Source: Lactobacillus amylovorus DSM 20531 (GTDB lineage Bacteria; Bacillota; Bacilli; Lactobacillales; Lactobacillaceae). From it: a stretch of DNA of 64,000 nt. Under the pieces are notes generated by a model. That model was not told the origin of the DNA. It did not search any database and worked only from the letters and a program-made list of their open reading frames with translations. The position numbers were made by a program, and so were the translations under genes. Below, one piece after another: positions 1 to 64,000 of the stretch. The stretch covers positions 1,364,001 through 1,428,000 of the forward strand of contig NZ_CP017706.1 of NCBI RefSeq assembly GCF_002706375.1, read 5' to 3'. Every line of letters begins with the position of its first letter. The stretch's first letter is position 1.

Positions 1-1
1 G

Positions 2-460
2 ATGACAAGGCAATTGTTGCAACAATCATATCTATTCTATGAGACTAAAAAGTATAGCATTCGTGGTAAAAAATTACTGTCTACTTTAGGCAAATATTAT
101 GTTGCAGATACAGGTTTGAGAAACATTAGGCTTAATAAAAATTATCGTGATAATTTAGGTCATCAGATTGAGAACATTGTCTTTATTGAACTTCTTCGCA
201 GAGGCTACAATGTTGACGTAGGCGATTATTCTGGTAAGGAGATCGATTTTGTTGCCCGCAAAGGTAATGAAATTAAGTATTATCAGGTAACAGAACATTT
301 ACCAGAAGGGAGTACGCGTGAAACTGATAATTTACGCTATATTCCTGATGGATATCAAAAGACAGTATTATCATTGTCACAGTTTGATGAAGGAACGGTT
401 GATGGTATAGCTGTAAAATATTTGATCGATTGGTTATTAGAAGAACAAATAAAAAGATGA
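2..460 (+). CDS. C-terminal part of an AAA+ ATPase with DUF4143 domain (5' cut by window edge)
   Basis: The visible 152 residues match the C-terminal DUF4143 half of AAA/DUF4143 ATPases, a family usually about 400 residues long and of uncertain function. The fold of this half resembles PD-(D/E)XK nucleases. A GKEID segment near residue 79, followed by a YYQVT strand, fits that core. The first ATG lies at base 2, in the middle of the domain, so the true start and the P-loop domain are upstream of the window. The gene ends at a strong hairpin terminator. Family assignment is good; the cellular role is unknown. Confidence 0.75.
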   Translation: MTRQLLQQSYLFYETKKYSIRGKKLLSTLGKYYVADTGLRNIRLNKNYRDNLGHQIENIVFIELLRRGYNVDVGDYSGKEIDFVARKGNEIKYYQVTEHLPEGSTRETDNLRYIPDGYQKTVLSLSQFDEGTVDGIAVKYLIDWLLEEQIKR

Positions 461-490
461 TAGTTTCACGTGAAACATATCATCTTTTTT
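451..490 (+). terminator. Long hairpin terminator of the DUF4143 gene, containing a parS-like core
   Basis: The arms at 451-469 and 470-489 pair along almost their whole length, with a single bulged A at 477, and end in six T residues. The stop codon of the upstream gene lies inside the left arm. The A-run on the left makes it usable in both directions. The centre of the hairpin is a 14-bp perfect palindrome. Confidence 0.85.
462..477. promoter_or_regulatory. parS-like palindrome
   Basis: The sequence AGTTTCACGTGAAACA differs only at the first base from the Firmicute ParB/Spo0J site consensus TGTTNCACGTGAAACA. It sits in the middle of a terminator hairpin. It may be a genuine chromosome-partition site or a by-product of the hairpin's palindrome. 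No parA or parB gene is in the window. Confidence 0.5.
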
Positions 491-667
491 CTACTCTAAG
501 TCAAGTATTATCAACGATTTTAGGTAATTTTATTTTGAAATAAGAGCCTAATTTGAATGGAGCCTCCGGAGAATCAAGTCAAATATCTGACTTTAGGGCA
601 TGAAAAATACAGCCTGCCTTCTGTAATTTCAAAAAAGAGGCTGTTATAATATCTATTGGATCAATTT

Positions 668-1891
668 TTATGACAAAAGTCTTTGGTTATGTTTGGCTAC
701 GTCATAGCTATATAATTGATCATTCTTAATTAAAGCGAAGATCGTCCGTAATAATTTATGGATCGATGCGATAGCGGCCTTCTTGTGACTTGCAGTCTCA
801 GAAGACCGTTTTCGTTTCTCGTAATAATCCGCAATATGGCAAGGGTTGCCTGCTTTCTTGGCCGATTGAATTTGGTTGATTGCCAAGTACAGCACCTTTC
901 TGCCGATAGCTGTCCCACGCTTTGAAATTGACAGGTGGGCCGTGAGGTTGCCAGATTCATAAACTTGAGGGTCAACGCCAACGAAGGCATTTAATTGGTT
1001 AGGGTTTTTAAAGCGTCTGATATCTCCGAGCTCACTAATAATTCTCAAGGCAGTGTTTTCGCCGATGCCTGGAATGCTTGTGAGGATCTCCAGATCCCGC
1101 TTAGGAGCCAGCTTAGCCATCTCCTGTAAAGCAGTCTGGCACTCTTCTTCAGCGCTTAGGATGTTGTTAATAGCTATTTTGAGGCCATGAACATAAGCAC
1201 TGTCTTTTTTGACAGCTGGGCATGCGACTTTAGCTAAACGAATAAGCTTTTGCATTATATCGTTAGCACGTTTCTTACCAATACCAGATAAGCTCTTTAA
1301 GAAGTCGATGATATCGGCTTCTTTTGTTTCTAATACGATATCAGGGTGCGGGAATCTGAGAACAATACTCCAGTAGTTTTTTCCTCTTGGAGTAGCCATC
1401 ACGTGTTCGATCTCTGGGAAAGTAAGCTGAATGGCTTTGTGCAGTCTATTCTTGTTGGTTATCAGATCGTGCGAAGCCTGCTCGTAGATGCGGTTGTTGG
1501 CCATCAATTCTTGATATTCTTCGCTTTGAACATAGGCCAGCCGTTGCGGGTGCTCAGATTGCAGCTTGGCGAGATACATTGCATCAAGCTTATCGGTCTT
1601 GTTCTGGTGCAGGTCATCCTTTGTCTTTCTTTTGGCTTCCAGTGGGTTCATCATGACATAGCGTAATTCGTGCATGTTCAAAAACGCCTGGAGTCTTCTG
1701 GAGTAGACGCCAGTTGCTTCAAAGATAATTTGCGGGTTGGTAACCTGTTTAAGGTCATCTAGCAGCTGATTGAAGCCTACCATATCGTTGGAGATGGCAT
1801 AGTCATTAACTTTTTGGCCATTGACCATAATGCATACGTTAGACTTCCGGCTGCTAACATCAATACCGAAAACAGTTTTCAATAAATCCAT
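668..1891 (-). CDS. IS110-family transposase
   Basis: The 407-residue protein has the two-domain IS110 layout. The N-terminal RuvC-like DEDD domain begins with FGIDVSSRKSNV and continues with EATGVYSRR and KTDKLDA. The C-terminal Transposase_20 domain contains TSIPGIGENTALRII near residue 275 and a conserved Ser in SKRGTAIGRK. The start at 1891 is chosen over an in-frame ATG 17 codons upstream because a GGAGG lies 9 bases before it. IS110 enzymes are guided by a bridge RNA encoded in the element, here most likely the structured region just upstream. The reading frame is intact, so the element may be active. Confidence 0.93.
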   Translation of the reverse strand: MDLLKTVFGIDVSSRKSNVCIMVNGQKVNDYAISNDMVGFNQLLDDLKQVTNPQIIFEATGVYSRRLQAFLNMHELRYVMMNPLEAKRKTKDDLHQNKTDKLDAMYLAKLQSEHPQRLAYVQSEEYQELMANNRIYEQASHDLITNKNRLHKAIQLTFPEIEHVMATPRGKNYWSIVLRFPHPDIVLETKEADIIDFLKSLSGIGKKRANDIMQKLIRLAKVACPAVKKDSAYVHGLKIAINNILSAEEECQTALQEMAKLAPKRDLEILTSIPGIGENTALRIISELGDIRRFKNPNQLNAFVGVDPQVYESGNLTAHLSISKRGTAIGRKVLYLAINQIQSAKKAGNPCHIADYYEKRKRSSETASHKKAAIASIHKLLRTIFALIKNDQLYSYDVAKHNQRLLS

Positions 1892-1914
1892 AAGAATAAA
1901 CCTCCGCTTTACTT

Positions 1915-2074
1915 GGAGATGAGCTACCTTCACCCAATTCAATCAGATCTAATTTTCTCAACCGGACTTTAACAGCCAACATACTTAGACGAGATTCTAA
2001 ATTGAATGGTGAAGCTGCCAGTTTTGCTTACGACATCATGTGTCCAAAAGACGCACGGCATTGGCTTCATCTCC
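1915..2074 (-). ncRNA. Candidate IS110 bridge RNA
   Basis: The non-coding region upstream of the transposase folds into nested stems. GGAGATGAGC at 1915-1924 pairs with GCTTCATCTCC at 2064-2074, and the arm at 1922-1943 pairs with 2001-2016. The size of about 160 nt and the position on the 5' side of tnp match bridge RNAs known for the IS110 group. The target-binding and donor-binding loops were not assigned because the element ends are unknown. Confidence 0.55.
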
Positions 2075-2081
2075 ACTTTAC

Positions 2082-2135
2082 ATAGTAAAAGAAAAAGTGT
2101 TGAACGACTACTCCGTCGAGTAATCATCCAACACT
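2082..2135 (-). terminator. Terminator of pepF
   Basis: On the minus strand the arms at 2129-2135 and 2096-2102 (AGTGTTG/CAACACT) close an imperfect hairpin, and its inner part pairs near 2107-2126. A T-rich run (2082-2095 on the minus strand) follows. It lies 27 bases after the pepF stop. Confidence 0.8.
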
Positions 2136-2161
2136 AGATTAGTATGTTTTGCTATTAATAT

Positions 2162-3958
2162 TTACTTTTCAATCAAGCTTTCAAATTCGTTTAAACGCTT
2201 TTCAAAAGTCTTGAAGGCATCTTCCAAGTAGTCTGGCTTAGTCATATCAACGCCAGCATGCTTCATGATTTCAGTTGGATAATCACTTGAACCTGCCTTA
2301 AGGAAGCCAAGGTATGCCTCTCTATCAGCGTCAGTACCATGAACCACCTTGTTAGCCAAAGCTGTTGCAGCCGCAAAACCAGTCGCATATTGGTAAACGT
2401 AGAAGTTGTAGTAGAAGTGTGGAATACGTGACCATTCAAGCGCAATGTCGCCGCCTGGTTCAACGCTATCACCGTAATAGTGTTGGTTAAGTTGACCATA
2501 AACGTCATCCAAAGTGTCGGCAGTAAGTGGTTCACCCTTAGCGTCAGCTTCATGGATAAATTGTTCAAATACGGCAAATTGAGTTTGACGGAACAGAGTA
2601 CCCTTAAATGAATCAAGGTAGTAGTTCAAGATAAAGGCACGCGTCTTAGGATCAGTGATGTGGTCCAAGAAGTATTCAGTCAAAATGTTTTCGTTAGTGG
2701 TTGAAGCAATTTCAGCTACGAAAATTGGGTAGTCACCATAAACGTAAGGTTGGGTGTTACGAGTGTACCAAGAGTGAACTGAGTGACCAGTTTCGTGCAC
2801 TAATGTGTAAAGTGAATCAACGTTGTCTTCCCAGTTCAAAAGTTCATATGGATCAGTATCGTAGGCACCACCAGAGTAGGCACCAGTGACCTTGTTCTTT
2901 GATTCCACAACGTCGATGACGCGATTGTTAAAAATGTAATCGACGTGCTTCAAGTAGTCTTCACCAAGTGGAGCTAGTGCCTTCTTAGCAACTTCTTTTG
3001 CTTCTTCGAAGTTATAGGAAAGAGCAGGTTTACCAGTTAGTGGCACATACATGTCCCACATTTGTAAATCTTTGAGTCCTAAAATCTTCTTACGTAGCGC
3101 AACATAACGGTGGAGTAAATCAAGGTGAGAATCAACTTCTTGAATTAAAGTGTCGTAAACCTTGGTAGGTACGTTGTTTTCAGACAATGCGGCTTCGCAA
3201 GCTGAATCGTACTTGTGCACCGTAGCGTTATAGTTGTGCTTCTTTACCACGCCAGAAAGCGTAGAAGCAAGTGAGTTTTGGAATTGGCCATAAGCGGCGT
3301 AAAGCGTGTCAAAGGCGCCTTTTCTGACGTCACGGTTTTGTGATTGGATCAAAAGTGAGTATAAACCGTCAGACAATTGTTCCATGTTGCCGTCTTCGTC
3401 TTGCACGTAGCCGTATTCCATGTCGGAGTTGGTTAAAACGTTAAAGGTATTTTCTGAAACGCCCATTGCGTCGCTAGCGTCAGCGATGATCTTTTCTTCT
3501 TCAGCTGGCAAAGTGTGAGGACGCTTGTTGGTGATCGTTTCAAGGTAGTGCTCGTAGTTCTTTAAGCGAGGTTCGTCCTTTTTAAATTGGGCTAACTTGT
3601 CGCTAGGGATGCTCAAGATCTCAGGGCTAATAAAACTAGTGATAGCTTCGAATTGGTTAGCCAAAGTTTGCACGCGGCTAACGTAGCCTAAATAGTGTGA
3701 GTTAGAAGTATCAACGTCACTAGACATAGTGGCATAAACGTAGATGTTTTCGACATCGCGCTTAACTGCCAAGATCTTGGTTAAGCCTTCATACAAATCT
3801 TTACCAGACTTAGTCAAAGTACCTTTCAATGCTTCCAGCTTTTCAACATCGTCTTTTGCCTTGTCAAAAGCTGCTTCCCAGTCTTCATCTGTCTTAAAAA
3901 TTCTGGTTAAGTCCCATTTCAAATCTTCAGGGACTTCATTTCTTGTTGGAATTGCCAT
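2162..3958 (-). CDS. pepF: Oligoendopeptidase F (peptidase family M3B)
   Basis: This 598-residue zinc metallopeptidase cleaves oligopeptides of roughly 7-17 residues in the cytoplasm. It helps recycle peptides during growth on protein. The N-terminal PepF domain begins with RNEVPEDLKWDL. The catalytic motif HETGH is at residues 388-392, within LVHETGHSVHSWY. Length is typical of the family. The start at 3958 is preferred over a more upstream ATG because GGAGG lies 7-8 bases before it. The gene is monocistronic, read away from the LCP gene, and ends at its own terminator. Confidence 0.96.
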   Translation of the reverse strand: MAIPTRNEVPEDLKWDLTRIFKTDEDWEAAFDKAKDDVEKLEALKGTLTKSGKDLYEGLTKILAVKRDVENIYVYATMSSDVDTSNSHYLGYVSRVQTLANQFEAITSFISPEILSIPSDKLAQFKKDEPRLKNYEHYLETITNKRPHTLPAEEEKIIADASDAMGVSENTFNVLTNSDMEYGYVQDEDGNMEQLSDGLYSLLIQSQNRDVRKGAFDTLYAAYGQFQNSLASTLSGVVKKHNYNATVHKYDSACEAALSENNVPTKVYDTLIQEVDSHLDLLHRYVALRKKILGLKDLQMWDMYVPLTGKPALSYNFEEAKEVAKKALAPLGEDYLKHVDYIFNNRVIDVVESKNKVTGAYSGGAYDTDPYELLNWEDNVDSLYTLVHETGHSVHSWYTRNTQPYVYGDYPIFVAEIASTTNENILTEYFLDHITDPKTRAFILNYYLDSFKGTLFRQTQFAVFEQFIHEADAKGEPLTADTLDDVYGQLNQHYYGDSVEPGGDIALEWSRIPHFYYNFYVYQYATGFAAATALANKVVHGTDADREAYLGFLKAGSSDYPTEIMKHAGVDMTKPDYLEDAFKTFEKRLNEFESLIEK

Positions 3959-4119
3959 AAATTCTTCCTCCGTTGTTTCAATTTGTTTACATATTAACTT
4001 GTTGTACAACTGAACACAAAAAATAAGTTATTATTAATTATCGATATTTTTATTTTATCTAGAGATTAAAAGTGATACAAATGAACTTGTATTAATTTTG
4101 AAGGGAAACGATATCAAGA

Positions 4120-5352
4120 ATGGATCCAAATTCCAAACGCCGGGAAGGTTATCGCAATAAATCTACTGCGCTTAACCTTCACCGCAACCATGCTATTGCA
4201 GCTGATCAATCCTCATATAAACCGGGTAATGTTTTTGCTCGCTTCTTTGGCTTGCTCGCTTTAGTAGCAGTCTGCTTGGGTGTAGCCTGGGCAGCGCATA
4301 TGTATTTTACGATTCATAGTGCAATTGATGGCAAGGGTGGCGGCCCAATCGCTAACTCAGCCAAGATTGTAAATAAACAACCAATTTCAGTTTTAGTTTT
4401 AGGGGTTGACCAAGGGATCGAAGGTCGTCATGACCGAGGAAATTCCGATACTTTGATTTTGGCAACGGCTAATCCGCAAAAGAACACAGCTACAATGACC
4501 TCAATCCCACGTGATACCTTGACCGATATTAAAGGAGACCCAGGCAATAAGTACTTTATGTTTAGGGTGAATTCAGCCTATGAAATCGGTGGTAGTGCGG
4601 CCAGCGTCAAGACCGTTAAGAGTATGTTGAATGTGCCAATTGATTATTATGTTGAAGTTAACATGAAGGCGCTGCGCAGCTTAGTTAATGCGGTCGGTGG
4701 TGTTGATGTTAACGTGCCATTTGACTTCTCATACGACTGGTGCGACTTCCATAAGGGTAAGCAACACTTGAACGGCCGACACGCCGTAGCTTATGTTCGA
4801 ATGAGAAAAGAGGACCCACGTGGTGACTACGGTAGACAACTTCGTCAACGTCAGGTAATCACAGCGATTGCCCACAAGGCGATGTCAGTGAACACCATTA
4901 GTAACTACCGTAAGTTGGTGGATATCTTTAACAAATACGTCAAAACCAACTTGTCGTTCAACGATATGCTTAGCTTAGCGCTGAACTACCGCGGCTGCAT
5001 GGATAACCTGAAGAGTGGCTACATTCAAGGCCACGATGCCTGGATCGATGGTTCTTCAATTCAAGTGGCTTCAACTGAAGAGTTGCAAAAGACTTCCAAC
5101 AAGATTAGAAGAAATCTAGGTTTGGAAACTCAAACGTTAAACAATGCAGAAACACGTCAAAATGAATTAAACGAACAAAATAACGACATCAAGTGGGATG
5201 ATCCAACCGCGTTTACTAATTACCGGATTTATGATTACAATGAAAATAAACCAGCGAGCGGTTCAAATTCCGGCTATGGTAAAAATAGCAATACTTCATC
5301 ATCGTCTTCAAGTTCGTCGAGTTCAAGCAATACGTGGAAATTCCACTGGTAA
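4120..5352 (+). CDS. LytR-CpsA-Psr (LCP) family cell-wall ligase
   Basis: LCP proteins transfer undecaprenyl-linked glycopolymers such as wall teichoic acid or capsule onto peptidoglycan outside the membrane. This 410-residue protein has about 40 basic cytoplasmic residues, one membrane segment at about 42-64, and the LCP domain from about 90 with VLVLGVDQG, NSDTLILATANP and SIPRDT. The C-terminal tail is low-complexity and rich in Ser/Asn, more extended than in the second LCP protein of the window (22968-24023). It is followed at once by a terminator and lies far from the eps locus, so it probably serves a general wall polymer. Confidence 0.92.
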   Translation: MDPNSKRREGYRNKSTALNLHRNHAIAADQSSYKPGNVFARFFGLLALVAVCLGVAWAAHMYFTIHSAIDGKGGGPIANSAKIVNKQPISVLVLGVDQGIEGRHDRGNSDTLILATANPQKNTATMTSIPRDTLTDIKGDPGNKYFMFRVNSAYEIGGSAASVKTVKSMLNVPIDYYVEVNMKALRSLVNAVGGVDVNVPFDFSYDWCDFHKGKQHLNGRHAVAYVRMRKEDPRGDYGRQLRQRQVITAIAHKAMSVNTISNYRKLVDIFNKYVKTNLSFNDMLSLALNYRGCMDNLKSGYIQGHDAWIDGSSIQVASTEELQKTSNKIRRNLGLETQTLNNAETRQNELNEQNNDIKWDDPTAFTNYRIYDYNENKPASGSNSGYGKNSNTSSSSSSSSSSSNTWKFHW

Positions 5353-5358
5353 AAAATT

Positions 5359-5388
5359 AACAACATCCCTCGGGGATGCTGTTTTTTT
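5359..5388 (+). terminator. Terminator of the LCP gene
   Basis: The arms at 5359-5369 and 5373-5383 pair (CATCCC with GGGATG at the core) and a run of seven T follows. It separates the LCP gene from the DUF554 gene. Confidence 0.85.
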
Positions 5389-5417
5389 GCGCTAAAATAA
5401 AAATAGAGGTGAAAAAG

Positions 5418-6107
5418 ATGATAGGAACAATCATTAACACAATTGCATTACTCGTCGGCACGTCCATTGGCTGCCTGCTCAAGAAAGGCTTAAACAAGGG
5501 TTTCGAAGACGTTTTATTCATCGCAATGGGTCTAGCTGCACTCGGTATCGGCTGGAAAAATGTCACCAACAATATGCCAAAAAGCCACTATCCCGTTTTG
5601 TTCATTGTCAGTCTAGCGCTAGGTGGCATTGCTGGTACTGCACTCGATATCGCTGGCCATTTTAATCGTTTAGTCGACAGGGTTGGTAAGTCTAACCTAG
5701 GCAAAGGGCTAGCTACCGAAATTTTACTGTGCTGTATCGGCGCTTTATCGATCGTTGGACCCGTTATGGCGGCAGTCAAAGGTGATAACACCATGCTTTA
5801 CACCAACGCTATGATGGACTTTGTAACGTCGATGGTCTTCGGCGCTAGCTTCGGTTGGGGGATGCTGCTGGTTGCACCGGTACTTTTCTGCTGGCAGGGC
5901 AGCATTTATCTCGTAGCCAAATTCCTATCGGCTAGTTTCTTCACCGGCCCGCTTGTAGCCGAGATTTCGATCGTCGGTGGTTTCTTAATCGCCTGCTCAG
6001 GCTTAGCCCTATTAAAAATCCGCGACGTCAAAACGTTGAACTTTTTGCCATCGCTACTTGTTCCGATTATCTTTTTTATAATTAAAGATCTGACTGGCTG
6101 GTTCTAG
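5418..6107 (+). CDS. DUF554 family membrane protein (YdfK/YqgA-like)
   Basis: This 229-residue, very hydrophobic protein has about six to seven membrane segments and the DUF554 start IGTIINTIALLVGTSIG. Glycine-rich helices such as FGASFGWGMLLV are also typical. The family is believed to include transporters, but no substrate is established. The start at 5418 is chosen because GAGGTG lies 8 bases upstream; an ATG 14 codons earlier lies inside the preceding terminator. Its last 26 bases overlap the convergent GNAT gene tail to tail. Confidence 0.85.
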   Translation: MIGTIINTIALLVGTSIGCLLKKGLNKGFEDVLFIAMGLAALGIGWKNVTNNMPKSHYPVLFIVSLALGGIAGTALDIAGHFNRLVDRVGKSNLGKGLATEILLCCIGALSIVGPVMAAVKGDNTMLYTNAMMDFVTSMVFGASFGWGMLLVAPVLFCWQGSIYLVAKFLSASFFTGPLVAEISIVGGFLIACSGLALLKIRDVKTLNFLPSLLVPIIFFIIKDLTGWF

Positions 6108-6660
6108 CCGGATTTATTTTTCTAAAAATCTGACCATCGTCACTGCCATGAATCAGCTTAGGTCGAACGCCCATCAACTTGAAATCAGCGTGTTCAGCAA
6201 CGCGGCTGCTTGAGCCATTTTGTACGGCAGCAATCAAATCCACATACTGCAAATTTAACTCGTGAAAAGCGTATTGGCATAGTTCTGTAACGCTGCGTGT
6301 AACGATACCGTTGCCTTGGAACTTGCTGGAGAGCCAGTAGCCAATCTCGCCTTTTTTATTTTTGACTAAATTATGCAGATCGATCATGCCGGCAGGTTGG
6401 CCGTTAACCAAAATTGTGAGCACGATCATGCGCTGATTGATCATGTCTTCTTGGATCTTTTTAATAAAAGCAGCTTCATCTAAAGGAGACTTCATCTGGT
6501 AAGCCCAAGGCAGCCACTTGCCGATGCTGGCCCGATCATCTGCGATAGCATGATAAAGATCGACTGCCTGCCAAGCTTGCGGCATAGCAAGACTAATTTT
6601 AAAGTCGTCAATATTAAAGTGAATCAATGAAAAGTAATAATGTGTTTTTTCTTGGGTCAT
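6082..6660 (-). CDS. GNAT N-acetyltransferase, RimJ/RimL type
   Basis: The 192-residue protein resembles the RimJ/RimL/YdaF group, which acetylates protein N-termini or small amines using acetyl-CoA in the cytoplasm. Diagnostic segments are AGMIDLHNLVKNKKGEIGYWLSSKFQGNGIVT (in two parts: EIGYWLSS and the acetyl-CoA loop FQGNGIVT) and LQYVDLIAAVQNGSSSRVAE. The substrate cannot be inferred. It is convergent with, and overlaps, the DUF554 gene by 26 bases. Confidence 0.88.
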   Translation of the reverse strand: MTQEKTHYYFSLIHFNIDDFKISLAMPQAWQAVDLYHAIADDRASIGKWLPWAYQMKSPLDEAAFIKKIQEDMINQRMIVLTILVNGQPAGMIDLHNLVKNKKGEIGYWLSSKFQGNGIVTRSVTELCQYAFHELNLQYVDLIAAVQNGSSSRVAEHADFKLMGVRPKLIHGSDDGQIFRKINPARTSQSDL

Positions 6661-6785
6661 AGTTCAATCTTTCTACCAAAATAATGTTACAGAGATTATA
6701 CTTAATCTATCATTAGTTGCAAAGCCTACTAATTTTTGATAACTTCAATAAAGTTATAGTGTCTCAATAAAAGAAGGGAAAAATT

Positions 6786-7160
6786 ATGCAAAAAAAAGAA
6801 AGTATCTTTCCAGTTATCTACGGGATAATTTCCGCACTCATTTCTTTTATCGCCGTCGTTTTTATTTGTTTGCATACATTTAAATTAAACTTACAGCTGG
6901 CAATCATCGTCGCTGGAATTTTTGCGATTTTTTTCTTCGGCCTGTCTTACTTTAGAGGACATGCATCAGTCGAAATTAAGCGAATAGTTTACAAATATAA
7001 GCTGACCGACCAAGAAGTAGCCAAGATTACGGGTATGAAGGCAAGCGACTTTCCAATCTATCACGATCGCTTGCAATTGATCTTGCCTAAGAGATACTGG
7101 CCAAGAGTTCTTGATGCATTACAAAAATATGAAAAAGAACGCGAATCGGCTGAGGAATAA
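6786..7160 (+). CDS. Small membrane-anchored protein of unknown function
   Basis: I do not recognise this 124-residue protein. Two hydrophobic helices are visible at about residues 8-28 and 35-55. A basic cytoplasmic part follows with KLTDQEVAKITGMKASDFPIYHD (read as a short helical domain near residues 78-100). It lies 8 bases before the ABC-F gene and is likely co-transcribed with it. A purine-rich ribosome site (AAGAAGGG) precedes the ATG. Confidence 0.7.
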   Translation: MQKKESIFPVIYGIISALISFIAVVFICLHTFKLNLQLAIIVAGIFAIFFFGLSYFRGHASVEIKRIVYKYKLTDQEVAKITGMKASDFPIYHDRLQLILPKRYWPRVLDALQKYEKERESAEE

Positions 7161-7168
7161 GAGGGAAA

Positions 7169-8710
7169 ATGAGTTTATTAACTGTTAAAGACTTAAGTCA
7201 AAGTTTTATCGATAAAACTTTATACGAAGATGCCAACTTTGTTTTAAATAAAGAAGACCACATGGGGGTTACCGGTCAAAACGGGGTAGGTAAATCTACT
7301 TTAATCAAGATTTTAACTGGCGAGATCATCCCTGATGAGGGGCAAGTTAAGTGGCAAAACAAGATTGATGTCGGTTACTTGGATCAGTACGCTAAACTGG
7401 CACCGGGTGTCACCATCCGTGGCTTTTTGCGGACCGCATTTGATGATTTATACAAAAAAGAAAAGGAATTAAACGAGCTCTACACCAAATACGCCGAAAA
7501 TGGCGATGATGCTTTGCTTGAAAAGGCAGGGAAGATTCAAACCTACCTTGAAGAAAACAATTTCTACGACATCGACACCGAAATTGAACAAGTTGCCGCT
7601 GGTTTAGGTTTAGCCGACCTCGGTTATGACCACGATGTTTCTAAATTATCTGGTGGTCAACGTTCTAAGATTATTTTGGCTAAGCTTCTTTTGCAAAGCC
7701 CAGACGTTTTGGTTCTAGACGAACCAACCAACTACCTTGACGTGTCCCACATCGACTGGCTGGTTGACTACTTGAACAACTTCTCAGGTGCCTTCATCGT
7801 TGTCAGCCACGATTACGACTTTTTAGGGCGCATCACCAACTGTATTATCGACATCGACTTTGGTACGATTACGCGTTATACAGGTGCTTTGAAGCAGGCT
7901 TTGCGTCAAAAGGCAGCTAACCGTGAAACCTACCTTAAGGCTTATGCCAACCAGCAACGTAAGATTGCCAAGACTGAGGCCTATATCCGTAAAAATAAGG
8001 CAGGTACGCGTGCTAAGAGTGCCAAGTCACGTGAAAAGCAACTGGCTAGAATGGACGTTTTGACGCCACCTAAGAACAACCGTCGTGCTAAATTCGAATT
8101 TCCATATGTGGCTACGGCTTCTAATTTGCTTTTGCAAACGCAAGATTTGGTTATTGGTTACGACCATGCTTTGGTTAAATCAGCCTTCAACTTCTCAGTT
8201 GGTGGGGATGAAAAAGTAGCCATCACCGGTTTTAACGGAATCGGTAAAACTACCTTGCTTAAGACGCTTTTGGGTCAATTAAAGCCAATCTATGGGTCAT
8301 ACGAATTATCCGTTACGGCTAAATTGGCCTACTTCAAGCAGGATTTGACCTGGCCAAACAACAACATGACACCACTACAATTCTTGCAAGAAGAATTCGA
8401 ACGCAAGAAGCCAAAGGAATTGCGTCAAGCGTTAGCTCGTATGGGTCTAACCGCGCAACAAGCGATGAGTCCGTTAAAGGAACTTTCTGGTGGGGAACAA
8501 GAAAAAGTAAAATTGGCTAAGATGCAATTTGAACCAGCCAACTTGCTCTTCCTTGATGAACCAACTAACCACTTGGATAATGACACCAAAGACGCCTTGC
8601 GCAAGGCAATCATGAACTTCCCAGGTGGTGTAATTATCGTTAGCCACGAGCGCGACTTTTTCCGTGGTGATTGGGTAGATAAAACAATCGATATTGAAAC
8701 AATGAATTGA
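7169..8710 (+). CDS. ABC-F type ATPase (YkpA/EttA-like translation factor)
   Basis: This 513-residue protein has two ABC domains in one chain and no membrane segment, as in ABC-F factors that act on the ribosome. Walker A motifs are GQNGVGKST near residue 36 and GFNGIGKTT near residue 355. Signature motifs are LSGGQRSK and LSGGEQEK. Walker B is followed by DEPTNYLD and DEPTNHLD. A basic linker lies between the domains. Its close B. subtilis relative would be YkpA (YbiT group). It is translated from an AGAGGG site and followed 10 bases later by the ThrE pair. A role in antibiotic resistance cannot be decided from sequence. Confidence 0.9.
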   Translation: MSLLTVKDLSQSFIDKTLYEDANFVLNKEDHMGVTGQNGVGKSTLIKILTGEIIPDEGQVKWQNKIDVGYLDQYAKLAPGVTIRGFLRTAFDDLYKKEKELNELYTKYAENGDDALLEKAGKIQTYLEENNFYDIDTEIEQVAAGLGLADLGYDHDVSKLSGGQRSKIILAKLLLQSPDVLVLDEPTNYLDVSHIDWLVDYLNNFSGAFIVVSHDYDFLGRITNCIIDIDFGTITRYTGALKQALRQKAANRETYLKAYANQQRKIAKTEAYIRKNKAGTRAKSAKSREKQLARMDVLTPPKNNRRAKFEFPYVATASNLLLQTQDLVIGYDHALVKSAFNFSVGGDEKVAITGFNGIGKTTLLKTLLGQLKPIYGSYELSVTAKLAYFKQDLTWPNNNMTPLQFLQEEFERKKPKELRQALARMGLTAQQAMSPLKELSGGEQEKVKLAKMQFEPANLLFLDEPTNHLDNDTKDALRKAIMNFPGGVIIVSHERDFFRGDWVDKTIDIETMN

Positions 8711-8720
8711 GGCTAAGACT

Positions 8721-9491
8721 ATGTCCGACAAAAAAGATACTCAATTTTACCAAGAAGTGTTAGACATTTGTCTAACGGCTGGCCGACTCATGATTGAAGG
8801 CGGAAGCGAAATGTACCGTGTCGAAGACACGATGATGAGAATTGCCAAAAATGCGGGGGTTGATGATCCACGTGTCTTTGCGACGCCCACCTGTGTGTTC
8901 ATGAGTCTTGATGGTGGCGATTTATCGCAGATGAAGCAGATTCGCGATCGGAACATCAATTTGGAATTGGTGGACCGGGTCAATAATTTGTCGCGTAAGT
9001 TTGCAGCTAAGAAAATTAATCTGCAAGAATTGCGCCAGCAGATTATTCAGGTCACCAATGCGCCATCTTTTCCGATGTGGATTCAGGTCGTAGGAGCTGC
9101 GGTTCTTAGTGCGACCTTGATGGTGCTCTTTATGGACGACTACGATTGGATCGATTTCCCGGGGGCAGCCTTGGTTGGTGCGGTCGGTTTCTGGGCTTAC
9201 TGCAAGTTTAAAAAGTACACCAAGGTCCGCTTTTTGTCGGAATTAGTCGCTGCAATGATCATGGGTCTTCTTGCAATCGGACTGAATTATCTCGACCATG
9301 AAATGATCATCGACAACATTTTGATCGGGGCCCTGATGACCTTGGTGCCGGGCCTGGCTTTAACCAACGCCTTGCGTGACCTTTTTATGGGTGACCTGCT
9401 TTCAGGGATCGTGAGAATGTTCGAAGCAGCGCTGAGTGCCTTAGCCCTTGGCGGTGGTGTCGGTTTAGTGCTGAAGTTTGTGGGGGCTTAA
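8721..9491 (+). CDS. Threonine/serine exporter, ThrE N-terminal-type subunit (DUF1212)
   Basis: This 256-residue protein matches the larger half of ThrE-type exporters. A cytoplasmic N-terminal domain (AGRLMIEGGSEMYRVEDTM, then FATPTCVFMSL) is followed by about five membrane segments, with the conserved VPGLALTNALRD. In Firmicutes the exporter is split into two genes, the second lying 3 bases downstream. Together they probably export small neutral amino acids across the membrane. Confidence 0.9.
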   Translation: MSDKKDTQFYQEVLDICLTAGRLMIEGGSEMYRVEDTMMRIAKNAGVDDPRVFATPTCVFMSLDGGDLSQMKQIRDRNINLELVDRVNNLSRKFAAKKINLQELRQQIIQVTNAPSFPMWIQVVGAAVLSATLMVLFMDDYDWIDFPGAALVGAVGFWAYCKFKKYTKVRFLSELVAAMIMGLLAIGLNYLDHEMIIDNILIGALMTLVPGLALTNALRDLFMGDLLSGIVRMFEAALSALALGGGVGLVLKFVGA

Positions 9492-9494
9492 AAA

Positions 9495-9980
9495 ATGCTA
9501 TTTTGGTTAGAGATCGTAATTAATGTCGTATTTTCTTATTTAGCCTCTGTGGGCTTGGCCTTAACCATTAACGTACCGCACCGTGCACTGAATTTTTCAG
9601 GGATTAGCGGAGTAGTTGGCTGGATGGCTTATTGGTTCTGCTTTCGTGCAGGGATGGGCAGAATGTTGTCGAATCTGCTCGGAGCCTTTTTGATCGGTAT
9701 CTTGAGTCTGTTTTTTGCGCGGATTAAAAAGTGTCCGGTAATGGTGTTTAACATTCCAGCATTGGTGCCGCTGGTGCCGGGGATGCCCGCTTATCAAGCA
9801 GTGCGTGCCTTAATAGTAGGCGACTATCCTCACGGTCAAGAATTGATCTTGCGGGTAGCCATCGTTACAGGTGCAATCGGGATTGGCTTCTTGCTTTCAA
9901 CGATGTGTATTGAAGCTTTTTATAAAATAAAAAATGGTCATTTAAAGAAACTGCAGCTGTACATGAAAAAGAAAAGGTAG
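9495..9980 (+). CDS. Threonine/serine exporter, ThrE C-terminal-type subunit (DUF3815)
   Basis: The 161-residue membrane protein has four to five predicted helices and the family motif NIPALVPLVPGMPAYQAVR near residues 85-103. It begins 3 bases after the other ThrE half, which indicates translational coupling and a two-subunit transporter. A promoter-like TGTACA - 17 bp - TATACT (9958-9986) overlaps its end and could drive the structured RNA that follows. Confidence 0.9.
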   Translation: MLFWLEIVINVVFSYLASVGLALTINVPHRALNFSGISGVVGWMAYWFCFRAGMGRMLSNLLGAFLIGILSLFFARIKKCPVMVFNIPALVPLVPGMPAYQAVRALIVGDYPHGQELILRVAIVTGAIGIGFLLSTMCIEAFYKIKNGHLKKLQLYMKKKR

Positions 9981-9992
9981 TATACTTTCCAA

Positions 9993-10175
9993 TTGACGAG
10001 TCGATTAATGAACGCGAGATGCGTATATTTATGAGATAGAGGACATCCGCCTTAAGTGGCAGACGCGGGAAGCGTCGATGTTGGGCACACTGATGTGAAC
10101 AGTTTAAATGCCCACATATGCTTATGCATGTGCCTTTAGTAAAAAGGACCAAGCTTTTGCTTGGCCCTTTTTGTA
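9993..10175 (+). ncRNA. Structured RNA of unknown class between thrE genes and a C39-like gene
   Basis: No reading frame is present. Several clear stems are: GACGC/GCGTC at 10064-10078 enclosed by GACATC/GATGTT, GGGCA/TGCCC at about 10083-10113 with an inner ACTG/CAGT, CACATATGC/GCATGTG near 10114-10133, and a final terminator. A possible promoter lies at 9958-9986. I could not match it to a known riboswitch (lysine, SAM, FMN, T-box and M-box cores are absent). The next gene downstream is on the opposite strand, so a stand-alone sRNA is more likely than a riboswitch. Confidence 0.5.
10141..10173. terminator. Bidirectional terminator
   Basis: The arms at 10141-10154 and 10159-10172 pair around a TTTT loop, with A-rich and T-rich ends. 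It can end both the plus-strand RNA and the minus-strand peptidase gene. Confidence 0.85.
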
Positions 10176-10889
10176 TTATCTAATATATAAAGCTTGCCTT
10201 CCTTGCTGGTTGTAGCTAGCTTGCAAGTTCTTCCAATTAACAGGCTGATTCTTATAGCCATAAGGGTTGTTCACGTAGACAACTTTTTTCGGCTTACTAT
10301 AGCCGGTAATCACGCAAGCGTGCGAAGATGGTGTAACGTTTACTTTGCCCGTATTGGTATCCCACGTTTGCATATTGTTAACCTTGTTAAAAGTGGTCGT
10401 GGTGATGATCATGACAGGGTGACCGTTTGAAACTAGCTTGAGCAGGCTCAAAAAATTACTCCCTGTGATATTTTCGATGTGGCTAGTATATTTACGCGCA
10501 ACGTTGTAAAGCGGCTCGTTATAAACACACCAGCCGGCGTTGGCGATCGTCATATGACCGACGAATCCCTGGTGTGGATTGCCGCGGTATTTGCCACCAT
10601 CGGTAAAGGAATCGACGTGCTGGATCGTTTCAGCTAGTTCATTTTTCGAAACCTTGATGCCATAGTAATTCATCAACATCGACAAGCTGGTAACCTCGCA
10701 GCCATTAGGCAGATCCGGCATTTGATTTTCGAGCGGAACGTTTAATTTTTGTTCCTGCTTCATGGTCATCCAGTCGATTTCATCGTTAATTTTATTTTTG
10801 TTAAAAAGATAAATAGCACCTATAATAAGAATTATTGCTGCTGGAATAATCCAAAATAGGTTTTTAAGATTAAATTTTTTCTTGTGCAT
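10176..10889 (-). CDS. Membrane-anchored C39-like cysteine peptidase family protein
   Basis: The 237-residue protein has an N-terminal membrane anchor (about residues 10-29) and an extracytoplasmic peptidase C39-like domain. The papain-like catalytic set is visible: Cys in LPNGCEVTSL, His in SSHACVITGY and Asn in VNNPYG. Related lactobacillal proteins are annotated as C39 family or YvpB-like peptidases, and the natural substrate is not known. It is monogenic, on the minus strand, and ends at the bidirectional terminator just downstream. Confidence 0.82.
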   Translation of the reverse strand: MHKKKFNLKNLFWIIPAAIILIIGAIYLFNKNKINDEIDWMTMKQEQKLNVPLENQMPDLPNGCEVTSLSMLMNYYGIKVSKNELAETIQHVDSFTDGGKYRGNPHQGFVGHMTIANAGWCVYNEPLYNVARKYTSHIENITGSNFLSLLKLVSNGHPVMIITTTTFNKVNNMQTWDTNTGKVNVTPSSHACVITGYSKPKKVVYVNNPYGYKNQPVNWKNLQASYNQQGRQALYIR

Positions 10890-10982
10890 GATTCTTATTC
10901 TAGCAAAATCCCATTAAAAAGATGACAAAAAAATTTTTTGTAGTATGTTGATAGTAAGACAAACAAAAAAGGATAGTTTATT

Positions 10983-11528
10983 TTGAAGATTAATTTAAAA
11001 GATTTAAACGATAAAATTGAAAACCAAGACTACATTCAAGATCTTGAAACAGTAAAATACGCCGACATCAGTAAATCTAAAAGTAAAATCAAGCCTTACG
11101 CCAAAAAGATGGTCAAGGAAGTCGTAGCTGCATTCAAGCATGATTCATTAGTACAAACGCAACTGGCAGTAACCGGTCAACGTCCCGTTACTTTTGCACT
11201 TGAAACTAACATCATCAACTTGCCATATGCCAATTATAAAAAGGTGGCTAACTTCTTTGAAGAAGGCCAAGAATATGGCTTGAACGTCTATTTTGAAACA
11301 CGTTCAGAATACGTTAACGTTTCTCACTTCAGAATCGATCAATTGGCAACTGAAGAAGAAATCGAACAAGACTCTGACGCAGTAGTTGATAAGTTGGTTG
11401 ACGCTATCGTTGAAAAGATAAAGGTAGTGCGTGAATACAAGAAGCCTGAAAGTAAGGCTAAAACTACCAAGACCACTACTAAGAAAAAGACAACGACCAA
11501 GAAGAAAGCTACAACTAAAAAGAAGTAG
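10983..11528 (+). CDS. Conserved hypothetical protein with Lys/Thr-rich tail
   Basis: I do not recognise a named family for these 181 residues. The first 145 residues look like a globular acidic/mixed domain (KPYAKKMVKEVVAAF, then PVTFALETNIINLPYANY). The last 30 are repeats of Thr and Lys that could bind nucleic acid or the cell wall. The start is a TTG at 10983, because an AAAGGAT ribosome site lies about 9 bases before it and no ATG is suitable. It has its own terminator. No signal peptide is visible, so it is probably cytoplasmic. Confidence 0.7.
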   Translation: MKINLKDLNDKIENQDYIQDLETVKYADISKSKSKIKPYAKKMVKEVVAAFKHDSLVQTQLAVTGQRPVTFALETNIINLPYANYKKVANFFEEGQEYGLNVYFETRSEYVNVSHFRIDQLATEEEIEQDSDAVVDKLVDAIVEKIKVVREYKKPESKAKTTKTTTKKKTTTKKKATTKKK

Positions 11529-11539
11529 CGACAAAAATA

Positions 11540-11565
11540 CCCAGGAATTTGTTCCTGGGCTTTTT
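11540..11565 (+). terminator. Terminator of the Lys-rich protein gene
   Basis: A perfect eight-base stem (CCCAGGAA/TTCCTGGG, 11540-11547 and 11552-11559) is followed by a T-run. Confidence 0.88.
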
Positions 11566-11567
11566 CA

Positions 11568-11873
11568 TTACTTAATTTCTTTGAATTTTGTTAGTGAATG
11601 ATTATTGGTGTAGAAGAAGTCTTCAAAGACTGCACTCTTGATTACACCTTTTTCACATCTTCATTAGTACCACTGAATTCTAGTAAATATAAAATGGGCA
11701 CTTCCAAAGTTACTGCGATCTTCTTAGCGGTTTGAGCGAAAAGGTCGTTGAAGTTTCGGTTGCCACAACCAATAATTCCTATTAAGTTTTTCTTGTTGTC
11801 TTTATATGTTAAAAAATCAACGACAGAGTCCATCATGAAGCCCAGTTATTGAATAAAATGCAATTGCTACCAT
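11568..11873 (-). pseudogene. nrdI: nrdI relic (ribonucleotide-reductase flavodoxin), internally deleted and frameshifted
   Basis: NrdI is the flavodoxin that activates class Ib ribonucleotide reductase. Residues of the C-terminal half are clear at 11642-11836: VVDFL, then LIGIIGCGNRNFNDLF and VPILYLLEFSGT. An N-terminal piece, MVAIAFYSITG, starts at ATG 11873 behind an AGGG site and is joined to the C-terminal part out of frame. The phosphate-loop region and about 40 residues are therefore missing. A further one-base slip in an A-run at the end (near 11645) cuts off a plausible continuation to a stop at 11568. No nrdE, nrdF or nrdH gene is adjacent. Confidence 0.75.
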
Positions 11874-11998
11874 ATTTTTCCCTAATAAATCTAATGTACC
11901 TATGAGTATCATCTCACCTGTAAGCAAAATATTCAATGTATCTGCTATTCAAATTTTTAATAAATTCCCCTATAATTAAAAGCAAGGAGGACGACGCA

Positions 11999-12619
11999 AT
12001 GTTTAGTTGGAACATTATTGGGATCTTGATTTGGGTCGCAATTATTCTTTATTTAGTTTTTATCGTCCAGAATATCCGTCAACGGCGGATCAAGATGATT
12101 ATCAAACAGCATAAACGCTTTACTTGGCCCAACTTTTTAATTAACGTAGTTGAAGTTGTTGTGTTGCTAGTGGCAGCTGGCTGGATGTTCAATCAGACTT
12201 TTATGGACAATCCGGATTTGGAAGATGCTAACCGCATTACTTCAACCATTAAGTATGAACCATTGATTATGAGAACTGGTTCAGGCAATTCAAGCTACGT
12301 AACCATCAACTCTGATAAGAGAAAGAACGGTTCACAGACATATACTTTCTATCGTGCAGGAAGCAAGATTACGACATCAAGTGACTATGCTTCAATTGCA
12401 TACGGCAACACTGCACTTGATGTGGATGCCGAGAAGATCCCTTACGTTAAGAAGGATCTGACGAAGATGGATAAGAAATACCAACGTGCTTATGTTGCTA
12501 TTTATACGGCATTTTATAAGAAAAACTGGCAAAACGGGATAGGGATGCACGCAGGGCATTTAGCTACGCGCTACTACTTGATCCGTGTACCAGATCAGAG
12601 CTTTATTAAGCAAGAATAG
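11999..12619 (+). CDS. LVIS_2131-family membrane protein
   Basis: The 206-residue protein has two N-terminal membrane helices (about residues 5-25 and 45-66) and an outside domain of about 140 residues ending in ATRYYLIRVPDQSFI. It resembles the lactobacillus-restricted LVIS_2131 family, which has no assigned function. The start at 11999 is preferred to an ATG 21 codons upstream because AAGGAGG lies 8 bases before it. A perfect terminator follows. Confidence 0.75.
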   Translation: MFSWNIIGILIWVAIILYLVFIVQNIRQRRIKMIIKQHKRFTWPNFLINVVEVVVLLVAAGWMFNQTFMDNPDLEDANRITSTIKYEPLIMRTGSGNSSYVTINSDKRKNGSQTYTFYRAGSKITTSSDYASIAYGNTALDVDAEKIPYVKKDLTKMDKKYQRAYVAIYTAFYKKNWQNGIGMHAGHLATRYYLIRVPDQSFIKQE

Positions 12620-12629
12620 GCAAAAGAAA

Positions 12630-12665
12630 AACTAGATCAGTTAATTCTGATCTAGTTTATTTTTT
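12630..12665. terminator. Bidirectional terminator
   Basis: An 11-bp perfect stem (12630-12640 with 12647-12657) has A-rich sequence before it and T-rich sequence after it. It serves both convergent genes. Confidence 0.88.
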
Positions 12666-14170
12666 TAGTCTTCTTTTTTAATCTTACCGAGCATCCCGCC
12701 TTCGACAAAGGCCAAGATAAAGCTGGCGGTTAAGAAGTCCATCACGTTGCCTGAAAGAAATGCCGCCAAGAGCATGAAGGCAATGGACAAAAGCATCGAA
12801 CTAATGAGGTATGTCCGCAGTTGTTTATTCATTAGCCACTTGATCAAAGCATAGAGCATGATCACGACGTAAGGACCGATAAACAGTAGCATGCCGACCC
12901 AGCCAAGGGAATAGACCTGACTGGTAAAATCACGCTCTAGATTGAAGATATTGTTTTCTCTGGTATAAGAAATACCGAATACCTTGTCGAGCTTATTATT
13001 GTTAGTTTTAATCACCTGATCCAGCATCGCCTTTTCGACGTGGCGGTTTTGCATCCGTGAAGTGCCTGGTTCGTTCATGATCTTGAGCCAGAATTCTGGA
13101 TCGTATTTATATGGATAGCTCTTGGTGACAAACTTTTTGTTTAAAGCATAATCTTGATAGTGCTCGCCAATGAAGTTGGTCAAAAATTCCTTGCGCTTTT
13201 GACCACTAGGATACTTCTTAAGGCCTTCAGCCAATTCTTCTTTAACTTGGGTCAAACTGTTGTCGGATTGTTGAGCCAAGTATTTTTCGTAGTTGTAACG
13301 TTGAATGGCTGGGCCAAAGGGGATGATTGCAAGAGTTCCGGCTTCCATGAGCAGTGCAACAACGATTGCTTTCCCACTTTTCTTTACATCTTTAACAATG
13401 TACAAATGGAAAACGTAGAGCAGAATGCCTGCGATAATACCGCCGATTAAACCGATCAAGGCAACCTTCGTTCCCAATTCGATCATGGCTAAAGCTTGGA
13501 CTACGTTCAACGTAATAGTCTTCCAATTGAAGTGGCTGAACATGAAGTAGAGCATGAGCGGTACAAGCATAAACAATACGGCCGAAACCATGTTGGCAAA
13601 GTTGAAGAAGCCCTTCGAAGCCATATGCGAGTAGCCGATATTTGGATTAACGAACCATTCGAAGATATTGGCACTGATAAAGCCTGTTTCGTAGCTTCTC
13701 AGCGAGATTACGAAGAGATTGCTGATGACGATCGTGAATGAGAAAAGTCCGCTGATTCCTTCGATTACGTGTCTAAATTGCTCTCTGGTAAATTCGAGTT
13801 CTTTGGTAAAGAAAATTACCAAGAGGGGCAAAACCATTCTAATTAAATAGAAGATTTCGCTGACGGTTGAGTAATTATAATCGTTGGGGTTTACGCTGTT
13901 GAAGTGACGGACGTGAATCAGGTGCAGAATCGAGTAGACAATCAATAATGCTAGATAAACGATCAACCATTTTTCTTGTCCCAGTTTTTGCCAATTTTGC
14001 TTTTGACTGAAAAACATGCAGAAGATGACAAAAACAGCCAGGATTCTAATAATTGTTGGCAAAGTGAATGGCAAGACGTCAGCCAATTTGCCGTTGTAGA
14101 ACCAGTACAAGTCCAAAAATGGTTGAATCAAAATGAACCAAAAGAGGACGGTTCTTGTTTTTTCCTTCAT
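12665..14170 (-). CDS. O-antigen ligase-like polytopic membrane protein
   Basis: The 501-residue protein has about ten to twelve membrane helices and one large extracellular loop at roughly residues 285-405 (SGQKRKEFLTNFIGEHY region). That is the layout of Wzy/WaaL-type polymerases and ligases (O-antigen ligase superfamily). It probably handles lipid-linked glycans outside the membrane. Its gene stands alone, far from the eps operon, so its polymer is unknown. Sequence alone does not decide between ligase and polymerase. Confidence 0.7.
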   Translation of the reverse strand: MKEKTRTVLFWFILIQPFLDLYWFYNGKLADVLPFTLPTIIRILAVFVIFCMFFSQKQNWQKLGQEKWLIVYLALLIVYSILHLIHVRHFNSVNPNDYNYSTVSEIFYLIRMVLPLLVIFFTKELEFTREQFRHVIEGISGLFSFTIVISNLFVISLRSYETGFISANIFEWFVNPNIGYSHMASKGFFNFANMVSAVLFMLVPLMLYFMFSHFNWKTITLNVVQALAMIELGTKVALIGLIGGIIAGILLYVFHLYIVKDVKKSGKAIVVALLMEAGTLAIIPFGPAIQRYNYEKYLAQQSDNSLTQVKEELAEGLKKYPSGQKRKEFLTNFIGEHYQDYALNKKFVTKSYPYKYDPEFWLKIMNEPGTSRMQNRHVEKAMLDQVIKTNNNKLDKVFGISYTRENNIFNLERDFTSQVYSLGWVGMLLFIGPYVVIMLYALIKWLMNKQLRTYLISSMLLSIAFMLLAAFLSGNVMDFLTASFILAFVEGGMLGKIKKED

Positions 14171-14211
14171 TTTTTCTCCCTTGTAAATTAAATTTCTTCC
14201 TAATTTTAGGC

Positions 14212-14252
14212 AAAAAAGGATCCTACGTAAATAAACACGTAGGATCTTTTTT
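14212..14252. terminator. Bidirectional terminator after the DUF2187-like gene
   Basis: GATCCTACGT at 14219-14228 pairs perfectly with ACGTAGGATC at 14237-14246, with A6 before and T6 after. On the minus strand it ends the DUF2187-like gene before the next minus-strand gene begins. Confidence 0.85.
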
Positions 14253-14263
14253 ACAAATTTGAA

Positions 14264-14566
14264 TTATTTCTTGTCTTTAGAAGACTTCTTGTCGTCCTTC
14301 TTGGCAATCTTTTCTACCTTAACTTCGTTAGTTGAAGCAGTCTTACTGTTCTTGACAGCACGAGCAACCTTTAAGTTCTTGAAGTTGACTACGATCTTGT
14401 TGTTCAAGTCGCTGACTGAAGTTGCGTCAACGGGATCATATGAAGTGATAGCTAAGAGTGCAGAGTTTTCGTAAATTTTTTCAACTTTGCCTTGGAATGG
14501 CTTTTTAAGTTCTTCTTCTGACTTAGCGCCAACGATTGCGCCTACTTTTACGTCTGCTTTTTTCAT
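14264..14566 (-). CDS. DUF2187-like small basic protein
   Basis: The 100-residue protein has an N-terminal KOW-like beta domain (VGAIVGAKSEEELKKPF, then GKVEKIYENSALLAI and LNNKIVVNFKNLKV). This resembles DUF2187/YkvS proteins. A disordered Lys/Asp/Ser tail of about 30 residues follows. It is likely a cytoplasmic nucleic-acid or ribosome-associated protein, but no function is proven. Confidence 0.6.
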   Translation of the reverse strand: MKKADVKVGAIVGAKSEEELKKPFQGKVEKIYENSALLAITSYDPVDATSVSDLNNKIVVNFKNLKVARAVKNSKTASTNEVKVEKIAKKDDKKSSKDKK

Positions 14567-14662
14567 TATTTATATTTTCCTTTCCAAATGAAAAGTCTTA
14601 GTCTTTTTTGACAGTAGAATGTTAATATATAAAAGCAACATTTTCAAGTGGGGGATATTCTT

Positions 14663-15211
14663 TTGAAAAAAATAATTTTAATTGCGGGACCAAGTGGTGC
14701 TGGCAAGACGACCATTTCCGATTATTTAAATGAAAAATATGACATTCCGCGCGTGTTAACGCACACTACGCGGCCAATGCGTTTAGGTGAAAAGCAGAAT
14801 GTGTCATATCACTTTGAAACAGATAATTCATTTAAGAAATTACACTTCTTTGAACATGTAAAATATGGTTCATATCAATACGGTTCAAGTCGTGAAGCAT
14901 TAAACCTCGCTTGGGAAAAACACGATCTTGTGTCATTAATTGTCGATATTCAAGGCGTGTATTCTTACATTAAACAATTAGGTGACAAAGTTTATTTCTT
15001 ATATGTCACAACTACAACCAAAGATGAGCTGAAAGAGCGTCTGCTCAAGCGTGGCGACGATCCTGAAAAGATCAGGGAACGCCTCAGCGGGAGCGAATTA
15101 AACCTATTACCAGCTGATTTAAAGCAGTACGCTCATGTAATTGTTAACGATGATCTTAACAAAACGAAAAACACGCTAAACTCAATCGTATCAAGGCTTC
15201 AGGAAGATTAG
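14663..15211 (+). CDS. Guanylate kinase-like protein
   Basis: The 182-residue protein has the P-loop IAGPSGAGKTT at residues 6-16, the GMP-binding THTTRPMRLGE, and the lid segment LKERLLKRGDDPEKIRERL. It is shorter and more divergent than typical Gmk (about 205 residues), so it may be a second, specialised NMP kinase. The start is taken as TTG at 14663, because GGGGG lies about 9 bases before it. A GTG five codons earlier has no ribosome site. Confidence 0.8.
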   Translation: MKKIILIAGPSGAGKTTISDYLNEKYDIPRVLTHTTRPMRLGEKQNVSYHFETDNSFKKLHFFEHVKYGSYQYGSSREALNLAWEKHDLVSLIVDIQGVYSYIKQLGDKVYFLYVTTTTKDELKERLLKRGDDPEKIRERLSGSELNLLPADLKQYAHVIVNDDLNKTKNTLNSIVSRLQED

Positions 15212-15393
15212 CTGCTCCTTTTTTACAGATTATTTCTTATTCTGCAATGTTTCTTAACGCGATGGTAGTTTTTTTGAAACATTCATGTAACATTCGAACG
15301 TTATTATATAAAACGTCAGCTGATCTGAGAGATCACTAAATAAACGAATTTAAAAACTAAGAATAAAAAATGATTTTTAAGGAGAAATAAATT

Positions 15394-15948
15394 TTGAGTT
15401 TTAAACGTACTTTGGTTAAATACACAGCAGCTTTATCAATTTTCTTTACAGGTCTTGCAACTGTTAATGTTCCTGCAGCAACTGTTCACGCTGACGACAT
15501 TAACACTACTACTGTAGATACTGACAATTCTATTTCTGATATCGAAACAACTACTCCAGCAGATTCTTCAGTTAAGAAGACTTCAGCAGCTGACCAAAAG
15601 CGTAATGCAGTTGTTAAGCTTGCTAAGAAGCAAGTTGGTAAGCCTTACATCTGGGGTGCAACTGGTCCTTCAGGTTTCGATTGCTCAGGTTTAACTACCT
15701 ACGTTTTCAAGAACGCAATTGACAAGACTTTGCCAAGAACTACCTACGGTCAAATCACTTTAGGTAAGTCAGTAGCACTTTCAACTAAGAAGCTTAAGAA
15801 GGGTGACTTGTTATTCTGGGGTAACTCACACGTAGCTATCTACATTGGTAACGGTAAGTACGTTCACGCTCCAGCTCCTGGTCAAAACGTTAGGATCCAA
15901 ACTTTGGGTTCATTCATGCCTTCATCAGCTAAGCGTGTTATCGACTAA
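15394..15948 (+). CDS. Secreted NlpC/P60 cell-wall hydrolase (minimal form)
   Basis: The 184-residue protein has a signal peptide cleaved near VHADD (residue 33), a short Thr/Ser linker, and an NlpC/P60 domain from about residue 68. Catalytic Cys is in GFDCSGLT, and His residues are in SHVAIYIG and VHAPAPG. Such enzymes cut the gamma-D-Glu to diamino acid bond in peptidoglycan. The start is TTG at 15394 with AAGGAGAA 9 bases upstream. It is the first of three paralogues in a row, and unlike the other two it lacks the N-terminal binding domain. Confidence 0.92.
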   Translation: MSFKRTLVKYTAALSIFFTGLATVNVPAATVHADDINTTTVDTDNSISDIETTTPADSSVKKTSAADQKRNAVVKLAKKQVGKPYIWGATGPSGFDCSGLTTYVFKNAIDKTLPRTTYGQITLGKSVALSTKKLKKGDLLFWGNSHVAIYIGNGKYVHAPAPGQNVRIQTLGSFMPSSAKRVID

Positions 15949-15989
15949 AACCAAATAAAATTATATTTCTCAAAAATCTATTCAAGAAA

Positions 15990-16021
15990 AGAGTTGGATG
16001 AAAAATCCAGCTCTTTTTTTA
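15990..16021 (+). terminator. Terminator of first NlpC/P60 gene
   Basis: The arms at 15990-15999 and 16005-16014 pair, with one G-T pair, and seven T follow. Confidence 0.87.
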
Positions 16022-16216
16022 GTCAAATTTACGAAAACGTTTTTTTATTAAGTTAGTATTACTTTTGTAACGGTTCTGTAACATGAGGATATTATTATGG
16101 ACGGTGTAAATACATTAAATAAGTTTAAAGATTTTCCGAAAAAACGCATTTTCGTTACCAAATTTAAAAAATCTGACAACTTGATTAAAACTAACAGACA
16201 TATATAGGAGCATTTG

Positions 16217-16984
16217 ATGAATATTAAGAGCAATTTTGTAAAAATTACTGCAGCTGCTGCTTTAACTCTGACCGGTGTAGCTACAGTAAGTGCTGTTAAG
16301 CCAGATTCAACTACTGCTAAAGTTCAAGCTGCTACTACTAAAGTAAAGATCAACTACGTTCCAGGTTACGGTATAAATATCTGGGATAACTACAACGGTG
16401 GTCACTTCACAGGTCAACGTGCACAACACGGCACCACTTGGGATGTCCTTGATCAAAAGACTGACAAGAAGGGACGCGTTTGGTACCAAGTTGGTCAAAA
16501 CCAATGGATCATGGCTCAATACACCACTCTAGCTGGTAATACAGTAACTAAGAAGACTACAACTCAAGCTACTGCAACAGCTGCTAAGCCAAAGAAGGCT
16601 AAGAAGTCAGTTCAAGCAACTGGGGACGCATCAGCTATTGTTACTTTAGCTGAAGCACAACTTGGTAAGAACTACGTATGGGGCGGTACCGGTGCCAACG
16701 GTTTTGACTGTTCAGGTCTTACCTCATACGTTTACTCAAAGGCTGCTGGTGTTAACATCGGTAGAACTACTTACGACCAAGTTAAGCAAGGTACTTCAGT
16801 TTCAATGAAGAACTTGCAACCAGGCGACTTGCTTTTCTGGGGCTCAGCAAGTGCTCCATACCACGTAGGTATTTATGTTGGTAACAATCAATACATCCAC
16901 GCTGCAACTCCAGGTCAAGGCGTTATCAAGCAAAGCTTGAGCAGCTATTTCTATCCAAGTGCAGCTAAGCGTATTTTGAACTAA
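16217..16984 (+). CDS. Secreted NlpC/P60 hydrolase with N-terminal SLAP/SH3-like domain
   Basis: The 255-residue protein has a signal peptide ending near VQAAT (about residue 40). A wall-binding SLAP/SH3-like domain follows (VKINYVPGYGINIWDNY to WIMAQYTTL, about 44-108). After a Lys/Ala linker comes an NlpC/P60 domain with Cys in GFDCSGLTSY and His in PYHVGIYVG. It should cleave peptidoglycan stem peptides at the cell surface. ATG 16217 is chosen over a TTG three bases earlier because of the spacing to GGAG at 16207-16210. Confidence 0.92.
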   Translation: MNIKSNFVKITAAAALTLTGVATVSAVKPDSTTAKVQAATTKVKINYVPGYGINIWDNYNGGHFTGQRAQHGTTWDVLDQKTDKKGRVWYQVGQNQWIMAQYTTLAGNTVTKKTTTQATATAAKPKKAKKSVQATGDASAIVTLAEAQLGKNYVWGGTGANGFDCSGLTSYVYSKAAGVNIGRTTYDQVKQGTSVSMKNLQPGDLLFWGSASAPYHVGIYVGNNQYIHAATPGQGVIKQSLSSYFYPSAAKRILN

Positions 16985-17008
16985 TCGAAAATTGAATATA
17001 AGAATTAA

Positions 17009-17040
17009 GCGAATCACACAATTTGTGGTTCGCTTTTTTT
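17009..17040 (+). terminator. Terminator of second NlpC/P60 gene
   Basis: GCGAATCACA (17009-17018) pairs with TGTGGTTCGC (17024-17033), followed by T7. Confidence 0.9.
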
Positions 17041-17156
17041 GCGTTTATAAGACTATTTGAATAGTTACGTTTGCGATTTTTAATTACACATGTGATAATG
17101 AAGACGTTGTCAAGTAGTAAAAGTGAGATAGTTTTCGCTACCAAGGGGATTGAATT

Positions 17157-18032
17157 ATGTCGAAACATAAATTGTTTAAGTTGGGAGCGGCTGCGGCACT
17201 ATCTGTTACAGGCGTTTCTGCGATTACATCACTGAAAACCGTTCGAGCAGCCAATTTTACTGCTATTAAACGTGTCAAAATTAGTTACTTGCCGGGCAAG
17301 AGTCTGAATATTTGGACAAATTATGAAAACGGTAAGTTCATGGGCTATCGTGCAAAAGACGGTTCCGTTTGGAATGTGGCTGAGACCGCGGTCGATAGCA
17401 AGGGTAGCTTGTGGTACAAAGTTGGTACGCGTGAATGGATTGAAGCGCGTTACACTGTTGACGTTAATGAAGAAACGCCAGTTAAGACTGCGGCTAAAAC
17501 TACCAAGAAAAAGTCGGCAGTTGTTAACTTAGCTAATAAAGTTAAGCAGGCTACGCAAAAGAAAAAGACTACTAAGGCAGACAAAGTCAAAAAGGCTAAC
17601 CAAATTGTTAATGAAACGGTTAAAAAAACGACGGCTAATAAGAAGAACAATACTTCATCAATCCAAGCCTCAAGCAAGGCCGCTTCTGTTGTTGCACTTG
17701 CAAAAGAGCAAGTGGGTAAGCCTTACGTTTGGGGCGCAACTGGACCAGACAAGTTCGATTGCTCTGGCTTAGTGCAATACGTTTATCAACATGCGGCTGG
17801 CATCAACTTGCCACGTACGACTTATGATCAAGTTAAGGTAGGTCAAACCGTTCCGCTGGATAAATTGCAAGCAGGCGATTTGGTCTTCTGGGGTTCTGAA
17901 ACGGCTCCATATCACGTTGCGATTTATATTGGCAATAATCAATATGTTAATTCCGCAACGCCAGATCAAGGTACGATTTTGCAAAATATGTCGAGTTATT
18001 ACTATCCTACGATTGCTAAGAGAGTGCTATAG
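17157..18032 (+). CDS. Secreted NlpC/P60 hydrolase with SLAP/SH3-like domain and long Lys-rich linker
   Basis: The 291-residue protein is a paralogue of the preceding gene. It has a signal peptide to about residue 32, a SLAP/SH3-like domain (VKISYLPGKSLNIWTNY), and then a linker of about 70 residues rich in Lys and Thr. The C-terminal NlpC/P60 domain has Cys in KFDCSGLVQY and His in PYHVAIYIG. An AAGGGGAT ribosome site precedes the ATG. Domain order and linker suggest tethering to anionic wall polymer while the enzyme cuts peptidoglycan. Confidence 0.92.
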   Translation: MSKHKLFKLGAAAALSVTGVSAITSLKTVRAANFTAIKRVKISYLPGKSLNIWTNYENGKFMGYRAKDGSVWNVAETAVDSKGSLWYKVGTREWIEARYTVDVNEETPVKTAAKTTKKKSAVVNLANKVKQATQKKKTTKADKVKKANQIVNETVKKTTANKKNNTSSIQASSKAASVVALAKEQVGKPYVWGATGPDKFDCSGLVQYVYQHAAGINLPRTTYDQVKVGQTVPLDKLQAGDLVFWGSETAPYHVAIYIGNNQYVNSATPDQGTILQNMSSYYYPTIAKRVL

Positions 18033-18040
18033 ATAATGAT

Positions 18041-18065
18041 GCTATCCAAAAATGGATGGCTTTTA
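18041..18065 (+). terminator. Terminator of third NlpC/P60 gene
   Basis: GCTATCCA at 18041-18048 pairs with TGGATGGC at 18053-18060, followed by TTTT. Confidence 0.75.
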
Positions 18066-18103
18066 TATAAGTTTTTATTAATAACTAATTATATATTTAA
18101 ATC

Positions 18104-18137
18104 AAAAAAGGCAACCGAAATCTCGGCTGCCTTTTTG
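18104..18137 (-). terminator. Terminator of the hflX-CAP operon
   Basis: GGCAACCGA (18110-18118) pairs with TCGGCTGCC (18123-18131), with one mismatch. A-runs and T-runs flank it on both sides. It lies just past the CAP gene stop on the minus strand. Confidence 0.85.
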
Positions 18138-18144
18138 CATACTA

Positions 18145-19146
18145 TTAACCTTTTTGTCTAAAGAATCTAAACGTGTATGTGTAATACTTGCCAATCTGCA
18201 CCTTATACTTGTGCGTGTTGACCAGCTTGACTTTGTCCGGACGATACGTGATCGTCGTGGTGTAGCCTTCGCCATAGAATAGCGTCTTGAAGTTGCGCAC
18301 CTGCGTTGCGCGGTAACGCTTCTTCTTGTTCTTGGTCAAATCCGTGATATAAATCTTCGGCTTGCTCGAGATCCGCTTCGTGGTCGAGTATGACCAAGGC
18401 GTGTCCTTGCCGACCAATTCATATGGGAAGACCTTCGCAGCTGGATAAGCGATTCGTGACTTTACTGGCGCACGCAAGATGTCGTCGGCGAACAGGCCAT
18501 ATTCAACTGAATAAAGCATATCGGTGCTCATGCCGTACGCTGCACCGATTCCCATGCGCGTTGCGCGTGTTGATAAAATTATAGCGCGGTGGCCGATATT
18601 GCCGGCACCCGCAATGTTGTTATCTTCGCGCATCAAGTCCGTTACGATCTCGCCGGCTGAGGCGCTATGCGCATCGTCCAAGAAGTTGATGTTGCCTAGC
18701 GTAGCGTTCTCGGCGATGCCCCAATCGTTTTCGCTGATGTAGTTGGGACGCAGGTAGTTAATTAAACCGTGCGCTTGTAGGCTGGCACTTGCGTTGACTG
18801 CGGCGAGGGATGCAGCACCGATCTGGGCGCTACGGTTAGCGTCATCAGGATTAGCTTCGCTAGGCAGTCCCACCAAATCACGGTAGTAATTAACGTAATC
18901 CATCGTGGTTGAAATGTATGCCGGATTCAAGACCCCTGGTGAAAAAGGATTGGCAAAATTTGGTGCTTGCTGGTAAATGCTGTTGCGGTTGTATTGCGCT
19001 TTATCCAAATTCTTGTATTTACGTTGGAAATACTTAACCTGCTTAGCCTCAGACTTCGAATACTTTGCTGCTTGAACGGGCTGAGCAGTGAACGCAATGC
19101 ATTCAACCACTGCAACGATGGCCACCAGCAAATTGTGTTTCTTCAT
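18145..19146 (-). CDS. Secreted CAP-domain (SCP-like) protein
   Basis: The 333-residue protein has a signal peptide cleaved near PVQAA (residue 26), a CAP/SCP-like domain at about 75-215 and a basic C-terminal part. Within the CAP domain, MDYVNYYRDLVGLP and GNIGHRAIILSTRATRMGIG carry the usual helix and the His-containing strand. CAP proteins of lactobacilli are extracellular, and their activity is unproven. It starts 6 bases after hflX ends and so is probably co-transcribed with it. Confidence 0.83.
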   Translation of the reverse strand: MKKHNLLVAIVAVVECIAFTAQPVQAAKYSKSEAKQVKYFQRKYKNLDKAQYNRNSIYQQAPNFANPFSPGVLNPAYISTTMDYVNYYRDLVGLPSEANPDDANRSAQIGAASLAAVNASASLQAHGLINYLRPNYISENDWGIAENATLGNINFLDDAHSASAGEIVTDLMREDNNIAGAGNIGHRAIILSTRATRMGIGAAYGMSTDMLYSVEYGLFADDILRAPVKSRIAYPAAKVFPYELVGKDTPWSYSTTKRISSKPKIYITDLTKNKKKRYRATQVRNFKTLFYGEGYTTTITYRPDKVKLVNTHKYKVQIGKYYTYTFRFFRQKG

Positions 19147-19152
19147 TATATA

Positions 19153-20427
19153 TTACCTATTATTAACCAAATATTTTTCAAAGCGGCCCTGATCATTAGG
19201 CGCAATGTTGGCTTCAATGTGGACGCCGTCTTCTTCGTAATTTTCACTCAAAACTTGAGCATTCTCATGCAAATAAGCCAGTTCCTTGCCTGCACTTAAT
19301 GGGAGGTTCAGGTTGAGCTTCTCGTAGTTGGAGAATACGCGCTTAGTAATCAAATCGGCCAGCAATTTGATCGACTTAGGATCGATTGCGGAATAAAGAA
19401 TGTCGCTGCCTTCAATCTGGGGGTAATTGCGATCAGTCTTATCGGCCTTGTTGTAGGCGGTGATCATTGGGATACCCTTTACGCCAATTTCATTCAAAAC
19501 GTTCTGCGTAGTGCGGATCATCTGCACCATGTTCGGGTCAGAAGCATCGACCACGTTGATTAAGAGATCGGCATCTTTAGTTTCTTGCAAAGTTGCCTTG
19601 AATGATTCAACTAGGTTGTGAGGCAGTTTTGAGATAAAACCAACGGTGTCAGAAAGAATAAAGCTGAAGTTGTCTTTGAGATCAATGCGCCGCACGCTAG
19701 TGTCAAGCGTTGCAAACAGCATGTTTTTGACGAAGACTTCCTTGCCGCTGCCTTCTTTTGAAAATTCTTTGAGCAAACCGTTCATTGTAGTGGACTTACC
19801 GGCGTTGGTGTAGCCAACAAGGGCGACTTTAGGGATGCGGCTTTGGTTACGGCGAGCCGACTTGATCTCTTCTTGACTGGCAACGGCCTTAAGTTCCTTC
19901 TTAATAGCGGAAATTTGCTTGCCGATTGTCCGGCGGTTCATTTCCAGCTTACTTTCACCGGCACCACGGTTGGCGAAACCACCACCACGCTGCTGGTCCA
20001 AGTTGTTCTCGGAAGGGTGAAGACGTGGCAACTCATATTGCAATCTGGCGAGTTGCACCTGCAGTTTGGCCTGCTTAGTGCGAGCACGACTGGCAAAAAT
20101 TTCCAAAATTAATTCAGTTCTGTCGATGACCCGCATCTTGGTTAACTTCTCAAGGTTACGGATTTGCACTGGGGTTAATTCATCGTTTAAAACTAAGACC
20201 TTGGCCTTCAAGCCTTGGGCCATTGTTCTGATTTCGTTAATCTTGCCGACACCGAAGTAAGTCCCGGCAACGATTGATTCTGCGTTTTGGTAACTTTGTC
20301 CCACGACCTCCATGTTGTCAGCTTCAGTTAAGTTGGCCAGTTCAGTCATGTAGTAGTCAAAGTTAGGATCGTTTAAGTTCACACCTGCAATGTAGGCTTT
20401 AGTTTTTTTAGGTTGATTATCAATCAT
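19153..20427 (-). CDS. hflX: GTPase HflX
   Basis: HflX is a ribosome-associated GTPase that splits stalled 70S ribosomes. The 424-residue protein has the N-terminal HflX domain (VVGQSYQNAESIVAGTYFG), the Gly-rich linker QRGGGFANRGAGESKLE and a G domain. G1 is GYTNAGKST near residue 205, G3 is DTVGFI, and G4 is NKAD. Length is typical. The minus-strand operon continues into the CAP gene. Confidence 0.96.
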   Translation of the reverse strand: MIDNQPKKTKAYIAGVNLNDPNFDYYMTELANLTEADNMEVVGQSYQNAESIVAGTYFGVGKINEIRTMAQGLKAKVLVLNDELTPVQIRNLEKLTKMRVIDRTELILEIFASRARTKQAKLQVQLARLQYELPRLHPSENNLDQQRGGGFANRGAGESKLEMNRRTIGKQISAIKKELKAVASQEEIKSARRNQSRIPKVALVGYTNAGKSTTMNGLLKEFSKEGSGKEVFVKNMLFATLDTSVRRIDLKDNFSFILSDTVGFISKLPHNLVESFKATLQETKDADLLINVVDASDPNMVQMIRTTQNVLNEIGVKGIPMITAYNKADKTDRNYPQIEGSDILYSAIDPKSIKLLADLITKRVFSNYEKLNLNLPLSAGKELAYLHENAQVLSENYEEDGVHIEANIAPNDQGRFEKYLVNNR

Positions 20428-20679
20428 TCAAACACCTCTTTTAACGTTATATATCTATAATCTTATTCTATTACAATGGGTAGTTAATTGAAAAAATGTG
20501 AATTATTAAGTACATATTATTGCCAATAAATAATAATATCTTTTCGTAATTGTTGTAGATATAATTATAAAAAGAGTTAGCAGGTAATTAACTGATAACA
20601 AAAATATGGAAATTTGTAGAAAATTATAGAAATATTTACCATAATATTCATTAGAAAGTTAAACATGGAAGTGAATATT

Positions 20680-21300
20680 ATGACAATTTTAAAACCTAAA
20701 GATGTCGCTGATCGTTTAGGAATAACCACTAGAACCCTCCAAACATGGGATCGAAAGGGTATTTTTAAAGCTAAGCGCTCTCCTACTAATCGCAGATTCT
20801 ATACAGAAGATCAAATAAATCAATATTTGAGCAAAAATAGTCTATGCTCAAATAAAAAACAAGTTGCTTATGCCAGAGTATCAACTTCTGGTCAAAAAGA
20901 TGACTTAAAAGATCAATTAAGCTATATTCGACAATACGCTAACGCACAAGGTATCGTATTAGACGAAGAAATAAGCGATATTGGCAGCGGCTTAAACTAT
21001 AAACGGCAAAAATGGAATAATCTTCTAGACGAAGTAATGAACAATAAAATAGATAAAATTTATATTACTTATAAAGATAGATTTATCCGTTTTGGCTATG
21101 ATTGGTTTGAAAACCTATGTAAAAAGCATGGGACTGAAATAATTGTTTTGAATAATATTGACACTAGTCCTGATAAAGAACTGGTTGATGATCTGATAAG
21201 TATAATTCATGTGTTTTCATGCAGACTATATGGCTTAAGAAAGTACAAGAAAAAGATTAGAGGCGAATACTTAAATGACGATCAAGACACAAGTAGTTAA
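20680..21300 (+). CDS. tnpA: IS607-family serine recombinase transposase TnpA
   Basis: The 206-residue protein carries an N-terminal MerR-like helix-turn-helix (KPKDVADRLGITTRTLQTWDR) and a serine-recombinase catalytic domain. The catalytic Ser is in YARVSTSGQKDDLKDQ, with SGLNYKRQKW and the DRFIRFG segment following. That order, DNA-binding domain first, is diagnostic for IS607. The ATG at 20680 is chosen because GGAAGTG lies just upstream, though an ATG five codons earlier is possible. It overlaps tnpB by 26 bases. Confidence 0.93.
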   Translation: MTILKPKDVADRLGITTRTLQTWDRKGIFKAKRSPTNRRFYTEDQINQYLSKNSLCSNKKQVAYARVSTSGQKDDLKDQLSYIRQYANAQGIVLDEEISDIGSGLNYKRQKWNNLLDEVMNNKIDKIYITYKDRFIRFGYDWFENLCKKHGTEIIVLNNIDTSPDKELVDDLISIIHVFSCRLYGLRKYKKKIRGEYLNDDQDTSS

Positions 21301-22435
21301 GCTAAAAGTTAATAAGACCATGCAAAAGCATCTTGATGCTCTATGCGACTATCGTCGATACTGCTGGAATAAAGGCTTAGAAACTTGGCAATTAATGTAT
21401 GAAGCTCATACATTAAACAAAAAAGATAATCCCAATCCTAACGAACGCAGAGTCCGTGATGAACTAGTCGCAAATAAAGCCGACTGGCAATATGATTTGT
21501 CTGCCAGATGTTTACAATTAGCGATTAAAGACTTAGCTAATGCTTGGAAGAACTTCTTTGATAAGTCACAACCTGATTGGGGAATACCTAGTTTTAAATC
21601 TAAGAAAGCTCCCAGACAAGGCTTTAAAACTGATAGAGCTAAGATCGTTAATGGTAAGCTTCGCCTTGATCGCCCAAGAAGCATTTCAAAAGAGTCTTGG
21701 TTTGATTTAAAAAGCTATGAAGCTCTAAAGATGGATGAAGTCAAAGTAGTAAGTGTCTTCAAAGAAAAAGATAATTATTATGCGGCTCTTCCTTATGAAG
21801 AAGAAATTGAACTAAAAGCTAAAACCCAGCAAAAGACAGCAGTTGATGTCAATGTTGGCCACTTTAACTATACCGAGGGGCAAATCAATATTTTGCCTGC
21901 TAAATTGCAAAAGCTTTATAAGCGTATTAAGCATTATCAAAGAATGCTGGCACGTAAAAGAAAAGTTAACGGTAAGTTAGCTACAAAATCAAATAATTAC
22001 TTTGCAGTGAGAACCAAACTGCAAAGAGATTATCGCAAAGCAGCTAATATTCAAAACGATCTATTACAAAAATTTACTACTAAGCTTGTTAATAATTACG
22101 ATCAAATTGTAATTGAAGATTTGGCAGTCAAAGAAATGATGATGACGCATGTAGCTTCAAAAGGAATGCAGAGATCACTTTTTAGCAAGTTTAGACGAAT
22201 ACTAACTTATAAGTGTGATTGGTATGGCCAAGAATTAATCTTGGCTGATAAAACATACCCATCAACTCAAAGATGTGCTGCGTGCAGTTATGTCAAAAAA
22301 GGCGAGGAAAAGATCACTTTGCAGGGCAATAAAAAGCATGGTACCAAACATAATGAGTATGTCTGTTATGAGTGTGGCTACAAGAATGATCGAGATGAAA
22401 ATGCAGTTTTAAATCTTTTAGCTTTGGCAAAATAA
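21275..22435 (+). CDS. tnpB: TnpB RNA-guided nuclease of IS607 element
   Basis: The 386-residue protein is a full-length TnpB, the ancestor-type of Cas12. RuvC residues are visible: Asp in AVDVNVGHFNY, Glu in VIEDLAVKE and Asp in NDRDENAVLNLL. A zinc-ribbon with CAAC and CYEC pairs lies before the last motif. TnpB cuts DNA next to a transposon-associated motif under guidance of an RNA from the element's right end, which helps the element persist. The three catalytic acids are intact. The residues after the first Asp are VNVGHF, a less common variant of the usual GLxxF-type sequence. Confidence 0.93.
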   Translation: MTIKTQVVKLKVNKTMQKHLDALCDYRRYCWNKGLETWQLMYEAHTLNKKDNPNPNERRVRDELVANKADWQYDLSARCLQLAIKDLANAWKNFFDKSQPDWGIPSFKSKKAPRQGFKTDRAKIVNGKLRLDRPRSISKESWFDLKSYEALKMDEVKVVSVFKEKDNYYAALPYEEEIELKAKTQQKTAVDVNVGHFNYTEGQINILPAKLQKLYKRIKHYQRMLARKRKVNGKLATKSNNYFAVRTKLQRDYRKAANIQNDLLQKFTTKLVNNYDQIVIEDLAVKEMMMTHVASKGMQRSLFSKFRRILTYKCDWYGQELILADKTYPSTQRCAACSYVKKGEEKITLQGNKKHGTKHNEYVCYECGYKNDRDENAVLNLLALAK

Positions 22436-22545
22436 AGAAAATAAACAGGGCTGGCTAGGTCCTTAAGCTGTAAGAGCTAGTCAATGTGATTACTCCTATT
22501 TGGAATATCAGAATACTAGTGAAGACGACAGTAAATGAAACAAAG
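22370..22545 (+). ncRNA. Candidate omega-RNA (reRNA) scaffold of TnpB
   Basis: In IS605/IS607 elements the guide RNA scaffold covers the 3' end of tnpB and the right end of the element, and the guide is the flanking host DNA. Here 22436-22545 is non-coding with pairable segments (GCTGGCTAGGTCC with GCTAGTC, and CCTATTTGGAATA). The end and guide start are not fixed. This rests mainly on family knowledge. Confidence 0.4.
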
Positions 22546-22602
22546 AAAGGAAAAATATATCTTTCTGATATGTAGAAAATTCGTATTCTTCTACATATTT
22601 CT

Positions 22603-22779
22603 ATGTTTTATATAGCAGTAGATATAAATAAGTCTAAAAAGAGAAAGACCATCTTAATAAATCAGTTAAGAGGATATGGTATTTCATTAATAGATGATGA
22701 ATTGACGACCACTGTAAATATTAATCATTTTGCTGAAGCAAAGAATCGTAATAGTATAATTAAAGAACTACAGAGATAA
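22603..22779 (+). CDS. Small ORF of 58 residues, unknown
   Basis: The frame from ATG 22603 to TAA 22779 encodes a 58-residue basic/mixed protein beginning MFYIAVDINKSKKRKTIL. It lies between the IS607 right end and the eps promoter. No strong ribosome site is seen. It may be a relic of a longer gene cut by the element. The start slightly recalls the first strand of ferredoxin-like small proteins, but no family can be assigned. Confidence 0.35.
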   Translation: MFYIAVDINKSKKRKTILINQLRGYGISLIDDELTTTVNINHFAEAKNRNSIIKELQR

Positions 22780-22905
22780 TATTTATATTAGTATACTAAC
22801 CTAAAAGGCTAGTGCACTTTTTTATTGCATGTAAGAAGTTAGTATTACATGTTCAACATATTTGAAAAAAACACGATTATTTAACGTGGAAAGCCGTTAC
22901 AAGCC

Positions 22906-22934
22906 TGTAAAAAAGCTAGTATCAGTTATATAAT
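22906..22934 (+). promoter_or_regulatory. Likely promoter of the exopolysaccharide operon
   Basis: A perfect TATAAT at 22929-22934 lies 34 bases before the first eps gene. The matching -35 (TGTAAA at 22906-22911, spacing 17) is weak, so the operon may need an activator or be weakly expressed. GGGG at 22957-22960 supplies the ribosome site. Confidence 0.55.
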
Positions 22935-22967
22935 AAGGAAGTTGTATAAATAAATAAGGGGATCAAA

Positions 22968-24023
22968 ATGGCAGAAAATAATCAACCAAATAATGATGTA
23001 CGTCGCCATCACCACCATAGACATCACCGTCATCACCATCGTAAGTTTTGGCGTTGGTTCTGGATTGTGATCGGCGTTATTGTAGTCATTGCACTTTTTG
23101 TTTGTGGTATGGTTTATAAGAACTTACGCGATACCACGCAAAATATGTATACTCCCGTTGCTAAGACAACTAAGAGCAACAAGGGACGTAATCTTGATAA
23201 TTTGCTAGCGCAGAAGAAACCAATCAATATTCTTTTGCTCGGTACTGATACTGGAGCAATGGGACGTAGCTGGAAAGGACGTACTGATACCATCATGATG
23301 ATGGCAATTAATCCTAAGACTAATAGTACGTCAATTGTATCTATTCCACGTGATTCAAATGCAATCTTCCCAGATTTCCCGCAATATGGAGTAACGAAGA
23401 TTAACTCAGCTTATACACTAGGCGGAGTTGGTGAAACAGTTAAGACACTGGATAAATACTATAGTGTGCCAATTGACGGTTACATTATGATCAACATGGG
23501 TGGTCTTAAGAAGGCTATTGATCAAGTTGGTGGTATTGATGTAACTTCACCATTGACTTTCGACAATATGGGATACCACTTCCAAGAAGGTAAGACCTAC
23601 CATATGGATGGTAAGAAGGCATTAGCTTTTGCTCAACTTAGACATGGGGATCCACGTCAAGATTATGGTCGTCAAGACCGTGATCGCCGTGTTGTCATGG
23701 CACTTCTTAAGAAGTCTATCTCACCTACTACACTACTTAATACTAAATTCTTGAATTCAATCTCAAGTGAAATGCAAACTGACTTGACTATGAATCAAAT
23801 GTACAAGATCGGGATGGATTATAGAAATGCAACAGATAACTTGTCACAAGATCATGCTCAGGGTGTAAGTAAGCAAACTCAGAATCCTAAGTTTGGTACT
23901 ATGGAAATCGAAGTAGTAAGTAGACAAGAAAGACAAAGAGTGTCTGATAAATTAAGAGCAGCGTTAGGTCTTCCTAAGGTAAGAGTTGCTGCTAATAGTG
24001 CCAGCTATGTCATGAATCGCTAG
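22968..24023 (+). CDS. epsA: LytR-CpsA-Psr protein heading the eps operon
   Basis: The 351-residue LCP protein has an unusual cytoplasmic N-terminus with about a dozen His between residues 14 and 25. One membrane helix follows at about residues 30-52, and then the LCP domain (INILLLGTDTGAMG, TDTIMMMAINP, VSIPRDS, RQDRDRR). LCP enzymes attach polysaccharide to peptidoglycan. The first gene of lactobacillal eps operons is of this type and is often called a transcriptional regulator, but ligation is the better-supported role. The next gene begins 16 bases on. Confidence 0.92.
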   Translation: MAENNQPNNDVRRHHHHRHHRHHHRKFWRWFWIVIGVIVVIALFVCGMVYKNLRDTTQNMYTPVAKTTKSNKGRNLDNLLAQKKPINILLLGTDTGAMGRSWKGRTDTIMMMAINPKTNSTSIVSIPRDSNAIFPDFPQYGVTKINSAYTLGGVGETVKTLDKYYSVPIDGYIMINMGGLKKAIDQVGGIDVTSPLTFDNMGYHFQEGKTYHMDGKKALAFAQLRHGDPRQDYGRQDRDRRVVMALLKKSISPTTLLNTKFLNSISSEMQTDLTMNQMYKIGMDYRNATDNLSQDHAQGVSKQTQNPKFGTMEIEVVSRQERQRVSDKLRAALGLPKVRVAANSASYVMNR

Positions 24024-24038
24024 TATAAGGAAAGAGAT

Positions 24039-24914
24039 ATGGAACAAAAACAAGAACAAGAAAATACAATCGATCTTACCCAATTATTACGCATTTGCCG
24101 TAAGCATATCTGGGCATTGATTCTATGGAGTGTAGGTCTTGCCTTAGTCGGCTGGGGAGTTTCAGAATTTGTAATTTCTCCTAAATATACTTCAACTGCT
24201 CAATTATTAGTTAACCAAAAGAGTCGTAACAATGATCCAAACGCAGCTTATGCGACTCAACAAGCTAACATGCAGATGGTTACTACTTATAAAGACATCG
24301 TAACAAGTAACAAGATTTTGACAGAAGCCTCTAATCGTTTAGCTAATCCAACTGTTGTTGTGAAAAAGGCACAAAAAGCAGTGTACAGAACTGATGAAAA
24401 CGGCAGAAGAAGATTAGTGAGAAAAGCTCGCCCAGCTGTAATTGAACGAAGCGGCAAGAGCTATTCAGTTTCTGCAAAAGAACTTGCTAAGAGTATTTCA
24501 GTAGGTACCCAACAACAATCACAAGTCTTCTCAATTTCAGCTAAGGCTGATACACCAGCTAAGGCAAAGGCAGAAGTAAATGCAGTAGCTGAAACTTTCC
24601 GTAAGGAAATTCCTAATATTATGAGTGTCAATAATGTAACAATTGTGGGAAATGGTACTAATGGTGTTCAATCATCACCTAACGTTAAGCTATTTACCCT
24701 AGCCGGCTTCGTAGTTGGTTTAGTATTGAGCTTAGCTGTAGTTATTATTCGTGAAATGAGTAATACTACTGTCCGTGACGATGAATTCTTAACTCGTGAA
24801 TTAGGCTTAACTAACTTAGGTCAAATTGCTCACTTCCACTTGTCATCTTCATTTACTATTAAAAAGAGTGCAAGTATGACTAATCGTGGACAAACTAAGA
24901 GACGTAGAGTATAA
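24039..24914 (+). CDS. epsB: Chain-length determinant / kinase activator (Wzz, CpsC type)
   Basis: The 291-residue protein has the Wzz layout: helix at about 25-47, an extracytoplasmic domain with YTSTAQLLVNQKS, and a second helix at about 222-245 preceded by SPNVKLF. A short basic cytoplasmic tail follows. In Gram-positives the tail activates the separate BY-kinase encoded next (epsC). The two together regulate polymer length and export. Confidence 0.92.
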   Translation: MEQKQEQENTIDLTQLLRICRKHIWALILWSVGLALVGWGVSEFVISPKYTSTAQLLVNQKSRNNDPNAAYATQQANMQMVTTYKDIVTSNKILTEASNRLANPTVVVKKAQKAVYRTDENGRRRLVRKARPAVIERSGKSYSVSAKELAKSISVGTQQQSQVFSISAKADTPAKAKAEVNAVAETFRKEIPNIMSVNNVTIVGNGTNGVQSSPNVKLFTLAGFVVGLVLSLAVVIIREMSNTTVRDDEFLTRELGLTNLGQIAHFHLSSSFTIKKSASMTNRGQTKRRRV

Positions 24915-24929
24915 GAGTAGGAGGACAAA

Positions 24930-25712
24930 ATGCCATTATTTAAGAAAAAGCGTGGTACAGATGAAACCATTAAAAATGGTGCTAAGTTAATCACTGTAGC
25001 TAAGCCAAAGAGTCCAGTAGCTGAACAATTCCGTACTGTTCGTACTAATATTAACTTTATGGCAGTGGATCATGACATTAAGTCTTTAGCATTTACTTCT
25101 GCTAATATTAGTGAAGGTAAATCTACCGTGGCTGCTAACGTTGCTGTCACTTATGCTCAAGCAGGTCGTAAAGTCTTATTAGTCGATGCCGACTTACGTA
25201 GACCTACAGTGCATTCAACCTTTAACTTAAGTAATCATGTTGGTCTTAGTACAGTTATCTCTTCTACTGCTAAGGAAGTTGATCTTGATAGCGTAGCACA
25301 AGAGAGTGGCGTAGATAATCTTTACGTGTTAACGGCTGGTCCGATGCCACCTAACCCAGCAGAACTGATTGGTTCTAAGCGTATGCGTGACTTTGTTAAA
25401 CTTACCGAAGAACGCTACGATTTGGTTATTATCGACTTGGCTCCTGTTCTTGAAGTATCTGATACACAAGAACTTGCTAGTCACTTAGATGGGGTTGTCT
25501 TAGTAGTTCGCCAAGGTAAGACGCAAAAGATGGCTATTAAGCGTGCTGTTGAAATGCTTGAATTTGCAAAGGCACGTATCTTGGGTTACGTCATGAATGA
25601 TGTAAGTTCTGATAATGCGGGTTATGGCTATGGTTACGGATACGGCTATGGTTATGGCTACGGAGAAGAAGATACAAAGAAAAAAGGATTGTTCTCTAAG
25701 TTTAGGAAGTAA
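24930..25712 (+). CDS. epsC: Bacterial tyrosine kinase (CpsD type)
   Basis: The 260-residue cytoplasmic BY-kinase has Walker A in NISEGKSTVAANVA, Walker A' in LLVDADLRRPT and Walker B in LVIIDLAPV. Its C-terminus holds a YG repeat with seven or more Tyr, which is the autophosphorylation cluster. The repeat is encoded by a six-base unit near 25620-25665, which could expand or contract in frame. It acts with epsB and is dephosphorylated by epsD, 2 bases downstream. Confidence 0.95.
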   Translation: MPLFKKKRGTDETIKNGAKLITVAKPKSPVAEQFRTVRTNINFMAVDHDIKSLAFTSANISEGKSTVAANVAVTYAQAGRKVLLVDADLRRPTVHSTFNLSNHVGLSTVISSTAKEVDLDSVAQESGVDNLYVLTAGPMPPNPAELIGSKRMRDFVKLTEERYDLVIIDLAPVLEVSDTQELASHLDGVVLVVRQGKTQKMAIKRAVEMLEFAKARILGYVMNDVSSDNAGYGYGYGYGYGYGYGEEDTKKKGLFSKFRK

Positions 25713-25714
25713 TT

Positions 25715-26485
25715 ATGACTTTAGTTGATATTCACTGTCACATTTTGCCAGGGATTGATGATGGATCAAAAGATTGGGAAACATCAATTAAGTTGGCAAG
25801 GGATGCTGTAAAAGATGGTGTGACACATGCGGTGTGTACACCACATACGTTAAATGGTAAATACATTAATCATAAAAAAGACGTGATTCGGTTAACTGAA
25901 AACTTTCAAGATATGCTTGATGAGGCAAAGATTCCATTAACAGTATTTCCTGGGCAAGAAGTGCGTATCTCAGGAGATTTACCTGAAGCACTCGACAATA
26001 ATGACATTCTCTTCTTAGATGAAGAGGGACAATACATGTTATTGGAATTTCCAAGTGATGATGTACCAACTTATGCTAAAGATATGATCTTTAGCATTCA
26101 ACAACGTGGTATTACACCAATTGTTGTGCATCCGGAACGTAACAGTAGGATTTTGAAGGAGCCACACATCTTGCAAGAATTGATTGAACAAGGTTGTCTA
26201 GTTCAAATTACTGCTAGTTCATATGTTGGAACTTTTGGCAAGAAAATTGAAGAAATGTCACGCAAGTTTATCGAAGCAGGCCAATGTGCCTGTTTTGCTT
26301 CGGATGCGCACGATTTGCCAAAAAGGCAATACCAATATAGTGAAGCATTAAAAAAGTTGAGCAAGGAGTTCGGGAGTGATCTTGCTCAGCAGTACCAAGA
26401 TAATGCTCGCGCATTTGTAAATGGGGACAATGTGCAACTAGATTGGCGACCGCTTGGCAAAAAGAAAAAATTTTGGCTATTTTAA
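25715..26485 (+). CDS. epsD: PHP-family protein-tyrosine phosphatase (CpsB type)
   Basis: The 256-residue manganese-dependent phosphatase removes phosphate from the BY-kinase. The PHP metal-binding residues are visible in VDIHCHILPGIDDGS, CTPHTL, FPGQEV, VVHPERN and SDAHDL. It follows the kinase with a 2-base gap. With epsB and epsC it forms the phosphoregulatory module of capsule and EPS synthesis. Confidence 0.95.
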   Translation: MTLVDIHCHILPGIDDGSKDWETSIKLARDAVKDGVTHAVCTPHTLNGKYINHKKDVIRLTENFQDMLDEAKIPLTVFPGQEVRISGDLPEALDNNDILFLDEEGQYMLLEFPSDDVPTYAKDMIFSIQQRGITPIVVHPERNSRILKEPHILQELIEQGCLVQITASSYVGTFGKKIEEMSRKFIEAGQCACFASDAHDLPKRQYQYSEALKKLSKEFGSDLAQQYQDNARAFVNGDNVQLDWRPLGKKKKFWLF

Positions 26486-26601
26486 TTTGCAAATCTGCAG
26501 ATTTGTGCCATTAGCTGAATATTTGTGCTATATTGACTGAAAAGTGGGTTTATTTTACAAAAAAGTACTATAAATATATGACATTGAGGGTAAGAGGAAA
26601 A

Positions 26602-27255
26602 ATGATGGTAATGGAGAAACTAAAAGTTAATCCGGCTAAAGTGCATGGGCGGTATGTTTATCACGCAGTGAAAAGATTGTGTGATATTATCGCGAGTGCA
26701 ATCGGATTGATTCTGCTGTCTCCATTATTTTTATTTTTAATAATAAAAATAAGACATGAAGACGGTGGACCAGCATTCTATTCGCAAGAACGAATTGGAA
26801 AGAATGAAAAGCCATTCAAAATGTGGAAATTTCGTTCAATGGTGGTTAACGCCGATCAGATGATCGATCAACTGGAAGATCAAAACGAAATTGAAGGTGC
26901 AATGTTCAAGATTAAGGATGATCCAAGAATTACTAAGATTGGGCATACTATTAGAAAATATAGTCTTGATGAGTTGCCACAGCTCTGGAATGTGTTAATC
27001 GGTGACATGTCTCTTGTTGGACCACGTCCGCCTCTACCATCAGAAGTAGAAGAGTATACCGATTATGATAAGCAGAGATTGCTTGTGATGCCGGGATGTA
27101 CAGGGTTATGGCAAGCTACCAAGCGTAATGAAGCTGACTTTGACGAGATGGTCTGGCTTGATATCGTGTATATCAACCATTCTGGATTGTTTGAGGACTT
27201 TAAGTTAATCGTTAAAACCGTGTTGGTTATGATTCATCCGAATGGAGCTTATTAA
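26602..27255 (+). CDS. epsE: Undecaprenyl-phosphate sugar-phosphotransferase (priming transferase)
   Basis: This 217-residue protein is the short, single-helix kind of polyprenyl-phosphate hexose-1-phosphate transferase. It starts the repeat unit by moving Gal-1-P or Glc-1-P to undecaprenyl phosphate. Features are the helix at about 32-53, FYSQERIGKNEKPFKMWKFR, SLDELPQLWNV and the DMSLVGPRPPLP motif. ATG 26602 is chosen for its AGAGGA site; the frame is open for 23 codons upstream. The donor sugar cannot be read from sequence. Confidence 0.93.
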   Translation: MMVMEKLKVNPAKVHGRYVYHAVKRLCDIIASAIGLILLSPLFLFLIIKIRHEDGGPAFYSQERIGKNEKPFKMWKFRSMVVNADQMIDQLEDQNEIEGAMFKIKDDPRITKIGHTIRKYSLDELPQLWNVLIGDMSLVGPRPPLPSEVEEYTDYDKQRLLVMPGCTGLWQATKRNEADFDEMVWLDIVYINHSGLFEDFKLIVKTVLVMIHPNGAY

Positions 27256-27276
27256 GTATATTTAAGGACATATAGC

Positions 27277-28062
27277 GTGAACAAAACGAAAGATTTGACT
27301 TTTTCAATCGTAGCTTACAAGAATTACAATCAAATAATTAATGCGGTAAATACAATTAATAAATTTACTCCTAATTATAGTAAAGAAATATTAGTAGTTG
27401 ATAACACCGAGGATGAAAATAGAAAAGACTATTCCAAGGATATTAATCAGCTTTCTAAACTAGATAATGTAACTCTTATAGCAAATAAAGCCAATTTGGG
27501 CTTTGGTAAAGCTAACAATATTGCTTTGCATAAGGCGCAAAGCAATTTTTTTGTTATTTGCAATCCAGATATTCTTTTAATTGAGGATTCGTTCAGTAAA
27601 ATAATTCCATATATAAAAGAAAATCCTAAAATTGGCGCGGTTATTCCAAAACTAATTGATAAAAACCATAAAATTGAACCTGTGTATCGTAGAGAATTAA
27701 CAATATGGGACGTATTTATTCGCTATTTCCATCCATTTAATTCTTTCCAAAAAAGAAGGGCTTACCATACTATGCAGGATCAAGATTTCTCTAAACCATT
27801 TAAAGTTCCATTTGGTCAAGGTAGCTTCATAGTAGTTAGAACTGATCTGATGAAGCAATTAAAGGGTTTTGACGAAAGATACTTCATGTATGTTGAAGAT
27901 GCTGATCTTTGTAAAAGAATAAATCAAGTTTCAACTTTGGAATATTTCCCATATACTTCTGTAATTCATTTGTGGGAAAAGGGATCACACAAGAATCCTA
28001 AATTGATGAAGTGGCATATTCAGTCTATGGCTAAGTATTTTAAAAAATGGGGATCAAAATGA
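27277..28062 (+). CDS. GT2 glycosyltransferase, rhamnosyltransferase (WbbL)-like
   Basis: The 261-residue family-2 transferase has SIVAYKNYNQI, a VVDNTED loop, the DXD-like CNPDI and the acceptor-side GFDERYFMYVEDADLCKR. This layout is typical of rhamnosyltransferases of the WbbL/RfbF group, and it agrees with the dTDP-rhamnose genes at 53.3-56.9 kb. The start is GTG at 27277 with AAGGA upstream. It overlaps the acyltransferase gene by 4 bases. Confidence 0.85.
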   Translation: MNKTKDLTFSIVAYKNYNQIINAVNTINKFTPNYSKEILVVDNTEDENRKDYSKDINQLSKLDNVTLIANKANLGFGKANNIALHKAQSNFFVICNPDILLIEDSFSKIIPYIKENPKIGAVIPKLIDKNHKIEPVYRRELTIWDVFIRYFHPFNSFQKRRAYHTMQDQDFSKPFKVPFGQGSFIVVRTDLMKQLKGFDERYFMYVEDADLCKRINQVSTLEYFPYTSVIHLWEKGSHKNPKLMKWHIQSMAKYFKKWGSK

Positions 28063-28625
28063 ATTTAAGAAAATATTGTTGGGCCATACGAGCTTTATTC
28101 TTTAAATTTAGATTTGGTAAATGTGGAAACCTTACATATATTGGAAAAACTACAAATATTTCAAATAATGCTAAAAATATAAGAATAGGAAATAAAGTCA
28201 GAATTTATCCTGGATTACGCGCTGAAATTGTAGATTCTCAAGGTAAGATTACTATTGGTGACGATGTAAGTATTGGTCAAAATCTTCAAATAACATCTTA
28301 TAAAGGTGATTTAAAGATCGGTAATCAAGTTACAATTGCTGCTAATGTCTTAATATCTAATAATGATCATACGTATTATGAGTTAGATAAAAGTATATTA
28401 AGACAACCATTGATCTACAAAGAAACTAGTATTGACGAGGGTTGCTTTATAGGCTACGGTTCGGTGATATTGGCTGGAGCTCAACTTGGAAAGCACTGTG
28501 TTGTCGGAGCTAATAGTGTAGTAAAAGCAGGAAAGTATGATGATTACTGCATCTTAGTAGGCTCTCCTGCTAGGGTAGTAAAAAAATATAATAAAACAAC
28601 CAATAAGTGGGAATCGATTAAATGA
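28059..28625 (+). CDS. Hexapeptide-repeat acyltransferase of the eps operon
   Basis: The 188-residue protein contains left-handed beta-helix repeats (IRIGNKVRIYPG, ITIGDDVSIGQN, LKIGNQVTIAANV) and the catalytic segment SNNDHTYYE with its His. The C-terminal coil IDEGCFIGYGSVILAG follows. It probably O-acetylates a sugar of the repeat unit in the cytoplasm. ATG at 28059 overlaps the previous stop (ATGA), indicating coupling. It overlaps the next gene by the same kind of ATGA junction. Confidence 0.88.
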   Translation: MNLRKYCWAIRALFFKFRFGKCGNLTYIGKTTNISNNAKNIRIGNKVRIYPGLRAEIVDSQGKITIGDDVSIGQNLQITSYKGDLKIGNQVTIAANVLISNNDHTYYELDKSILRQPLIYKETSIDEGCFIGYGSVILAGAQLGKHCVVGANSVVKAGKYDDYCILVGSPARVVKKYNKTTNKWESIK

Positions 28626-29722
28626 AAACTATTGTTATATCGGGAATTAATATAGTTGATGGTGGTGCCAAGTCTGTATATGATGATCTACTAAATGCCA
28701 TTGTTTCAACGAAACAATATGAAAGAAACAATTTCATTCTTTTAGTTTCTAGGAAAAATTTATTTAAAAAATACTGGCCTTATTTTAAGATAATAGAATT
28801 TCCTAAATCTAAGCAGCATTGGATAAATCGACTTTATTACGAATATTTTTATTTTAAAAAATTGTCTAAAAAAATAAAGCCAGATATATGGCTTTCATTG
28901 CATGATATTACTCCGAATGTGGTAGCTGATAAAAGATACGTATATTGTCATAATCCTAGCCCTTTTTATAATATGAAGCTAAGTGAAGCAAAATATGGTT
29001 GGAAATATTATTTATTTTCTAAATTCTATAAATACTTATATAGAATAAATATCCATAAGAATACAGCAGTAATTGTTCAGCAAAATTGGATGGCAGATGC
29101 ATTTAAGAAAATGTATCATTTGGATAATATAATTGTTGCTAAACCATCTGTCTCTACTCAAGAGATCCCCAGAGTAAATAAAGAAAGCAAGAAATATAGT
29201 TTCATTTATCCTTCATTTCCAAGGCCTTTTAAAAATTTTGAGACTTTATGTAAAGCAACAAAAAAATTAAATGAAGAGGGATTAAAGAATAAATTTGAAG
29301 TATTTATCACTTTAGATGGTACAGAGAATAAATATTCTGGATTATTGAAAAAAAGGTATGGAAATGTTTCTAATTTGAATTTTATTGGATTACAGTCTAG
29401 AAAAAGTTTGTATGATTATTATTCAAGATTAGATTGTCTTGTGTTTATGTCTAAGTTAGAAACATGGGGAATGCCAGTTACTGAATTTAAGCAAACGGGT
29501 AGACCAATTATCTTATCTGATTTACCTTATGCTCATGAAACTGCTGAAAAATATAGTAATGTCGCATATGTGAATCCTGATGATTTTATATCTTTATCTG
29601 AACAAATGAAAAAAGCTATATTCTCTTATCGATTTGACTATAAATTGGATAAACACAACATTAAGTTAGAATTTAAAAATTTCGATAATTGGAACGAATT
29701 AACAAAAAGTATGTTTAAGTGA
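28622..29722 (+). CDS. GT4 glycosyltransferase
   Basis: The 366-residue GT-B fold enzyme has a glycine-poor acceptor domain and a GT4 donor domain with YPSFPRPFKNFETL, NFIGLQSRKSLYDYY and the EX7E-like VFMSKLETWGMPVTEFKQTG. It adds one sugar to the lipid-linked repeat unit. The donor is unknown. It is in the EPS operon with translational overlap upstream. Confidence 0.86.
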   Translation: MKTIVISGINIVDGGAKSVYDDLLNAIVSTKQYERNNFILLVSRKNLFKKYWPYFKIIEFPKSKQHWINRLYYEYFYFKKLSKKIKPDIWLSLHDITPNVVADKRYVYCHNPSPFYNMKLSEAKYGWKYYLFSKFYKYLYRINIHKNTAVIVQQNWMADAFKKMYHLDNIIVAKPSVSTQEIPRVNKESKKYSFIYPSFPRPFKNFETLCKATKKLNEEGLKNKFEVFITLDGTENKYSGLLKKRYGNVSNLNFIGLQSRKSLYDYYSRLDCLVFMSKLETWGMPVTEFKQTGRPIILSDLPYAHETAEKYSNVAYVNPDDFISLSEQMKKAIFSYRFDYKLDKHNIKLEFKNFDNWNELTKSMFK

Positions 29723-29740
29723 AAGCTGAATTTTTTATTA

Positions 29741-30709
29741 ATGAACAAAATAACATTGATTTTACCTTATTTTGGTAAAAAATTTCCAAATACATTTCCA
29801 TTATTAATAGATTCTATGAAAAAGAATATTGATATTCAATTTTTAATATTTACGAATATCAAAGATGAAGCATTAGAGTCCAATACTTCGTCTAATATTT
29901 CCATAGAATATACTACTTTAACTAATATACGTGAATTGGCTTCAAGTAAGCTAAGAGTAAATGTTAATTTATACACTCCTTATAAATTATGTGATTTAAA
30001 ACCATTTTATGGAATAATTTTTGAGGATTACTTAAAGAAATCAGATTGGTGGGGATATTTTGACTCAGATATTGTTTTTGGTAATTTGAGTTCTTTTATC
30101 AAAAATGATGTATTTAAACAGTATGATAGAATTTTTACTCATGGGCATTTAACATTTTATCGTAATGATAAAAATGTAAATAATATAGTTTTGCATAATT
30201 TTTCAGATCCAGCAATTCCTGAGTATAAAAGAGTACTGACTGATAAAGAAATATATGGATTTGATGAATGGGGATTTGGAAAAAACAAAGGTAGAGGCAT
30301 TTCCTGGGGAATTGATAAAACCAAAATACTGAAACAATATGATAATTTGAGTTTGTTTGCTGATATTTTGCCGGGAAAGTTTAATTTCGAAATGACTTCG
30401 GGTTCAAAAATCAGATATTTTATTTACGATAAGGGTAATTTATCTGCTGTGAAGGAAAATAACAGTATTATAAATTTATTATATGCCCATTTTCAAAAAC
30501 GCCCAATGATTTTTAAAGATATAGATTTAAATAAAAAAATATATATTTTTCCGAATTATTTTACAAATGAGCAGAAGTATAATAATTCAAATGAAGAGAA
30601 AAAAAGATGGAAAAATTTTTATTTAAAGTACCGTGTAAATCATATTATTAAGAATCTAAATATGTCTTATTTAAAAAAACGAGTAAGTTTTATTAATAGC
30701 GAAAAGTAA
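29741..30709 (+). CDS. DUF6625-family putative glycosyltransferase
   Basis: The 322-residue protein begins ITLILPYFGKKFPNTF and has the DXD-like GYFDSDIVFGNL near residue 107. Both match DUF6625 proteins found in polysaccharide loci. It is a likely GT-A enzyme adding a sugar to the EPS repeat, but the activity is unproven. Its ribosome site (GAAAG) is weak. 137 bases follow before wzy, with no visible terminator. Confidence 0.7.
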   Translation: MNKITLILPYFGKKFPNTFPLLIDSMKKNIDIQFLIFTNIKDEALESNTSSNISIEYTTLTNIRELASSKLRVNVNLYTPYKLCDLKPFYGIIFEDYLKKSDWWGYFDSDIVFGNLSSFIKNDVFKQYDRIFTHGHLTFYRNDKNVNNIVLHNFSDPAIPEYKRVLTDKEIYGFDEWGFGKNKGRGISWGIDKTKILKQYDNLSLFADILPGKFNFEMTSGSKIRYFIYDKGNLSAVKENNSIINLLYAHFQKRPMIFKDIDLNKKIYIFPNYFTNEQKYNNSNEEKKRWKNFYLKYRVNHIIKNLNMSYLKKRVSFINSEK

Positions 30710-30846
30710 TTTTAAATTTTCATTTGAGTGGATGGAGTAGAGTATGCAGAGAACTTTAACAAATTAAGTTTTCAAATATTAGATATATAATATTTGAAAA
30801 ATATATGTAAAGGATAAAAATTAGTAAGATGTAAAAGGATAATTAT

Positions 30847-31944
30847 ATGATAACAATTTCCAAAGCTAAAAAATTTTATAGAGTAGCATTTGCTATATTT
30901 ATAATATCTTTTTGTTTAACAGGAATAAGAGGATTGAAAGTTCCTTCTTGGATAATTTCGATAACTTCAGTTGGATTAATGTTACTGTTGATATCATGCT
31001 TTCTAATGTCCTATAAGAAATATTTTTTTAAGACATCTAATATATATATTATCGGCATAATTTTAATGATTGTTCTTTTTCTGTGTACATTTAAAGAAAT
31101 GCCTATAACTTTATTGATGTGTATTCTATGTTGCTTTTTACCATATTATGATATTATAGAAATATTTTTATACTCTATGAGTATAGTATTCATAATTGAG
31201 GCCATTTTGGGTGGTCAGAATTATTTACTTATTAGTAAAAATACTACGGGATATTTACTCTTGTGTTTTGCATTAGCTGCTATACATTTTATACATAGTA
31301 AAAAAACAAATGTTTTTATAGATTGGATAATATTAATTATCTTCTTTATTTTTACTGGGCAAGTTATTAATTCTAGAACTTCTGCTTTATTAATTTTGTT
31401 TTTTGGCTTGATCTATGAAACTAATTTCTTTGGTAAAATATCTCATATTAAATTATATTTGATTACTCTATTACCACTTTTTTTAATAGCTATAAGTTTA
31501 TTTTTTGCTCGAAATTATGGGAATATCAATTGGATCAGTGATATAAACATTTTTTTATCAGGTAGAATTTCTATTTGGAGTTCTGATTGGAATTTTTATC
31601 ATATTACACTCTTCCCTCAAGCTATTATTTCAAAAGGTTTTTACTTTGATCCGTCCGTAGGTTATGGTTGGGATATTTATGCTGCAGATGGTTTATATGC
31701 TCTAGGAGTATTTTTATATGGCTTAGTAAGCTTTTCAATATTAATATTTAGTTTAATGTATTTATTGAATAAGGTAGCAAAACAAAATAATACTAATAAT
31801 CAATTTTATATATGTACTATTTTAGTCATGACATTATATTATTTCAGTGAAACACAGGTAATGAATGGTAAGGCTTCATTTCTATTACCTTTGGCAGTTT
31901 CCTCATTGATTACGTTAAATACATTAAAGATGGATAATAAATAA
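30847..31944 (+). CDS. wzy: Oligosaccharide repeat-unit polymerase (Wzy-like)
   Basis: The 365-residue protein has about ten hydrophobic helices and a larger outside loop after about residue 220 (GRISIWSSDWNFYHITL). That is the O-antigen polymerase/ligase pattern. Position between transferases and the flippase supports Wzy, which links repeats outside the membrane. Sequence identity among Wzy proteins is low, so this call rests on topology and context. Confidence 0.82.
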   Translation: MITISKAKKFYRVAFAIFIISFCLTGIRGLKVPSWIISITSVGLMLLLISCFLMSYKKYFFKTSNIYIIGIILMIVLFLCTFKEMPITLLMCILCCFLPYYDIIEIFLYSMSIVFIIEAILGGQNYLLISKNTTGYLLLCFALAAIHFIHSKKTNVFIDWIILIIFFIFTGQVINSRTSALLILFFGLIYETNFFGKISHIKLYLITLLPLFLIAISLFFARNYGNINWISDINIFLSGRISIWSSDWNFYHITLFPQAIISKGFYFDPSVGYGWDIYAADGLYALGVFLYGLVSFSILIFSLMYLLNKVAKQNNTNNQFYICTILVMTLYYFSETQVMNGKASFLLPLAVSSLITLNTLKMDNK

Positions 31945-31953
31945 GGTTAGAAA

Positions 31954-32952
31954 ATGAGAGATATAATTATTTCAGTAATAATAGCGGCATATAATGCATC
32001 AAATACAATCGATAATTGTATACAGAGTCTTTTAGATCAGAAATATAAGAAATTTGAGATTATTATTGTGAATGATGGTTCAACTGATAAGACTTTAGAA
32101 ATTTTAAACAAGTATAATTCTTTATCTTATGTTACAGTCGTAAGTCAAACTAATATGGGACCATCTGCTGCTAGAAATACAGCTCTTAAATTAGTGCAAG
32201 GAATATATGTTACTTTTGTAGATTCTGACGATAAGGTGAAGCCAAATTACTTGTCGAGTTTAATAAAAGGATATTCTTTTAAAGATGTCGATTTGAGCGT
32301 GACAGGAATAGAACAAAGATTTTTAAATGACAAAGTAAAATCTGCTTCAGATTATTTAACAGGAGAAAAAAGCTCTAAAGACTATTTACCATATATGATT
32401 TCGGATGGTGGTCCTCAGGGCTTTTTAGTGAATAAACTTTGGAAAACAAAAATAATAAAAAAGTATAACTTGCATTTTGAAGAAAATCTAATCATGCAAG
32501 AAGACTTGCTTTTTAATGTTCAGTACGTAATACATACTAATAAAGTATATATAGGAAATGAGCATACTTACATTTATTATCTACATAATAGTAGTTTAAG
32601 TAACGGTATGATTAGTAATAATAAAAATTCCAAAAAAGTGTTTTATGATGGTATAAAGGTTTGGAAAAAAATCTATGATTTAATCTCTTGTGTAAATCCA
32701 GTTGCTGCAAGTATTGTAAAGGTTAACTTAGCAAAACAGTATATGTATTATTTGAGATGGTTGTATCTTCATGATAACAAAAATTTAGCTACAATAAGAA
32801 AAATAAGAAAGATAGTATTTAAAAATAGTTCTTTGATTTTACATAGTCATACAGTACAACTTAAAACTAAAATTGCTACTATTTTAGTTATGTTTTTCCC
32901 ACATTTAATAGTGTTAATAGATGATCTGAAATTAAATAGATTGAAGCAATAG
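31954..32952 (+). CDS. GT2 glycosyltransferase
   Basis: The 332-residue family-2 transferase has the N-terminal GT-A domain: ISVIIAAYNASNTIDNCIQSL, IIIVNDGSTDKT, and the DXD in FVDSDDKV. The segment EENLIMQEDLLFNVQYV holds the usual ED catalytic pair. The C-terminal part is helical and basic, suited to membrane contact. It adds one sugar of the repeat; the specificity is unknown. Confidence 0.88.
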   Translation: MRDIIISVIIAAYNASNTIDNCIQSLLDQKYKKFEIIIVNDGSTDKTLEILNKYNSLSYVTVVSQTNMGPSAARNTALKLVQGIYVTFVDSDDKVKPNYLSSLIKGYSFKDVDLSVTGIEQRFLNDKVKSASDYLTGEKSSKDYLPYMISDGGPQGFLVNKLWKTKIIKKYNLHFEENLIMQEDLLFNVQYVIHTNKVYIGNEHTYIYYLHNSSLSNGMISNNKNSKKVFYDGIKVWKKIYDLISCVNPVAASIVKVNLAKQYMYYLRWLYLHDNKNLATIRKIRKIVFKNSSLILHSHTVQLKTKIATILVMFFPHLIVLIDDLKLNRLKQ

Positions 32953-32976
32953 CTAATTTAAGGAAGAGAAATTTTT

Positions 32977-33969
32977 ATGAAAGAAAAGACGTTATCAATT
33001 ATCGTCCCTGTGTATAATGTGGAAAAATATATTTTTGATTCAATAGATAGTATTATTTCAAACGTGGATGATTTAGATAGTTGGTTGGAAATTATATTGG
33101 TAGACGATGGATCTACAGACAATAGTGGAAATATTTGTAATCAATACGCTTCAAAATATTCCTTTATCAAAGTAATTCACCAAAAAAATCAAGGACAATC
33201 AGTGGCTAGAAACAATGCATTAAATTTTGCAAATGGTAAATGGATAACATTTGTGGATAGTGATGATGTAGTTAGAACGGATTACTTATCTATCTTATTA
33301 TCAAATATTAAAAATAGTGAAGATGCTGACATTATTATGTTTAGATATAAAATGTTTAATAATGATGATGACATTAGGAATGAAGTAAATCATACTGGTA
33401 CTTATTCAGAAAATAAATTAATAGCGTTATCTAAATCAGATGCGATGTATTATATTACAACTGAAGAAATAGGTAATTATATGTGGAATAAAATTTTTAG
33501 ACGAAAATTATTTCAAAATATAAAGTTTCCTATTGGAAGACGATATGAAGATATTGCTGTATTGTATAGATACTTTCAGTTAGCACAAAAAATTTGTTTA
33601 TATAACGATTGCTTATATTTTTATAGACAGCATCCAAATAGTACAATACATGTAAAAGATCCTCAGGAAAAGATAAATCTATTAAAGGAATCTATACGTG
33701 CTAGAAGTGAACAGTTAGATTTCTTTAAAGAAAGAAAATATACACGGGCTTATAAAAATGCAAGTCGATATTTTTTAGCAGATGAAGCCTTTTATGTAAT
33801 ATGGACTAATCAATATTGTAAAACTAAGGATGAAATGTATGAAGAAGCAAAAAAATATGTACGTTCACATACACCTAAAATAAGTGATGGTAAAAAAGTG
33901 TATTTATTTGTTAAGTTATATACTTTGTTTCCAAAATTAGTTGAAAAATGTCTCCAAGTTACTAAATAG
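32977..33969 (+). CDS. GT2 glycosyltransferase
   Basis: This 330-residue paralogue of the previous gene has SIIVPVYNVEKYIFDSI, ILVDDGSTDNS, FVDSDDVV and GRRYEDIAVLYRYF. The gene order and an AAGGAAGAG ribosome site show that it belongs to the eps operon. The two adjacent GT2 genes share the same scaffold but differ along their length, so they probably use different acceptors. Confidence 0.88.
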   Translation: MKEKTLSIIVPVYNVEKYIFDSIDSIISNVDDLDSWLEIILVDDGSTDNSGNICNQYASKYSFIKVIHQKNQGQSVARNNALNFANGKWITFVDSDDVVRTDYLSILLSNIKNSEDADIIMFRYKMFNNDDDIRNEVNHTGTYSENKLIALSKSDAMYYITTEEIGNYMWNKIFRRKLFQNIKFPIGRRYEDIAVLYRYFQLAQKICLYNDCLYFYRQHPNSTIHVKDPQEKINLLKESIRARSEQLDFFKERKYTRAYKNASRYFLADEAFYVIWTNQYCKTKDEMYEEAKKYVRSHTPKISDGKKVYLFVKLYTLFPKLVEKCLQVTK

Positions 33970-33998
33970 AATATATTATAATAAACATTTATAAAAAT

Positions 33999-35462
33999 AT
34001 GAAAAAAAAATCATTAGGATTAAATGCACTGCTTAATGGTATAAGAAGTGTTTTAAATTTGTTATTTCCATTGATTACTTTCCCATATGTATCAAGAGTG
34101 CTTTCAGTTGAAGGAATTGGTATTTATAATTTCTCTATTACGTATATTGGTTATTTTCTTTTAATAGCTGGTTTGGGGATAGCAACTTATGCTATTCGTG
34201 AAGGTGCAAAATATCGGGAAAATAAAAATGAAATGGATAAATTTTCGAGTCAAATTTTCAGTTTAAATATGATAGCAACAGTAATAGCTTATCTATTGTT
34301 ATTTGGTTCGTTAATAATATTTCAAAATTTACATAATTACATTTCGTGTATATTAATTTTTAGCTTACAAATATTATTTACTACTTTAGGAACAGAGTGG
34401 ATTTATACAATCTATGAGGATTATGCTTATATAACAATAAGAAGTATAATCTTTAAAGTGATTTCGATTGTTCTATTGTTTTTATTGGTTAGAAAACCAG
34501 AAGATTATTTAATTTATGCTGCCATTACAGTTCTTTCGGCTGTTGGATCTAATTTACTGAATTTTATACATGCAAGAAGTTTTGTTCATATCAAACTAAC
34601 AACTAAAACTAATTGGAGATATCATCTAAAGCCTATTTTAGTAATATTCGCTTCTGCTATAGCAGTTACAATTTATGTTTCTTCGGATACAACTATTTTA
34701 GGTTTATTAAAAGATGATTATGCAGTAGGAATATATAGCACCTCGGTTAAAATTTATCAAATAGCTCAAGGATTATTGTCGGCTTTGTTAACAGTTACAA
34801 TTCCTCGTTTGGCGTTCCTATGGGGACAGAAACGTATTGGTGAATACAACAAAGTTCTATCTAAAGTTTTAGATTCTTTAGGAATTCTTGTTTTACCTGC
34901 TTCTGTTGGTTTAATAATGCTTAGTCGAGAAGTGGTTTTAATTATTGCCGGTGAAAAATACTTACCATCAGTAAATTCACTTCGCATTATTTCATGGGCA
35001 ATAATTTTCTCAATTTTTTCTTGGATTTTTTCAGATTGTGTATTAATTCCTGCTAAAAGAGAAAATTTAGTTTTACGTAATACAATTATTACTGCTATTG
35101 AAAATATAATTTTGAACTTTATTTTAATTCCATTTATGTCATATGATGGTACATCCCTTAGTACGGTAATAGCTGAATTTACTGTTATGATTATGAATGG
35201 CTACTCATGTTGGGATATTATCAAACCGGTAATTTTAAAGAAGGATACGTTAAAAAATCTGCTTGATTCTATTGTTGGATGTGTAGGAATTGTAGTTGTT
35301 TGTTTGTTATGTGATTTTGGTTTTGAATTTATGATTCTTAAAACTATTTTTTCAGTAGTTCTTTCTATCATTATGTATGGTGCAATTCTTGTATTGTTAG
35401 GAAACAAGAATGCATATTCCATGCTTGATAGAGCTAAGATAATTTTAAAGAGTAAGTTGTAA
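33999..35462 (+). CDS. wzx: Polysaccharide flippase (Wzx-like, MATE/MOP superfamily)
   Basis: The 487-residue protein has about 12-14 membrane helices and the PST-type start FPLITFPYVSRVLSVEGIGIYNFS. It carries lipid-linked repeat units across the membrane for Wzy. It is the last gene of the block and is followed within 10 bases by a terminator. Confidence 0.9.
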   Translation: MKKKSLGLNALLNGIRSVLNLLFPLITFPYVSRVLSVEGIGIYNFSITYIGYFLLIAGLGIATYAIREGAKYRENKNEMDKFSSQIFSLNMIATVIAYLLLFGSLIIFQNLHNYISCILIFSLQILFTTLGTEWIYTIYEDYAYITIRSIIFKVISIVLLFLLVRKPEDYLIYAAITVLSAVGSNLLNFIHARSFVHIKLTTKTNWRYHLKPILVIFASAIAVTIYVSSDTTILGLLKDDYAVGIYSTSVKIYQIAQGLLSALLTVTIPRLAFLWGQKRIGEYNKVLSKVLDSLGILVLPASVGLIMLSREVVLIIAGEKYLPSVNSLRIISWAIIFSIFSWIFSDCVLIPAKRENLVLRNTIITAIENIILNFILIPFMSYDGTSLSTVIAEFTVMIMNGYSCWDIIKPVILKKDTLKNLLDSIVGCVGIVVVCLLCDFGFEFMILKTIFSVVLSIIMYGAILVLLGNKNAYSMLDRAKIILKSKL

Positions 35463-35469
35463 TACCCTT

Positions 35470-35511
35470 AAAAATAGAGGCAAGTGATTAATTGCTTGAC
35501 TCTATTTTTAA
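35470..35511. terminator. Terminator of the eps operon
   Basis: AAAAATAGAG plus CAAG (35470-35484) pairs with CTTG plus CTCTATTTTT (35495-35509), with one mismatch. The A-run and T-run make it bidirectional. Confidence 0.87.
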
Positions 35512-35514
35512 ACA

Positions 35515-35697
35515 CGTAAAGCATGTTTAGATTGGTTCAGAGATGTGATTATTGCTCCAGATGTTTCCAATTAGATTACTATAGCTATTACAGAAGATTT
35601 TTTATCCATTATCAATTGATGTCGAAATTATAATTTCAGATACTAATACAGAAGATAGGATGAATGTGGAATTTTGCTTTGATTTTGATAATATGTG
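35515..35697 (+). pseudogene. Decayed coding remnant
   Basis: Protein-like segments appear in different frames: CLDWFRDVIIAPDVSN, then ITEDFLSIIN, then DVEIIISDTNTEDRMNVEF. Stops fall between them. This looks like a short relic of a gene after the eps operon. I cannot name the family. Confidence 0.35.
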
Positions 35698-35743
35698 AAA
35701 GGTTATCCAGAATTAAAGAAAATATTCGGCTTGGGGGAATATT

Positions 35744-36019
35744 ATGGAAAATACTGAGACAAGCTTACTAGAGAAACTCAGAAACGATTTGAATGAGATT
35801 GTATCTAATAATGAAGTTTTTAAGAAGACGCAAGATGATCTGAATCGATTTTGTGAAACTCGTTCAGTTGTTATAACGGCTACAGAATTAGAAGAGATAT
35901 TCAAAGATTGCTACCACGAATTAGTATCTCTCGAAAATAAAGGCACTCTTACTGTAGAGCAAACCGCATTGTTAACCGATCTAGATGAACTTGAAGATTA
36001 TTGGGTTCATAGAAAGTAA
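35744..36019 (+). CDS. Small acidic helical protein, unknown
   Basis: I do not recognise this 91-residue protein. It is acidic and predicted helical (LLEKLRNDLNEIVSNNEVFKK, in heptad style), ending in DLDELEDYWVHRK. A GGGGGA site at 35733-35738 precedes the ATG. It has its own terminator and ends just before the IS66 element. It may be an antitoxin- or immunity-sized protein, but there is no partner to support that. Confidence 0.55.
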   Translation: MENTETSLLEKLRNDLNEIVSNNEVFKKTQDDLNRFCETRSVVITATELEEIFKDCYHELVSLENKGTLTVEQTALLTDLDELEDYWVHRK

Positions 36020-36030
36020 ATGGAAGGTGG

Positions 36031-36057
36031 GCGCATCCCTGTTGGGATGCGCTTTTT
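36031..36057 (+). terminator. Terminator of the 91-residue protein gene
   Basis: GCGCATCCC and GGGATGCGC (36031-36039, 36044-36052) form a perfect stem followed by TTTTTG. Confidence 0.9.
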
Positions 36058-36174
36058 GTTTTGGTTGATATTTTGCTGTAAAGTAAGCGTCGTAAGCGTC
36101 ATATAACCGAGTATCTTTTTTAGTCCGTATTTTTCAGGTATTCTAATCTCATCAATTTAATGGAGGTTAAGAAT

Positions 36175-36351
36175 ATGATCGAAAAACAACAACCCATTGT
36201 GGCACTTGGCCACTCTTCTAAGCCTAAGAAGGCTCGTCCACCACGCAATAATCTGTTGCTTAGTTTAAAGAAGAATGACTTAGAACTGAACTTCTACAGT
36301 AGTTTAGATACTGAAATTATGAATAAGCTGCTTGAGAAAGTCTTGCCATGA
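36175..36351 (+). CDS. IS66 accessory protein TnpA (short)
   Basis: This 58-residue basic protein precedes tnpB and overlaps it by 4 bases. It corresponds to the short TnpA of lactobacillal IS66 elements, and its role in transposition is accessory. The ATG at 36175 has GGAGG 11 bases upstream, while an in-frame ATG at 36160 lies just before that site. Confidence 0.7.
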   Translation: MIEKQQPIVALGHSSKPKKARPPRNNLLLSLKKNDLELNFYSSLDTEIMNKLLEKVLP

Positions 36352-36695
36352 TTAAGCTCAGTGACTTAGGGCAAGTCTATATCGTTTGCGGCAAGACGGA
36401 TCTGCGTAAAGGCATTGATGGACTAGCAACTTTAGTCAAAGAACAGTTTGAACTTGATCCTTTTAGCGGCAAAGTCTTCCTCTTTTGCGGCGGAAGCAAG
36501 GACCGCTTCAAAGCCCTTTATTGGGACGGACAAGGTTTTTGGCTGTTATACAAAAGATTTGAAAATGGAAAATTGAACTGGCCCAGGAATCAAAATGAAG
36601 TTCAAGCTTTATCTTCTGAGCAGGTCGACTGGCTAATGAAGGGCTTCGCAATCAATCCAAAAATAAAGAACACGAAAGCGTGCGAATTCTACTAA
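36348..36695 (+). CDS. IS66 accessory protein TnpB (Orf2)
   Basis: The 115-residue protein carries the IS66 Orf2 signature: VYIVCGKTDLRKGIDGLA, then FLFCGGSKDRFKALYWDGQGF. It is required with TnpC for transposition in this family. It overlaps tnpA, and 64 bases separate it from tnpC, where AGGAGG at 36742-36747 serves the transposase. Confidence 0.92.
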   Translation: MIKLSDLGQVYIVCGKTDLRKGIDGLATLVKEQFELDPFSGKVFLFCGGSKDRFKALYWDGQGFWLLYKRFENGKLNWPRNQNEVQALSSEQVDWLMKGFAINPKIKNTKACEFY

Positions 36696-36759
36696 CACTT
36701 GACATCGCACGCTTTTTTGATATTCTTTTAACTAATAAATTTAGGAGGAAGTTTAACTC

Positions 36760-38272
36760 ATGTCACAAGAAAATTTGGAAAAGATTATTGCACAACAAGC
36801 AACTACTATTCAAAACTTAACTGATGAAATCAAGCTCCTCCGTGAACAAGTAGCTTACTTAACGCAAAAACGTTATGGCAAATCTTCAGAACAAATGCCT
36901 TTAAATGGACAAACAAGTCTCTTTGATGAACCTGATGCTCAAGATGACGGAGAACGTCCCCGACGCCGCCGTTCAGACTATTACTTATAAAAGACAAGCT
37001 CACAAACGAAAGCGTGCTGACTTACTAGCTGCCCTTCCAGCTGAAGAGGTTCACCATGAATTAGGCGACAAGCATTGTCCTGATTGTCATCATGAACTGA
37101 TTGAGATAGGCAAGCAGTCAGTTCGCCAAGAATTATTGTTTATCCCAGCTCAACTTAAAAGGCTAGACCATATCCAACATGCTTACAAATGTAAATATTG
37201 CAGTCAAAGAAATTATAGCGACAAGATCATTAAAGCTGCAGTACCTAAAGCTCCCCTAAACCATGGTCTAGGTTCAGCTTCACTCATCGCTCATTCACTT
37301 TATCAAAAATATGAAATGAAGGTGCCGGACTATCGCCAAGAAAGCGACTGGAAGAAGATGGGACTAAAAGTTTCAAGACAGATGTTAAATTATTGGGATT
37401 TGAAAAGCAGTCAATACTACTTTAAACCAGTGTATGATCTGCTTAAGCAAAAGCTGTTAATGCGGCCAATTTTACATGCCGATGAAACTTATTACACAGT
37501 CTTAGAAAGTAAAACAATCAAGACTTACTATTGGGTCTTCCTTTCAGGCAAACATGATCAATACGGGATTACACTCTATCATCATGATCCTTCCCGGAGT
37601 GGCAAGGTTGCCTTAAACTTTTTAGGAAACTATCCCGGTTATTTGCACTGTGATATGTGGCAGGCTTATGAGCAATTGCCGAAAGCAACTTTAGTTGGCT
37701 GCTGGGCTCATGTTAGAAGAAAGTTTCACGAAGCCGTACCACAACAGGCTTCTGAAAAGTCCCTTGCCCAAAAAGGACTCAACTACTGCAATCGCATGTT
37801 TTACTTAGAACAAACCTGGGAGAATTTGAGCAAACAAGAACGTTACCAGCTAAGACAAGCAAAGCTCAAGCCTCTGATGCAAGAGTTCTTCAACTGGTGT
37901 GAGAAAAATAAAATCACCGTTTTGCCAGGCTCTAAATTGGGAAGAGCCATTAATTATACCCTCAAGCATCAAGCTACTTTTGAGCATGTCTTGCTTGATG
38001 GCAATTTAGAATTATCTAACAATAAGGCCGAACGCGCTGTAAAATCACTCGTCATGGGCCGGAAGAATTGGTTATTTTCTCAAAGTTTTGAGGGTGCTAC
38101 TGCAAGTGGCTTTATTCTAAGCTTAATTGAAACTGCCAAGAGAAATGGCCTTGATCCTGAAAAGTACTTGAATTATTTGCTTCAGAAATTACCGAATGAA
38201 GAGATTCTGGATTCGGAAACCCTTGAAGCTTATTTACCGTGGCAAGAGAAGATCCAGATAAATTGTAAATAA
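36760..38272 (+). pseudogene. IS66 transposase TnpC, interrupted by a +1 frameshift
   Basis: The N-terminal coiled part starts at ATG 36760 (Leu-zipper region, then LTQKRYGKSSEQMPLNGQ). The rest is in the next frame from about 36958, with a zinc finger (CPDC...CKYC), DDE domain segments HADETYYTV and HCDMWQAYEQLP, and NNKAERAVKSLVMGRKNWLF. Reading CCC at the CCCC run (36958-36961) once less gives the uninterrupted join ERPDAAVQ. It is either an inactivating C insertion or a programmed +1 slip on CCC before a CGA codon. Confidence 0.85.
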
Positions 38273-38284
38273 AAGAACTTAAAT

Positions 38285-38320
38285 AACCGTCTCAGTATAA
38301 CAGTAACTGGGACGGTTTTT
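38285..38320 (+). terminator. Terminator inside IS66 right end
   Basis: AACCGTCTCAGT (38285-38296) pairs with ACTGGGACGGTT (38306-38317) and is followed by T-rich sequence. Confidence 0.82.
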
Positions 38321-38336
38321 AAGTACACTATTTTAT

Positions 38337-38440
38337 TTGACACTTACAATAATGTTGTATAATTTGAGTGTTAGTAAAGTGTGGCTCTGGTAATCTTCAG
38401 TGAGAGGTTATTGGGGCATTTTTAGTGATATGGATATTTT
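38337..38440 (+). promoter_or_regulatory. Leader copy A: promoter plus hairpin/T-run before the YobI-like gene
   Basis: TATAAT is at 38358-38363. A stem with arms 38384-38396 and 38404-38417 uses several G-T pairs, and T5 follows at 38419-38423. A TGATATGGATATTT box (38426-38439) comes after it. The same arrangement occurs at 56.96 and 61.44 kb. TTGACA at 38337-38342, inside the IS66 right end, may act as its -35 box (spacing 15). The 270 bases from here to the gene show nothing else that I recognise. Confidence 0.65.
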
Positions 38441-38691
38441 AAGGTATAGTTGCTGTGTGAATGAATAAACAAAGAGATTACAACGCAGGTCAAATCAAGA
38501 TTATTTGACTATTGATTAAGAATAAGAGATGAATTTTCCCATCTTTTCTTTTATCCTGAATAGTTCTTATTAAGGATGGTACAAGTAGAAGTAATTAAAT
38601 GGCTTATGGGGAGAAAAGCGACAATTTATTTTAACAAAAATATATTTATAAACAGTAATTAAGCAACCTATAGAAAATAGAGATATACAAC

Positions 38692-41600
38692 ATGAATAGT
38701 AAACTAAAATATAATGATGCAATTAATGGTGCACTTTATCCATATGATTTTTTGAATCGAGAAATTTGTAAGCCTGAGTGGGATAATTTAGAAAATGCAT
38801 TAAACGATACTAGGGTGACTAATATAGCAATATCCGCTCCGTATGATACTGGTAAAACTAGTTTTCTTTTAAGCTTTTTTACTCAAAAGCATATGGATTA
38901 TTTAAAAAAAGAGTCAGATATTCCAGTATCTGAATATGAATTAAGGAAAAAAGCAAGAAAAGATATTACAGAGAATAAAACAAATTTTAGTTTTATTAAT
39001 TTGCCCAATTTCTTTTTAAAAAAGGAAGGAAAAGAATCCGAAATTGAACTAGAGAAAGATATTATTGGGCAACTTTTATTTAGTTCCAATCCTTGGTACT
39101 ATCCTGATTCAAAAATTAGAAGATTAAAAGAATATCCTTTTTGGAGTATAGGAATAGCATATATATTAATCGCAACTTTTATTTCACTTGGAGTAGCACT
39201 ATTTAATAAGAAACTAAATGATCTAACTGATATTTTTCAGTATTATAATAGCTTATCAAATAGTGCTAAAACTTTCGTATTTCTTGGTCTCGTATTAGGA
39301 TTTTGTATTTTTTATTTTTGTGTGCATTATTTTTCTAAAATTTCTTGGACTTTATCAAGTAATTTTGGAAATAAAATAGAACTTTCAGGTCAATACAAGT
39401 CTGATGATCCAAATGTTGTTAATAAAGACTTGTTGCTCCTTTATGGAGATGAACTAAAGTATTATTTTAAAAAAAGTAGAATAAAATATGTAATTTTTGA
39501 AGATCTAGATAGATATAATCAACCACTTATTTTTCAACGGTTACGACAGTTGAATATAAACTTAAACAAAGGTAAACAACGTATTGTCTTTATTTATACT
39601 TTGAAAGATTCAGTTTTTAATCAAAGAGTTACTTCTGCTAATGAGAATATTAAATCTGATGAAAATGATGATGATGGAGAAACTGATAACGGTAATGCTG
39701 CTGAATTAAAAAGTAAATTTTTTGATTATATTATTTCGCTTATGCCGACTACTAGTTTTCAAAATTCTAAGGGAAGATTTAAAGATGAAATTAGGAATTA
39801 CCGTATTTTAAGAAGAAATGATAGTGAGAAATCCCAATCTAATAATAATGATGAGATATATGACGGTAAGATTGATGAAAAGTATTTGGATGGACTGGGT
39901 AACTTTATATATGATACAAGAGAAATAGTAAGTATTATATCTGAAGTTGCTACATATGCTCAAAAATTATCTGATAGGAATATTTCAATTGATAAATTAT
40001 TAGGTGTAGTGGTCTATAAAAATGAATATCCAGAGGACTTTGAAAATATTATAAATGGTACCTCTAAAATAAGTTGCTTAATGCAAAATCGATTTATCTT
40101 TTATGAAATTGATAAAGAAGAAGCGACCAAACAAGCTTCAAATTTGAAATCGTTAGATACTTCTAAAGCAGAGATAGAGGATAAAAAGTATAGTGAAATT
40201 ATAAAGAATTTCCTTGAGAAATATCCCACTACAGATGATTTAGTAACAGTAGTAGAGAAAACCGAAGATTTTAAGGAGCTAGATTCCCAAGAACGACATT
40301 TGTTAAAACAAAGTATAGCTCTCGTTTATGATGAAAAATTGATCCGCTATTTACTTATAGAAGATTTATTAGATCCAACTTATTGTGAATATATATCCTC
40401 AAGTGCATATACTTTATCTTTATCTGACCGGATATTTGTTCAAAATGTATTAAGTTATCATTTATATAATAAAGATCAGAAATTGGATAATGCAGAAGAA
40501 GTAAGAAAAGAATTAGATTCGGCTGGAGCAAATTATAAATTTGCGTATTCATCCGATTTAATTATTAATTTAATATCGTCTAAAGATTTGATATCAGAAA
40601 TAGAAGATTTTATTATTCCAAGTGAGATTGCTAAAATATTGCAAACTGCAAGAAAATTAGATGATATAGATATAATTTCTAATGTGATAAAGAAGGTAGA
40701 GTATTTTACAAATAGTAAAGAACTTCTATCTATCTTTATACATTCTATAATGTATGCATGGCCAAATTTTTATAAATTAATTGGTGATACAAGTGTTAAT
40801 AGTGATGCATATCCTAATAGTCAAAATATTATAGAAGCAATTTTGATCTATTTAAGTTCTAACAATGATGAAGAATTTAAGGCTTTATTAAATAAAGATT
40901 CCGTATTAGATCTCCCTGCTTATGTGAGAGAAATAAATAAATTAAGTTTAAGAAAACTTAGCAATATTGATTATCAATTTGAAGATTTAACTTTTATTCA
41001 AGGTAGTTCTCGAGCTTTAGTAAGTCTTGTAAAGAAGAATAATTATCAAAAGAATACAAAGAATTTTGAAATTATTATGAACCAACTTTTACATACAGAT
41101 TTTAGTGAATTATTGAAAAATAAAGATATTTATCATCTTGATGATGAGTTTATAAAAGATAATATATTTAGTTATTATTCTTCCATTAATCAATATAAAT
41201 TAACTAGTTTAACTGAATTGGCTAAGTATTTTAATAAATTATTGAGTGATAAGCATGAATTACAAAGTTATGATGTCAAAATATTAACACTTTATTCAAA
41301 TAAAAATGTAATATCATCTACAAGTGATATATCTGAATTTTTGAATAGCATTAATTTTGTTCAATTAGTTAATGAAAAATCGATTGATAGTAAATTTATT
41401 AAGAGACTGATTGAAGCTGATAAACTGATTTATAGCAAAGAAATATTTGAAAATCTGTATGCTGATGATAAACAAATTGCATTAGAGTATGCATGGAAAT
41501 ATGAGAATGAAGACAATATTTCTGATTTCTTCTATGAAAGACTTTGGAAATTCATTATGGATTATCTTGAAAGAAGTCGGTATCAAACTGAAATTGTTGA

Positions 41601-42006
41601 CATGATTGATAATCAAGAAAATCTAAATTTTACTGAATCAGATTGTTCAAATGAATCAATAAAAATAATGCTGAATAAAACCAAAAATGCAAAGGTTATC
41701 AGACACATTATGCAATTTCGATCATTATCTGAGGATAACCGCGGTTTAATAATAAATAGAATCTTTTCTGATCTTAGATTTAAACAAAAGTTCTCTAGGG
41801 AAGAAGTTAGTCAATTTATATTTAATACTCCTATTTTTATTAAAACTTGGGTATTTGATGGGAAACATGAAGTGGTTAATAAAGAATTAATAGACGAATA
41901 TAAAGATCAGTTTAATTTACTGTATAACAATATCCCTCAAAGTTTTAAAAAGAAGGGGACTAATAAATTTATCTTTTTAAAGAAGTTTAAATTATGGTTA
42001 ATTTAG
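38692..42006 (+). CDS. YobI-like large P-loop NTPase with membrane segments
   Basis: The 1104-residue protein resembles the YobI family of P-loop NTPases. Walker A is APYDTGKTS at residues 49-57. Two membrane helices lie at about 150-171 and 194-214, and a Walker B-like VIFEDLDRY follows near residue 268. The remaining 800 residues are helical, AT-rich in codon use and lack recognised motifs. STAND/KAP-like membrane NTPases of this sort are candidate phage-defence proteins, which would suit its IS-rich neighbourhood; that is inference. The ribosome site is weak, 270 bases after the hairpin leader. Confidence 0.75.
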   Translation: MNSKLKYNDAINGALYPYDFLNREICKPEWDNLENALNDTRVTNIAISAPYDTGKTSFLLSFFTQKHMDYLKKESDIPVSEYELRKKARKDITENKTNFSFINLPNFFLKKEGKESEIELEKDIIGQLLFSSNPWYYPDSKIRRLKEYPFWSIGIAYILIATFISLGVALFNKKLNDLTDIFQYYNSLSNSAKTFVFLGLVLGFCIFYFCVHYFSKISWTLSSNFGNKIELSGQYKSDDPNVVNKDLLLLYGDELKYYFKKSRIKYVIFEDLDRYNQPLIFQRLRQLNINLNKGKQRIVFIYTLKDSVFNQRVTSANENIKSDENDDDGETDNGNAAELKSKFFDYIISLMPTTSFQNSKGRFKDEIRNYRILRRNDSEKSQSNNNDEIYDGKIDEKYLDGLGNFIYDTREIVSIISEVATYAQKLSDRNISIDKLLGVVVYKNEYPEDFENIINGTSKISCLMQNRFIFYEIDKEEATKQASNLKSLDTSKAEIEDKKYSEIIKNFLEKYPTTDDLVTVVEKTEDFKELDSQERHLLKQSIALVYDEKLIRYLLIEDLLDPTYCEYISSSAYTLSLSDRIFVQNVLSYHLYNKDQKLDNAEEVRKELDSAGANYKFAYSSDLIINLISSKDLISEIEDFIIPSEIAKILQTARKLDDIDIISNVIKKVEYFTNSKELLSIFIHSIMYAWPNFYKLIGDTSVNSDAYPNSQNIIEAILIYLSSNNDEEFKALLNKDSVLDLPAYVREINKLSLRKLSNIDYQFEDLTFIQGSSRALVSLVKKNNYQKNTKNFEIIMNQLLHTDFSELLKNKDIYHLDDEFIKDNIFSYYSSINQYKLTSLTELAKYFNKLLSDKHELQSYDVKILTLYSNKNVISSTSDISEFLNSINFVQLVNEKSIDSKFIKRLIEADKLIYSKEIFENLYADDKQIALEYAWKYENEDNISDFFYERLWKFIMDYLERSRYQTEIVDMIDNQENLNFTESDCSNESIKIMLNKTKNAKVIRHIMQFRSLSEDNRGLIINRIFSDLRFKQKFSREEVSQFIFNTPIFIKTWVFDGKHEVVNKELIDEYKDQFNLLYNNIPQSFKKKGTNKFIFLKKFKLWLI

Positions 42007-42047
42007 TATGTTGGATATAGGTGTAAACAGTTAAGAGATATGATTGT

Positions 42048-42085
42048 AAAAATAACCACGTTATGATTATGTGGTTATTTTTACA
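42048..42085. terminator. Terminator of the YobI-like gene
   Basis: AAAAATAACCAC (42048-42059) pairs perfectly with GTGGTTATTTTT (42071-42082). Confidence 0.88.
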
Positions 42086-42114
42086 CGAATTAAGTGATAT
42101 AGATTTAAAAAGAT

Positions 42115-43487
42115 GGGACTGTAAAATAGTTTGTGTAAGGATGAATGATTCCTTAAATTAATTTCTGAAAACATTAGAAAAAGGAGTTCCTTTCTCGTAT
42201 GATTGGATTGAACAAAAAAACAACATACAGAAAGAAGAACTCCTTCATGAATGATTTTACCAAAAATATGGCTCAAGCACTCCAATAATCAAGACAAAGT
42301 TAATGATTTTTTGCGCAAGGAAATTCAAACTGCAGTTAATCAATTGCTTGAAGCTGAATTGACTGCCTTTTTAGGCTGTGATCCTTATGCAAAAAGCGGA
42401 TGGAACTCTGGCAATTCCAGAAACGGCATCTATTATCGCAAGGTTGATACGCAGTTTGGCCAGATCGAAATTCAGGTTCCCAGAGACAGAAACGGCGAAT
42501 TTCATCAGCACACTCTGCCTGACTACAAGCAGCACTCGGACGTCCTGGAAAGCATGATTATCAAGCTTTATGCCAAAGGCGTCACTACCAGAGAAATAGC
42601 CGATCTGATTGAAAAGATGTACGGCAGCCATTACAGTCCGGCTCAGGTATCAAATATTTCCAAGCAAATGATTCCAAAGGTTGAAGCCTATCACAAACGC
42701 AAGCTTAGCGACAGTTTCTTTTGCGTTTATCTTGACGCAACGTATCTTCCGCTGTGCCGAGAAACGTTTGAGCGTGAAGCCGTCTATATTGCCATCGGCA
42801 TCAGGCCCAATGGCCATAAAGAAGTAATCGACTACTGCATAGCACCCAGCGAAAACGTCGAAGTTTGGACTGAAATGCTTCAAAACATGAGATCGCGGGG
42901 TTTGAAGCAAGTCGAGCTTCTCTTGTCTGACGGTGTTGTCGGCATGAAAACAGCTCTGGCAAAGACTTATCCCAAAGCACATTTTCAGCGCTGCCTGGTT
43001 CATGTCATGCGCAATATTTGCAATAAAGTGCGTGTTGACGATCGTGAGACAATCATGAACGATTTCAAGCAGATTCATAGGCAGCCTAACAAGACAGCCG
43101 CTGTACAAACTCTTCATGCATTCTATGACAAATGGAACAAGGCATACAATCATGTCATTAGGAATCGAAAAGACATTGAGCCTGATCTATTGGTCTTTTA
43201 CAACTATCCCAAACAGATCAGACCCTCAATCTATTCCACCAACATGATTGAATCCTTTAACAATGTCGTTAAACGCAAGGCAAAGCCCAAAGCAGAGTTT
43301 CCAAGCGAGCAGTCGCTTGATACTTTCATTGGCATTCAGGCAATAAGCTACAATGATCGCTACTTCAACCGAATCCATAAAGGCTTCGGCCAAGTGCAGG
43401 ATACATTGGAATCCTACTTTGACTAAGAAAAAATTAAAAAATCAATTTACGAGAAAGATCTATTTACACAAACTATTTGACAGTTTC
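42115..43487 (+). mobile_element. IS256-family insertion sequence (IS1201-like)
   Basis: Imperfect terminal repeats of about 24 bp share AATAGTTTGTGTAA, the left starting GGGACTGT at 42115 and the right ending ACAGTTTC at 43487. The 8 bases outside each end (AAAAAGAT and AATATTCA) do not match, so the usual target duplication is absent. Flanking DNA has therefore been lost or recombined. The element abuts an AbiH-type gene fragment. Confidence 0.88.
42247..43426 (+). pseudogene. IS256-family transposase with N-terminal frameshift
   Basis: The mutator-type transposase has catalytic residues in FCVYLDATYLPL (Asp), LLLSDGVVGM (Asp) and NMIESFNNVVKR (Glu), and the zinc-related CLVHVMRN. The natural start is ATG 42247, giving MNDFTKNMAQAL and then a stop at 42288. 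The rest is in the next frame from NNQDKVNDFL on, so one or two bases were lost near 42283. A start at 42251 gives an odd N-terminus with no ribosome site. Transposition is likely impaired. Confidence 0.8.
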
Positions 43488-44024
43488 AATATTCATGGTA
43501 TTGCTAACTGGAACGATAATAGTACAAGAATGGGAATTTATAAAATATATAATATAAAGAGTGGTAAATTATCAGCTCCTATTTTTGGTGTAGATGGTCA
43601 TGATATTTTATCTGCTGGTAATCATCAAACCCTAAATCTGGATGATCCAAGAATTATATTTACTAAGTCATTTAGATTAATAGATAATAATGTTAATTTA
43701 ATGAGAGGTAAAGATCATCAATTTCAAAGTAAGGTAGATAAACTTGTATTTTTTGGACATTCATTGGGTAGAGCAGATTACTCTTATTTTGAAACTTTGT
43801 TTGATCTTTACGATATATATAACAGCAATGTTGAACTAGATTTTTATTACCATACTCATAATGAGAGTTTAAAAGATAGAGAATCAGAGAGAACCGTTCT
43901 TCGTCATATAGTTAATTTGTTGACTTCTTATGGTCAAACATTATCCGATCAACATGGTGAAAATATCGTTAATAGATTAGTGTTGGAACAAAGATTGAAT
44001 TTGTTGCCAAGTCCGGAAATGTAG
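43488..44024 (+). pseudogene. AbiH-type gene, C-terminal fragment cut by IS256
   Basis: Coding restarts exactly at the IS256 right end with NIHGIANWNDN and runs to a stop at 44024. FGVDGHDI and FFGHSLGRADYSYFETLF are the C-terminal motifs of AbiH abortive-infection proteins. The N-terminal half, with the nucleotide-binding GNGFD motif, is missing on the other side of the IS. The protein cannot be functional. A different AbiH-like gene lies at 49.05 kb. Confidence 0.8.
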
Positions 44025-44202
44025 AATTATATTGCTTTTTGATAGATATTTTAAAACGGAAAAAGGTAGATCAAAACATAATATAAAATTGATAATGTAA
44101 AATATAGAAAAAACTATTTGAATACTATATACTGTGCTGGTAAATGAAAAGTATCTATATGTGGTATTAATCCTATTAGATTAATAGAAATGGAAAAATG
44201 AA

Positions 44203-45102
44203 ATGAGAGAATATTTATACATAGACGATGTTGAAATTAATTCACTGCTGGCACAACAAAATAAAGGAGTAACAACGGGCAAAACGATTACAGAATCAAA
44301 TTCAAATACCTTAAGTCATTCCACAACTACAGGTGGTGAAACTAAAGGTGGAGGAGAGGGAAAGATACCTTTTTTAGCTAAGGCTGAAGGAAGTCTGACA
44401 CTGCATTATAATTCGACTAAAGACGAGGGTATTGAGAACACGGATCAAACTGCAATTAATACAGTATTAAATGATTATATAGTTACCTTATTAGAAGAAA
44501 ATCTTCAAGGTAAAATAAAAATGAAATATGACGATATAACTGTAGGAGATGTTGTGAATATTACGGAGTCTCCCAAGTTGTATGATTTTGAAACTATATC
44601 TAATTCCACTGATCATGAGTTATTAAAAAAAGTTATGCAAATCGGTATGGAAGATGATATTAATGAAGTGAAAGAAAAATATAGAAAAGCAATTGCAAAG
44701 AATCCTTCCTTAAAGCAAAAACGAAATCAAGAAATTAGAGAAATTAAGGCTGATAATATTGATGGATTAAATGGATTAGATTACATAAATTTATTTGGTG
44801 AATATGGCAAGAAAGTATTTCCAAATACGATAGTCTTGGCTGGAGATGACTGTATAGCGTATACAAAAATTAAAAATTTTAGGATGAATCCTGCTCAATT
44901 AACCAGTATTGCAAACAGTCCAAGAAAAATGCATATTTTAGGTATTATAGAAAATGAATTGAAAGAAAATCCAATGAAAGCAGAAGTAAATGATATTGGT
45001 CAAATAAGTTCTTCAATTGCTAATGTATTATTATTTAATTTTTCTATTGCTAAAGTTGGAATGCTAGTTATTAAGCCGTTAGCTATGTATTACGAGATCT
45101 AA
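44203..45102 (+). CDS. DUF6414-like protein
   Basis: The 299-residue protein begins REYLYIDDVEINSLLAQQNKG, typical of the DUF6414 family. A Gly/Thr/Ser-rich stretch (about 30-55) is followed by a mixed domain ending in hydrophobic strands (ANVLLFNFSIAKVGMLVIKPLAMY). Function is unknown. The family often sits with phage-defence genes, and here it lies between two AbiH remnants and SIR2-like genes. It has no signal peptide. The gene is intact, with a separate weak promoter region upstream. Confidence 0.55.
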   Translation: MREYLYIDDVEINSLLAQQNKGVTTGKTITESNSNTLSHSTTTGGETKGGGEGKIPFLAKAEGSLTLHYNSTKDEGIENTDQTAINTVLNDYIVTLLEENLQGKIKMKYDDITVGDVVNITESPKLYDFETISNSTDHELLKKVMQIGMEDDINEVKEKYRKAIAKNPSLKQKRNQEIREIKADNIDGLNGLDYINLFGEYGKKVFPNTIVLAGDDCIAYTKIKNFRMNPAQLTSIANSPRKMHILGIIENELKENPMKAEVNDIGQISSSIANVLLFNFSIAKVGMLVIKPLAMYYEI

Positions 45103-45134
45103 GGTTTTTGGATTATATTGAGGAAAATAAAAAT

Positions 45135-45440
45135 ATGTCTCAATACTACACAAGTGGCGAATTTGCGAAGAAGGCGCATGTTTCAATTCGTACAATTCGC
45201 TACTATGATCAGAAGAATTTATTAAAGCCGGCAACGCACACTAAAGGTGGTGCACGGCTATATACAGACCAAGATTTTGCCAAGTTGCAACAGATTCTAC
45301 TATTAAAGTATCTTGGTTTTTCACTCAGCGATATTCGTGAAATGACGATTGGATCAGGGGATAAGCAATTACTCCGCAATTCACTCCAAATTCAAAAGCG
45401 TCTTGCTGTAAAATACTATTTAGAAAGACCTTTGACCTAA
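45135..45440 (+). pseudogene. Truncated copy of the MerR part of the MerR-methyltransferase gene
   Basis: The first about 91 codons (45135-45407) match the gene at 50216 with about 11 differences in 271 bases, all synonymous. The sequence then diverges within codon 91-92 and ends 11 codons later. The MerR helix-turn-helix and first helices (YTSGEFAKKAHVSIRTIRYYDQ) are intact, but the regulator lacks its effector/methyltransferase domain. Its upstream DNA differs from that of the full copy. Confidence 0.85.
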
Positions 45441-45487
45441 TCTTTATAGATTGGAATTAAGTTTTAACTTTATATTGGGGAGTAGAA

Positions 45488-45880
45488 ATGAAAATTTATA
45501 AAAAAACTATTATTATTTTGATAGCAATATTATCAGTAATTTTTTTGAGTATTTCGTTTAGTAAACCAGTTCAAGCAGCTAGATGGCATAGATCAGTACC
45601 GACAGCAGTTCGTGGAAATTATCATAATGCAAAATTAAAAATTACAGTTCAAATTCAAAAAAAGAATGTATATTATATGCCTGATAACGGAGCTGCCGTT
45701 TCTCCAGCTAAAAGAATATATTCAAGAAAGTTGAGAAAAAACGTTTATCAATATAAACGGGATAGTTTCAAGAGTCCCACTATTACTTTTAAATTTGGAT
45801 ATAAGAATGGTCGGAAGTATTTGAGAGTACATGGAGCCTCTTCTATTTTAGATAAGTATACATACTGGAAAGTTAAGTAA
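45488..45880 (+). CDS. Small secreted basic protein
   Basis: The 130-residue precursor has a signal peptide (KKTIIILIAILSVIFLSISF, cleaved near PVQAA at residue 31) and a 99-residue mature part rich in Lys, Arg and Tyr. No Cys pair or bacteriocin leader is present. A GGGGAG site precedes the ATG. It resembles small surface proteins of lactobacilli of unknown role, perhaps a wall-binding protein. Confidence 0.6.
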   Translation: MKIYKKTIIILIAILSVIFLSISFSKPVQAARWHRSVPTAVRGNYHNAKLKITVQIQKKNVYYMPDNGAAVSPAKRIYSRKLRKNVYQYKRDSFKSPTITFKFGYKNGRKYLRVHGASSILDKYTYWKVK

Positions 45881-45911
45881 TTTTGTAATGAGATGAATTA
45901 ATAGATGAAAT

Positions 45912-45950
45912 GTCACATGATTGTCAGATGACAATTGCGTGGCTTTTTTT
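45912..45950 (+). terminator. Terminator between the secreted-protein gene and the SIR2-like gene
   Basis: GTCACATGATTGTC (45912-45925) pairs with GACAATTGCGTGGC (45930-45943), with some mismatches, and T7 follows. Confidence 0.8.
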
Positions 45951-46075
45951 GTGTAAAAATTATTTGTTCTTCAGTATTTATAGATAGTCTGCTAATATTA
46001 ATATATGAACGTAAGTTTGATATGATTTATCTAATTATCAGCTGCATTAATGATAAATACGCAAAGGGACATAAT

Positions 46076-47563
46076 ATGAATTTACAAGATTTAATAGCTA
46101 ATTTTACTACTACACCATTTCTTTTTATTGGCTCAGGGATGACAAGAAGATATTTAGGATTACCTAATTGGGAGGGATTGTTAAGACATTTTGCTAAAGA
46201 AGTTTCAAATAATGAATTTGCATATAATTCTTATGTAAATAAAGTACAGTCGTCTGGAAATTCGATAAATGTGATGCCAAAAGTAGCTACTTTAATTGAA
46301 AAAGATTATAACGCTAAATGGTATGAAAATCCTAGTATCAGAACATTAAATAAGGAAACTACAGATTTAGTAAAAAATGGACTTTCTCCTTTTAAAGCAG
46401 AAATTGCTTCATACATAAAAAGCCAAGGGGATATTGTTCCAGAATATAAAAATGAAATTAGGCAACTGGAACAATTATCTGTGAAAAATATCTCAGGAGT
46501 TATAACGACTAATTATGATACTTTTGTTGAAGATCATTTTAATAACTATAAAACTTATATTGGACAGAATGAATTAATTTTTTCTGCAATTCAAGGGATC
46601 GCGGAAATATATAAAATTCATGGTTCTGTTGATAAACCTGAGAGTATTATCATAGATGAAGAAGATTATGAAGCCTTTAATAATAAAGAAGCCTACTTAG
46701 CTGCAAAATTAATGACGATTTTTGTTGAATATCCAATTATTTTTATGGGATATTCTCTTAGTGATAGCAACATTAGAAATATTATTAGTGCCATTGTTAA
46801 ATGCTTGAATCAAACTCAACTTAACACGCTAAAAGACAGATTTATATTTGTAGATTATGAAGAAAATAAAAAGGGAGTAGATATAACTCCTTCTGAGGTT
46901 TCAATAGATGGGCTAACTTTATCCATGACGAAGGTAGTACTTAGTGATTATTCTCTTTTGTATGATGCTTTGGCTGAGAAGAAAGTTACAATACCAGTTC
47001 GGTTGTTAAGGCGTCTTAAACAGGATTTATATGAATATGTTATTACAAGTACTCCCACAGCTACGATACAGGTGGCGAATATAGATGATAAACGTATATC
47101 TGATGATGATTTAGCTTTGGCGATTGGAAAAGCTTCAGATCTCAGTTTGCGAGGATTAAGTGGAATAAGTAGTGATGATTGGTATCGTAATATAATTTTA
47201 GGAGATTTAGGTTGGGACGCAGATGATTTATTGAAATATGCTTTTCATAATTTATCATCGCAAAATTCTGGAAGATTACCTGTTAATAAGTTGCTTCACT
47301 TTGCTCATGGTTCATATAAGGAAGCAGAAGACACAGCTAAAAAGTACGATTTTAACGCAATAATTTCTAATACAATTAAGAAAAATCGAAAATATTGTAG
47401 ATATAATAGCGTAGATGAAATCTGGAAAGCAGAACATGATGATATAGGGAAAGCTACGGAATTGTTGTCATATTTGACAGAAGATCAAATCGATGTTGAT
47501 AAATTAGGACAAGTATTAAAAGAGATTTTGGTCGATTGTAAAATTAAGTTGAACACTTTGTAA
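46076..47563 (+). pseudogene. SIR2-like defence protein, 3' end replaced by IS30 insertion
   Basis: The product is a SIR2-family protein with the NAD-binding FIGSGMTRRYLG (residues 17-28), TTNYDTFVE near 144-152 (Asn146) and IHGS near 181-184 (His182). In phage defence such domains deplete NAD+. The C-terminal region of about 200 residues probably senses a trigger. ATG 46076 follows AAAGGGAC. After EILVD the frame enters the IS30 left end at 47533 and stops at 47563, so the native C-terminus is lost; a possible remainder lies at 48712-48824. The catalytic half is complete and could still be made. Confidence 0.75.
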
Positions 47564-48711
47564 AAAATAAAAGTCCATCTGGACCTGTTTGATAGAATGT
47601 TAATAACCACAAAAGCATCTATTGGAGGTCACAAATGGACTCTTTACATTCTACCATGAATCAGCACGTTAAAGGCAAGCACTTGTCATTTGAAGAACGG
47701 GTTATTATCCAAACTCGCTTAAAAGATGGCTGCTCTATTAGAGCAATTGCTCGCGAACTGGGCTGCTCTCCTTCTACGATCAGCTATGAAGTCAGACGGG
47801 GCACTGTTTCTCTCTATCACGGCAAGCAGAAGCGCTACAAGGCTGATCAGGGCCAAAGCGTTTATCAAATAAATCGGCGCCACTGTGGCCGCAAATCAGA
47901 TTTCTTGAAGAAGGCTGGCTTTATCAATTATGTCATTAAGCATTTCTTTGAAGACGGCTGGTCGCTTGACGTTTGTGCCAACCGTAGTTTAGCTACCGGG
48001 GAATTCTCGCATTATCAAACAGTCTGCACCAGAACTCTGTATAACTACGTTGATCAAGGACTGATGACCATCAAAAACTATGACTTGCCCGAAAAGCTCA
48101 AGCGCAATACCAAGCTTCATCATGTTCGCCAAAACAAGAAGAAGCTGGGACGAAGCATCGAAGAGCGGCCTAAAGAGATTGAGCAGCGCAGCGAATTTGG
48201 TCATTGGGAATGCGATCTTGTCTTGGGTCATAAGACCAAGGACGATCAGGTTCTGTTAACTCTTTCCGAGCGCATGAGCCGCGAATTCCTGATTATTCGT
48301 ATACCTGACAAGACCTCTGCCAGCGTCATGCAGGCTTTTCAAATGCTTCAAAAACAGTACAGCGAGCATTGGAACGATATCTTTAAGACAATTACTACTG
48401 ATAATGGTTCAGAGTTTGCGGATCTAGCTAATTTGGAACAAGTCTCTAAAACGCTTATTTATTATGCTCATCCTTATACTTCTTGTGATAAAGGAACTGT
48501 TGAAAGACATAATGGCCTGATCCGCAGATTCATTCCTAAAGGAGACTGCATCAATAACTATTCTCTCCAACAAATCATTGATATTGAAACCTGGTGCAAC
48601 TCTTTGCCTAGAAAGATCCTGGCATATCACACGCCAGATGAAATCTTTGAGAGAGAATTAGATCAAATCTATCAAGCAGCTTAAGTGTTCAATTTATTAT
48701 TGCAATTTACG
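47533..48711 (+). mobile_element. IS30-family insertion sequence, copy 1
   Basis: Comparing both copies shows the element is bounded by CGATTGTAAAATTAA on the transposase-start side and TTGCAATTTACG on the other. The inner parts form inverted repeats sharing AATTGAACACTT. Sequence outside these points differs between the copies. The two copies lie in opposite orientation about 14.7 kb apart and could recombine to invert the segment. Confidence 0.87.
47635..48684 (+). CDS. IS30-family transposase
   Basis: The 349-residue protein has the N-terminal IS30 helix-turn-helix (LSFEERVIIQTRLKDG, then IAREL GCSPSTISYEVRRG) and the DDE domain. The acidic residues are in HWECDLVLGHK, TTDNGSEFADL and GTVERHNGLIRRF. 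GGAGG at 47622-47626 precedes the ATG. It is intact and nearly full-identity in length to copy 2. Confidence 0.95.
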   Translation: MDSLHSTMNQHVKGKHLSFEERVIIQTRLKDGCSIRAIARELGCSPSTISYEVRRGTVSLYHGKQKRYKADQGQSVYQINRRHCGRKSDFLKKAGFINYVIKHFFEDGWSLDVCANRSLATGEFSHYQTVCTRTLYNYVDQGLMTIKNYDLPEKLKRNTKLHHVRQNKKKLGRSIEERPKEIEQRSEFGHWECDLVLGHKTKDDQVLLTLSERMSREFLIIRIPDKTSASVMQAFQMLQKQYSEHWNDIFKTITTDNGSEFADLANLEQVSKTLIYYAHPYTSCDKGTVERHNGLIRRFIPKGDCINNYSLQQIIDIETWCNSLPRKILAYHTPDEIFERELDQIYQAA

Positions 48712-48824
48712 TAAAAGAGATTTTTGATAATGATAGAAATATATTACAAGATTCTAAATCCCCAGTAAGAACAAATATTAGGCGATTAATTAGAATATAT
48801 GACTGTTTAAAGTGGAGAAGATAA
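48712..48824 (+). pseudogene. C-terminal coding remnant after IS30 (probable SIR2-gene tail)
   Basis: The open frame directly after the IS30 right end reads KEIFDNDRNILQDSKSPV and ends DCLKWRR. It is plausibly the displaced 3' end of the SIR2-like gene, or of a related gene. Its first bases (TAAAAGAGATTTT) repeat those before the insertion (near 47518), which is unlike the 2-3 bp duplication expected for IS30. Confidence 0.5.
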
Positions 48825-48828
48825 AACG

Positions 48829-48960
48829 AAAAAGCCCCATAGTTAAAGCGCCTAATAAACTAGACACCCCCTATGGGACCTTTTCAGTAATTATCATATT
48901 AACACGATGTACCTAATATAATAAGCAACTAACAGACTAGTTACCCTTATATCAAGCCCA
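48829..48960 (-). ncRNA. Possible minus-strand small RNA ending in a hairpin terminator
   Basis: On the minus strand a CCCATAG/CTATGGG stem (48836-48842 with 48871-48877) with a 28-base loop ends in a GGGGCTTTTT-like run at 48829-48837. Candidate -10 sequences (TTATTATATT) lie at about 48915. The hairpin also terminates plus-strand transcription (TTTT at 48881-48884). The rest of 48.83-49.05 kb shows no gene. RNA role is inference. Confidence 0.4.
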
Positions 48961-49053
48961 TCTTTACACTTATTATATCAAATTTAATTAGCAATATCCA
49001 AAAATGCTAAAACTAACTTTACAAGTGTAGTATTTTTAATAAGAGAAATTTTT

Positions 49054-50188
49054 ATGAGAAAATTAGTAATATTAGGGAACGGAATAGATTTAAATTTCGG
49101 ATTACATAGTAGTTTTAAAGATTATTTTGAGAGTAATGACGCACCTCAGAAACTAAAAAGATTAATAGAATTAGACGGTAAAGAAAATTGGTATAATTTA
49201 GAAAATTTTATTATGAAAATGTCTTCAACGCGACTTGATGGTAATAGTACCATAATGGAACATCCAGGAGTGTATCATGAAACATACTATAGATTAATAC
49301 CTCAAATGTATTTAATTCAGAAAAGTCTCATTAAATATTTAAAGCATGAGGAAGAGCATGTAGAAAAGGGGTGTTTTTCAAAAAATGTAAGAAAATACTT
49401 AGAATCAGCTAGTTCTATTATTAATTTTAACTATACTGACATAACTACTGATTCGTATAAAATTCCTAGACAAAAAATATACCATGTTCATGGTTCATTA
49501 AAGGAAAAATATATCATTCTAGGTAATGCAAATGAAAATTTAGTTGAAGGAGTACCAAACTATTACAGAATTTTTTCTAAACCATATTTAAGAGATATTT
49601 TAGACCTGAAAAGATATTTAGGTAAAAAATATTTACATAAAATCGATATATTTAATAGATTTAAAACTTATGATGCATATTATTATAGCCAATATAAATT
49701 GTCTCCATATTTAATTGAGCCAGAAGTATATCAAATTCTTTGCTCTATGAGTAATTACTATGATGAAAATAGTAAATATTTTTATGATAAAAAATTTGAT
49801 CTTTTTAAAGGTGTGAGAAAAGAAGACTTTCGAAGAATAGAACAAATTTTGTTAAAAACGCAACAAAACAAAGACTTTTTTACCGGTTTTATAGATTATT
49901 TAGTAGAATAATTGTTTTAGACCATTTAAGATTAAATTACCAATTAAGCCAGAAGAAAATAATATACCAGAATATTATGCATTCCCAGAAGAATTTGATG
50001 AAATTACAATAATTGGCCATTCTTTACAATCAGATAAAGAACTAATTGCTGATTTGATAAGAGCCTGTATAAATCTAAAGAAAATTAATATTTTTCGATT
50101 TAACGGTGAAGAAAAGCAAAACTTAAATATTTTACTTAAATATAATGATTTGGATGAAAATATAGTTGTGAATGAAATAGAATATTAG
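49054..50188 (+). pseudogene. AbiH-like abortive infection gene, split by a frameshift
   Basis: The first 285 residues start KLVILGNGIDLNFGLHSSF, the AbiH nucleotide-binding start, with FNYTD and YHVHGSL following. A stop occurs at 49911. In the next-plus-one frame coding continues from about 49913 with NNCFRPFKIKLPI and ITIIGHSLQSDKELI, the C-terminal GHSL motif, and ends at 50188. Restoring one base near AATAAT gives a single protein of about 375 residues. AbiH proteins stop phage growth by an unknown mechanism. Confidence 0.78.
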
Positions 50189-50215
50189 GCATTTAATGAT
50201 AAAAGGATAATTATC

Positions 50216-51388
50216 ATGTCCCAATACTACACAAGTGGCGAATTTGCGAAGAAAGCGCATGTTTCGATCCGCACAATTCGCTATTATGATCAGAAGAATT
50301 TATTAAAGCCAGCAACGCATACTAAAGGTGGTGCACGGCTATATACAGACCAAGATTTTGCCAAGTTACAACAGATTCTACTATTAAAGTATCTTGGTTT
50401 TTCCCTCAGCGATATTCGTGAAATGACGATTGGATCAGGGGATAAGCAATTACTCCGCAATTCACTCCAGATTCAAAAGCGTCTTGTCGAAGAACGACTT
50501 GAAGAGATGAAGAATGTGGTGAATGCCATTGACTCAACTAGCCAGGCACTAGATCGCAATGATCAGGTTGATTGGTCGAAGATGCTTAACTTAATTCATT
50601 TAACTTCGATGAATCAATCACTTAGCATGCAGTATAAGAACGCTACGAATATTTCTGCGCGCATCCGTTTGCACCGAGATTATTCAGTGAATAAAGAAGG
50701 CTGGTTCCCATGGCTATTTAGTAACTTACATCTTAAGTCAGGAATGAAGGTCCTTGAACTTGGTGCAGGTAATGGTGCGTTATGGTCACAGAATATCGAT
50801 AAGGTGCCAGCTGGTGTGAATATTATTTTGTCAGATATCTCTGAAGGAATGTTAGCTGATGCCAAGAATGAGATCGGTGATAAGCCTGAATTTCAATATG
50901 CCGTGATTGATGCGCAGAAGATTCCTTTTGCTGACGATACCTTTGATCTAGTAATTGCCAATCACATGCTGTTTTACTGTGATGATATTTCGTTAGCGTT
51001 ACAGGAGATCCATCGCGTGCTCAAGCCTGGTGCATCCCTCGTATGCAGCACATACTCCCAGCGCCACATGTGCGAGATCACCGATCTAGTTCAGAGCTTC
51101 AATTCCAACATCGTTTTATCATCTACCAATTTGTACGAACGTTTCGGCTTAGACAACGGTAAGCAGATTTTGAGTAAGTTCTTTGACGACATCACCTGCA
51201 AGAAGTATCACGACGCAATCGAAATCTCCGAAGCTACGCCAATTATTTCATATATTCTTTCCTGTCACGGCAACCAGAACGAGATCCTGCTTAACCACTA
51301 CCAAGAATTTAAACAATATGTTGAGCAGAAGGTTAGTGGTGGCTTTAGCATTACCAAAGATGCTGGCTTTTTTGCTGCTAGGAAATAA
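50216..51388 (+). CDS. MerR regulator fused to a SAM-dependent methyltransferase
   Basis: The 390-residue protein carries a MerR DNA-binding domain (about 1-75) and a coiled linker (about 85-125). A class I methyltransferase follows, with motif I in KVLELGAGNGALW near residue 180, an acidic IILSDIS, and FDLVIANHML. MerR-methyltransferase fusions are known in lactobacilli and likely respond to a small molecule, possibly modifying it. AAAAGGATAA precedes the ATG. A truncated second copy of the first 91 codons lies 5.1 kb upstream. Confidence 0.88.
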   Translation: MSQYYTSGEFAKKAHVSIRTIRYYDQKNLLKPATHTKGGARLYTDQDFAKLQQILLLKYLGFSLSDIREMTIGSGDKQLLRNSLQIQKRLVEERLEEMKNVVNAIDSTSQALDRNDQVDWSKMLNLIHLTSMNQSLSMQYKNATNISARIRLHRDYSVNKEGWFPWLFSNLHLKSGMKVLELGAGNGALWSQNIDKVPAGVNIILSDISEGMLADAKNEIGDKPEFQYAVIDAQKIPFADDTFDLVIANHMLFYCDDISLALQEIHRVLKPGASLVCSTYSQRHMCEITDLVQSFNSNIVLSSTNLYERFGLDNGKQILSKFFDDITCKKYHDAIEISEATPIISYILSCHGNQNEILLNHYQEFKQYVEQKVSGGFSITKDAGFFAARK

Positions 51389-51661
51389 TTTTGGTGATTA
51401 TGTATTATGAAATCCAAATTTTTACTAATTTGGGCGTTTGTAAGTTTCAAGGTATAATTATTAGAGCTGATAATGATTCTAATAGGTAAATATAGATACA
51501 GATTAGAGTACAGAACTTTTTACAATGAATTGGCACATATCATAAATACACGCAAATGTCAATTCTTTTCTTTTTCTTTTTAAATAAACAGAAGATTGGC
51601 TTCAAACGTTGATATAACGGCATCCCTTTCTTTTTTCTTTCTTTTACTTATAGGTGTATTT

Positions 51662-53197
51662 ATGGATTTTATTAATTTTGTTAAAGATGTAGGTGCTCTT
51701 GAGTTTACAATTCCAAAAGAAGATTTGCATTTGGAATTCAAGACAGCAAGTTGGAAGTTACCTCAAAATATATGGGAAACAGTAAGTTCATTTTCTAATA
51801 CAGATGGCGGCCTTATTGTATTAGGTGTAGATGAACCTCAATCACATCATTATAAGATTGTAGGCGTTGATCAACCTGATGATGTAATAAAGGAATTGTT
51901 TAATAGTAATAACAATCCAACCGTAATTAATAAGCCTGTAATCCAGGATTCTGATGTTAAAGTTGCTAAGTTTGATGGCAAAACATTAATTCAAATCAGG
52001 ATATTGCCAGCACAATTCTCTGACAAGCCAATTACTTATAAGGACAAAACTTATATGAGATCCGATGACGGTGATCGCCTTGCTACACATGATCAATTGA
52101 AGTATTTATATGCTGAAAGCCAAGATCAGGTTGACACTAGATTGCTTGAAAACTTTGATTGGGATAGTGATTTGAATCTAGAAGATATTAATGACTATCG
52201 TAAAAAGTTAGAAAAAGTAGAAGATGCAGATAGTATATCGAAGTCAGATTATGAACTTTTAACAGATATTGGAGTATTGAGACGTGATAGACGTTCTTCA
52301 AGTAAAGAACGTAAATTAACTGAAGGCGGTTTGCTATTTTTGGTCAAGTTTATGTCAATAATGGATAGATTCCCTAGGTTCCAATTAGACTATACAAGGT
52401 ATGCTAAAGATGGAGACACCGATTGGGTTGATCGTGTTTCAGCAGGAGACATGAATTATCCAGAAATGAATATTTATTCATTTTATAATATAGTTTTGCC
52501 TAAAATCACTTCTAATATTAACGATAAGTATATTCAAGATGAGGATTTGACAAGGGGAAGCTATGTTGCTGATTTAAGATCTGCTGCAAAGGAAGCATTA
52601 GTTAATTGCTTGATGCACGCTTATTATGATGGAACTATAGCAATTCAAATAGAGGATCGTCCAAGTTATTGGGAATTCACTAATCCTGGTGATATGCGAG
52701 TCAGCAGAGAATCATTTCTACGTGGTCAAAAGTCAGAGGTAAGAAATTCAGAAATTGCCACTTTATTTAGAAGGATTGGTATTTCAGAAAAGAGAGCCAG
52801 TGGGGGACCCAGAATTTTAAGAGCTGCAAGCAGAAATCACTTGATGGAACCGGAAATCGAAATTGATGCAACTAATAAAATTACGAAAATAAGAATTTGG
52901 AAAATAGATATTCGAACCAAAATTGATGACGAGATGGTTTTGGATCCAACTGAAAAATTTATTATTGATTATGCCATTCAAAAATCTGAATTTAGTTTCT
53001 CTCAAATGTTTAAGGATATGAATGATAAATTTGGAAGCAACAGTACTGTAAGAAAAAGACTAAACCATCTAATAGATGAAAAAATTTTAATTTCAGAAGG
53101 AAACGGTAAATCTACAGTATATAAACTAGAAAAAACTAGTGAACAAGAACAAGTAGATAAAATAATGAGATTGAAAAATATGGAAGAAAAACTGTAA
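51662..53197 (+). CDS. Schlafen AlbA_2 domain protein with HATPase-like and winged-helix regions
   Basis: The 511-residue protein has an N-terminal AlbA_2 (Schlafen-type) domain: LEFKTASWKLPQNIWETVSSF, NTDGGLIVLGV, and YMRSDDGDRLAT. Then come an HATPase_c_4-type part (AAKEALVNCLMHAYY, FTNPG, RNSEIATLFRRIG) and a C-terminal winged helix (VRKRLNHLIDEKILI). These proteins are counted as regulators or phage-defence factors. ATG 51662 with TAGGTG upstream is chosen over a more upstream start lacking a site. The 270-base gap before it holds a TATAAT-like box near 51454 and no gene. Confidence 0.85.
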   Translation: MDFINFVKDVGALEFTIPKEDLHLEFKTASWKLPQNIWETVSSFSNTDGGLIVLGVDEPQSHHYKIVGVDQPDDVIKELFNSNNNPTVINKPVIQDSDVKVAKFDGKTLIQIRILPAQFSDKPITYKDKTYMRSDDGDRLATHDQLKYLYAESQDQVDTRLLENFDWDSDLNLEDINDYRKKLEKVEDADSISKSDYELLTDIGVLRRDRRSSSKERKLTEGGLLFLVKFMSIMDRFPRFQLDYTRYAKDGDTDWVDRVSAGDMNYPEMNIYSFYNIVLPKITSNINDKYIQDEDLTRGSYVADLRSAAKEALVNCLMHAYYDGTIAIQIEDRPSYWEFTNPGDMRVSRESFLRGQKSEVRNSEIATLFRRIGISEKRASGGPRILRAASRNHLMEPEIEIDATNKITKIRIWKIDIRTKIDDEMVLDPTEKFIIDYAIQKSEFSFSQMFKDMNDKFGSNSTVRKRLNHLIDEKILISEGNGKSTVYKLEKTSEQEQVDKIMRLKNMEEKL

Positions 53198-53206
53198 TGA
53201 ATGGGA

Positions 53207-53250
53207 GAGTTGTACTTTAGATGTAATTAGTCGAAAAGTATAACTCTTTT
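53207..53250 (+). terminator. Terminator of the AlbA_2 gene
   Basis: AGAGTTGTACTTT (53207-53219) pairs with AAGTATAACTCT (53235-53246) through G-T pairs, followed by T-rich sequence. Confidence 0.8.
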
Positions 53251-53328
53251 TTATTTTTTACTCTTGAAAGTGACGTAACGTAAGGTTGTACAATCGATAT
53301 GAATTAAGTATTAAGTCGGAGGAATTCT

Positions 53329-54366
53329 ATGAAGGTTATTGTTACTGGGGGAGCCGGTTTTATCGGTTCTAACTTCATCTTCTATATGATGAAGAAGCAT
53401 CCTGATTATGACATTATTTGTTTGGATAGTTTAACTTACGCAGGTAACTTGTCCACTTTGAAGAGCGTGATGGACAATCCTCACTTCAAGTTCGTTAAGT
53501 TAGACATCCGCGACCGTGACGGTGTTTACAAGTTATTCGAAGAAGAAAAGCCAGATGTAGTCGTTAACTTCGCTGCAGAAAGCCACGTTGACCGTTCAAT
53601 CGAAAATCCAGAAATTTTCCTTGAAACCAACATTATTGGTACTTCAGTTTTGATGGATGCATGTCGTAAGTATGGCATCAAGCGTTTCCACCAAGTTTCA
53701 ACTGATGAAGTTTATGGTGATTTGCCACTTGATCGCCCAGACTTGTTCTTCCACGAAGATACCCCACTTCACACTTCTAGCCCATACTCATCAAGTAAGG
53801 CTAGTGCAGACTTGTTAGTTGGTGCATATGGCAGAACTTACAACTTGCCTGTAACAATTTCACGTTGTTCAAACAACTATGGTCCATATCAATTCCCAGA
53901 AAAATTGATCCCATTGATGATTCAACGTGCCTTGAATAATGAAAAGTTGCCTGTTTATGGTGATGGTGAAAACGTTCGTGACTGGCTTTACGTTGAGGAT
54001 CACTGCAAGGCTATTGATTTGATCCTTGAAAAGGGTACTCCAGGCGAAGTTTATAACATTGGTGGTCACAACGAAATGCACAACATCGATATTGTTAAGT
54101 TGATCTGTGACTACTTAGATAAGCCTTACTCATTAATTGAACATGTTACTGACCGTAAGGGACACGACCGTCGTTACGCTATTGATCCAGAAAAGATTCA
54201 CAACGAATTAGGTTGGCTTCCAGAAACCATGTTTAAAGATGGTATTAAGAAGACCATTCAATGGTACTTGGATAACAAGGAATGGTGGGAAAACATCATT
54301 TCTGGCGACTACCAAAATTACTATGAAGAAATGTATGGTAACAGAAAGGTTTTAGACAAGGATTAG
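53329..54366 (+). CDS. rfbB: dTDP-glucose 4,6-dehydratase
   Basis: The 345-residue extended short-chain dehydrogenase converts dTDP-glucose to the 4-keto-6-deoxy sugar in dTDP-L-rhamnose synthesis. The NAD motif [10 protein letters not shown] starts at residue 7. The active-site segment STDEVYGDL and the [12 protein letters not shown] with Tyr/Lys are present. GGAGG at 53317-53321 gives a strong start. It heads an rfbBACD operon; the sugar feeds the rhamnosyltransferase at 27.3 kb. Confidence 0.96.
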
Positions 54367-54370
54367 TATC

Positions 54371-55255
54371 ATGAAGGGAATTATTTTAGCAGGTGGATCA
54401 GGGACTAGACTTTATCCTTTGACTTTGGTAACTAGCAAGCAATTGTTGCCTGTTTATGATAAGCCAATGATTTATTACCCATTATCAACTTTGATGTTAG
54501 CTGGCATTAACGATATTTTGGTAATTTCAACACCAGCAGATACGCCTCGCTTTAAGGAATTATTAGGTGATGGTTCACAATTTGGTGTTAAGTTGAGCTA
54601 TAAGGTACAACCAAGTCCAGATGGTTTGGCTCAAGCCTTTACTTTAGGCGAAGACTTCATTAATGGTGAACCTTGTGCCATGATTTTGGGCGATAACATT
54701 TTCTACGGCAACGGTTTTACTGAATTGCTTAAGAATGCAACTGCTGATGCACAACAAGGCAAGGCTACTGTTTTTGGCTATTACGTTAACGATCCAGAAC
54801 GTTTCGGTGTGGTTGATTTTGATAAGAATGGCAAGGCAATCTCTATTGAAGAAAAGCCAGCACATCCTAAGAGCAACTATGCTGTTACTGGTCTTTACTT
54901 CTACCCGGCTGGCGTTAGTAAAAAAGCTGCACAAGTTAAACCAAGTGCACGTGGTGAAGTAGAAATCACCAGCTTGAATGAGATGTACTTGAATGAAGAT
55001 AATTTGAACGTTCAACTTCTTGGTCGTGGTTATGCTTGGCTTGATACTGGTACAATGCAAAGCTTGGTAGATGCAAGCAACTTCGTTAAGATGACCGAAG
55101 AACGTCAAAGTGTCGCAATTTCAGCTCCTGAAGAAATTGCATATATCCACAAGTGGATTGATAAAGATCAATTGCTTGAAGCTGCAAAACACTATGGCAA
55201 GAGTCCATATGGAAAACACTTGAAGTCAGTTGCAGAAGGTAAATTACGTTATTAA
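54371..55255 (+). CDS. rfbA: Glucose-1-phosphate thymidylyltransferase
   Basis: The 294-residue nucleotidyltransferase makes dTDP-glucose, the first step of the dTDP-rhamnose route. The signature [11 protein letters not shown] lies at residues 8-18, with [12 protein letters not shown] and the metal site [10 protein letters not shown]. It begins 4 bases after rfbB ends and is translationally coupled with it. Length is standard. Confidence 0.96.
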
Positions 55256-55277
55256 TTTTCAATAAAGGAGAAAAATA

Positions 55278-55886
55278 ATGGGACAAATTAAAGTTGAAAA
55301 AAATGTCGGCGGTATTGAAGGTTTAGCTGTTATCACCCCAACTGTTCACGGTGATGATCGTGGTTACTTCATGGAAACTTTTAACCAAAGAGACATGATG
55401 GATGCCGGCTTCAGCATTAACTTCGTACAAGACAACCAATCAAGTTCAACTAAGGGTGTGCTTCGTGGTTTACACTTCCAAAAGCATTATCCACAAGTTA
55501 AGTTGGTTCGTGCTGTTCGTGGTTCAGTATTTGACGTTGCTGTTGACCTTCGTAGTGAATCAAAGACTTATGGTAAGTGGTATGGTGTTGAATTAACTGC
55601 AGAGAACAAGAAGCAATTCTTGATTCCACAAGGTTTTGCACATGGATTCTTAGTTTTAAGTGATGTTGCTGAATTTTGTTACAAGGTTAACGATTTCTGG
55701 CATCCAAATGACGAAGGTGGTATGGCTTGGAACGATCCCGAAATTGGTATCAAGTGGCCACACGTTAAGGGCGACTACCCAGGCAGTGCAGATGCTAGCG
55801 GCTACACCATGGACGATGGCACTAAGCTTAACTTAGTAGAACGTGACCAAGAATGGAAAGGTTTGAAAGATACCTTTCAGTTTTAA
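55278..55886 (+). CDS. rfbC: dTDP-4-dehydrorhamnose 3,5-epimerase
   Basis: The 202-residue cupin-type epimerase is the third enzyme of the route. Catalytic His is in KGVLRGLHFQKHYPQ, and the base/acid region VFDVAVDLR follows. The stretch IPQGFAHGFLVLSD is diagnostic. AAAGGAG (55264-55270) precedes the ATG. It lies between rfbA and rfbD. Confidence 0.96.
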   Translation: MGQIKVEKNVGGIEGLAVITPTVHGDDRGYFMETFNQRDMMDAGFSINFVQDNQSSSTKGVLRGLHFQKHYPQVKLVRAVRGSVFDVAVDLRSESKTYGKWYGVELTAENKKQFLIPQGFAHGFLVLSDVAEFCYKVNDFWHPNDEGGMAWNDPEIGIKWPHVKGDYPGSADASGYTMDDGTKLNLVERDQEWKGLKDTFQF

Positions 55887-55906
55887 TTAGCGAGGTAGAT
55901 TAATTA

Positions 55907-56893
55907 ATGAAAGCTTTTGTAACTGGAGTTAATGGTCAACTTGGCCATGACGTAATGAATGAACTTGCTAAGCGCGGCTATGAAGGCATAGGTTCAGACT
56001 TGGCTCCTGAATATAGCGGTGTTGCCGATGGTACTGCCGCTACCAAGATGCCATACGTTGCTTTGGACATCACCGACGCCGATGCAGTTGACAAGGTAAT
56101 CACTGAAGTAAATCCCGATGTGATTATTCACTGTGCTGCGTGGACCGCTGTTGATATGGCTGAAGACGATGACAAGGTCGAAGCTGTCCGTAAGGTTAAC
56201 GTTGGCGGTACGCAAAATATTGCTAATGTGGCTAAGAAGCTCGATGTGCCAATGGTTTACCTTTCAACCGACTATGTATTTGACGGTCAAGGCACGAAGC
56301 CATGGGAGCCTGACTTCAAGGGTTACAAGCCATTGAACGTTTACGGCGAAACCAAGTTAGGCGGCGAAAAGGCTGTTGCCGACACTTTGGACAAGTACTT
56401 CATCGTTCGTATTGCTTGGGTATTCGGCATCAACGGCCATAACTTTATCAAGACCATGCTTAAGGTTGGTTCTACCCACGATGAAGTTAAGGTTGTTGAT
56501 GACCAAATCGGTACGCCAACTTACACCTTTGACTTAGCTCGCTTGTTAGTCGACATGATCGAAACCGACAAGTACGGTTACTACCACGCAACCAACTCAG
56601 AATTGCCAGCAACCGAAAGCGGTTATGACGAAAACGGCACTAAGACTGGTTACATTTCCTGGTACGATTTCACCAAGGAAATCTACCGCCAAGCCGGTTA
56701 CGACACCAAGGTAACGCCAGTCACCACTGCCGAATATGGCTTGTCCAAGGCAGTTCGCCCATTCAACTCACGCCTCGATAAGAGCAAGTTAGTGGAGAAC
56801 GGCTTTAAGCCATTGCCTGTTTGGCCTGATGCGGTTAGACGATATCTTGAAATTTTGAAGAAGCAAGGCTTCTTTGATGAGTTGGGGAAGTAA
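55907..56893 (+). CDS. rfbD: dTDP-4-dehydrorhamnose reductase
   Basis: The 328-residue reductase makes dTDP-L-rhamnose. It has the NAD(P) motif GVNGQLGHDV, the STDYVFDGQG region and YGETKLGGE with Tyr/Lys. A slightly extended C-terminus is typical of lactobacilli. Codon use is less AT-rich than in the flanking accessory genes, marking the rfb operon as backbone. It ends at a strong terminator. Confidence 0.95.
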   Translation: MKAFVTGVNGQLGHDVMNELAKRGYEGIGSDLAPEYSGVADGTAATKMPYVALDITDADAVDKVITEVNPDVIIHCAAWTAVDMAEDDDKVEAVRKVNVGGTQNIANVAKKLDVPMVYLSTDYVFDGQGTKPWEPDFKGYKPLNVYGETKLGGEKAVADTLDKYFIVRIAWVFGINGHNFIKTMLKVGSTHDEVKVVDDQIGTPTYTFDLARLLVDMIETDKYGYYHATNSELPATESGYDENGTKTGYISWYDFTKEIYRQAGYDTKVTPVTTAEYGLSKAVRPFNSRLDKSKLVENGFKPLPVWPDAVRRYLEILKKQGFFDELGK

Positions 56894-56911
56894 TTGGATA
56901 GATGAGGAAGG

Positions 56912-56938
56912 AAGCATCCCTGTGGGGGATGCTTTTTT
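56912..56938 (+). terminator. Terminator of the rfb operon
   Basis: AAGCATCCC (56912-56920) pairs with GGGATGCTT (56926-56934), followed by T6. Confidence 0.9.
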
Positions 56939-56959
56939 GATACATAAAAATATATGATA

Positions 56960-57035
56960 TTGATATAATTAAATTGCTATAAATGTTGTAAAACTCCGTT
57001 AATCTCTGAGTGAGGTTAATGGAGTTTTTTAGTGA
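56960..57035 (+). promoter_or_regulatory. Leader copy B: promoter plus hairpin/T-run before the reverse transcriptase gene
   Basis: TATAAT is at 56964-56969, and a second TATAAA at 56978-56983 aligns better with copy C. Arms ACTCCGTTAATCTC (56993-57006) and GAGGTTAATGGAGT (57012-57025) pair fully, and six T follow. The RT gene starts 27 bases later. The TT/AA pair in mid-stem replaces the AT pair of copy C, a compensatory change. Confidence 0.65.
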
Positions 57036-57056
57036 CCAAGATATAGAGAGCGGAAA

Positions 57057-59024
57057 ATGGAAGATACTACAAACTATTTATTTCATATTTCTAAAAAGGT
57101 TTGGAAGGATACATGTAACATGTATTTTAAGATTAGTTCGGGATCATTAAGAAATTACTTACAACTTTATCCATTTTCTAAAATGACTTGGAATGATAAG
57201 CAATATCTCATGAATGATAAATTTTATAGTAAATATATAAAAAATGGAGCAATAGTACAATTTACTGATGTTATGAGGATTACAGATAACTATCTCTTAA
57301 AAAAGGATGGTAGTTTTCGGGATTCAACACTATTATCACCAATATTATTCTTAGTTCTTCAAGCTATAGGAAAAGAAATTTCGTTGAAATATCAAAATAC
57401 TAGGAGTACTCAGATTGCAACTTATTATTCAGGTAATTACAGTTCAATGAATGCCAAATATAGTAAAGAATATAGTTATTTTTATCGTGAATGTAAAAGA
57501 TGTGCGACAAAATATGATTATTTCATAAAAACAGATATTTCTAGTTTTTTTGTTAATATTAACGTTGATAAATTGATAGAAAAAATAAAAGTGAATTGTA
57601 ATGATAGTGTTCAATTAAATCAACTAAAAATATATAAAGAATTTTTACAATATTGTGGAAAGGGAAAATTTCCATTAGTTGAAAATAGTATTGCAAGTTC
57701 CTATTTGGCAACAGTCGTTTATTTAAATGATAGTGATAATAGACTTATAGATTATTTAACTAACAATTTAAATATTGCAGATTTTAAAATAGTACGATAT
57801 GTTGATGATTTATATATTTTTTCAAATGAATTTGATATAAGAAGCTTTCATAAAATTAGAAATAAATATTCTTCATATTTAAAGAAAGAGGATTTAGCAA
57901 TAAATAGTGAGAAAACTAAATTTTTACGATCAGATGAATTAGAAAATGAAATTAAAACCTCTTTTTATGGTGAAGATCAAATTAAAATTGTTGATGATTC
58001 TGATTTGAACTTAAATAATATTAGAGACAGATTTCTTCAATTTTTAAAATCTTTGAATGATCTTTTAGCTGATAATGAATTAGATTATAAAGAATATAAA
58101 AAGATAATTGATAGTTCATTTAAAAGTGATAGTAATTTAGTTCCAGATGAGTTGTTTAATAAAATAATTTACGATAAAAAGATAAATTCAGGGGCAACTT
58201 CTGTATATCAAGATCCTTATATATTAAGTGAACTTTCAAAGTTGATAGCATATGATGACTTCTTTTGGGTAGATCCCAAAAGATTATTCATTATGTTCTT
58301 GAATACTAAGGACGGTAAACTAATAAAGCCTATTTTAAGTATGTTAGGGAAGAAAAAAGCTGAAGAATGGACATTTTATGATTTAGTTATGGCAATAACT
58401 TATTTGACTCATAGAAGAACCTCATTTAGAAACTTTTACTCGCATATTTACAATATTGATCATAATTTGGCTACCTACTTAGATTATGATTATACTGGTA
58501 ATTTTAAATCCCAGTTTGAAAGTGTTGCTATAAATAATTTAATTACAGTTACTGACGCCGATATTACTTCAGGTTGGATCTCCTACTATTTGTATTTTGA
58601 ATCGATAATAGAATATTCTAAGAACAACATACTAACAAGTTATGCATTTTTTAAAAATTATTTTGATAGAACAACTGCAAATATTGATTTCTATTTTGAT
58701 GAGAATAAAAGAAAAAGAATGAAGAGGAGAGGAAGAAAAGGAAAAGGAAAAGGAAAAGGATCTATTTATAGTGGGTATTATAAGAAACAGCAACTGCAAA
58801 AAGTTTATCGTATTTTGAATAAGCAAAATGAAACAGATGAGATAATCTCAAAGGCGAATGACCTAAGAAACAATAATCCACTTTCTCATGCAGCAGCTCA
58901 GTTATTGCTTGATATTGATAATCCAAGTGAACCCAAAACGGAAGAGCTAATTGCTACCATGCGATCATTGTTTAAATTATTAGTGGAGTTATGCAACTAT
59001 TACATAAATAAGCGGTATAACTGA
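57057..59024 (+). CDS. Abi-type reverse transcriptase with HEPN-like C-terminus (AbiA-like)
   Basis: The 655-residue protein carries an RT domain: Asp160 in FIKTDISSFFVNI (motif A), an ENSIASSYLATVV segment, and the catalytic YVDDLY at 248-253. The C-terminal third is helical, with a Lys/Gly-repeat insert near 555-570 and the motif RNNNPLSH at 604-611, which fits the R-X4-6-H of HEPN domains. RT followed by HEPN and this length match AbiA abortive-infection proteins (about 620-630 residues), which may make protein-primed DNA. No msr/msd region typical of retrons lies upstream. It follows leader copy B. Confidence 0.75.
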   Translation: MEDTTNYLFHISKKVWKDTCNMYFKISSGSLRNYLQLYPFSKMTWNDKQYLMNDKFYSKYIKNGAIVQFTDVMRITDNYLLKKDGSFRDSTLLSPILFLVLQAIGKEISLKYQNTRSTQIATYYSGNYSSMNAKYSKEYSYFYRECKRCATKYDYFIKTDISSFFVNINVDKLIEKIKVNCNDSVQLNQLKIYKEFLQYCGKGKFPLVENSIASSYLATVVYLNDSDNRLIDYLTNNLNIADFKIVRYVDDLYIFSNEFDIRSFHKIRNKYSSYLKKEDLAINSEKTKFLRSDELENEIKTSFYGEDQIKIVDDSDLNLNNIRDRFLQFLKSLNDLLADNELDYKEYKKIIDSSFKSDSNLVPDELFNKIIYDKKINSGATSVYQDPYILSELSKLIAYDDFFWVDPKRLFIMFLNTKDGKLIKPILSMLGKKKAEEWTFYDLVMAITYLTHRRTSFRNFYSHIYNIDHNLATYLDYDYTGNFKSQFESVAINNLITVTDADITSGWISYYLYFESIIEYSKNNILTSYAFFKNYFDRTTANIDFYFDENKRKRMKRRGRKGKGKGKGSIYSGYYKKQQLQKVYRILNKQNETDEIISKANDLRNNNPLSHAAAQLLLDIDNPSEPKTEELIATMRSLFKLLVELCNYYINKRYN

Positions 59025-59057
59025 AAAATATTGAGTATAGAAGGTGATTAGGGAAGA

Positions 59058-59889
59058 ATGATTAAAATTTTTGAAGGCTATGCTTGGGTTCAAGTTAATA
59101 CCTTTGGTGTTATTCAACAAATAGATAAAGAGAAGTTTGAAAACTATAGCAAATTGCTAAGAATCTTTTTACCAATTCAGGATTTGTATCGAACATATCG
59201 AAATGTGAATTTACAATTTTCTTTATTACAAGACTTAACAGCACAATATGATGCTAGGAAAATAGATCCTAACACTGTTTTCAACTTAACAGAAAGCAGT
59301 ATAACAGCTTACATACTTATGCATAGAATGTTTGTAGAGAATTGTAAAAGCTTTCAACGTAATCATGAGAATGCGAATATTTCGGCTTTGATTATCGATT
59401 TACAAAATAAAGATACGGAAAAGAATATGAAAGTTCTTCGAGACTATGCTATGCATACTAGCATTCCAATGTCAGGAGTGAAAATGCATACGGATGTAAA
59501 ATGATGAAGCTAATCTCCGACAAAGATTTCATTCTACTCTTCATGTAAAAATTGATGCTGATGAGATGGATACTCATGAGTTAAGTCGCCAGAATATAGA
59601 GAGAATTAATGAGTGGGGATATGAACTAGATATAACTGAAGAAATAAAAACTGCATGGAACAATTTAAAGGATTTTGCCAAAAAAGTATTTAAAAATTAC
59701 TTGGACACATATGTTGATGAGAACTTACGTAAAGTGGTAATTTCTGATAAGAAATTATGGCAGGAGAGACTAATACCTTTAAAAACTACTGGAGTTACAT
59801 ATCAACCTAAAAATAGTATCCCTCAGGATACTGTTTTTATGGATTATGATGCATTGGCATATTGTGTTAATTGTATGTTAGATGAGTAA
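59058..59889 (+). pseudogene. Gene of unknown function downstream of the RT, split by a frameshift
   Basis: Codons from 59058 to 59504 give 148 residues (MIKIFEGYAWVQVNTFG), ending at GTAAAATGA. Skipping one base in the AAAA run continues DEANLRQRFHSTLHVKIDADE straight into the frame that ends at 59889, giving about 277 residues. I do not recognise a family. It begins 33 bases after the RT and may be its partner. One lost A, rather than two separate genes, is the simplest reading. Confidence 0.6.
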
Positions 59890-59893
59890 CATT

Positions 59894-60310
59894 ATGATAA
59901 ATGAAAATCACAACGCAATGCTTTTTATGATCGAACTAAGATAAATACTGTTCGTGTATTAAATATAGATTCCTTTAAAGATTTTAAGAAGGAATTCGCT
60001 AAAGCAAATATCACTGATTCATACTGGGAGGATGCCAATAATTTATCATTTATGAAGCATGCTAATGCATACGTAGCACAGCTCATTGCTCTTTATCAAT
60101 TAGCTTTGGCCGAATATATCAAGGCTAATAAGGATACTCTTGATGAAATACAAGCGAAAATGAAAGATACGGTATTACGTAACACTATTGTTGGGAGCAA
60201 TACTTCACCTTAAGATGTGCCAAATGCTAAGAAGCAGAATAACTTCACGCTGCATCCCATAGTAACGCTGCCAGATCTGTAGGACGCTGGCGACGGGCGG
60301 CGGAATTATT
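59894..60310 (+). pseudogene. Third gene of the RT cluster, decayed by frameshift and nonsense codons
   Basis: An ATG at 59894 starts MINE and then slips at an AAAA run. The frame continues SQRNAFYDRTKINTVRVL through FMKHANAYVAQLIALYQLAL to a TAA near 60211, then DVPNAKKQNNFTLHPIV to a TAG near 60282, and ends by 60310. The TAA and TAG could be CAA and CAG once mutated. I do not recognise the family. It starts 4 bases after the preceding gene's stop. Confidence 0.5.
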
Positions 60311-60383
60311 TATAATGAGATATAAGGAATCAGCGCTAATGACGTTGGTCAACAAGGCTTCGTGCTAAGTTGATTCAGGTTTT

Positions 60384-60420
60384 AAGCATCATGCACTTAT
60401 GTGTGTGATGCTTTTATTGT
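60384..60420 (+). terminator. Terminator of the RT cluster
   Basis: AAGCATCATGCAC (60384-60396) pairs with GTGTGTGATGCTT (60401-60413), including two G-T pairs, followed by T-rich sequence. An upstream GAATCA/TGATTC stem (about 60331 and 60371) may belong to the same RNA. Confidence 0.8.
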
Positions 60421-60700
60421 TTTTATAGGAAGTTAGAGCAAGAGAGGATAGTCAAGATTGAGCGATAATGAAAGATGCTAGCCTTGGTGATACTTGAGAT
60501 TAGTTAACACATTTTGACAAAAAGGGGATAGCACGAATTTACATTCTTCATAATTATGGCACTTCTTAGATAGTGTTTGAAATTATTATCGTCGGTTTAT
60601 CCTTGATAAGATTAGTGAATAATTTGTACATTTTAAAGATAAGCGTTGATAATGGAATATTTACTAAATTCTACTCAAAATGAATAAAAATTTATACGTT
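60421..60700. other. Intergenic stretch without recognised content
   Basis: I see no coding frame, tRNA-like fold or repeat in these 280 AT-rich bases. The last bases carry the TATAAT of the following small RNA. Confidence 0.5.
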
Positions 60701-60701
60701 A

Positions 60702-60832
60702 TGATATAATACTTCATGAAAAAAGAGACATACTAATGTATGTCTCTAATACCATTGTGTAACAATGGAGTACGTCACACTATTTTAAAGTTTACTATTT
60801 TCTTGGCGGTCAATAGTAAACTTTTATTTTTT
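60702..60832 (+). ncRNA. Candidate antisense antitoxin RNA
   Basis: An extended -10 box, TGATATAAT (60702-60710), predicts a start near 60717. Two perfect hairpins follow (60724-60733 with 60738-60747, and 60752-60758 with 60762-60768), then a terminator with arms 60787-60799 and 60812-60824 and T6. The terminator overlaps the 3' end of the convergent small membrane-peptide gene. Convergent RNAs sharing one bidirectional terminator are the layout of Fst-type type I toxin-antitoxin loci. Confidence 0.55.
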
Positions 60833-61000
60833 ACGTTTTGAAAATTTCTTCAGTTGCTTTTTTAACTTGTTTGCGGACTTGATTAGGTCTGTTAATGCGT
60901 TGACTGTTTTTCTCAATTCTTTAATAAGCCGATTTAACTGCCACATCAAGTAGGCTAAAGCTGCAAATACGATAGTTAATACGTATATTAATTGCAACAT
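60824..61000 (-). CDS. Small membrane peptide, candidate type I toxin
   Basis: The 58-residue product has one hydrophobic helix (LIYVLTIVFAALAYLMW, residues 4-20) followed by about 35 amphipathic, highly basic residues ending KFSKRKK. Small single-helix peptides with basic tails are typical of type I toxins, though no exact family is recognised. AAAGGGAA lies about 10 bases before ATG 61000. A TTGCTACAA/TTGTAGCAA hairpin lies upstream at about 61078-61101 and may control the mRNA. It could instead be a small holin-like or stress peptide. Confidence 0.6.
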   Translation of the reverse strand: MLQLIYVLTIVFAALAYLMWQLNRLIKELRKTVNALTDLIKSANKLKKQLKKFSKRKK

Positions 61001-61104
61001 GTTTTGAAGTATTCCCTTTCTGTAGATTTGTCACGCTTTTCATAAGCATCACCTGTTTCTATAGAATCGGTACTTCATTGCTACAAGATGTATTGTAGCA
61101 AATG

Positions 61105-61418
61105 TCTATAAAGATTCATACTTTAAATTAATTATGAATTATGTTATTTAAAACTGAAGCTAAATTAAATACAAAGCGTTGCTATTATGCTGATAAATAA
61201 GTGAAAGTGTTATAAATTTTAATGGCATAACTTATTTATATTCATATATAGGAGGAATACGTTATTTAAATGCAAAAGCTTATCAATAATTGATGCAAGC
61301 AAACGATAGCTTTTTGGGCCAAAAGGTCGTTTTTATAATAATACTGGTTATAGGTACTATTAACAGCTTATCAAAGAGATAAGTCATCAACAGTGAAAAT
61401 TATACAGCTATTTAAATA
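61105..61418. other. Intergenic stretch before leader copy C
   Basis: No reading frame of note. A GGAGGAA followed by a seven-codon frame at about 61280 appears meaningless. A weak AACGA/TCGTT stem with T-run at 61303-61335 might be a terminator. Confidence 0.4.
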
Positions 61419-61523
61419 TTGCTATGAAATATGTAATATTGCTATAATTTGGGTGTTTGTTAAAATGCAGCTCCGATAATCTCCATTCAGAGGTTATTGG
61501 AGTTTTTTGTTTGATATGGATAT
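61419..61523 (+). promoter_or_regulatory. Leader copy C: promoter plus hairpin/T-run before a SIR2-like gene
   Basis: TTGCTA (61419-61424), 18 bases, TATAAT (61443-61448) form a good promoter. Arms CTCCGATAATCTC (61471-61483) and GAGGTTATTGGAG (61490-61502) pair fully and T6 follows. TGATATGGATATTT at 61512-61525 repeats the box of copy A. The gene begins 75 bases after the T-run. Confidence 0.7.
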
Positions 61524-61582
61524 TTGATGCTAAAGATTGTGAGCATCATAAAAATAAGTAATATAGTTTCGGAGAATAAGTA

Positions 61583-62266
61583 ATGAATAATATTAATTAT
61601 TATAGGGATGCTCAAAATCTTCCTTATTATTTGCAGTTAACCGATGGATCTTTACAACCAAGTAATGAGACTTTCAAAGAATTTTGTGAAAAATATATTG
61701 ATAATGATGCCAATAATACTAAAGATGAGAAAACTAGAGACTATGAAAGAGAATTCTACGAGTTTTTAAAGGGAAAAGTAAATGACTTTTTGGGGAAGTC
61801 GAGGAATACTTCTTATGATCATATAGTATTACTATTGGGCGCAGGGGCTTCTGTAGTAGAAGGAAAAAATTATGGAAAAACTATGGGGCAATTGGCATGG
61901 GAGATTTTTAATAGAATTTCTCAAAAAAATTATGGTAAGGAAATAACGTTAGATAATGGAGACCTTTTATCTTATAGAGAAGTATTAAAGTTTATACCTG
62001 ATAGTGAAAAGATAACTTTAGATAAAGATACTAAGGAAAAAATCGAAAATTTTCCTGAACCTAAAGATGCATCAGTAAAGTGGAAAGGTACCTTTCCACT
62101 TGAAGAGTTAATATCACAACTTGATTTTTATATTAAGGGAAATGAACAGTTACTAAAATTGTCAAAAGATGAAAGTAAGAAAAAACATTTTAAGAGAGTA
62201 TGTAATACTAAAAATTATATAATCTATGAAATTTTTAAAAATGTAAAATATCGTAAATTGCAATAA
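61583..62266 (+). pseudogene. SIR2-like gene, N-terminal part cut by IS30 copy 2
   Basis: The product begins MNNINYYRDAQNLPYYL and reaches the SIR2-type NAD-binding site IVLLLGAGASVVEGKNYG at about residues 82-99. The frame then enters the IS30 end at 62252 and stops at 62266 (YRKLQ). The rest is missing, and a possible C-terminal remainder lies at 63434-63556. Active-site His and the substrate loop are absent, so no NADase is expected. TAAGTAATG context and weak GGAG upstream support the start. Confidence 0.72.
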
Positions 62267-63435
62267 TAACTTGAACACTTTTGTTTAGGCTGTTTGATAG
62301 ATGCGATCTAATTCTCTTTCAAAGATTTCATCTGGTGTATGATAAGCCAAGATCTTTCTTGGCAATGAATTGCACCAAGTTTCAATGTCAATGATTTGTT
62401 GGAGAGAGTAGTTATGAATATAGTCACCTTTAGGAATGAATCTGCGAATAAGGCCATTATGCCTCTCTACAGTGCCTTTATCACAAGAAGTATATGGATG
62501 AGCATAATAAACTAGTGATTTGGAAATATCTTCCAGCTGAGATAGATCCGCAAATTCAGAACCATTATCAGTCGTAATAGTTTTAAAGATATCGTTCCAA
62601 TGCTCGCTGTATTGCTTGCGCAGACTTTTAAAGGCATTCATTACACTGGCAGCTGTTTTATCTGGGATTTTAATAATTAGGAACTCACGGCTCATGCGTT
62701 CAGACAAAGTTAGCAGCACTTCGTCGTCCTTGGTCTTATGGCCTAAAACAAGATCACATTCCCAATGCCCAAACACATCACGCTTATTAACTTCCTGTGG
62801 TCGTTGTTCAATACTGCGGCCTAGCTTCTTCTTATTTTTACGAATGCGATGAATTTTGGTATTGCGCTTGAGTTTCTCTGGCAAATCATAGTTATGGATG
62901 TTTAACAAGCCTTGATCGACATAATTATAAAGCGTCCTGGTGCAGACAATATCGTTGCTGGTAAATTCCCCTACAGCAGTGCAGCGATTACTGCAGGCGT
63001 CGAGCGACCAGCCATCTTCAAAAAAGTGCTGTTGGACGTAATCAATAAACTTATGCTTCTTAAGAAAATCCGATTTGCGTCCACAGTATCGACGATTGTT
63101 TTGATAAACACTCTGACCTTGTTGGGCTTTATAACGTTTAACTTTACCGTGATACAGCTTAACAGCCCCTCGTTTGATCTCATAGTGAATTGTACTAGGG
63201 GAACAGCCAATTTCTCGAGCGATGGAACGCAAAGAACAATGATCTTTCAAACGAGTTTGAATAATAACTCGCTCTTCAAGCGATAGATGTGTTCCTTTTT
63301 TACGCTTGTCCATGATATAATGTAGTGAGTACATTTTGACCTCCATAGATGTTTTTGTGGTTATTAACATTCTATCAAACAGGTCCAAATGGACTTTTTA
63401 TTTTCTATCAAGTGTTCAATTTAATTTTACAATCG
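62252..63435 (-). mobile_element. IS30-family insertion sequence, copy 2
   Basis: It has the same boundaries as copy 1 in reverse orientation: CGTAAATTGC at 62252 and ACAATCG ending at 63435. Its end sequence supplies the premature stop of the SIR2-like gene. Confidence 0.87.
62285..63334 (-). CDS. IS30-family transposase
   Basis: The 349-residue protein matches copy 1 closely, with amino-acid differences such as RDVFGHWECDLV and GEFTSNDIVCT. DDE residues are in HWECDLVLGHK, TTDNGSEF and VERHNGLIRRF. ATG 63334 is chosen because GGAGG lies 8 bases before it; upstream in-frame codons belong to the IS end. The two copies differ enough (many synonymous and some coding changes) to have entered separately. 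Confidence 0.95.
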   Translation of the reverse strand: MYSLHYIMDKRKKGTHLSLEERVIIQTRLKDHCSLRSIAREIGCSPSTIHYEIKRGAVKLYHGKVKRYKAQQGQSVYQNNRRYCGRKSDFLKKHKFIDYVQQHFFEDGWSLDACSNRCTAVGEFTSNDIVCTRTLYNYVDQGLLNIHNYDLPEKLKRNTKIHRIRKNKKKLGRSIEQRPQEVNKRDVFGHWECDLVLGHKTKDDEVLLTLSERMSREFLIIKIPDKTAASVMNAFKSLRKQYSEHWNDIFKTITTDNGSEFADLSQLEDISKSLVYYAHPYTSCDKGTVERHNGLIRRFIPKGDYIHNYSLQQIIDIETWCNSLPRKILAYHTPDEIFERELDRIYQTA

Positions 63436-63556
63436 GCGAAAGCAAAAAAATAAAGGTAATAAAAAATTGATAAGTAATTTGAATGAAATTATTTTGAATC
63501 ATATACGAGATTTTTATGCTTGTAAAAAAATAACCAACTATGAAAAAACAAAATAG
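63434..63556 (+). pseudogene. Coding remnant after IS30 copy 2 (possible SIR2-gene tail)
   Basis: A frame runs from the IS30 right end through NEIILNHIRDFYACKK to a stop at 63556. It may be the 3' end of the interrupted SIR2-like gene, though a different origin is possible. It has no start of its own. Confidence 0.4.
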
Positions 63557-63662
63557 ACTATAAAATGCTTATTTCCAAGACTTAATAAGTTTTAATTATA
63601 TATAGTAAAAATGATTATAATTAATATAAAGAGAAGCTAGTTTAAATAAAGGAAAAATATAG

Positions 63663-64000
63663 ATGGTAGATAAATGTAAATCATTTGTGCATAAGCATTG
63701 TACGGATATTATAGTTGTGATTTTGATAGCTATCCTAGTAGAAATTAATACGCTAATTTTAAATTTCCCCATTTTTAGGGTCTATAAGCGCTTTTTTCTT
63801 TTAAATCTTTGTTTGTGGTTTCTAATATATAAATTTTTTCAGGCTATCAGTAATAATTATTGGATTTCGCTAACTATAGCAACAAGTTTGAACTTGCTAT
63901 TTTTATTTGGAACTATACTAAAAATAAAATTTAGAAATGAACCAATATTACCAGCTGATTTAAAGATGTTAGGTAATTTGCCAGCATTGTTAAAGATGGT
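63663..64000 (+). CDS. LTA-synthase/sulfatase-like membrane protein, N-terminal part
   Basis: An open frame from ATG 63663 (AAAGGA about 9 bases before it) runs past the window end, giving 112 visible residues. There are two or three hydrophobic helices (IIVVILIAILVEI and LTIATSLNLLFLFGTIL) followed by RNEPILPADLKMLGNLPALL. The last segment is typical of LtaS-type phosphoglycerol transferases just after the membrane domain. The catalytic domain lies beyond the window. It may add phosphoglycerol to a teichoic acid or polysaccharide. Confidence 0.65.
   Translation, partial: MVDKCKSFVHKHCTDIIVVILIAILVEINTLILNFPIFRVYKRFFLLNLCLWFLIYKFFQAISNNYWISLTIATSLNLLFLFGTILKIKFRNEPILPADLKMLGNLPALLKM

Follow-up and report, generated by a model that had tools for sequence, protein, structure and literature searches.

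One promoter-plus-terminator leader ahead of unrelated defence genes in several Lactobacillus species: a possible common brake

Expression of defence genes carries a cost and, to our knowledge, little is known about the joint silencing of unrelated defence systems within one genome. Type III toxin-antitoxin loci (ToxIN, AbiQ) are arranged in the order promoter, RNA, terminator, toxin gene; PyrR attenuator stems follow the consensus ARUC/GGYU, with a U.G wobble; and integrons and other cassette systems have attachment sites at which a repeated hairpin marks the cassette ends and the neighbouring gene changes abruptly. In PMC12373285, the abiF locus of Clostridioides difficile, with its upstream RNA RCd22 (RF03085), is described as a promoter, a short RNA and an intrinsic terminator, with the Abi gene expressed via read-through, and abiD1 of Lactococcus as preceded by a short, prematurely ended transcript and activated, at translation, by a phage protein. 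A full-text search, which largely leaves out subscription journals, returned no report of one leader common to unrelated defence genes.

The window analysed here is the whole 64,000-nt stretch of Lactobacillus amylovorus DSM 20531 DNA. A sequence-only reading had proposed three copies of a promoter-hairpin leader, at 38358-38439 (A), 56964-57035 (B) and 61443-61525 (C), followed by a YobI-like NTPase, an Abi-type RT and a SIR2-like gene, respectively; both the copies and the identities of the genes are borne out. The features are as follows.

38358..38363, + strand: copy A, −10 box TATAAT (sequence, alignment)
38384..38423, + strand: copy A, terminator hairpin (38384-38417) and U-run (38419-38423) (fold z −3.3, pairs)
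38425..38439, + strand: copy A, post-terminator motif GTGATATGGATATTT (sequence, alignment)
38692..42006, + strand: YobI-like NTPase after copy A, 1104 aa, Tmn-related (PF20693, E 1.9e-61; PADLOC Tmn, E 3.2e-16)
56964..56969, + strand: copy B, extended −10 box TGATATAAT (sequence, alignment)
56990..57030, + strand: copy B, terminator hairpin with U-run (fold z −8.3)
57032..57044, + strand: copy B, diverged post-terminator motif GTGACCAAGATAT (sequence, alignment)
57057..59024, + strand: AbiA reverse transcriptase with HEPN C-terminal domain after copy B (PADLOC AbiA, E 3.1e-192; PF18732)
61443..61448, + strand: copy C, extended −10 box TGCTATAAT (sequence, alignment)
61469..61508, + strand: copy C, terminator hairpin (61469-61504) and U-run to 61508 (fold z −5.6)
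61510..61523, + strand: copy C, post-terminator motif TTTGATATGGATAT (sequence, alignment)
61583..62266, + strand: SIR2-like ORF after copy C, 227 aa (similarity to a SIR2_2 protein; by-eye motif)
62285-63388, − strand: IS30-like transposase gene truncating the SIR2-like ORF (named by eye)

RNA starts are predicted near 38370 (A), 56976 (B) and 61455 (C). In copy A, a TTGACA-like hexamer lies ~15 nt 5' of the −10 box, which has no preceding TGn. The sequence TGATATGGATATTT, reported as common to A and C, is real; one relaxed pattern of the post-terminator motif fits 14 of 22 known copies, B being outside these. When copy A was used as a BLASTN query in its own genome, C was found at E 1.2e-14 and a further copy, D, at 3.0e-9, B was missed, and B against C reached only E 0.0088, which makes B the most divergent among A, B and C. 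A covariance model of 15 copies, of which A, B and C are themselves training members, scores them at 75.6, 78.1 and 85.1 bits, respectively, and the next place in the window at 19.5 bits. All single copies folded are more stable than dinucleotide shuffles (z = −3.3 for A, −8.3 for B, −5.6 for C and −4.0 for D). Behind the 105 TATAAT sites of the window, a simple finder, which missed copy B, sees such a terminator in two cases (A and C), compared with 30 of 4000 random places.

The general pattern of the 22 copies spans ~85 bases and comprises an extended −10 promoter and, directly after it, a 13-pair terminator hairpin with its U-run, usually followed by a GTGATATRGAT-like motif. TGnTATAAT is present in 19 of the 22 copies, TATAAT with a YG initiator ~7 nt after the box in 20, and the T-run after the stem in all 22; the RNA start is likely to lie ~7 nt past the −10 box. 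As sequence, this is the arrangement of a transcription attenuator, i.e. a promoter and then an intrinsic terminator ahead of the gene. Other readings of these elements were rejected. A leader peptide (RTG TTT GTT AAG, M-F-V-K, in many copies) would have its predicted RNA start on the G of RTG, and, by eye, the frames of some copies stop short of the stem whereas those of others cross it; a separate promoter in the post-terminator motif (TGATATAGAT) would have a poor −10 and, judged by eye, would intrude on the ribosome site in several copies.

The stem had been described as covarying, which is correct, albeit to a modest extent (10 cells with two-sided changes, in three pairs). Among the 22 copies, 96.1% of stem cells are paired, compared with 38-54% in slid controls, and the 10 cells with both sides changed were not attained in any of 500 shuffles; the number of stem pairs with two-sided change, just 3, was equalled in 150 of 500. 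The stem tip, AAUCU/AGGUU, is conserved as sequence, with the U.G wobble kept in 21 of 22 copies and the five adjoining tip pairs constant in 21 or 22, and at the stem base pairing is maintained largely through G.U pairs, together with a single U-A/C-G exchange. Pairing is better on the + strand than on the opposite strand (96.1% vs. 78.9%), as expected of an RNA. In RNAfold and RNAalifold predictions, the terminator is the single conserved helix; no antiterminator partner was seen in the folds (competing pairings being judged by eye), no aptamer-sized domain was seen in the leader, and a non-systematic look noticed no linked regulator.

Of the 22 copies, 16 come from a scan of 75 Lactobacillus species genomes, 8 of which carry the leader, and 6 from three MAGs; the genome analysed here has two beyond the window. 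Carriers include the type strains L. kitasatonis DSM 16761, with three copies, and L. gallinarum DSM 10532. The covariance model, R2, was built from 15 rows picked by eye from 25 matches, 24 of which were viewed, so that the R2 scores of these rows follow from the construction of the model; one copy (G027:C44) and the six MAG copies are outside the model. Another scan, R1, was weak for some R2 rows, which there stood amid ordinary terminators (G002b, E 0.02; G043c, E 0.0057; G059, E 0.0019). Outside the genus, R2 gave nothing convincing on 397 family genomes and 395 order genomes: the family scan returned 34 weak rows, of which the 25 viewed were read as ordinary terminators, and the order scan six weak rows, G077, G100 and G156 being among those viewed and G538, G614 and G687 outside the viewed set. 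There were 0 matches among viral contigs in a pattern scan (of the 22 known copies, 19 conform to the pattern used), none among plasmids with three copies as queries, and none among phages with one copy as query. A match in L110 (GTDB scan) was dismissed as a chance match within a gene. G043:C23 (37.7 bits), possibly a distant copy, was excluded from every count, and a relative in the L. amylovorus genome (L042:6161-6223) retains the promoter and the post-terminator motif, without such a hairpin, before a 268-aa ORF.

The ORFs behind 19 copies include, as raw counts, 11 assigned to defence, 4 with weaker assignments, 4 of an unrecognised kind and none recognisably housekeeping; the assigned families are YobI/Tmn, AbiA, KAP/PifA, Abi_alpha, AbiK, methylase/GmrSD and PDC-M46. 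In D, G043b and, at a contig end, G002a, no ORF follows closely. In the window, the SIR2-like ORF carries a GAGAS motif (by eye), and over the C-terminal 64 aa it is 95% identical to a protein of 347 aa that has PF13289 SIR2_2; the ORF itself had no match in Pfam or PADLOC scans. As a control, 16 of 18 weak rows of the species scan had loci, of which 4 closely precede a clear gene, none defence-like by eye, and the other 12 have no gene or doubtful short ORFs, numbers too small for statistics. At relatives elsewhere of AbiA (2), KAP (4) and YobI (4), no copy is marked by R2, on which this absence rests, and therefore the leader is not part of the gene families; in the 330-nt upstream view, some KAP and YobI matches, G070 above all, begin inside the gene, so that their true upstream is not shown. 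The results support one promoter-plus-terminator leader that precedes unrelated defence genes in several species, and neither outcome named beforehand as contrary, a motif found only here or one before random housekeeping genes, occurred among the 22 copies.

Conceivably, the leader could be a passive remnant: what is left of an old gene's 5' end, on which incoming genes and IS elements repeatedly landed and which was kept by chance and recent copying. The orphan copies D and G002a adjoin IS66-like ends (named by eye), truncated genes follow C, E and G449b, and the distribution is patchy. However, a mean pairwise identity of 72% with an invariant core implies long upkeep, stem pairs are retained through base changes, and no recognisable housekeeping gene stands behind any copy, which makes a remnant highly doubtful.

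We consider it somewhat probable, from the sequence features, that the leader acts as a premature-terminator brake in cis, reused before unrelated defence genes via recombination at the leader. RNA polymerase would start at the extended −10 promoter, the leader RNA of ~54-70 nt would mostly end at the built-in terminator, as the hairpin and U-run suggest, and in most copies the defence gene would be transcribed mainly by read-through. The first ORF starts 14-74 nt past the U-run in 12 of the 22 copies (26 nt for the AbiA ATG after B, 74 nt for the SIR2-like ATG after C), which leaves little room for a promoter of the gene's own in most copies; in G447b, start candidates lie 0-15 nt past the U-run, and G449b shares its start region with E, at 35 nt. 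A terminator upstream of the promoter, seen in 11 of the 22 copies, also fits this reading. The wobble-bearing stem tip and the motif after the U-run could, speculatively, be sites of read-through control, at which the polymerase, or a factor acting in trans, might alter the level of read-through. The leader would then be a reusable 5' module, retained ahead of defence genes that are costly or toxic. Against the brake, five of the 22 copies have distant genes, with room for a separate promoter (268 nt after the U-run to the YobI start codon in A, 203 in G447a, where a broken frame begins sooner, 175 in G027b, 139 in G449c and 105 in G043c), and the window genes of defence type SIR2_2 (45935), AbiH (49054) and AlbA-type (51596) have no leader copy. 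Further points against it are the two copies that lack the promoter, the three with no close ORF, the hairpin-less relative at L042, the four genes of an unrecognised kind, the presence of the leader in no more than 8 of the 75 species genomes, and the fact that neither an antiterminator nor an aptamer was seen.

The gene distances of 105-268 nt in five copies are also compatible with each copy encoding, beside a defence gene, a small RNA (54-70 nt) whose targets in trans would be RNAs of phage or host. A terminator lies within 130 nt upstream of the promoter in 11 of the 22 copies by a simple finder (239 of 3000 for random window stretches), giving the order terminator, promoter, RNA, terminator in about half of the copies, and the RNA is compact and conserved. 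Conversely, copies without a promoter persist before genes (G449c lies between another defence gene and AbiK, G027b ahead of a methylase gene), the space from U-run to start codon is small in the 12 close copies, the unpaired 5' part is variable, with a 10-13 nt insert in one subtype (alignment), and effectors this different can hardly share one antitoxin RNA. We therefore regard the small RNA gene as quite improbable.

Comparison of copies with different genes shows an abrupt end of homology: none of 109 leader alignments passes the leader 3' end by more than 20 nt, and in 12 of them, >100 bp of upstream DNA, 80-95% identical, stops at that end. Within one subtype, leaders are 87-99% alike where the following gene is wholly different, suggestive of spread by recombination at the leader. 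The leader is more alike than the 130 bp upstream in 11 of 15 same-subtype pairs (G027b excluded; the pairs are non-independent), and G027b shares only ~77 bp with its nearest kin. In L119, the order is array-like: leader, a membrane ORF and PDC-M46 pair, a promoter-less leader, AbiK, an ORF resembling the scanned Abi_2 of L046, leader, and the start of KAP. These junctions, together with the array and the short homology of G027b, could mean that the leader serves primarily as a recombination joint for exchanging or inserting defence cassettes, any effect on transcription being secondary. The end of a cassette insertion system, as proposed by the sequence-only reading, agrees with the breaks at the leader 3' end; however, in the scanned stretches the covariance model marks no further copy where the genes end, and IS-type transposases are the only recombinases noticed by eye. 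Moreover, ordinary homologous recombination within the repeated leader would yield the same junctions, and a DNA site leaves the promoter, the U-run and the top-strand wobble pairs unexplained. A joint as the primary role is, accordingly, unlikely in our assessment.

The occurrence of one leader before many unrelated anti-phage genes in several Lactobacillus species suggests one shared, built-in brake. An extension, offered tentatively and on the doubtful side, is that the leader family defines a defence regulon, with a common RNA brake jointly released in infection that also serves as a plug-in joint; release could follow from one infection event, e.g. a phage factor or changed termination. 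A leader that precedes seven gene families by assignment, and perhaps as many as eleven, offers a handle on joint silencing and could serve as bait, whereby the four unrecognised genes behind it become defence candidates.

The stem tip resembles the PyrR (RF00515) consensus, including the U.G wobble; however, PyrR stems have C after AAUC where the leader has U in 22 of 22 copies, the leader loop differs from the PyrR loop CNGNGA in all 22 rows, and no antiterminator was seen. RF00515 had no match on ten leader loci at E 10, and PyrR control was rejected on that basis and because the PyrR leaders of the same genome have another loop. That genome contains three PyrR-type leaders by score, two of them above the cut-off. 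Limited Rfam searches gave no convincing relative of the leader, the only weak overlap at leaders being CopA (25.1 and 23.1 bits vs. a cut-off of 60), and RF03085 had no match in the window at gathering level, in 56900-61600 at E 5, or on ten leader loci at E 10. Cassette attachment sites share with the leader a repeated hairpin and an abrupt switch of the adjoining gene, whereas the leader has a promoter and a U-run, is one-sided in the scanned stretches, and has no integrase noticed nearby. Type III toxin-antitoxin loci have the same order of elements; the leaders differ in showing no visible tandem RNA repeats (by eye) and no endoribonuclease common to all copies, with no ToxN-type match among the scanned following genes. 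As described in PMC12373285, the abiD1 and RCd22 loci are precedents for the layout. The likeness to abiD1, a single gene whose activation is described for translation, is one of description, not sequence, and consists in a short, prematurely ended upstream transcript. RCd22, an RNA of ~88-132 nt, serves one gene family, whereas the leader, with an RNA of 54-70 nt, stands before many unrelated genes; both combine a promoter, a terminated short RNA and an abortive-infection gene.

A covariance model built from leader copies A-D (R1), searched in 75 genomes of the genus, marked 25 places at E 0.05; among the 24 of these viewed by eye, 15 show the whole pattern and the other nine are ordinary terminators or doubtful. 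A second model (R2), built from the 15 whole-pattern rows, separates leader copies well from the remaining places: it marked 16 places in 8 of the 75 genomes (sampled as one genome per species), all with E values no higher than 3.5e-6, and the next place stands at E 0.0037. Six further copies in three MAGs bring the number to 22. The copies in the 2.17 Mb L. amylovorus genome (G000) are:

window 38358-38439, + strand: leader copy A
window 56964-57044, + strand: leader copy B
window 61443-61523, + strand: leader copy C
G000:C1:1429554, past the window end: leader copy D
G000:C1:1440608, past the window end: leader copy E

The MAG contigs L111, L114, L117 and L119, labelled Coprosoma, Clostridium and Tenericutes, carry by eye Lactobacillus-like DNA (a galU-like gene and the same leaders), so the labels may be wrong and the contigs are probably mis-binned. 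In the searches made, the leader was found solely in Lactobacillus and Lactobacillus-like contigs, and the Rfam searches returned nothing matching it. A possible distant copy, L052:7120-7208 (G043:C23; 37.7 bits), with TATAAT, the stem TTATCTC/GAGGTAA and a retained U.G wobble, was left out of the counts. Elsewhere in the window, two RNAs exceed their Rfam gathering scores:

window 9995-10116: COG3610-DE RNA
window 22468-22525: Transposase-1 RNA

In an alignment of the 22 copies (A4), TGnTATAAT is present in 19, and a pyrimidine-G pair about 7 nt past the box, likely the RNA start, in 20. The 5' part is variable and A/T-rich; one subtype, and also copy G037, has 10-13 nt inserted there. The predicted RNA, from its start to the U-run, is 54-58 or 63-70 nt long in the 20 copies with a promoter. 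The stem has 13 pairs, with AAUCU opposite AGGUU nearly unchanged and a U.G wobble kept in 21 of 22 copies, and is always followed by a T-run (22/22); GTGATATRGAT or a variant follows the terminator in 14 copies by one relaxed pattern. Stem pairing reaches 96.1% on the transcribed strand compared to 78.9% on the opposite strand, a difference due to the G.U pairs, which make up 49 of 285 cells. Only a few two-sided changes occur, in 10 cells belonging to 3 pairs; the cell count exceeds every one of 500 shuffles, but the number of pairs does not.

The leader family is real and linked to many kinds of defence gene. Assigned genes behind it are YobI/Tmn (A, G002b), AbiA (B), a KAP/PifA-like gene (G059) or its beginning (E, G449b), Abi_alpha (G021, G447a), AbiK (G449c), a C5 methylase and GmrSD_N (G027b) and, past two ORFs, one membrane and one short, PDC-M46A/B (G449a). 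Weaker cases are SIR2-like (C), HEPN by way of relatives bearing PF18735 and a UniRef name (G043c), a membrane ORF followed by SocA_Panacea (G447b) and a nuclease-like gene that scores 23.9 bits where the cut-off is 23 (G027a). Genes following G043a, G028, G037 and G448 are of no recognised kind; D, G043b and G002a, the last at a contig end, have no ORF close behind. The raw tally is thus 11 assigned, four weaker, four of unknown kind and three without a gene, the assigned copies not being independent (three KAP, two YobI and two Abi_alpha). No recognisable housekeeping gene lies behind any of the 22 copies, in agreement with the sequence-only reading, under which the leader should not precede such genes at random. 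An L. kitasatonis island with three leaders (L046; G043:C29 1-19000) also holds an Abi_2 gene, as well as an ABC-three-component-like unit that includes DUF3732.

When all copies were compared by BLASTN with flanks extending at most 1.2 kb in either direction, 113 alignments spanned the leader out of 231 possible pairs. None of the 109 alignments between copies with different genes extends more than 20 nt past the leader; four of the five same-gene pairs align for a further 60 to 759 nt, and the fifth (A vs. G002b) aligns solely within the gene. R2 marks no leader copy at AbiA, KAP and YobI relatives elsewhere (27-39% identity). Taken together, these comparisons argue that the leader is a module in its own right and does not belong to any single gene family. 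In 12 of the 109 different-gene alignments, more than 100 bp of upstream DNA is 80-95% identical and the identity ends at the leader's 3' end (the longest, G043c vs. G449b, reaches the 1.2 kb limit), indicating recent exchange of the following gene with a break at or in the leader. Window 60233-60491 (~260 bp) matches, at 89-92% identity, the DNA directly 5' of leaders resembling copy E (G043b, G059), yet has no leader behind it and looks like the scar of a lost or exchanged leader unit; its left end is the limit of comparison.

The layout comprises a promoter, often an upstream terminator as insulator, an early terminator and, usually soon after, a start codon, such that expression of the defence gene would depend on read-through. 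The first ORF starts 14-74 nt past the U-run in 12 of 22 copies and 0-15 nt past it in G447b; in G449b the distance is 35 nt, as in E, and the gene is cut shortly afterwards. Gaps are larger in A (268 nt), G027b (175 nt), G449c (139 nt), G043c (105 nt) and G447a (203 nt, to the intact part of a broken frame). Folding and inspection by eye showed no antiterminator in the leaders, and the 5' part, short and variable as it is, does not seem able to hold an aptamer. If some element of the leader is recognised, the strongest candidate is the constant tip of the stem. Judged from sequence, the leader is most likely a premature-termination brake spread via recombination.

Such a device is neither needed nor always kept: two copies have no promoter, three are orphans with no gene behind, in five the distance to the gene would allow a second promoter, and no leader copy accompanies three of the window's defence-type genes; a relative in the same genome (L042:6161-6223) has the promoter and post-terminator motif without such a hairpin, before a 268-aa ORF with no Pfam or NCBIfam match. 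Within window 44203-53197, genes without a leader are scattered among IS genes:

window 44203: DUF6414 gene
window 45935: SIR2_2 gene, PDC-S25 type
window 49054: AbiH gene
window 51596: AlbA_2/Schlafen-type gene

Phage, restriction and "defens-" are words absent from a general survey of premature terminators (PMC2965389). An early terminator ahead of an Abi gene has precedents in AbiF and AbiD1 (PMC12373285).
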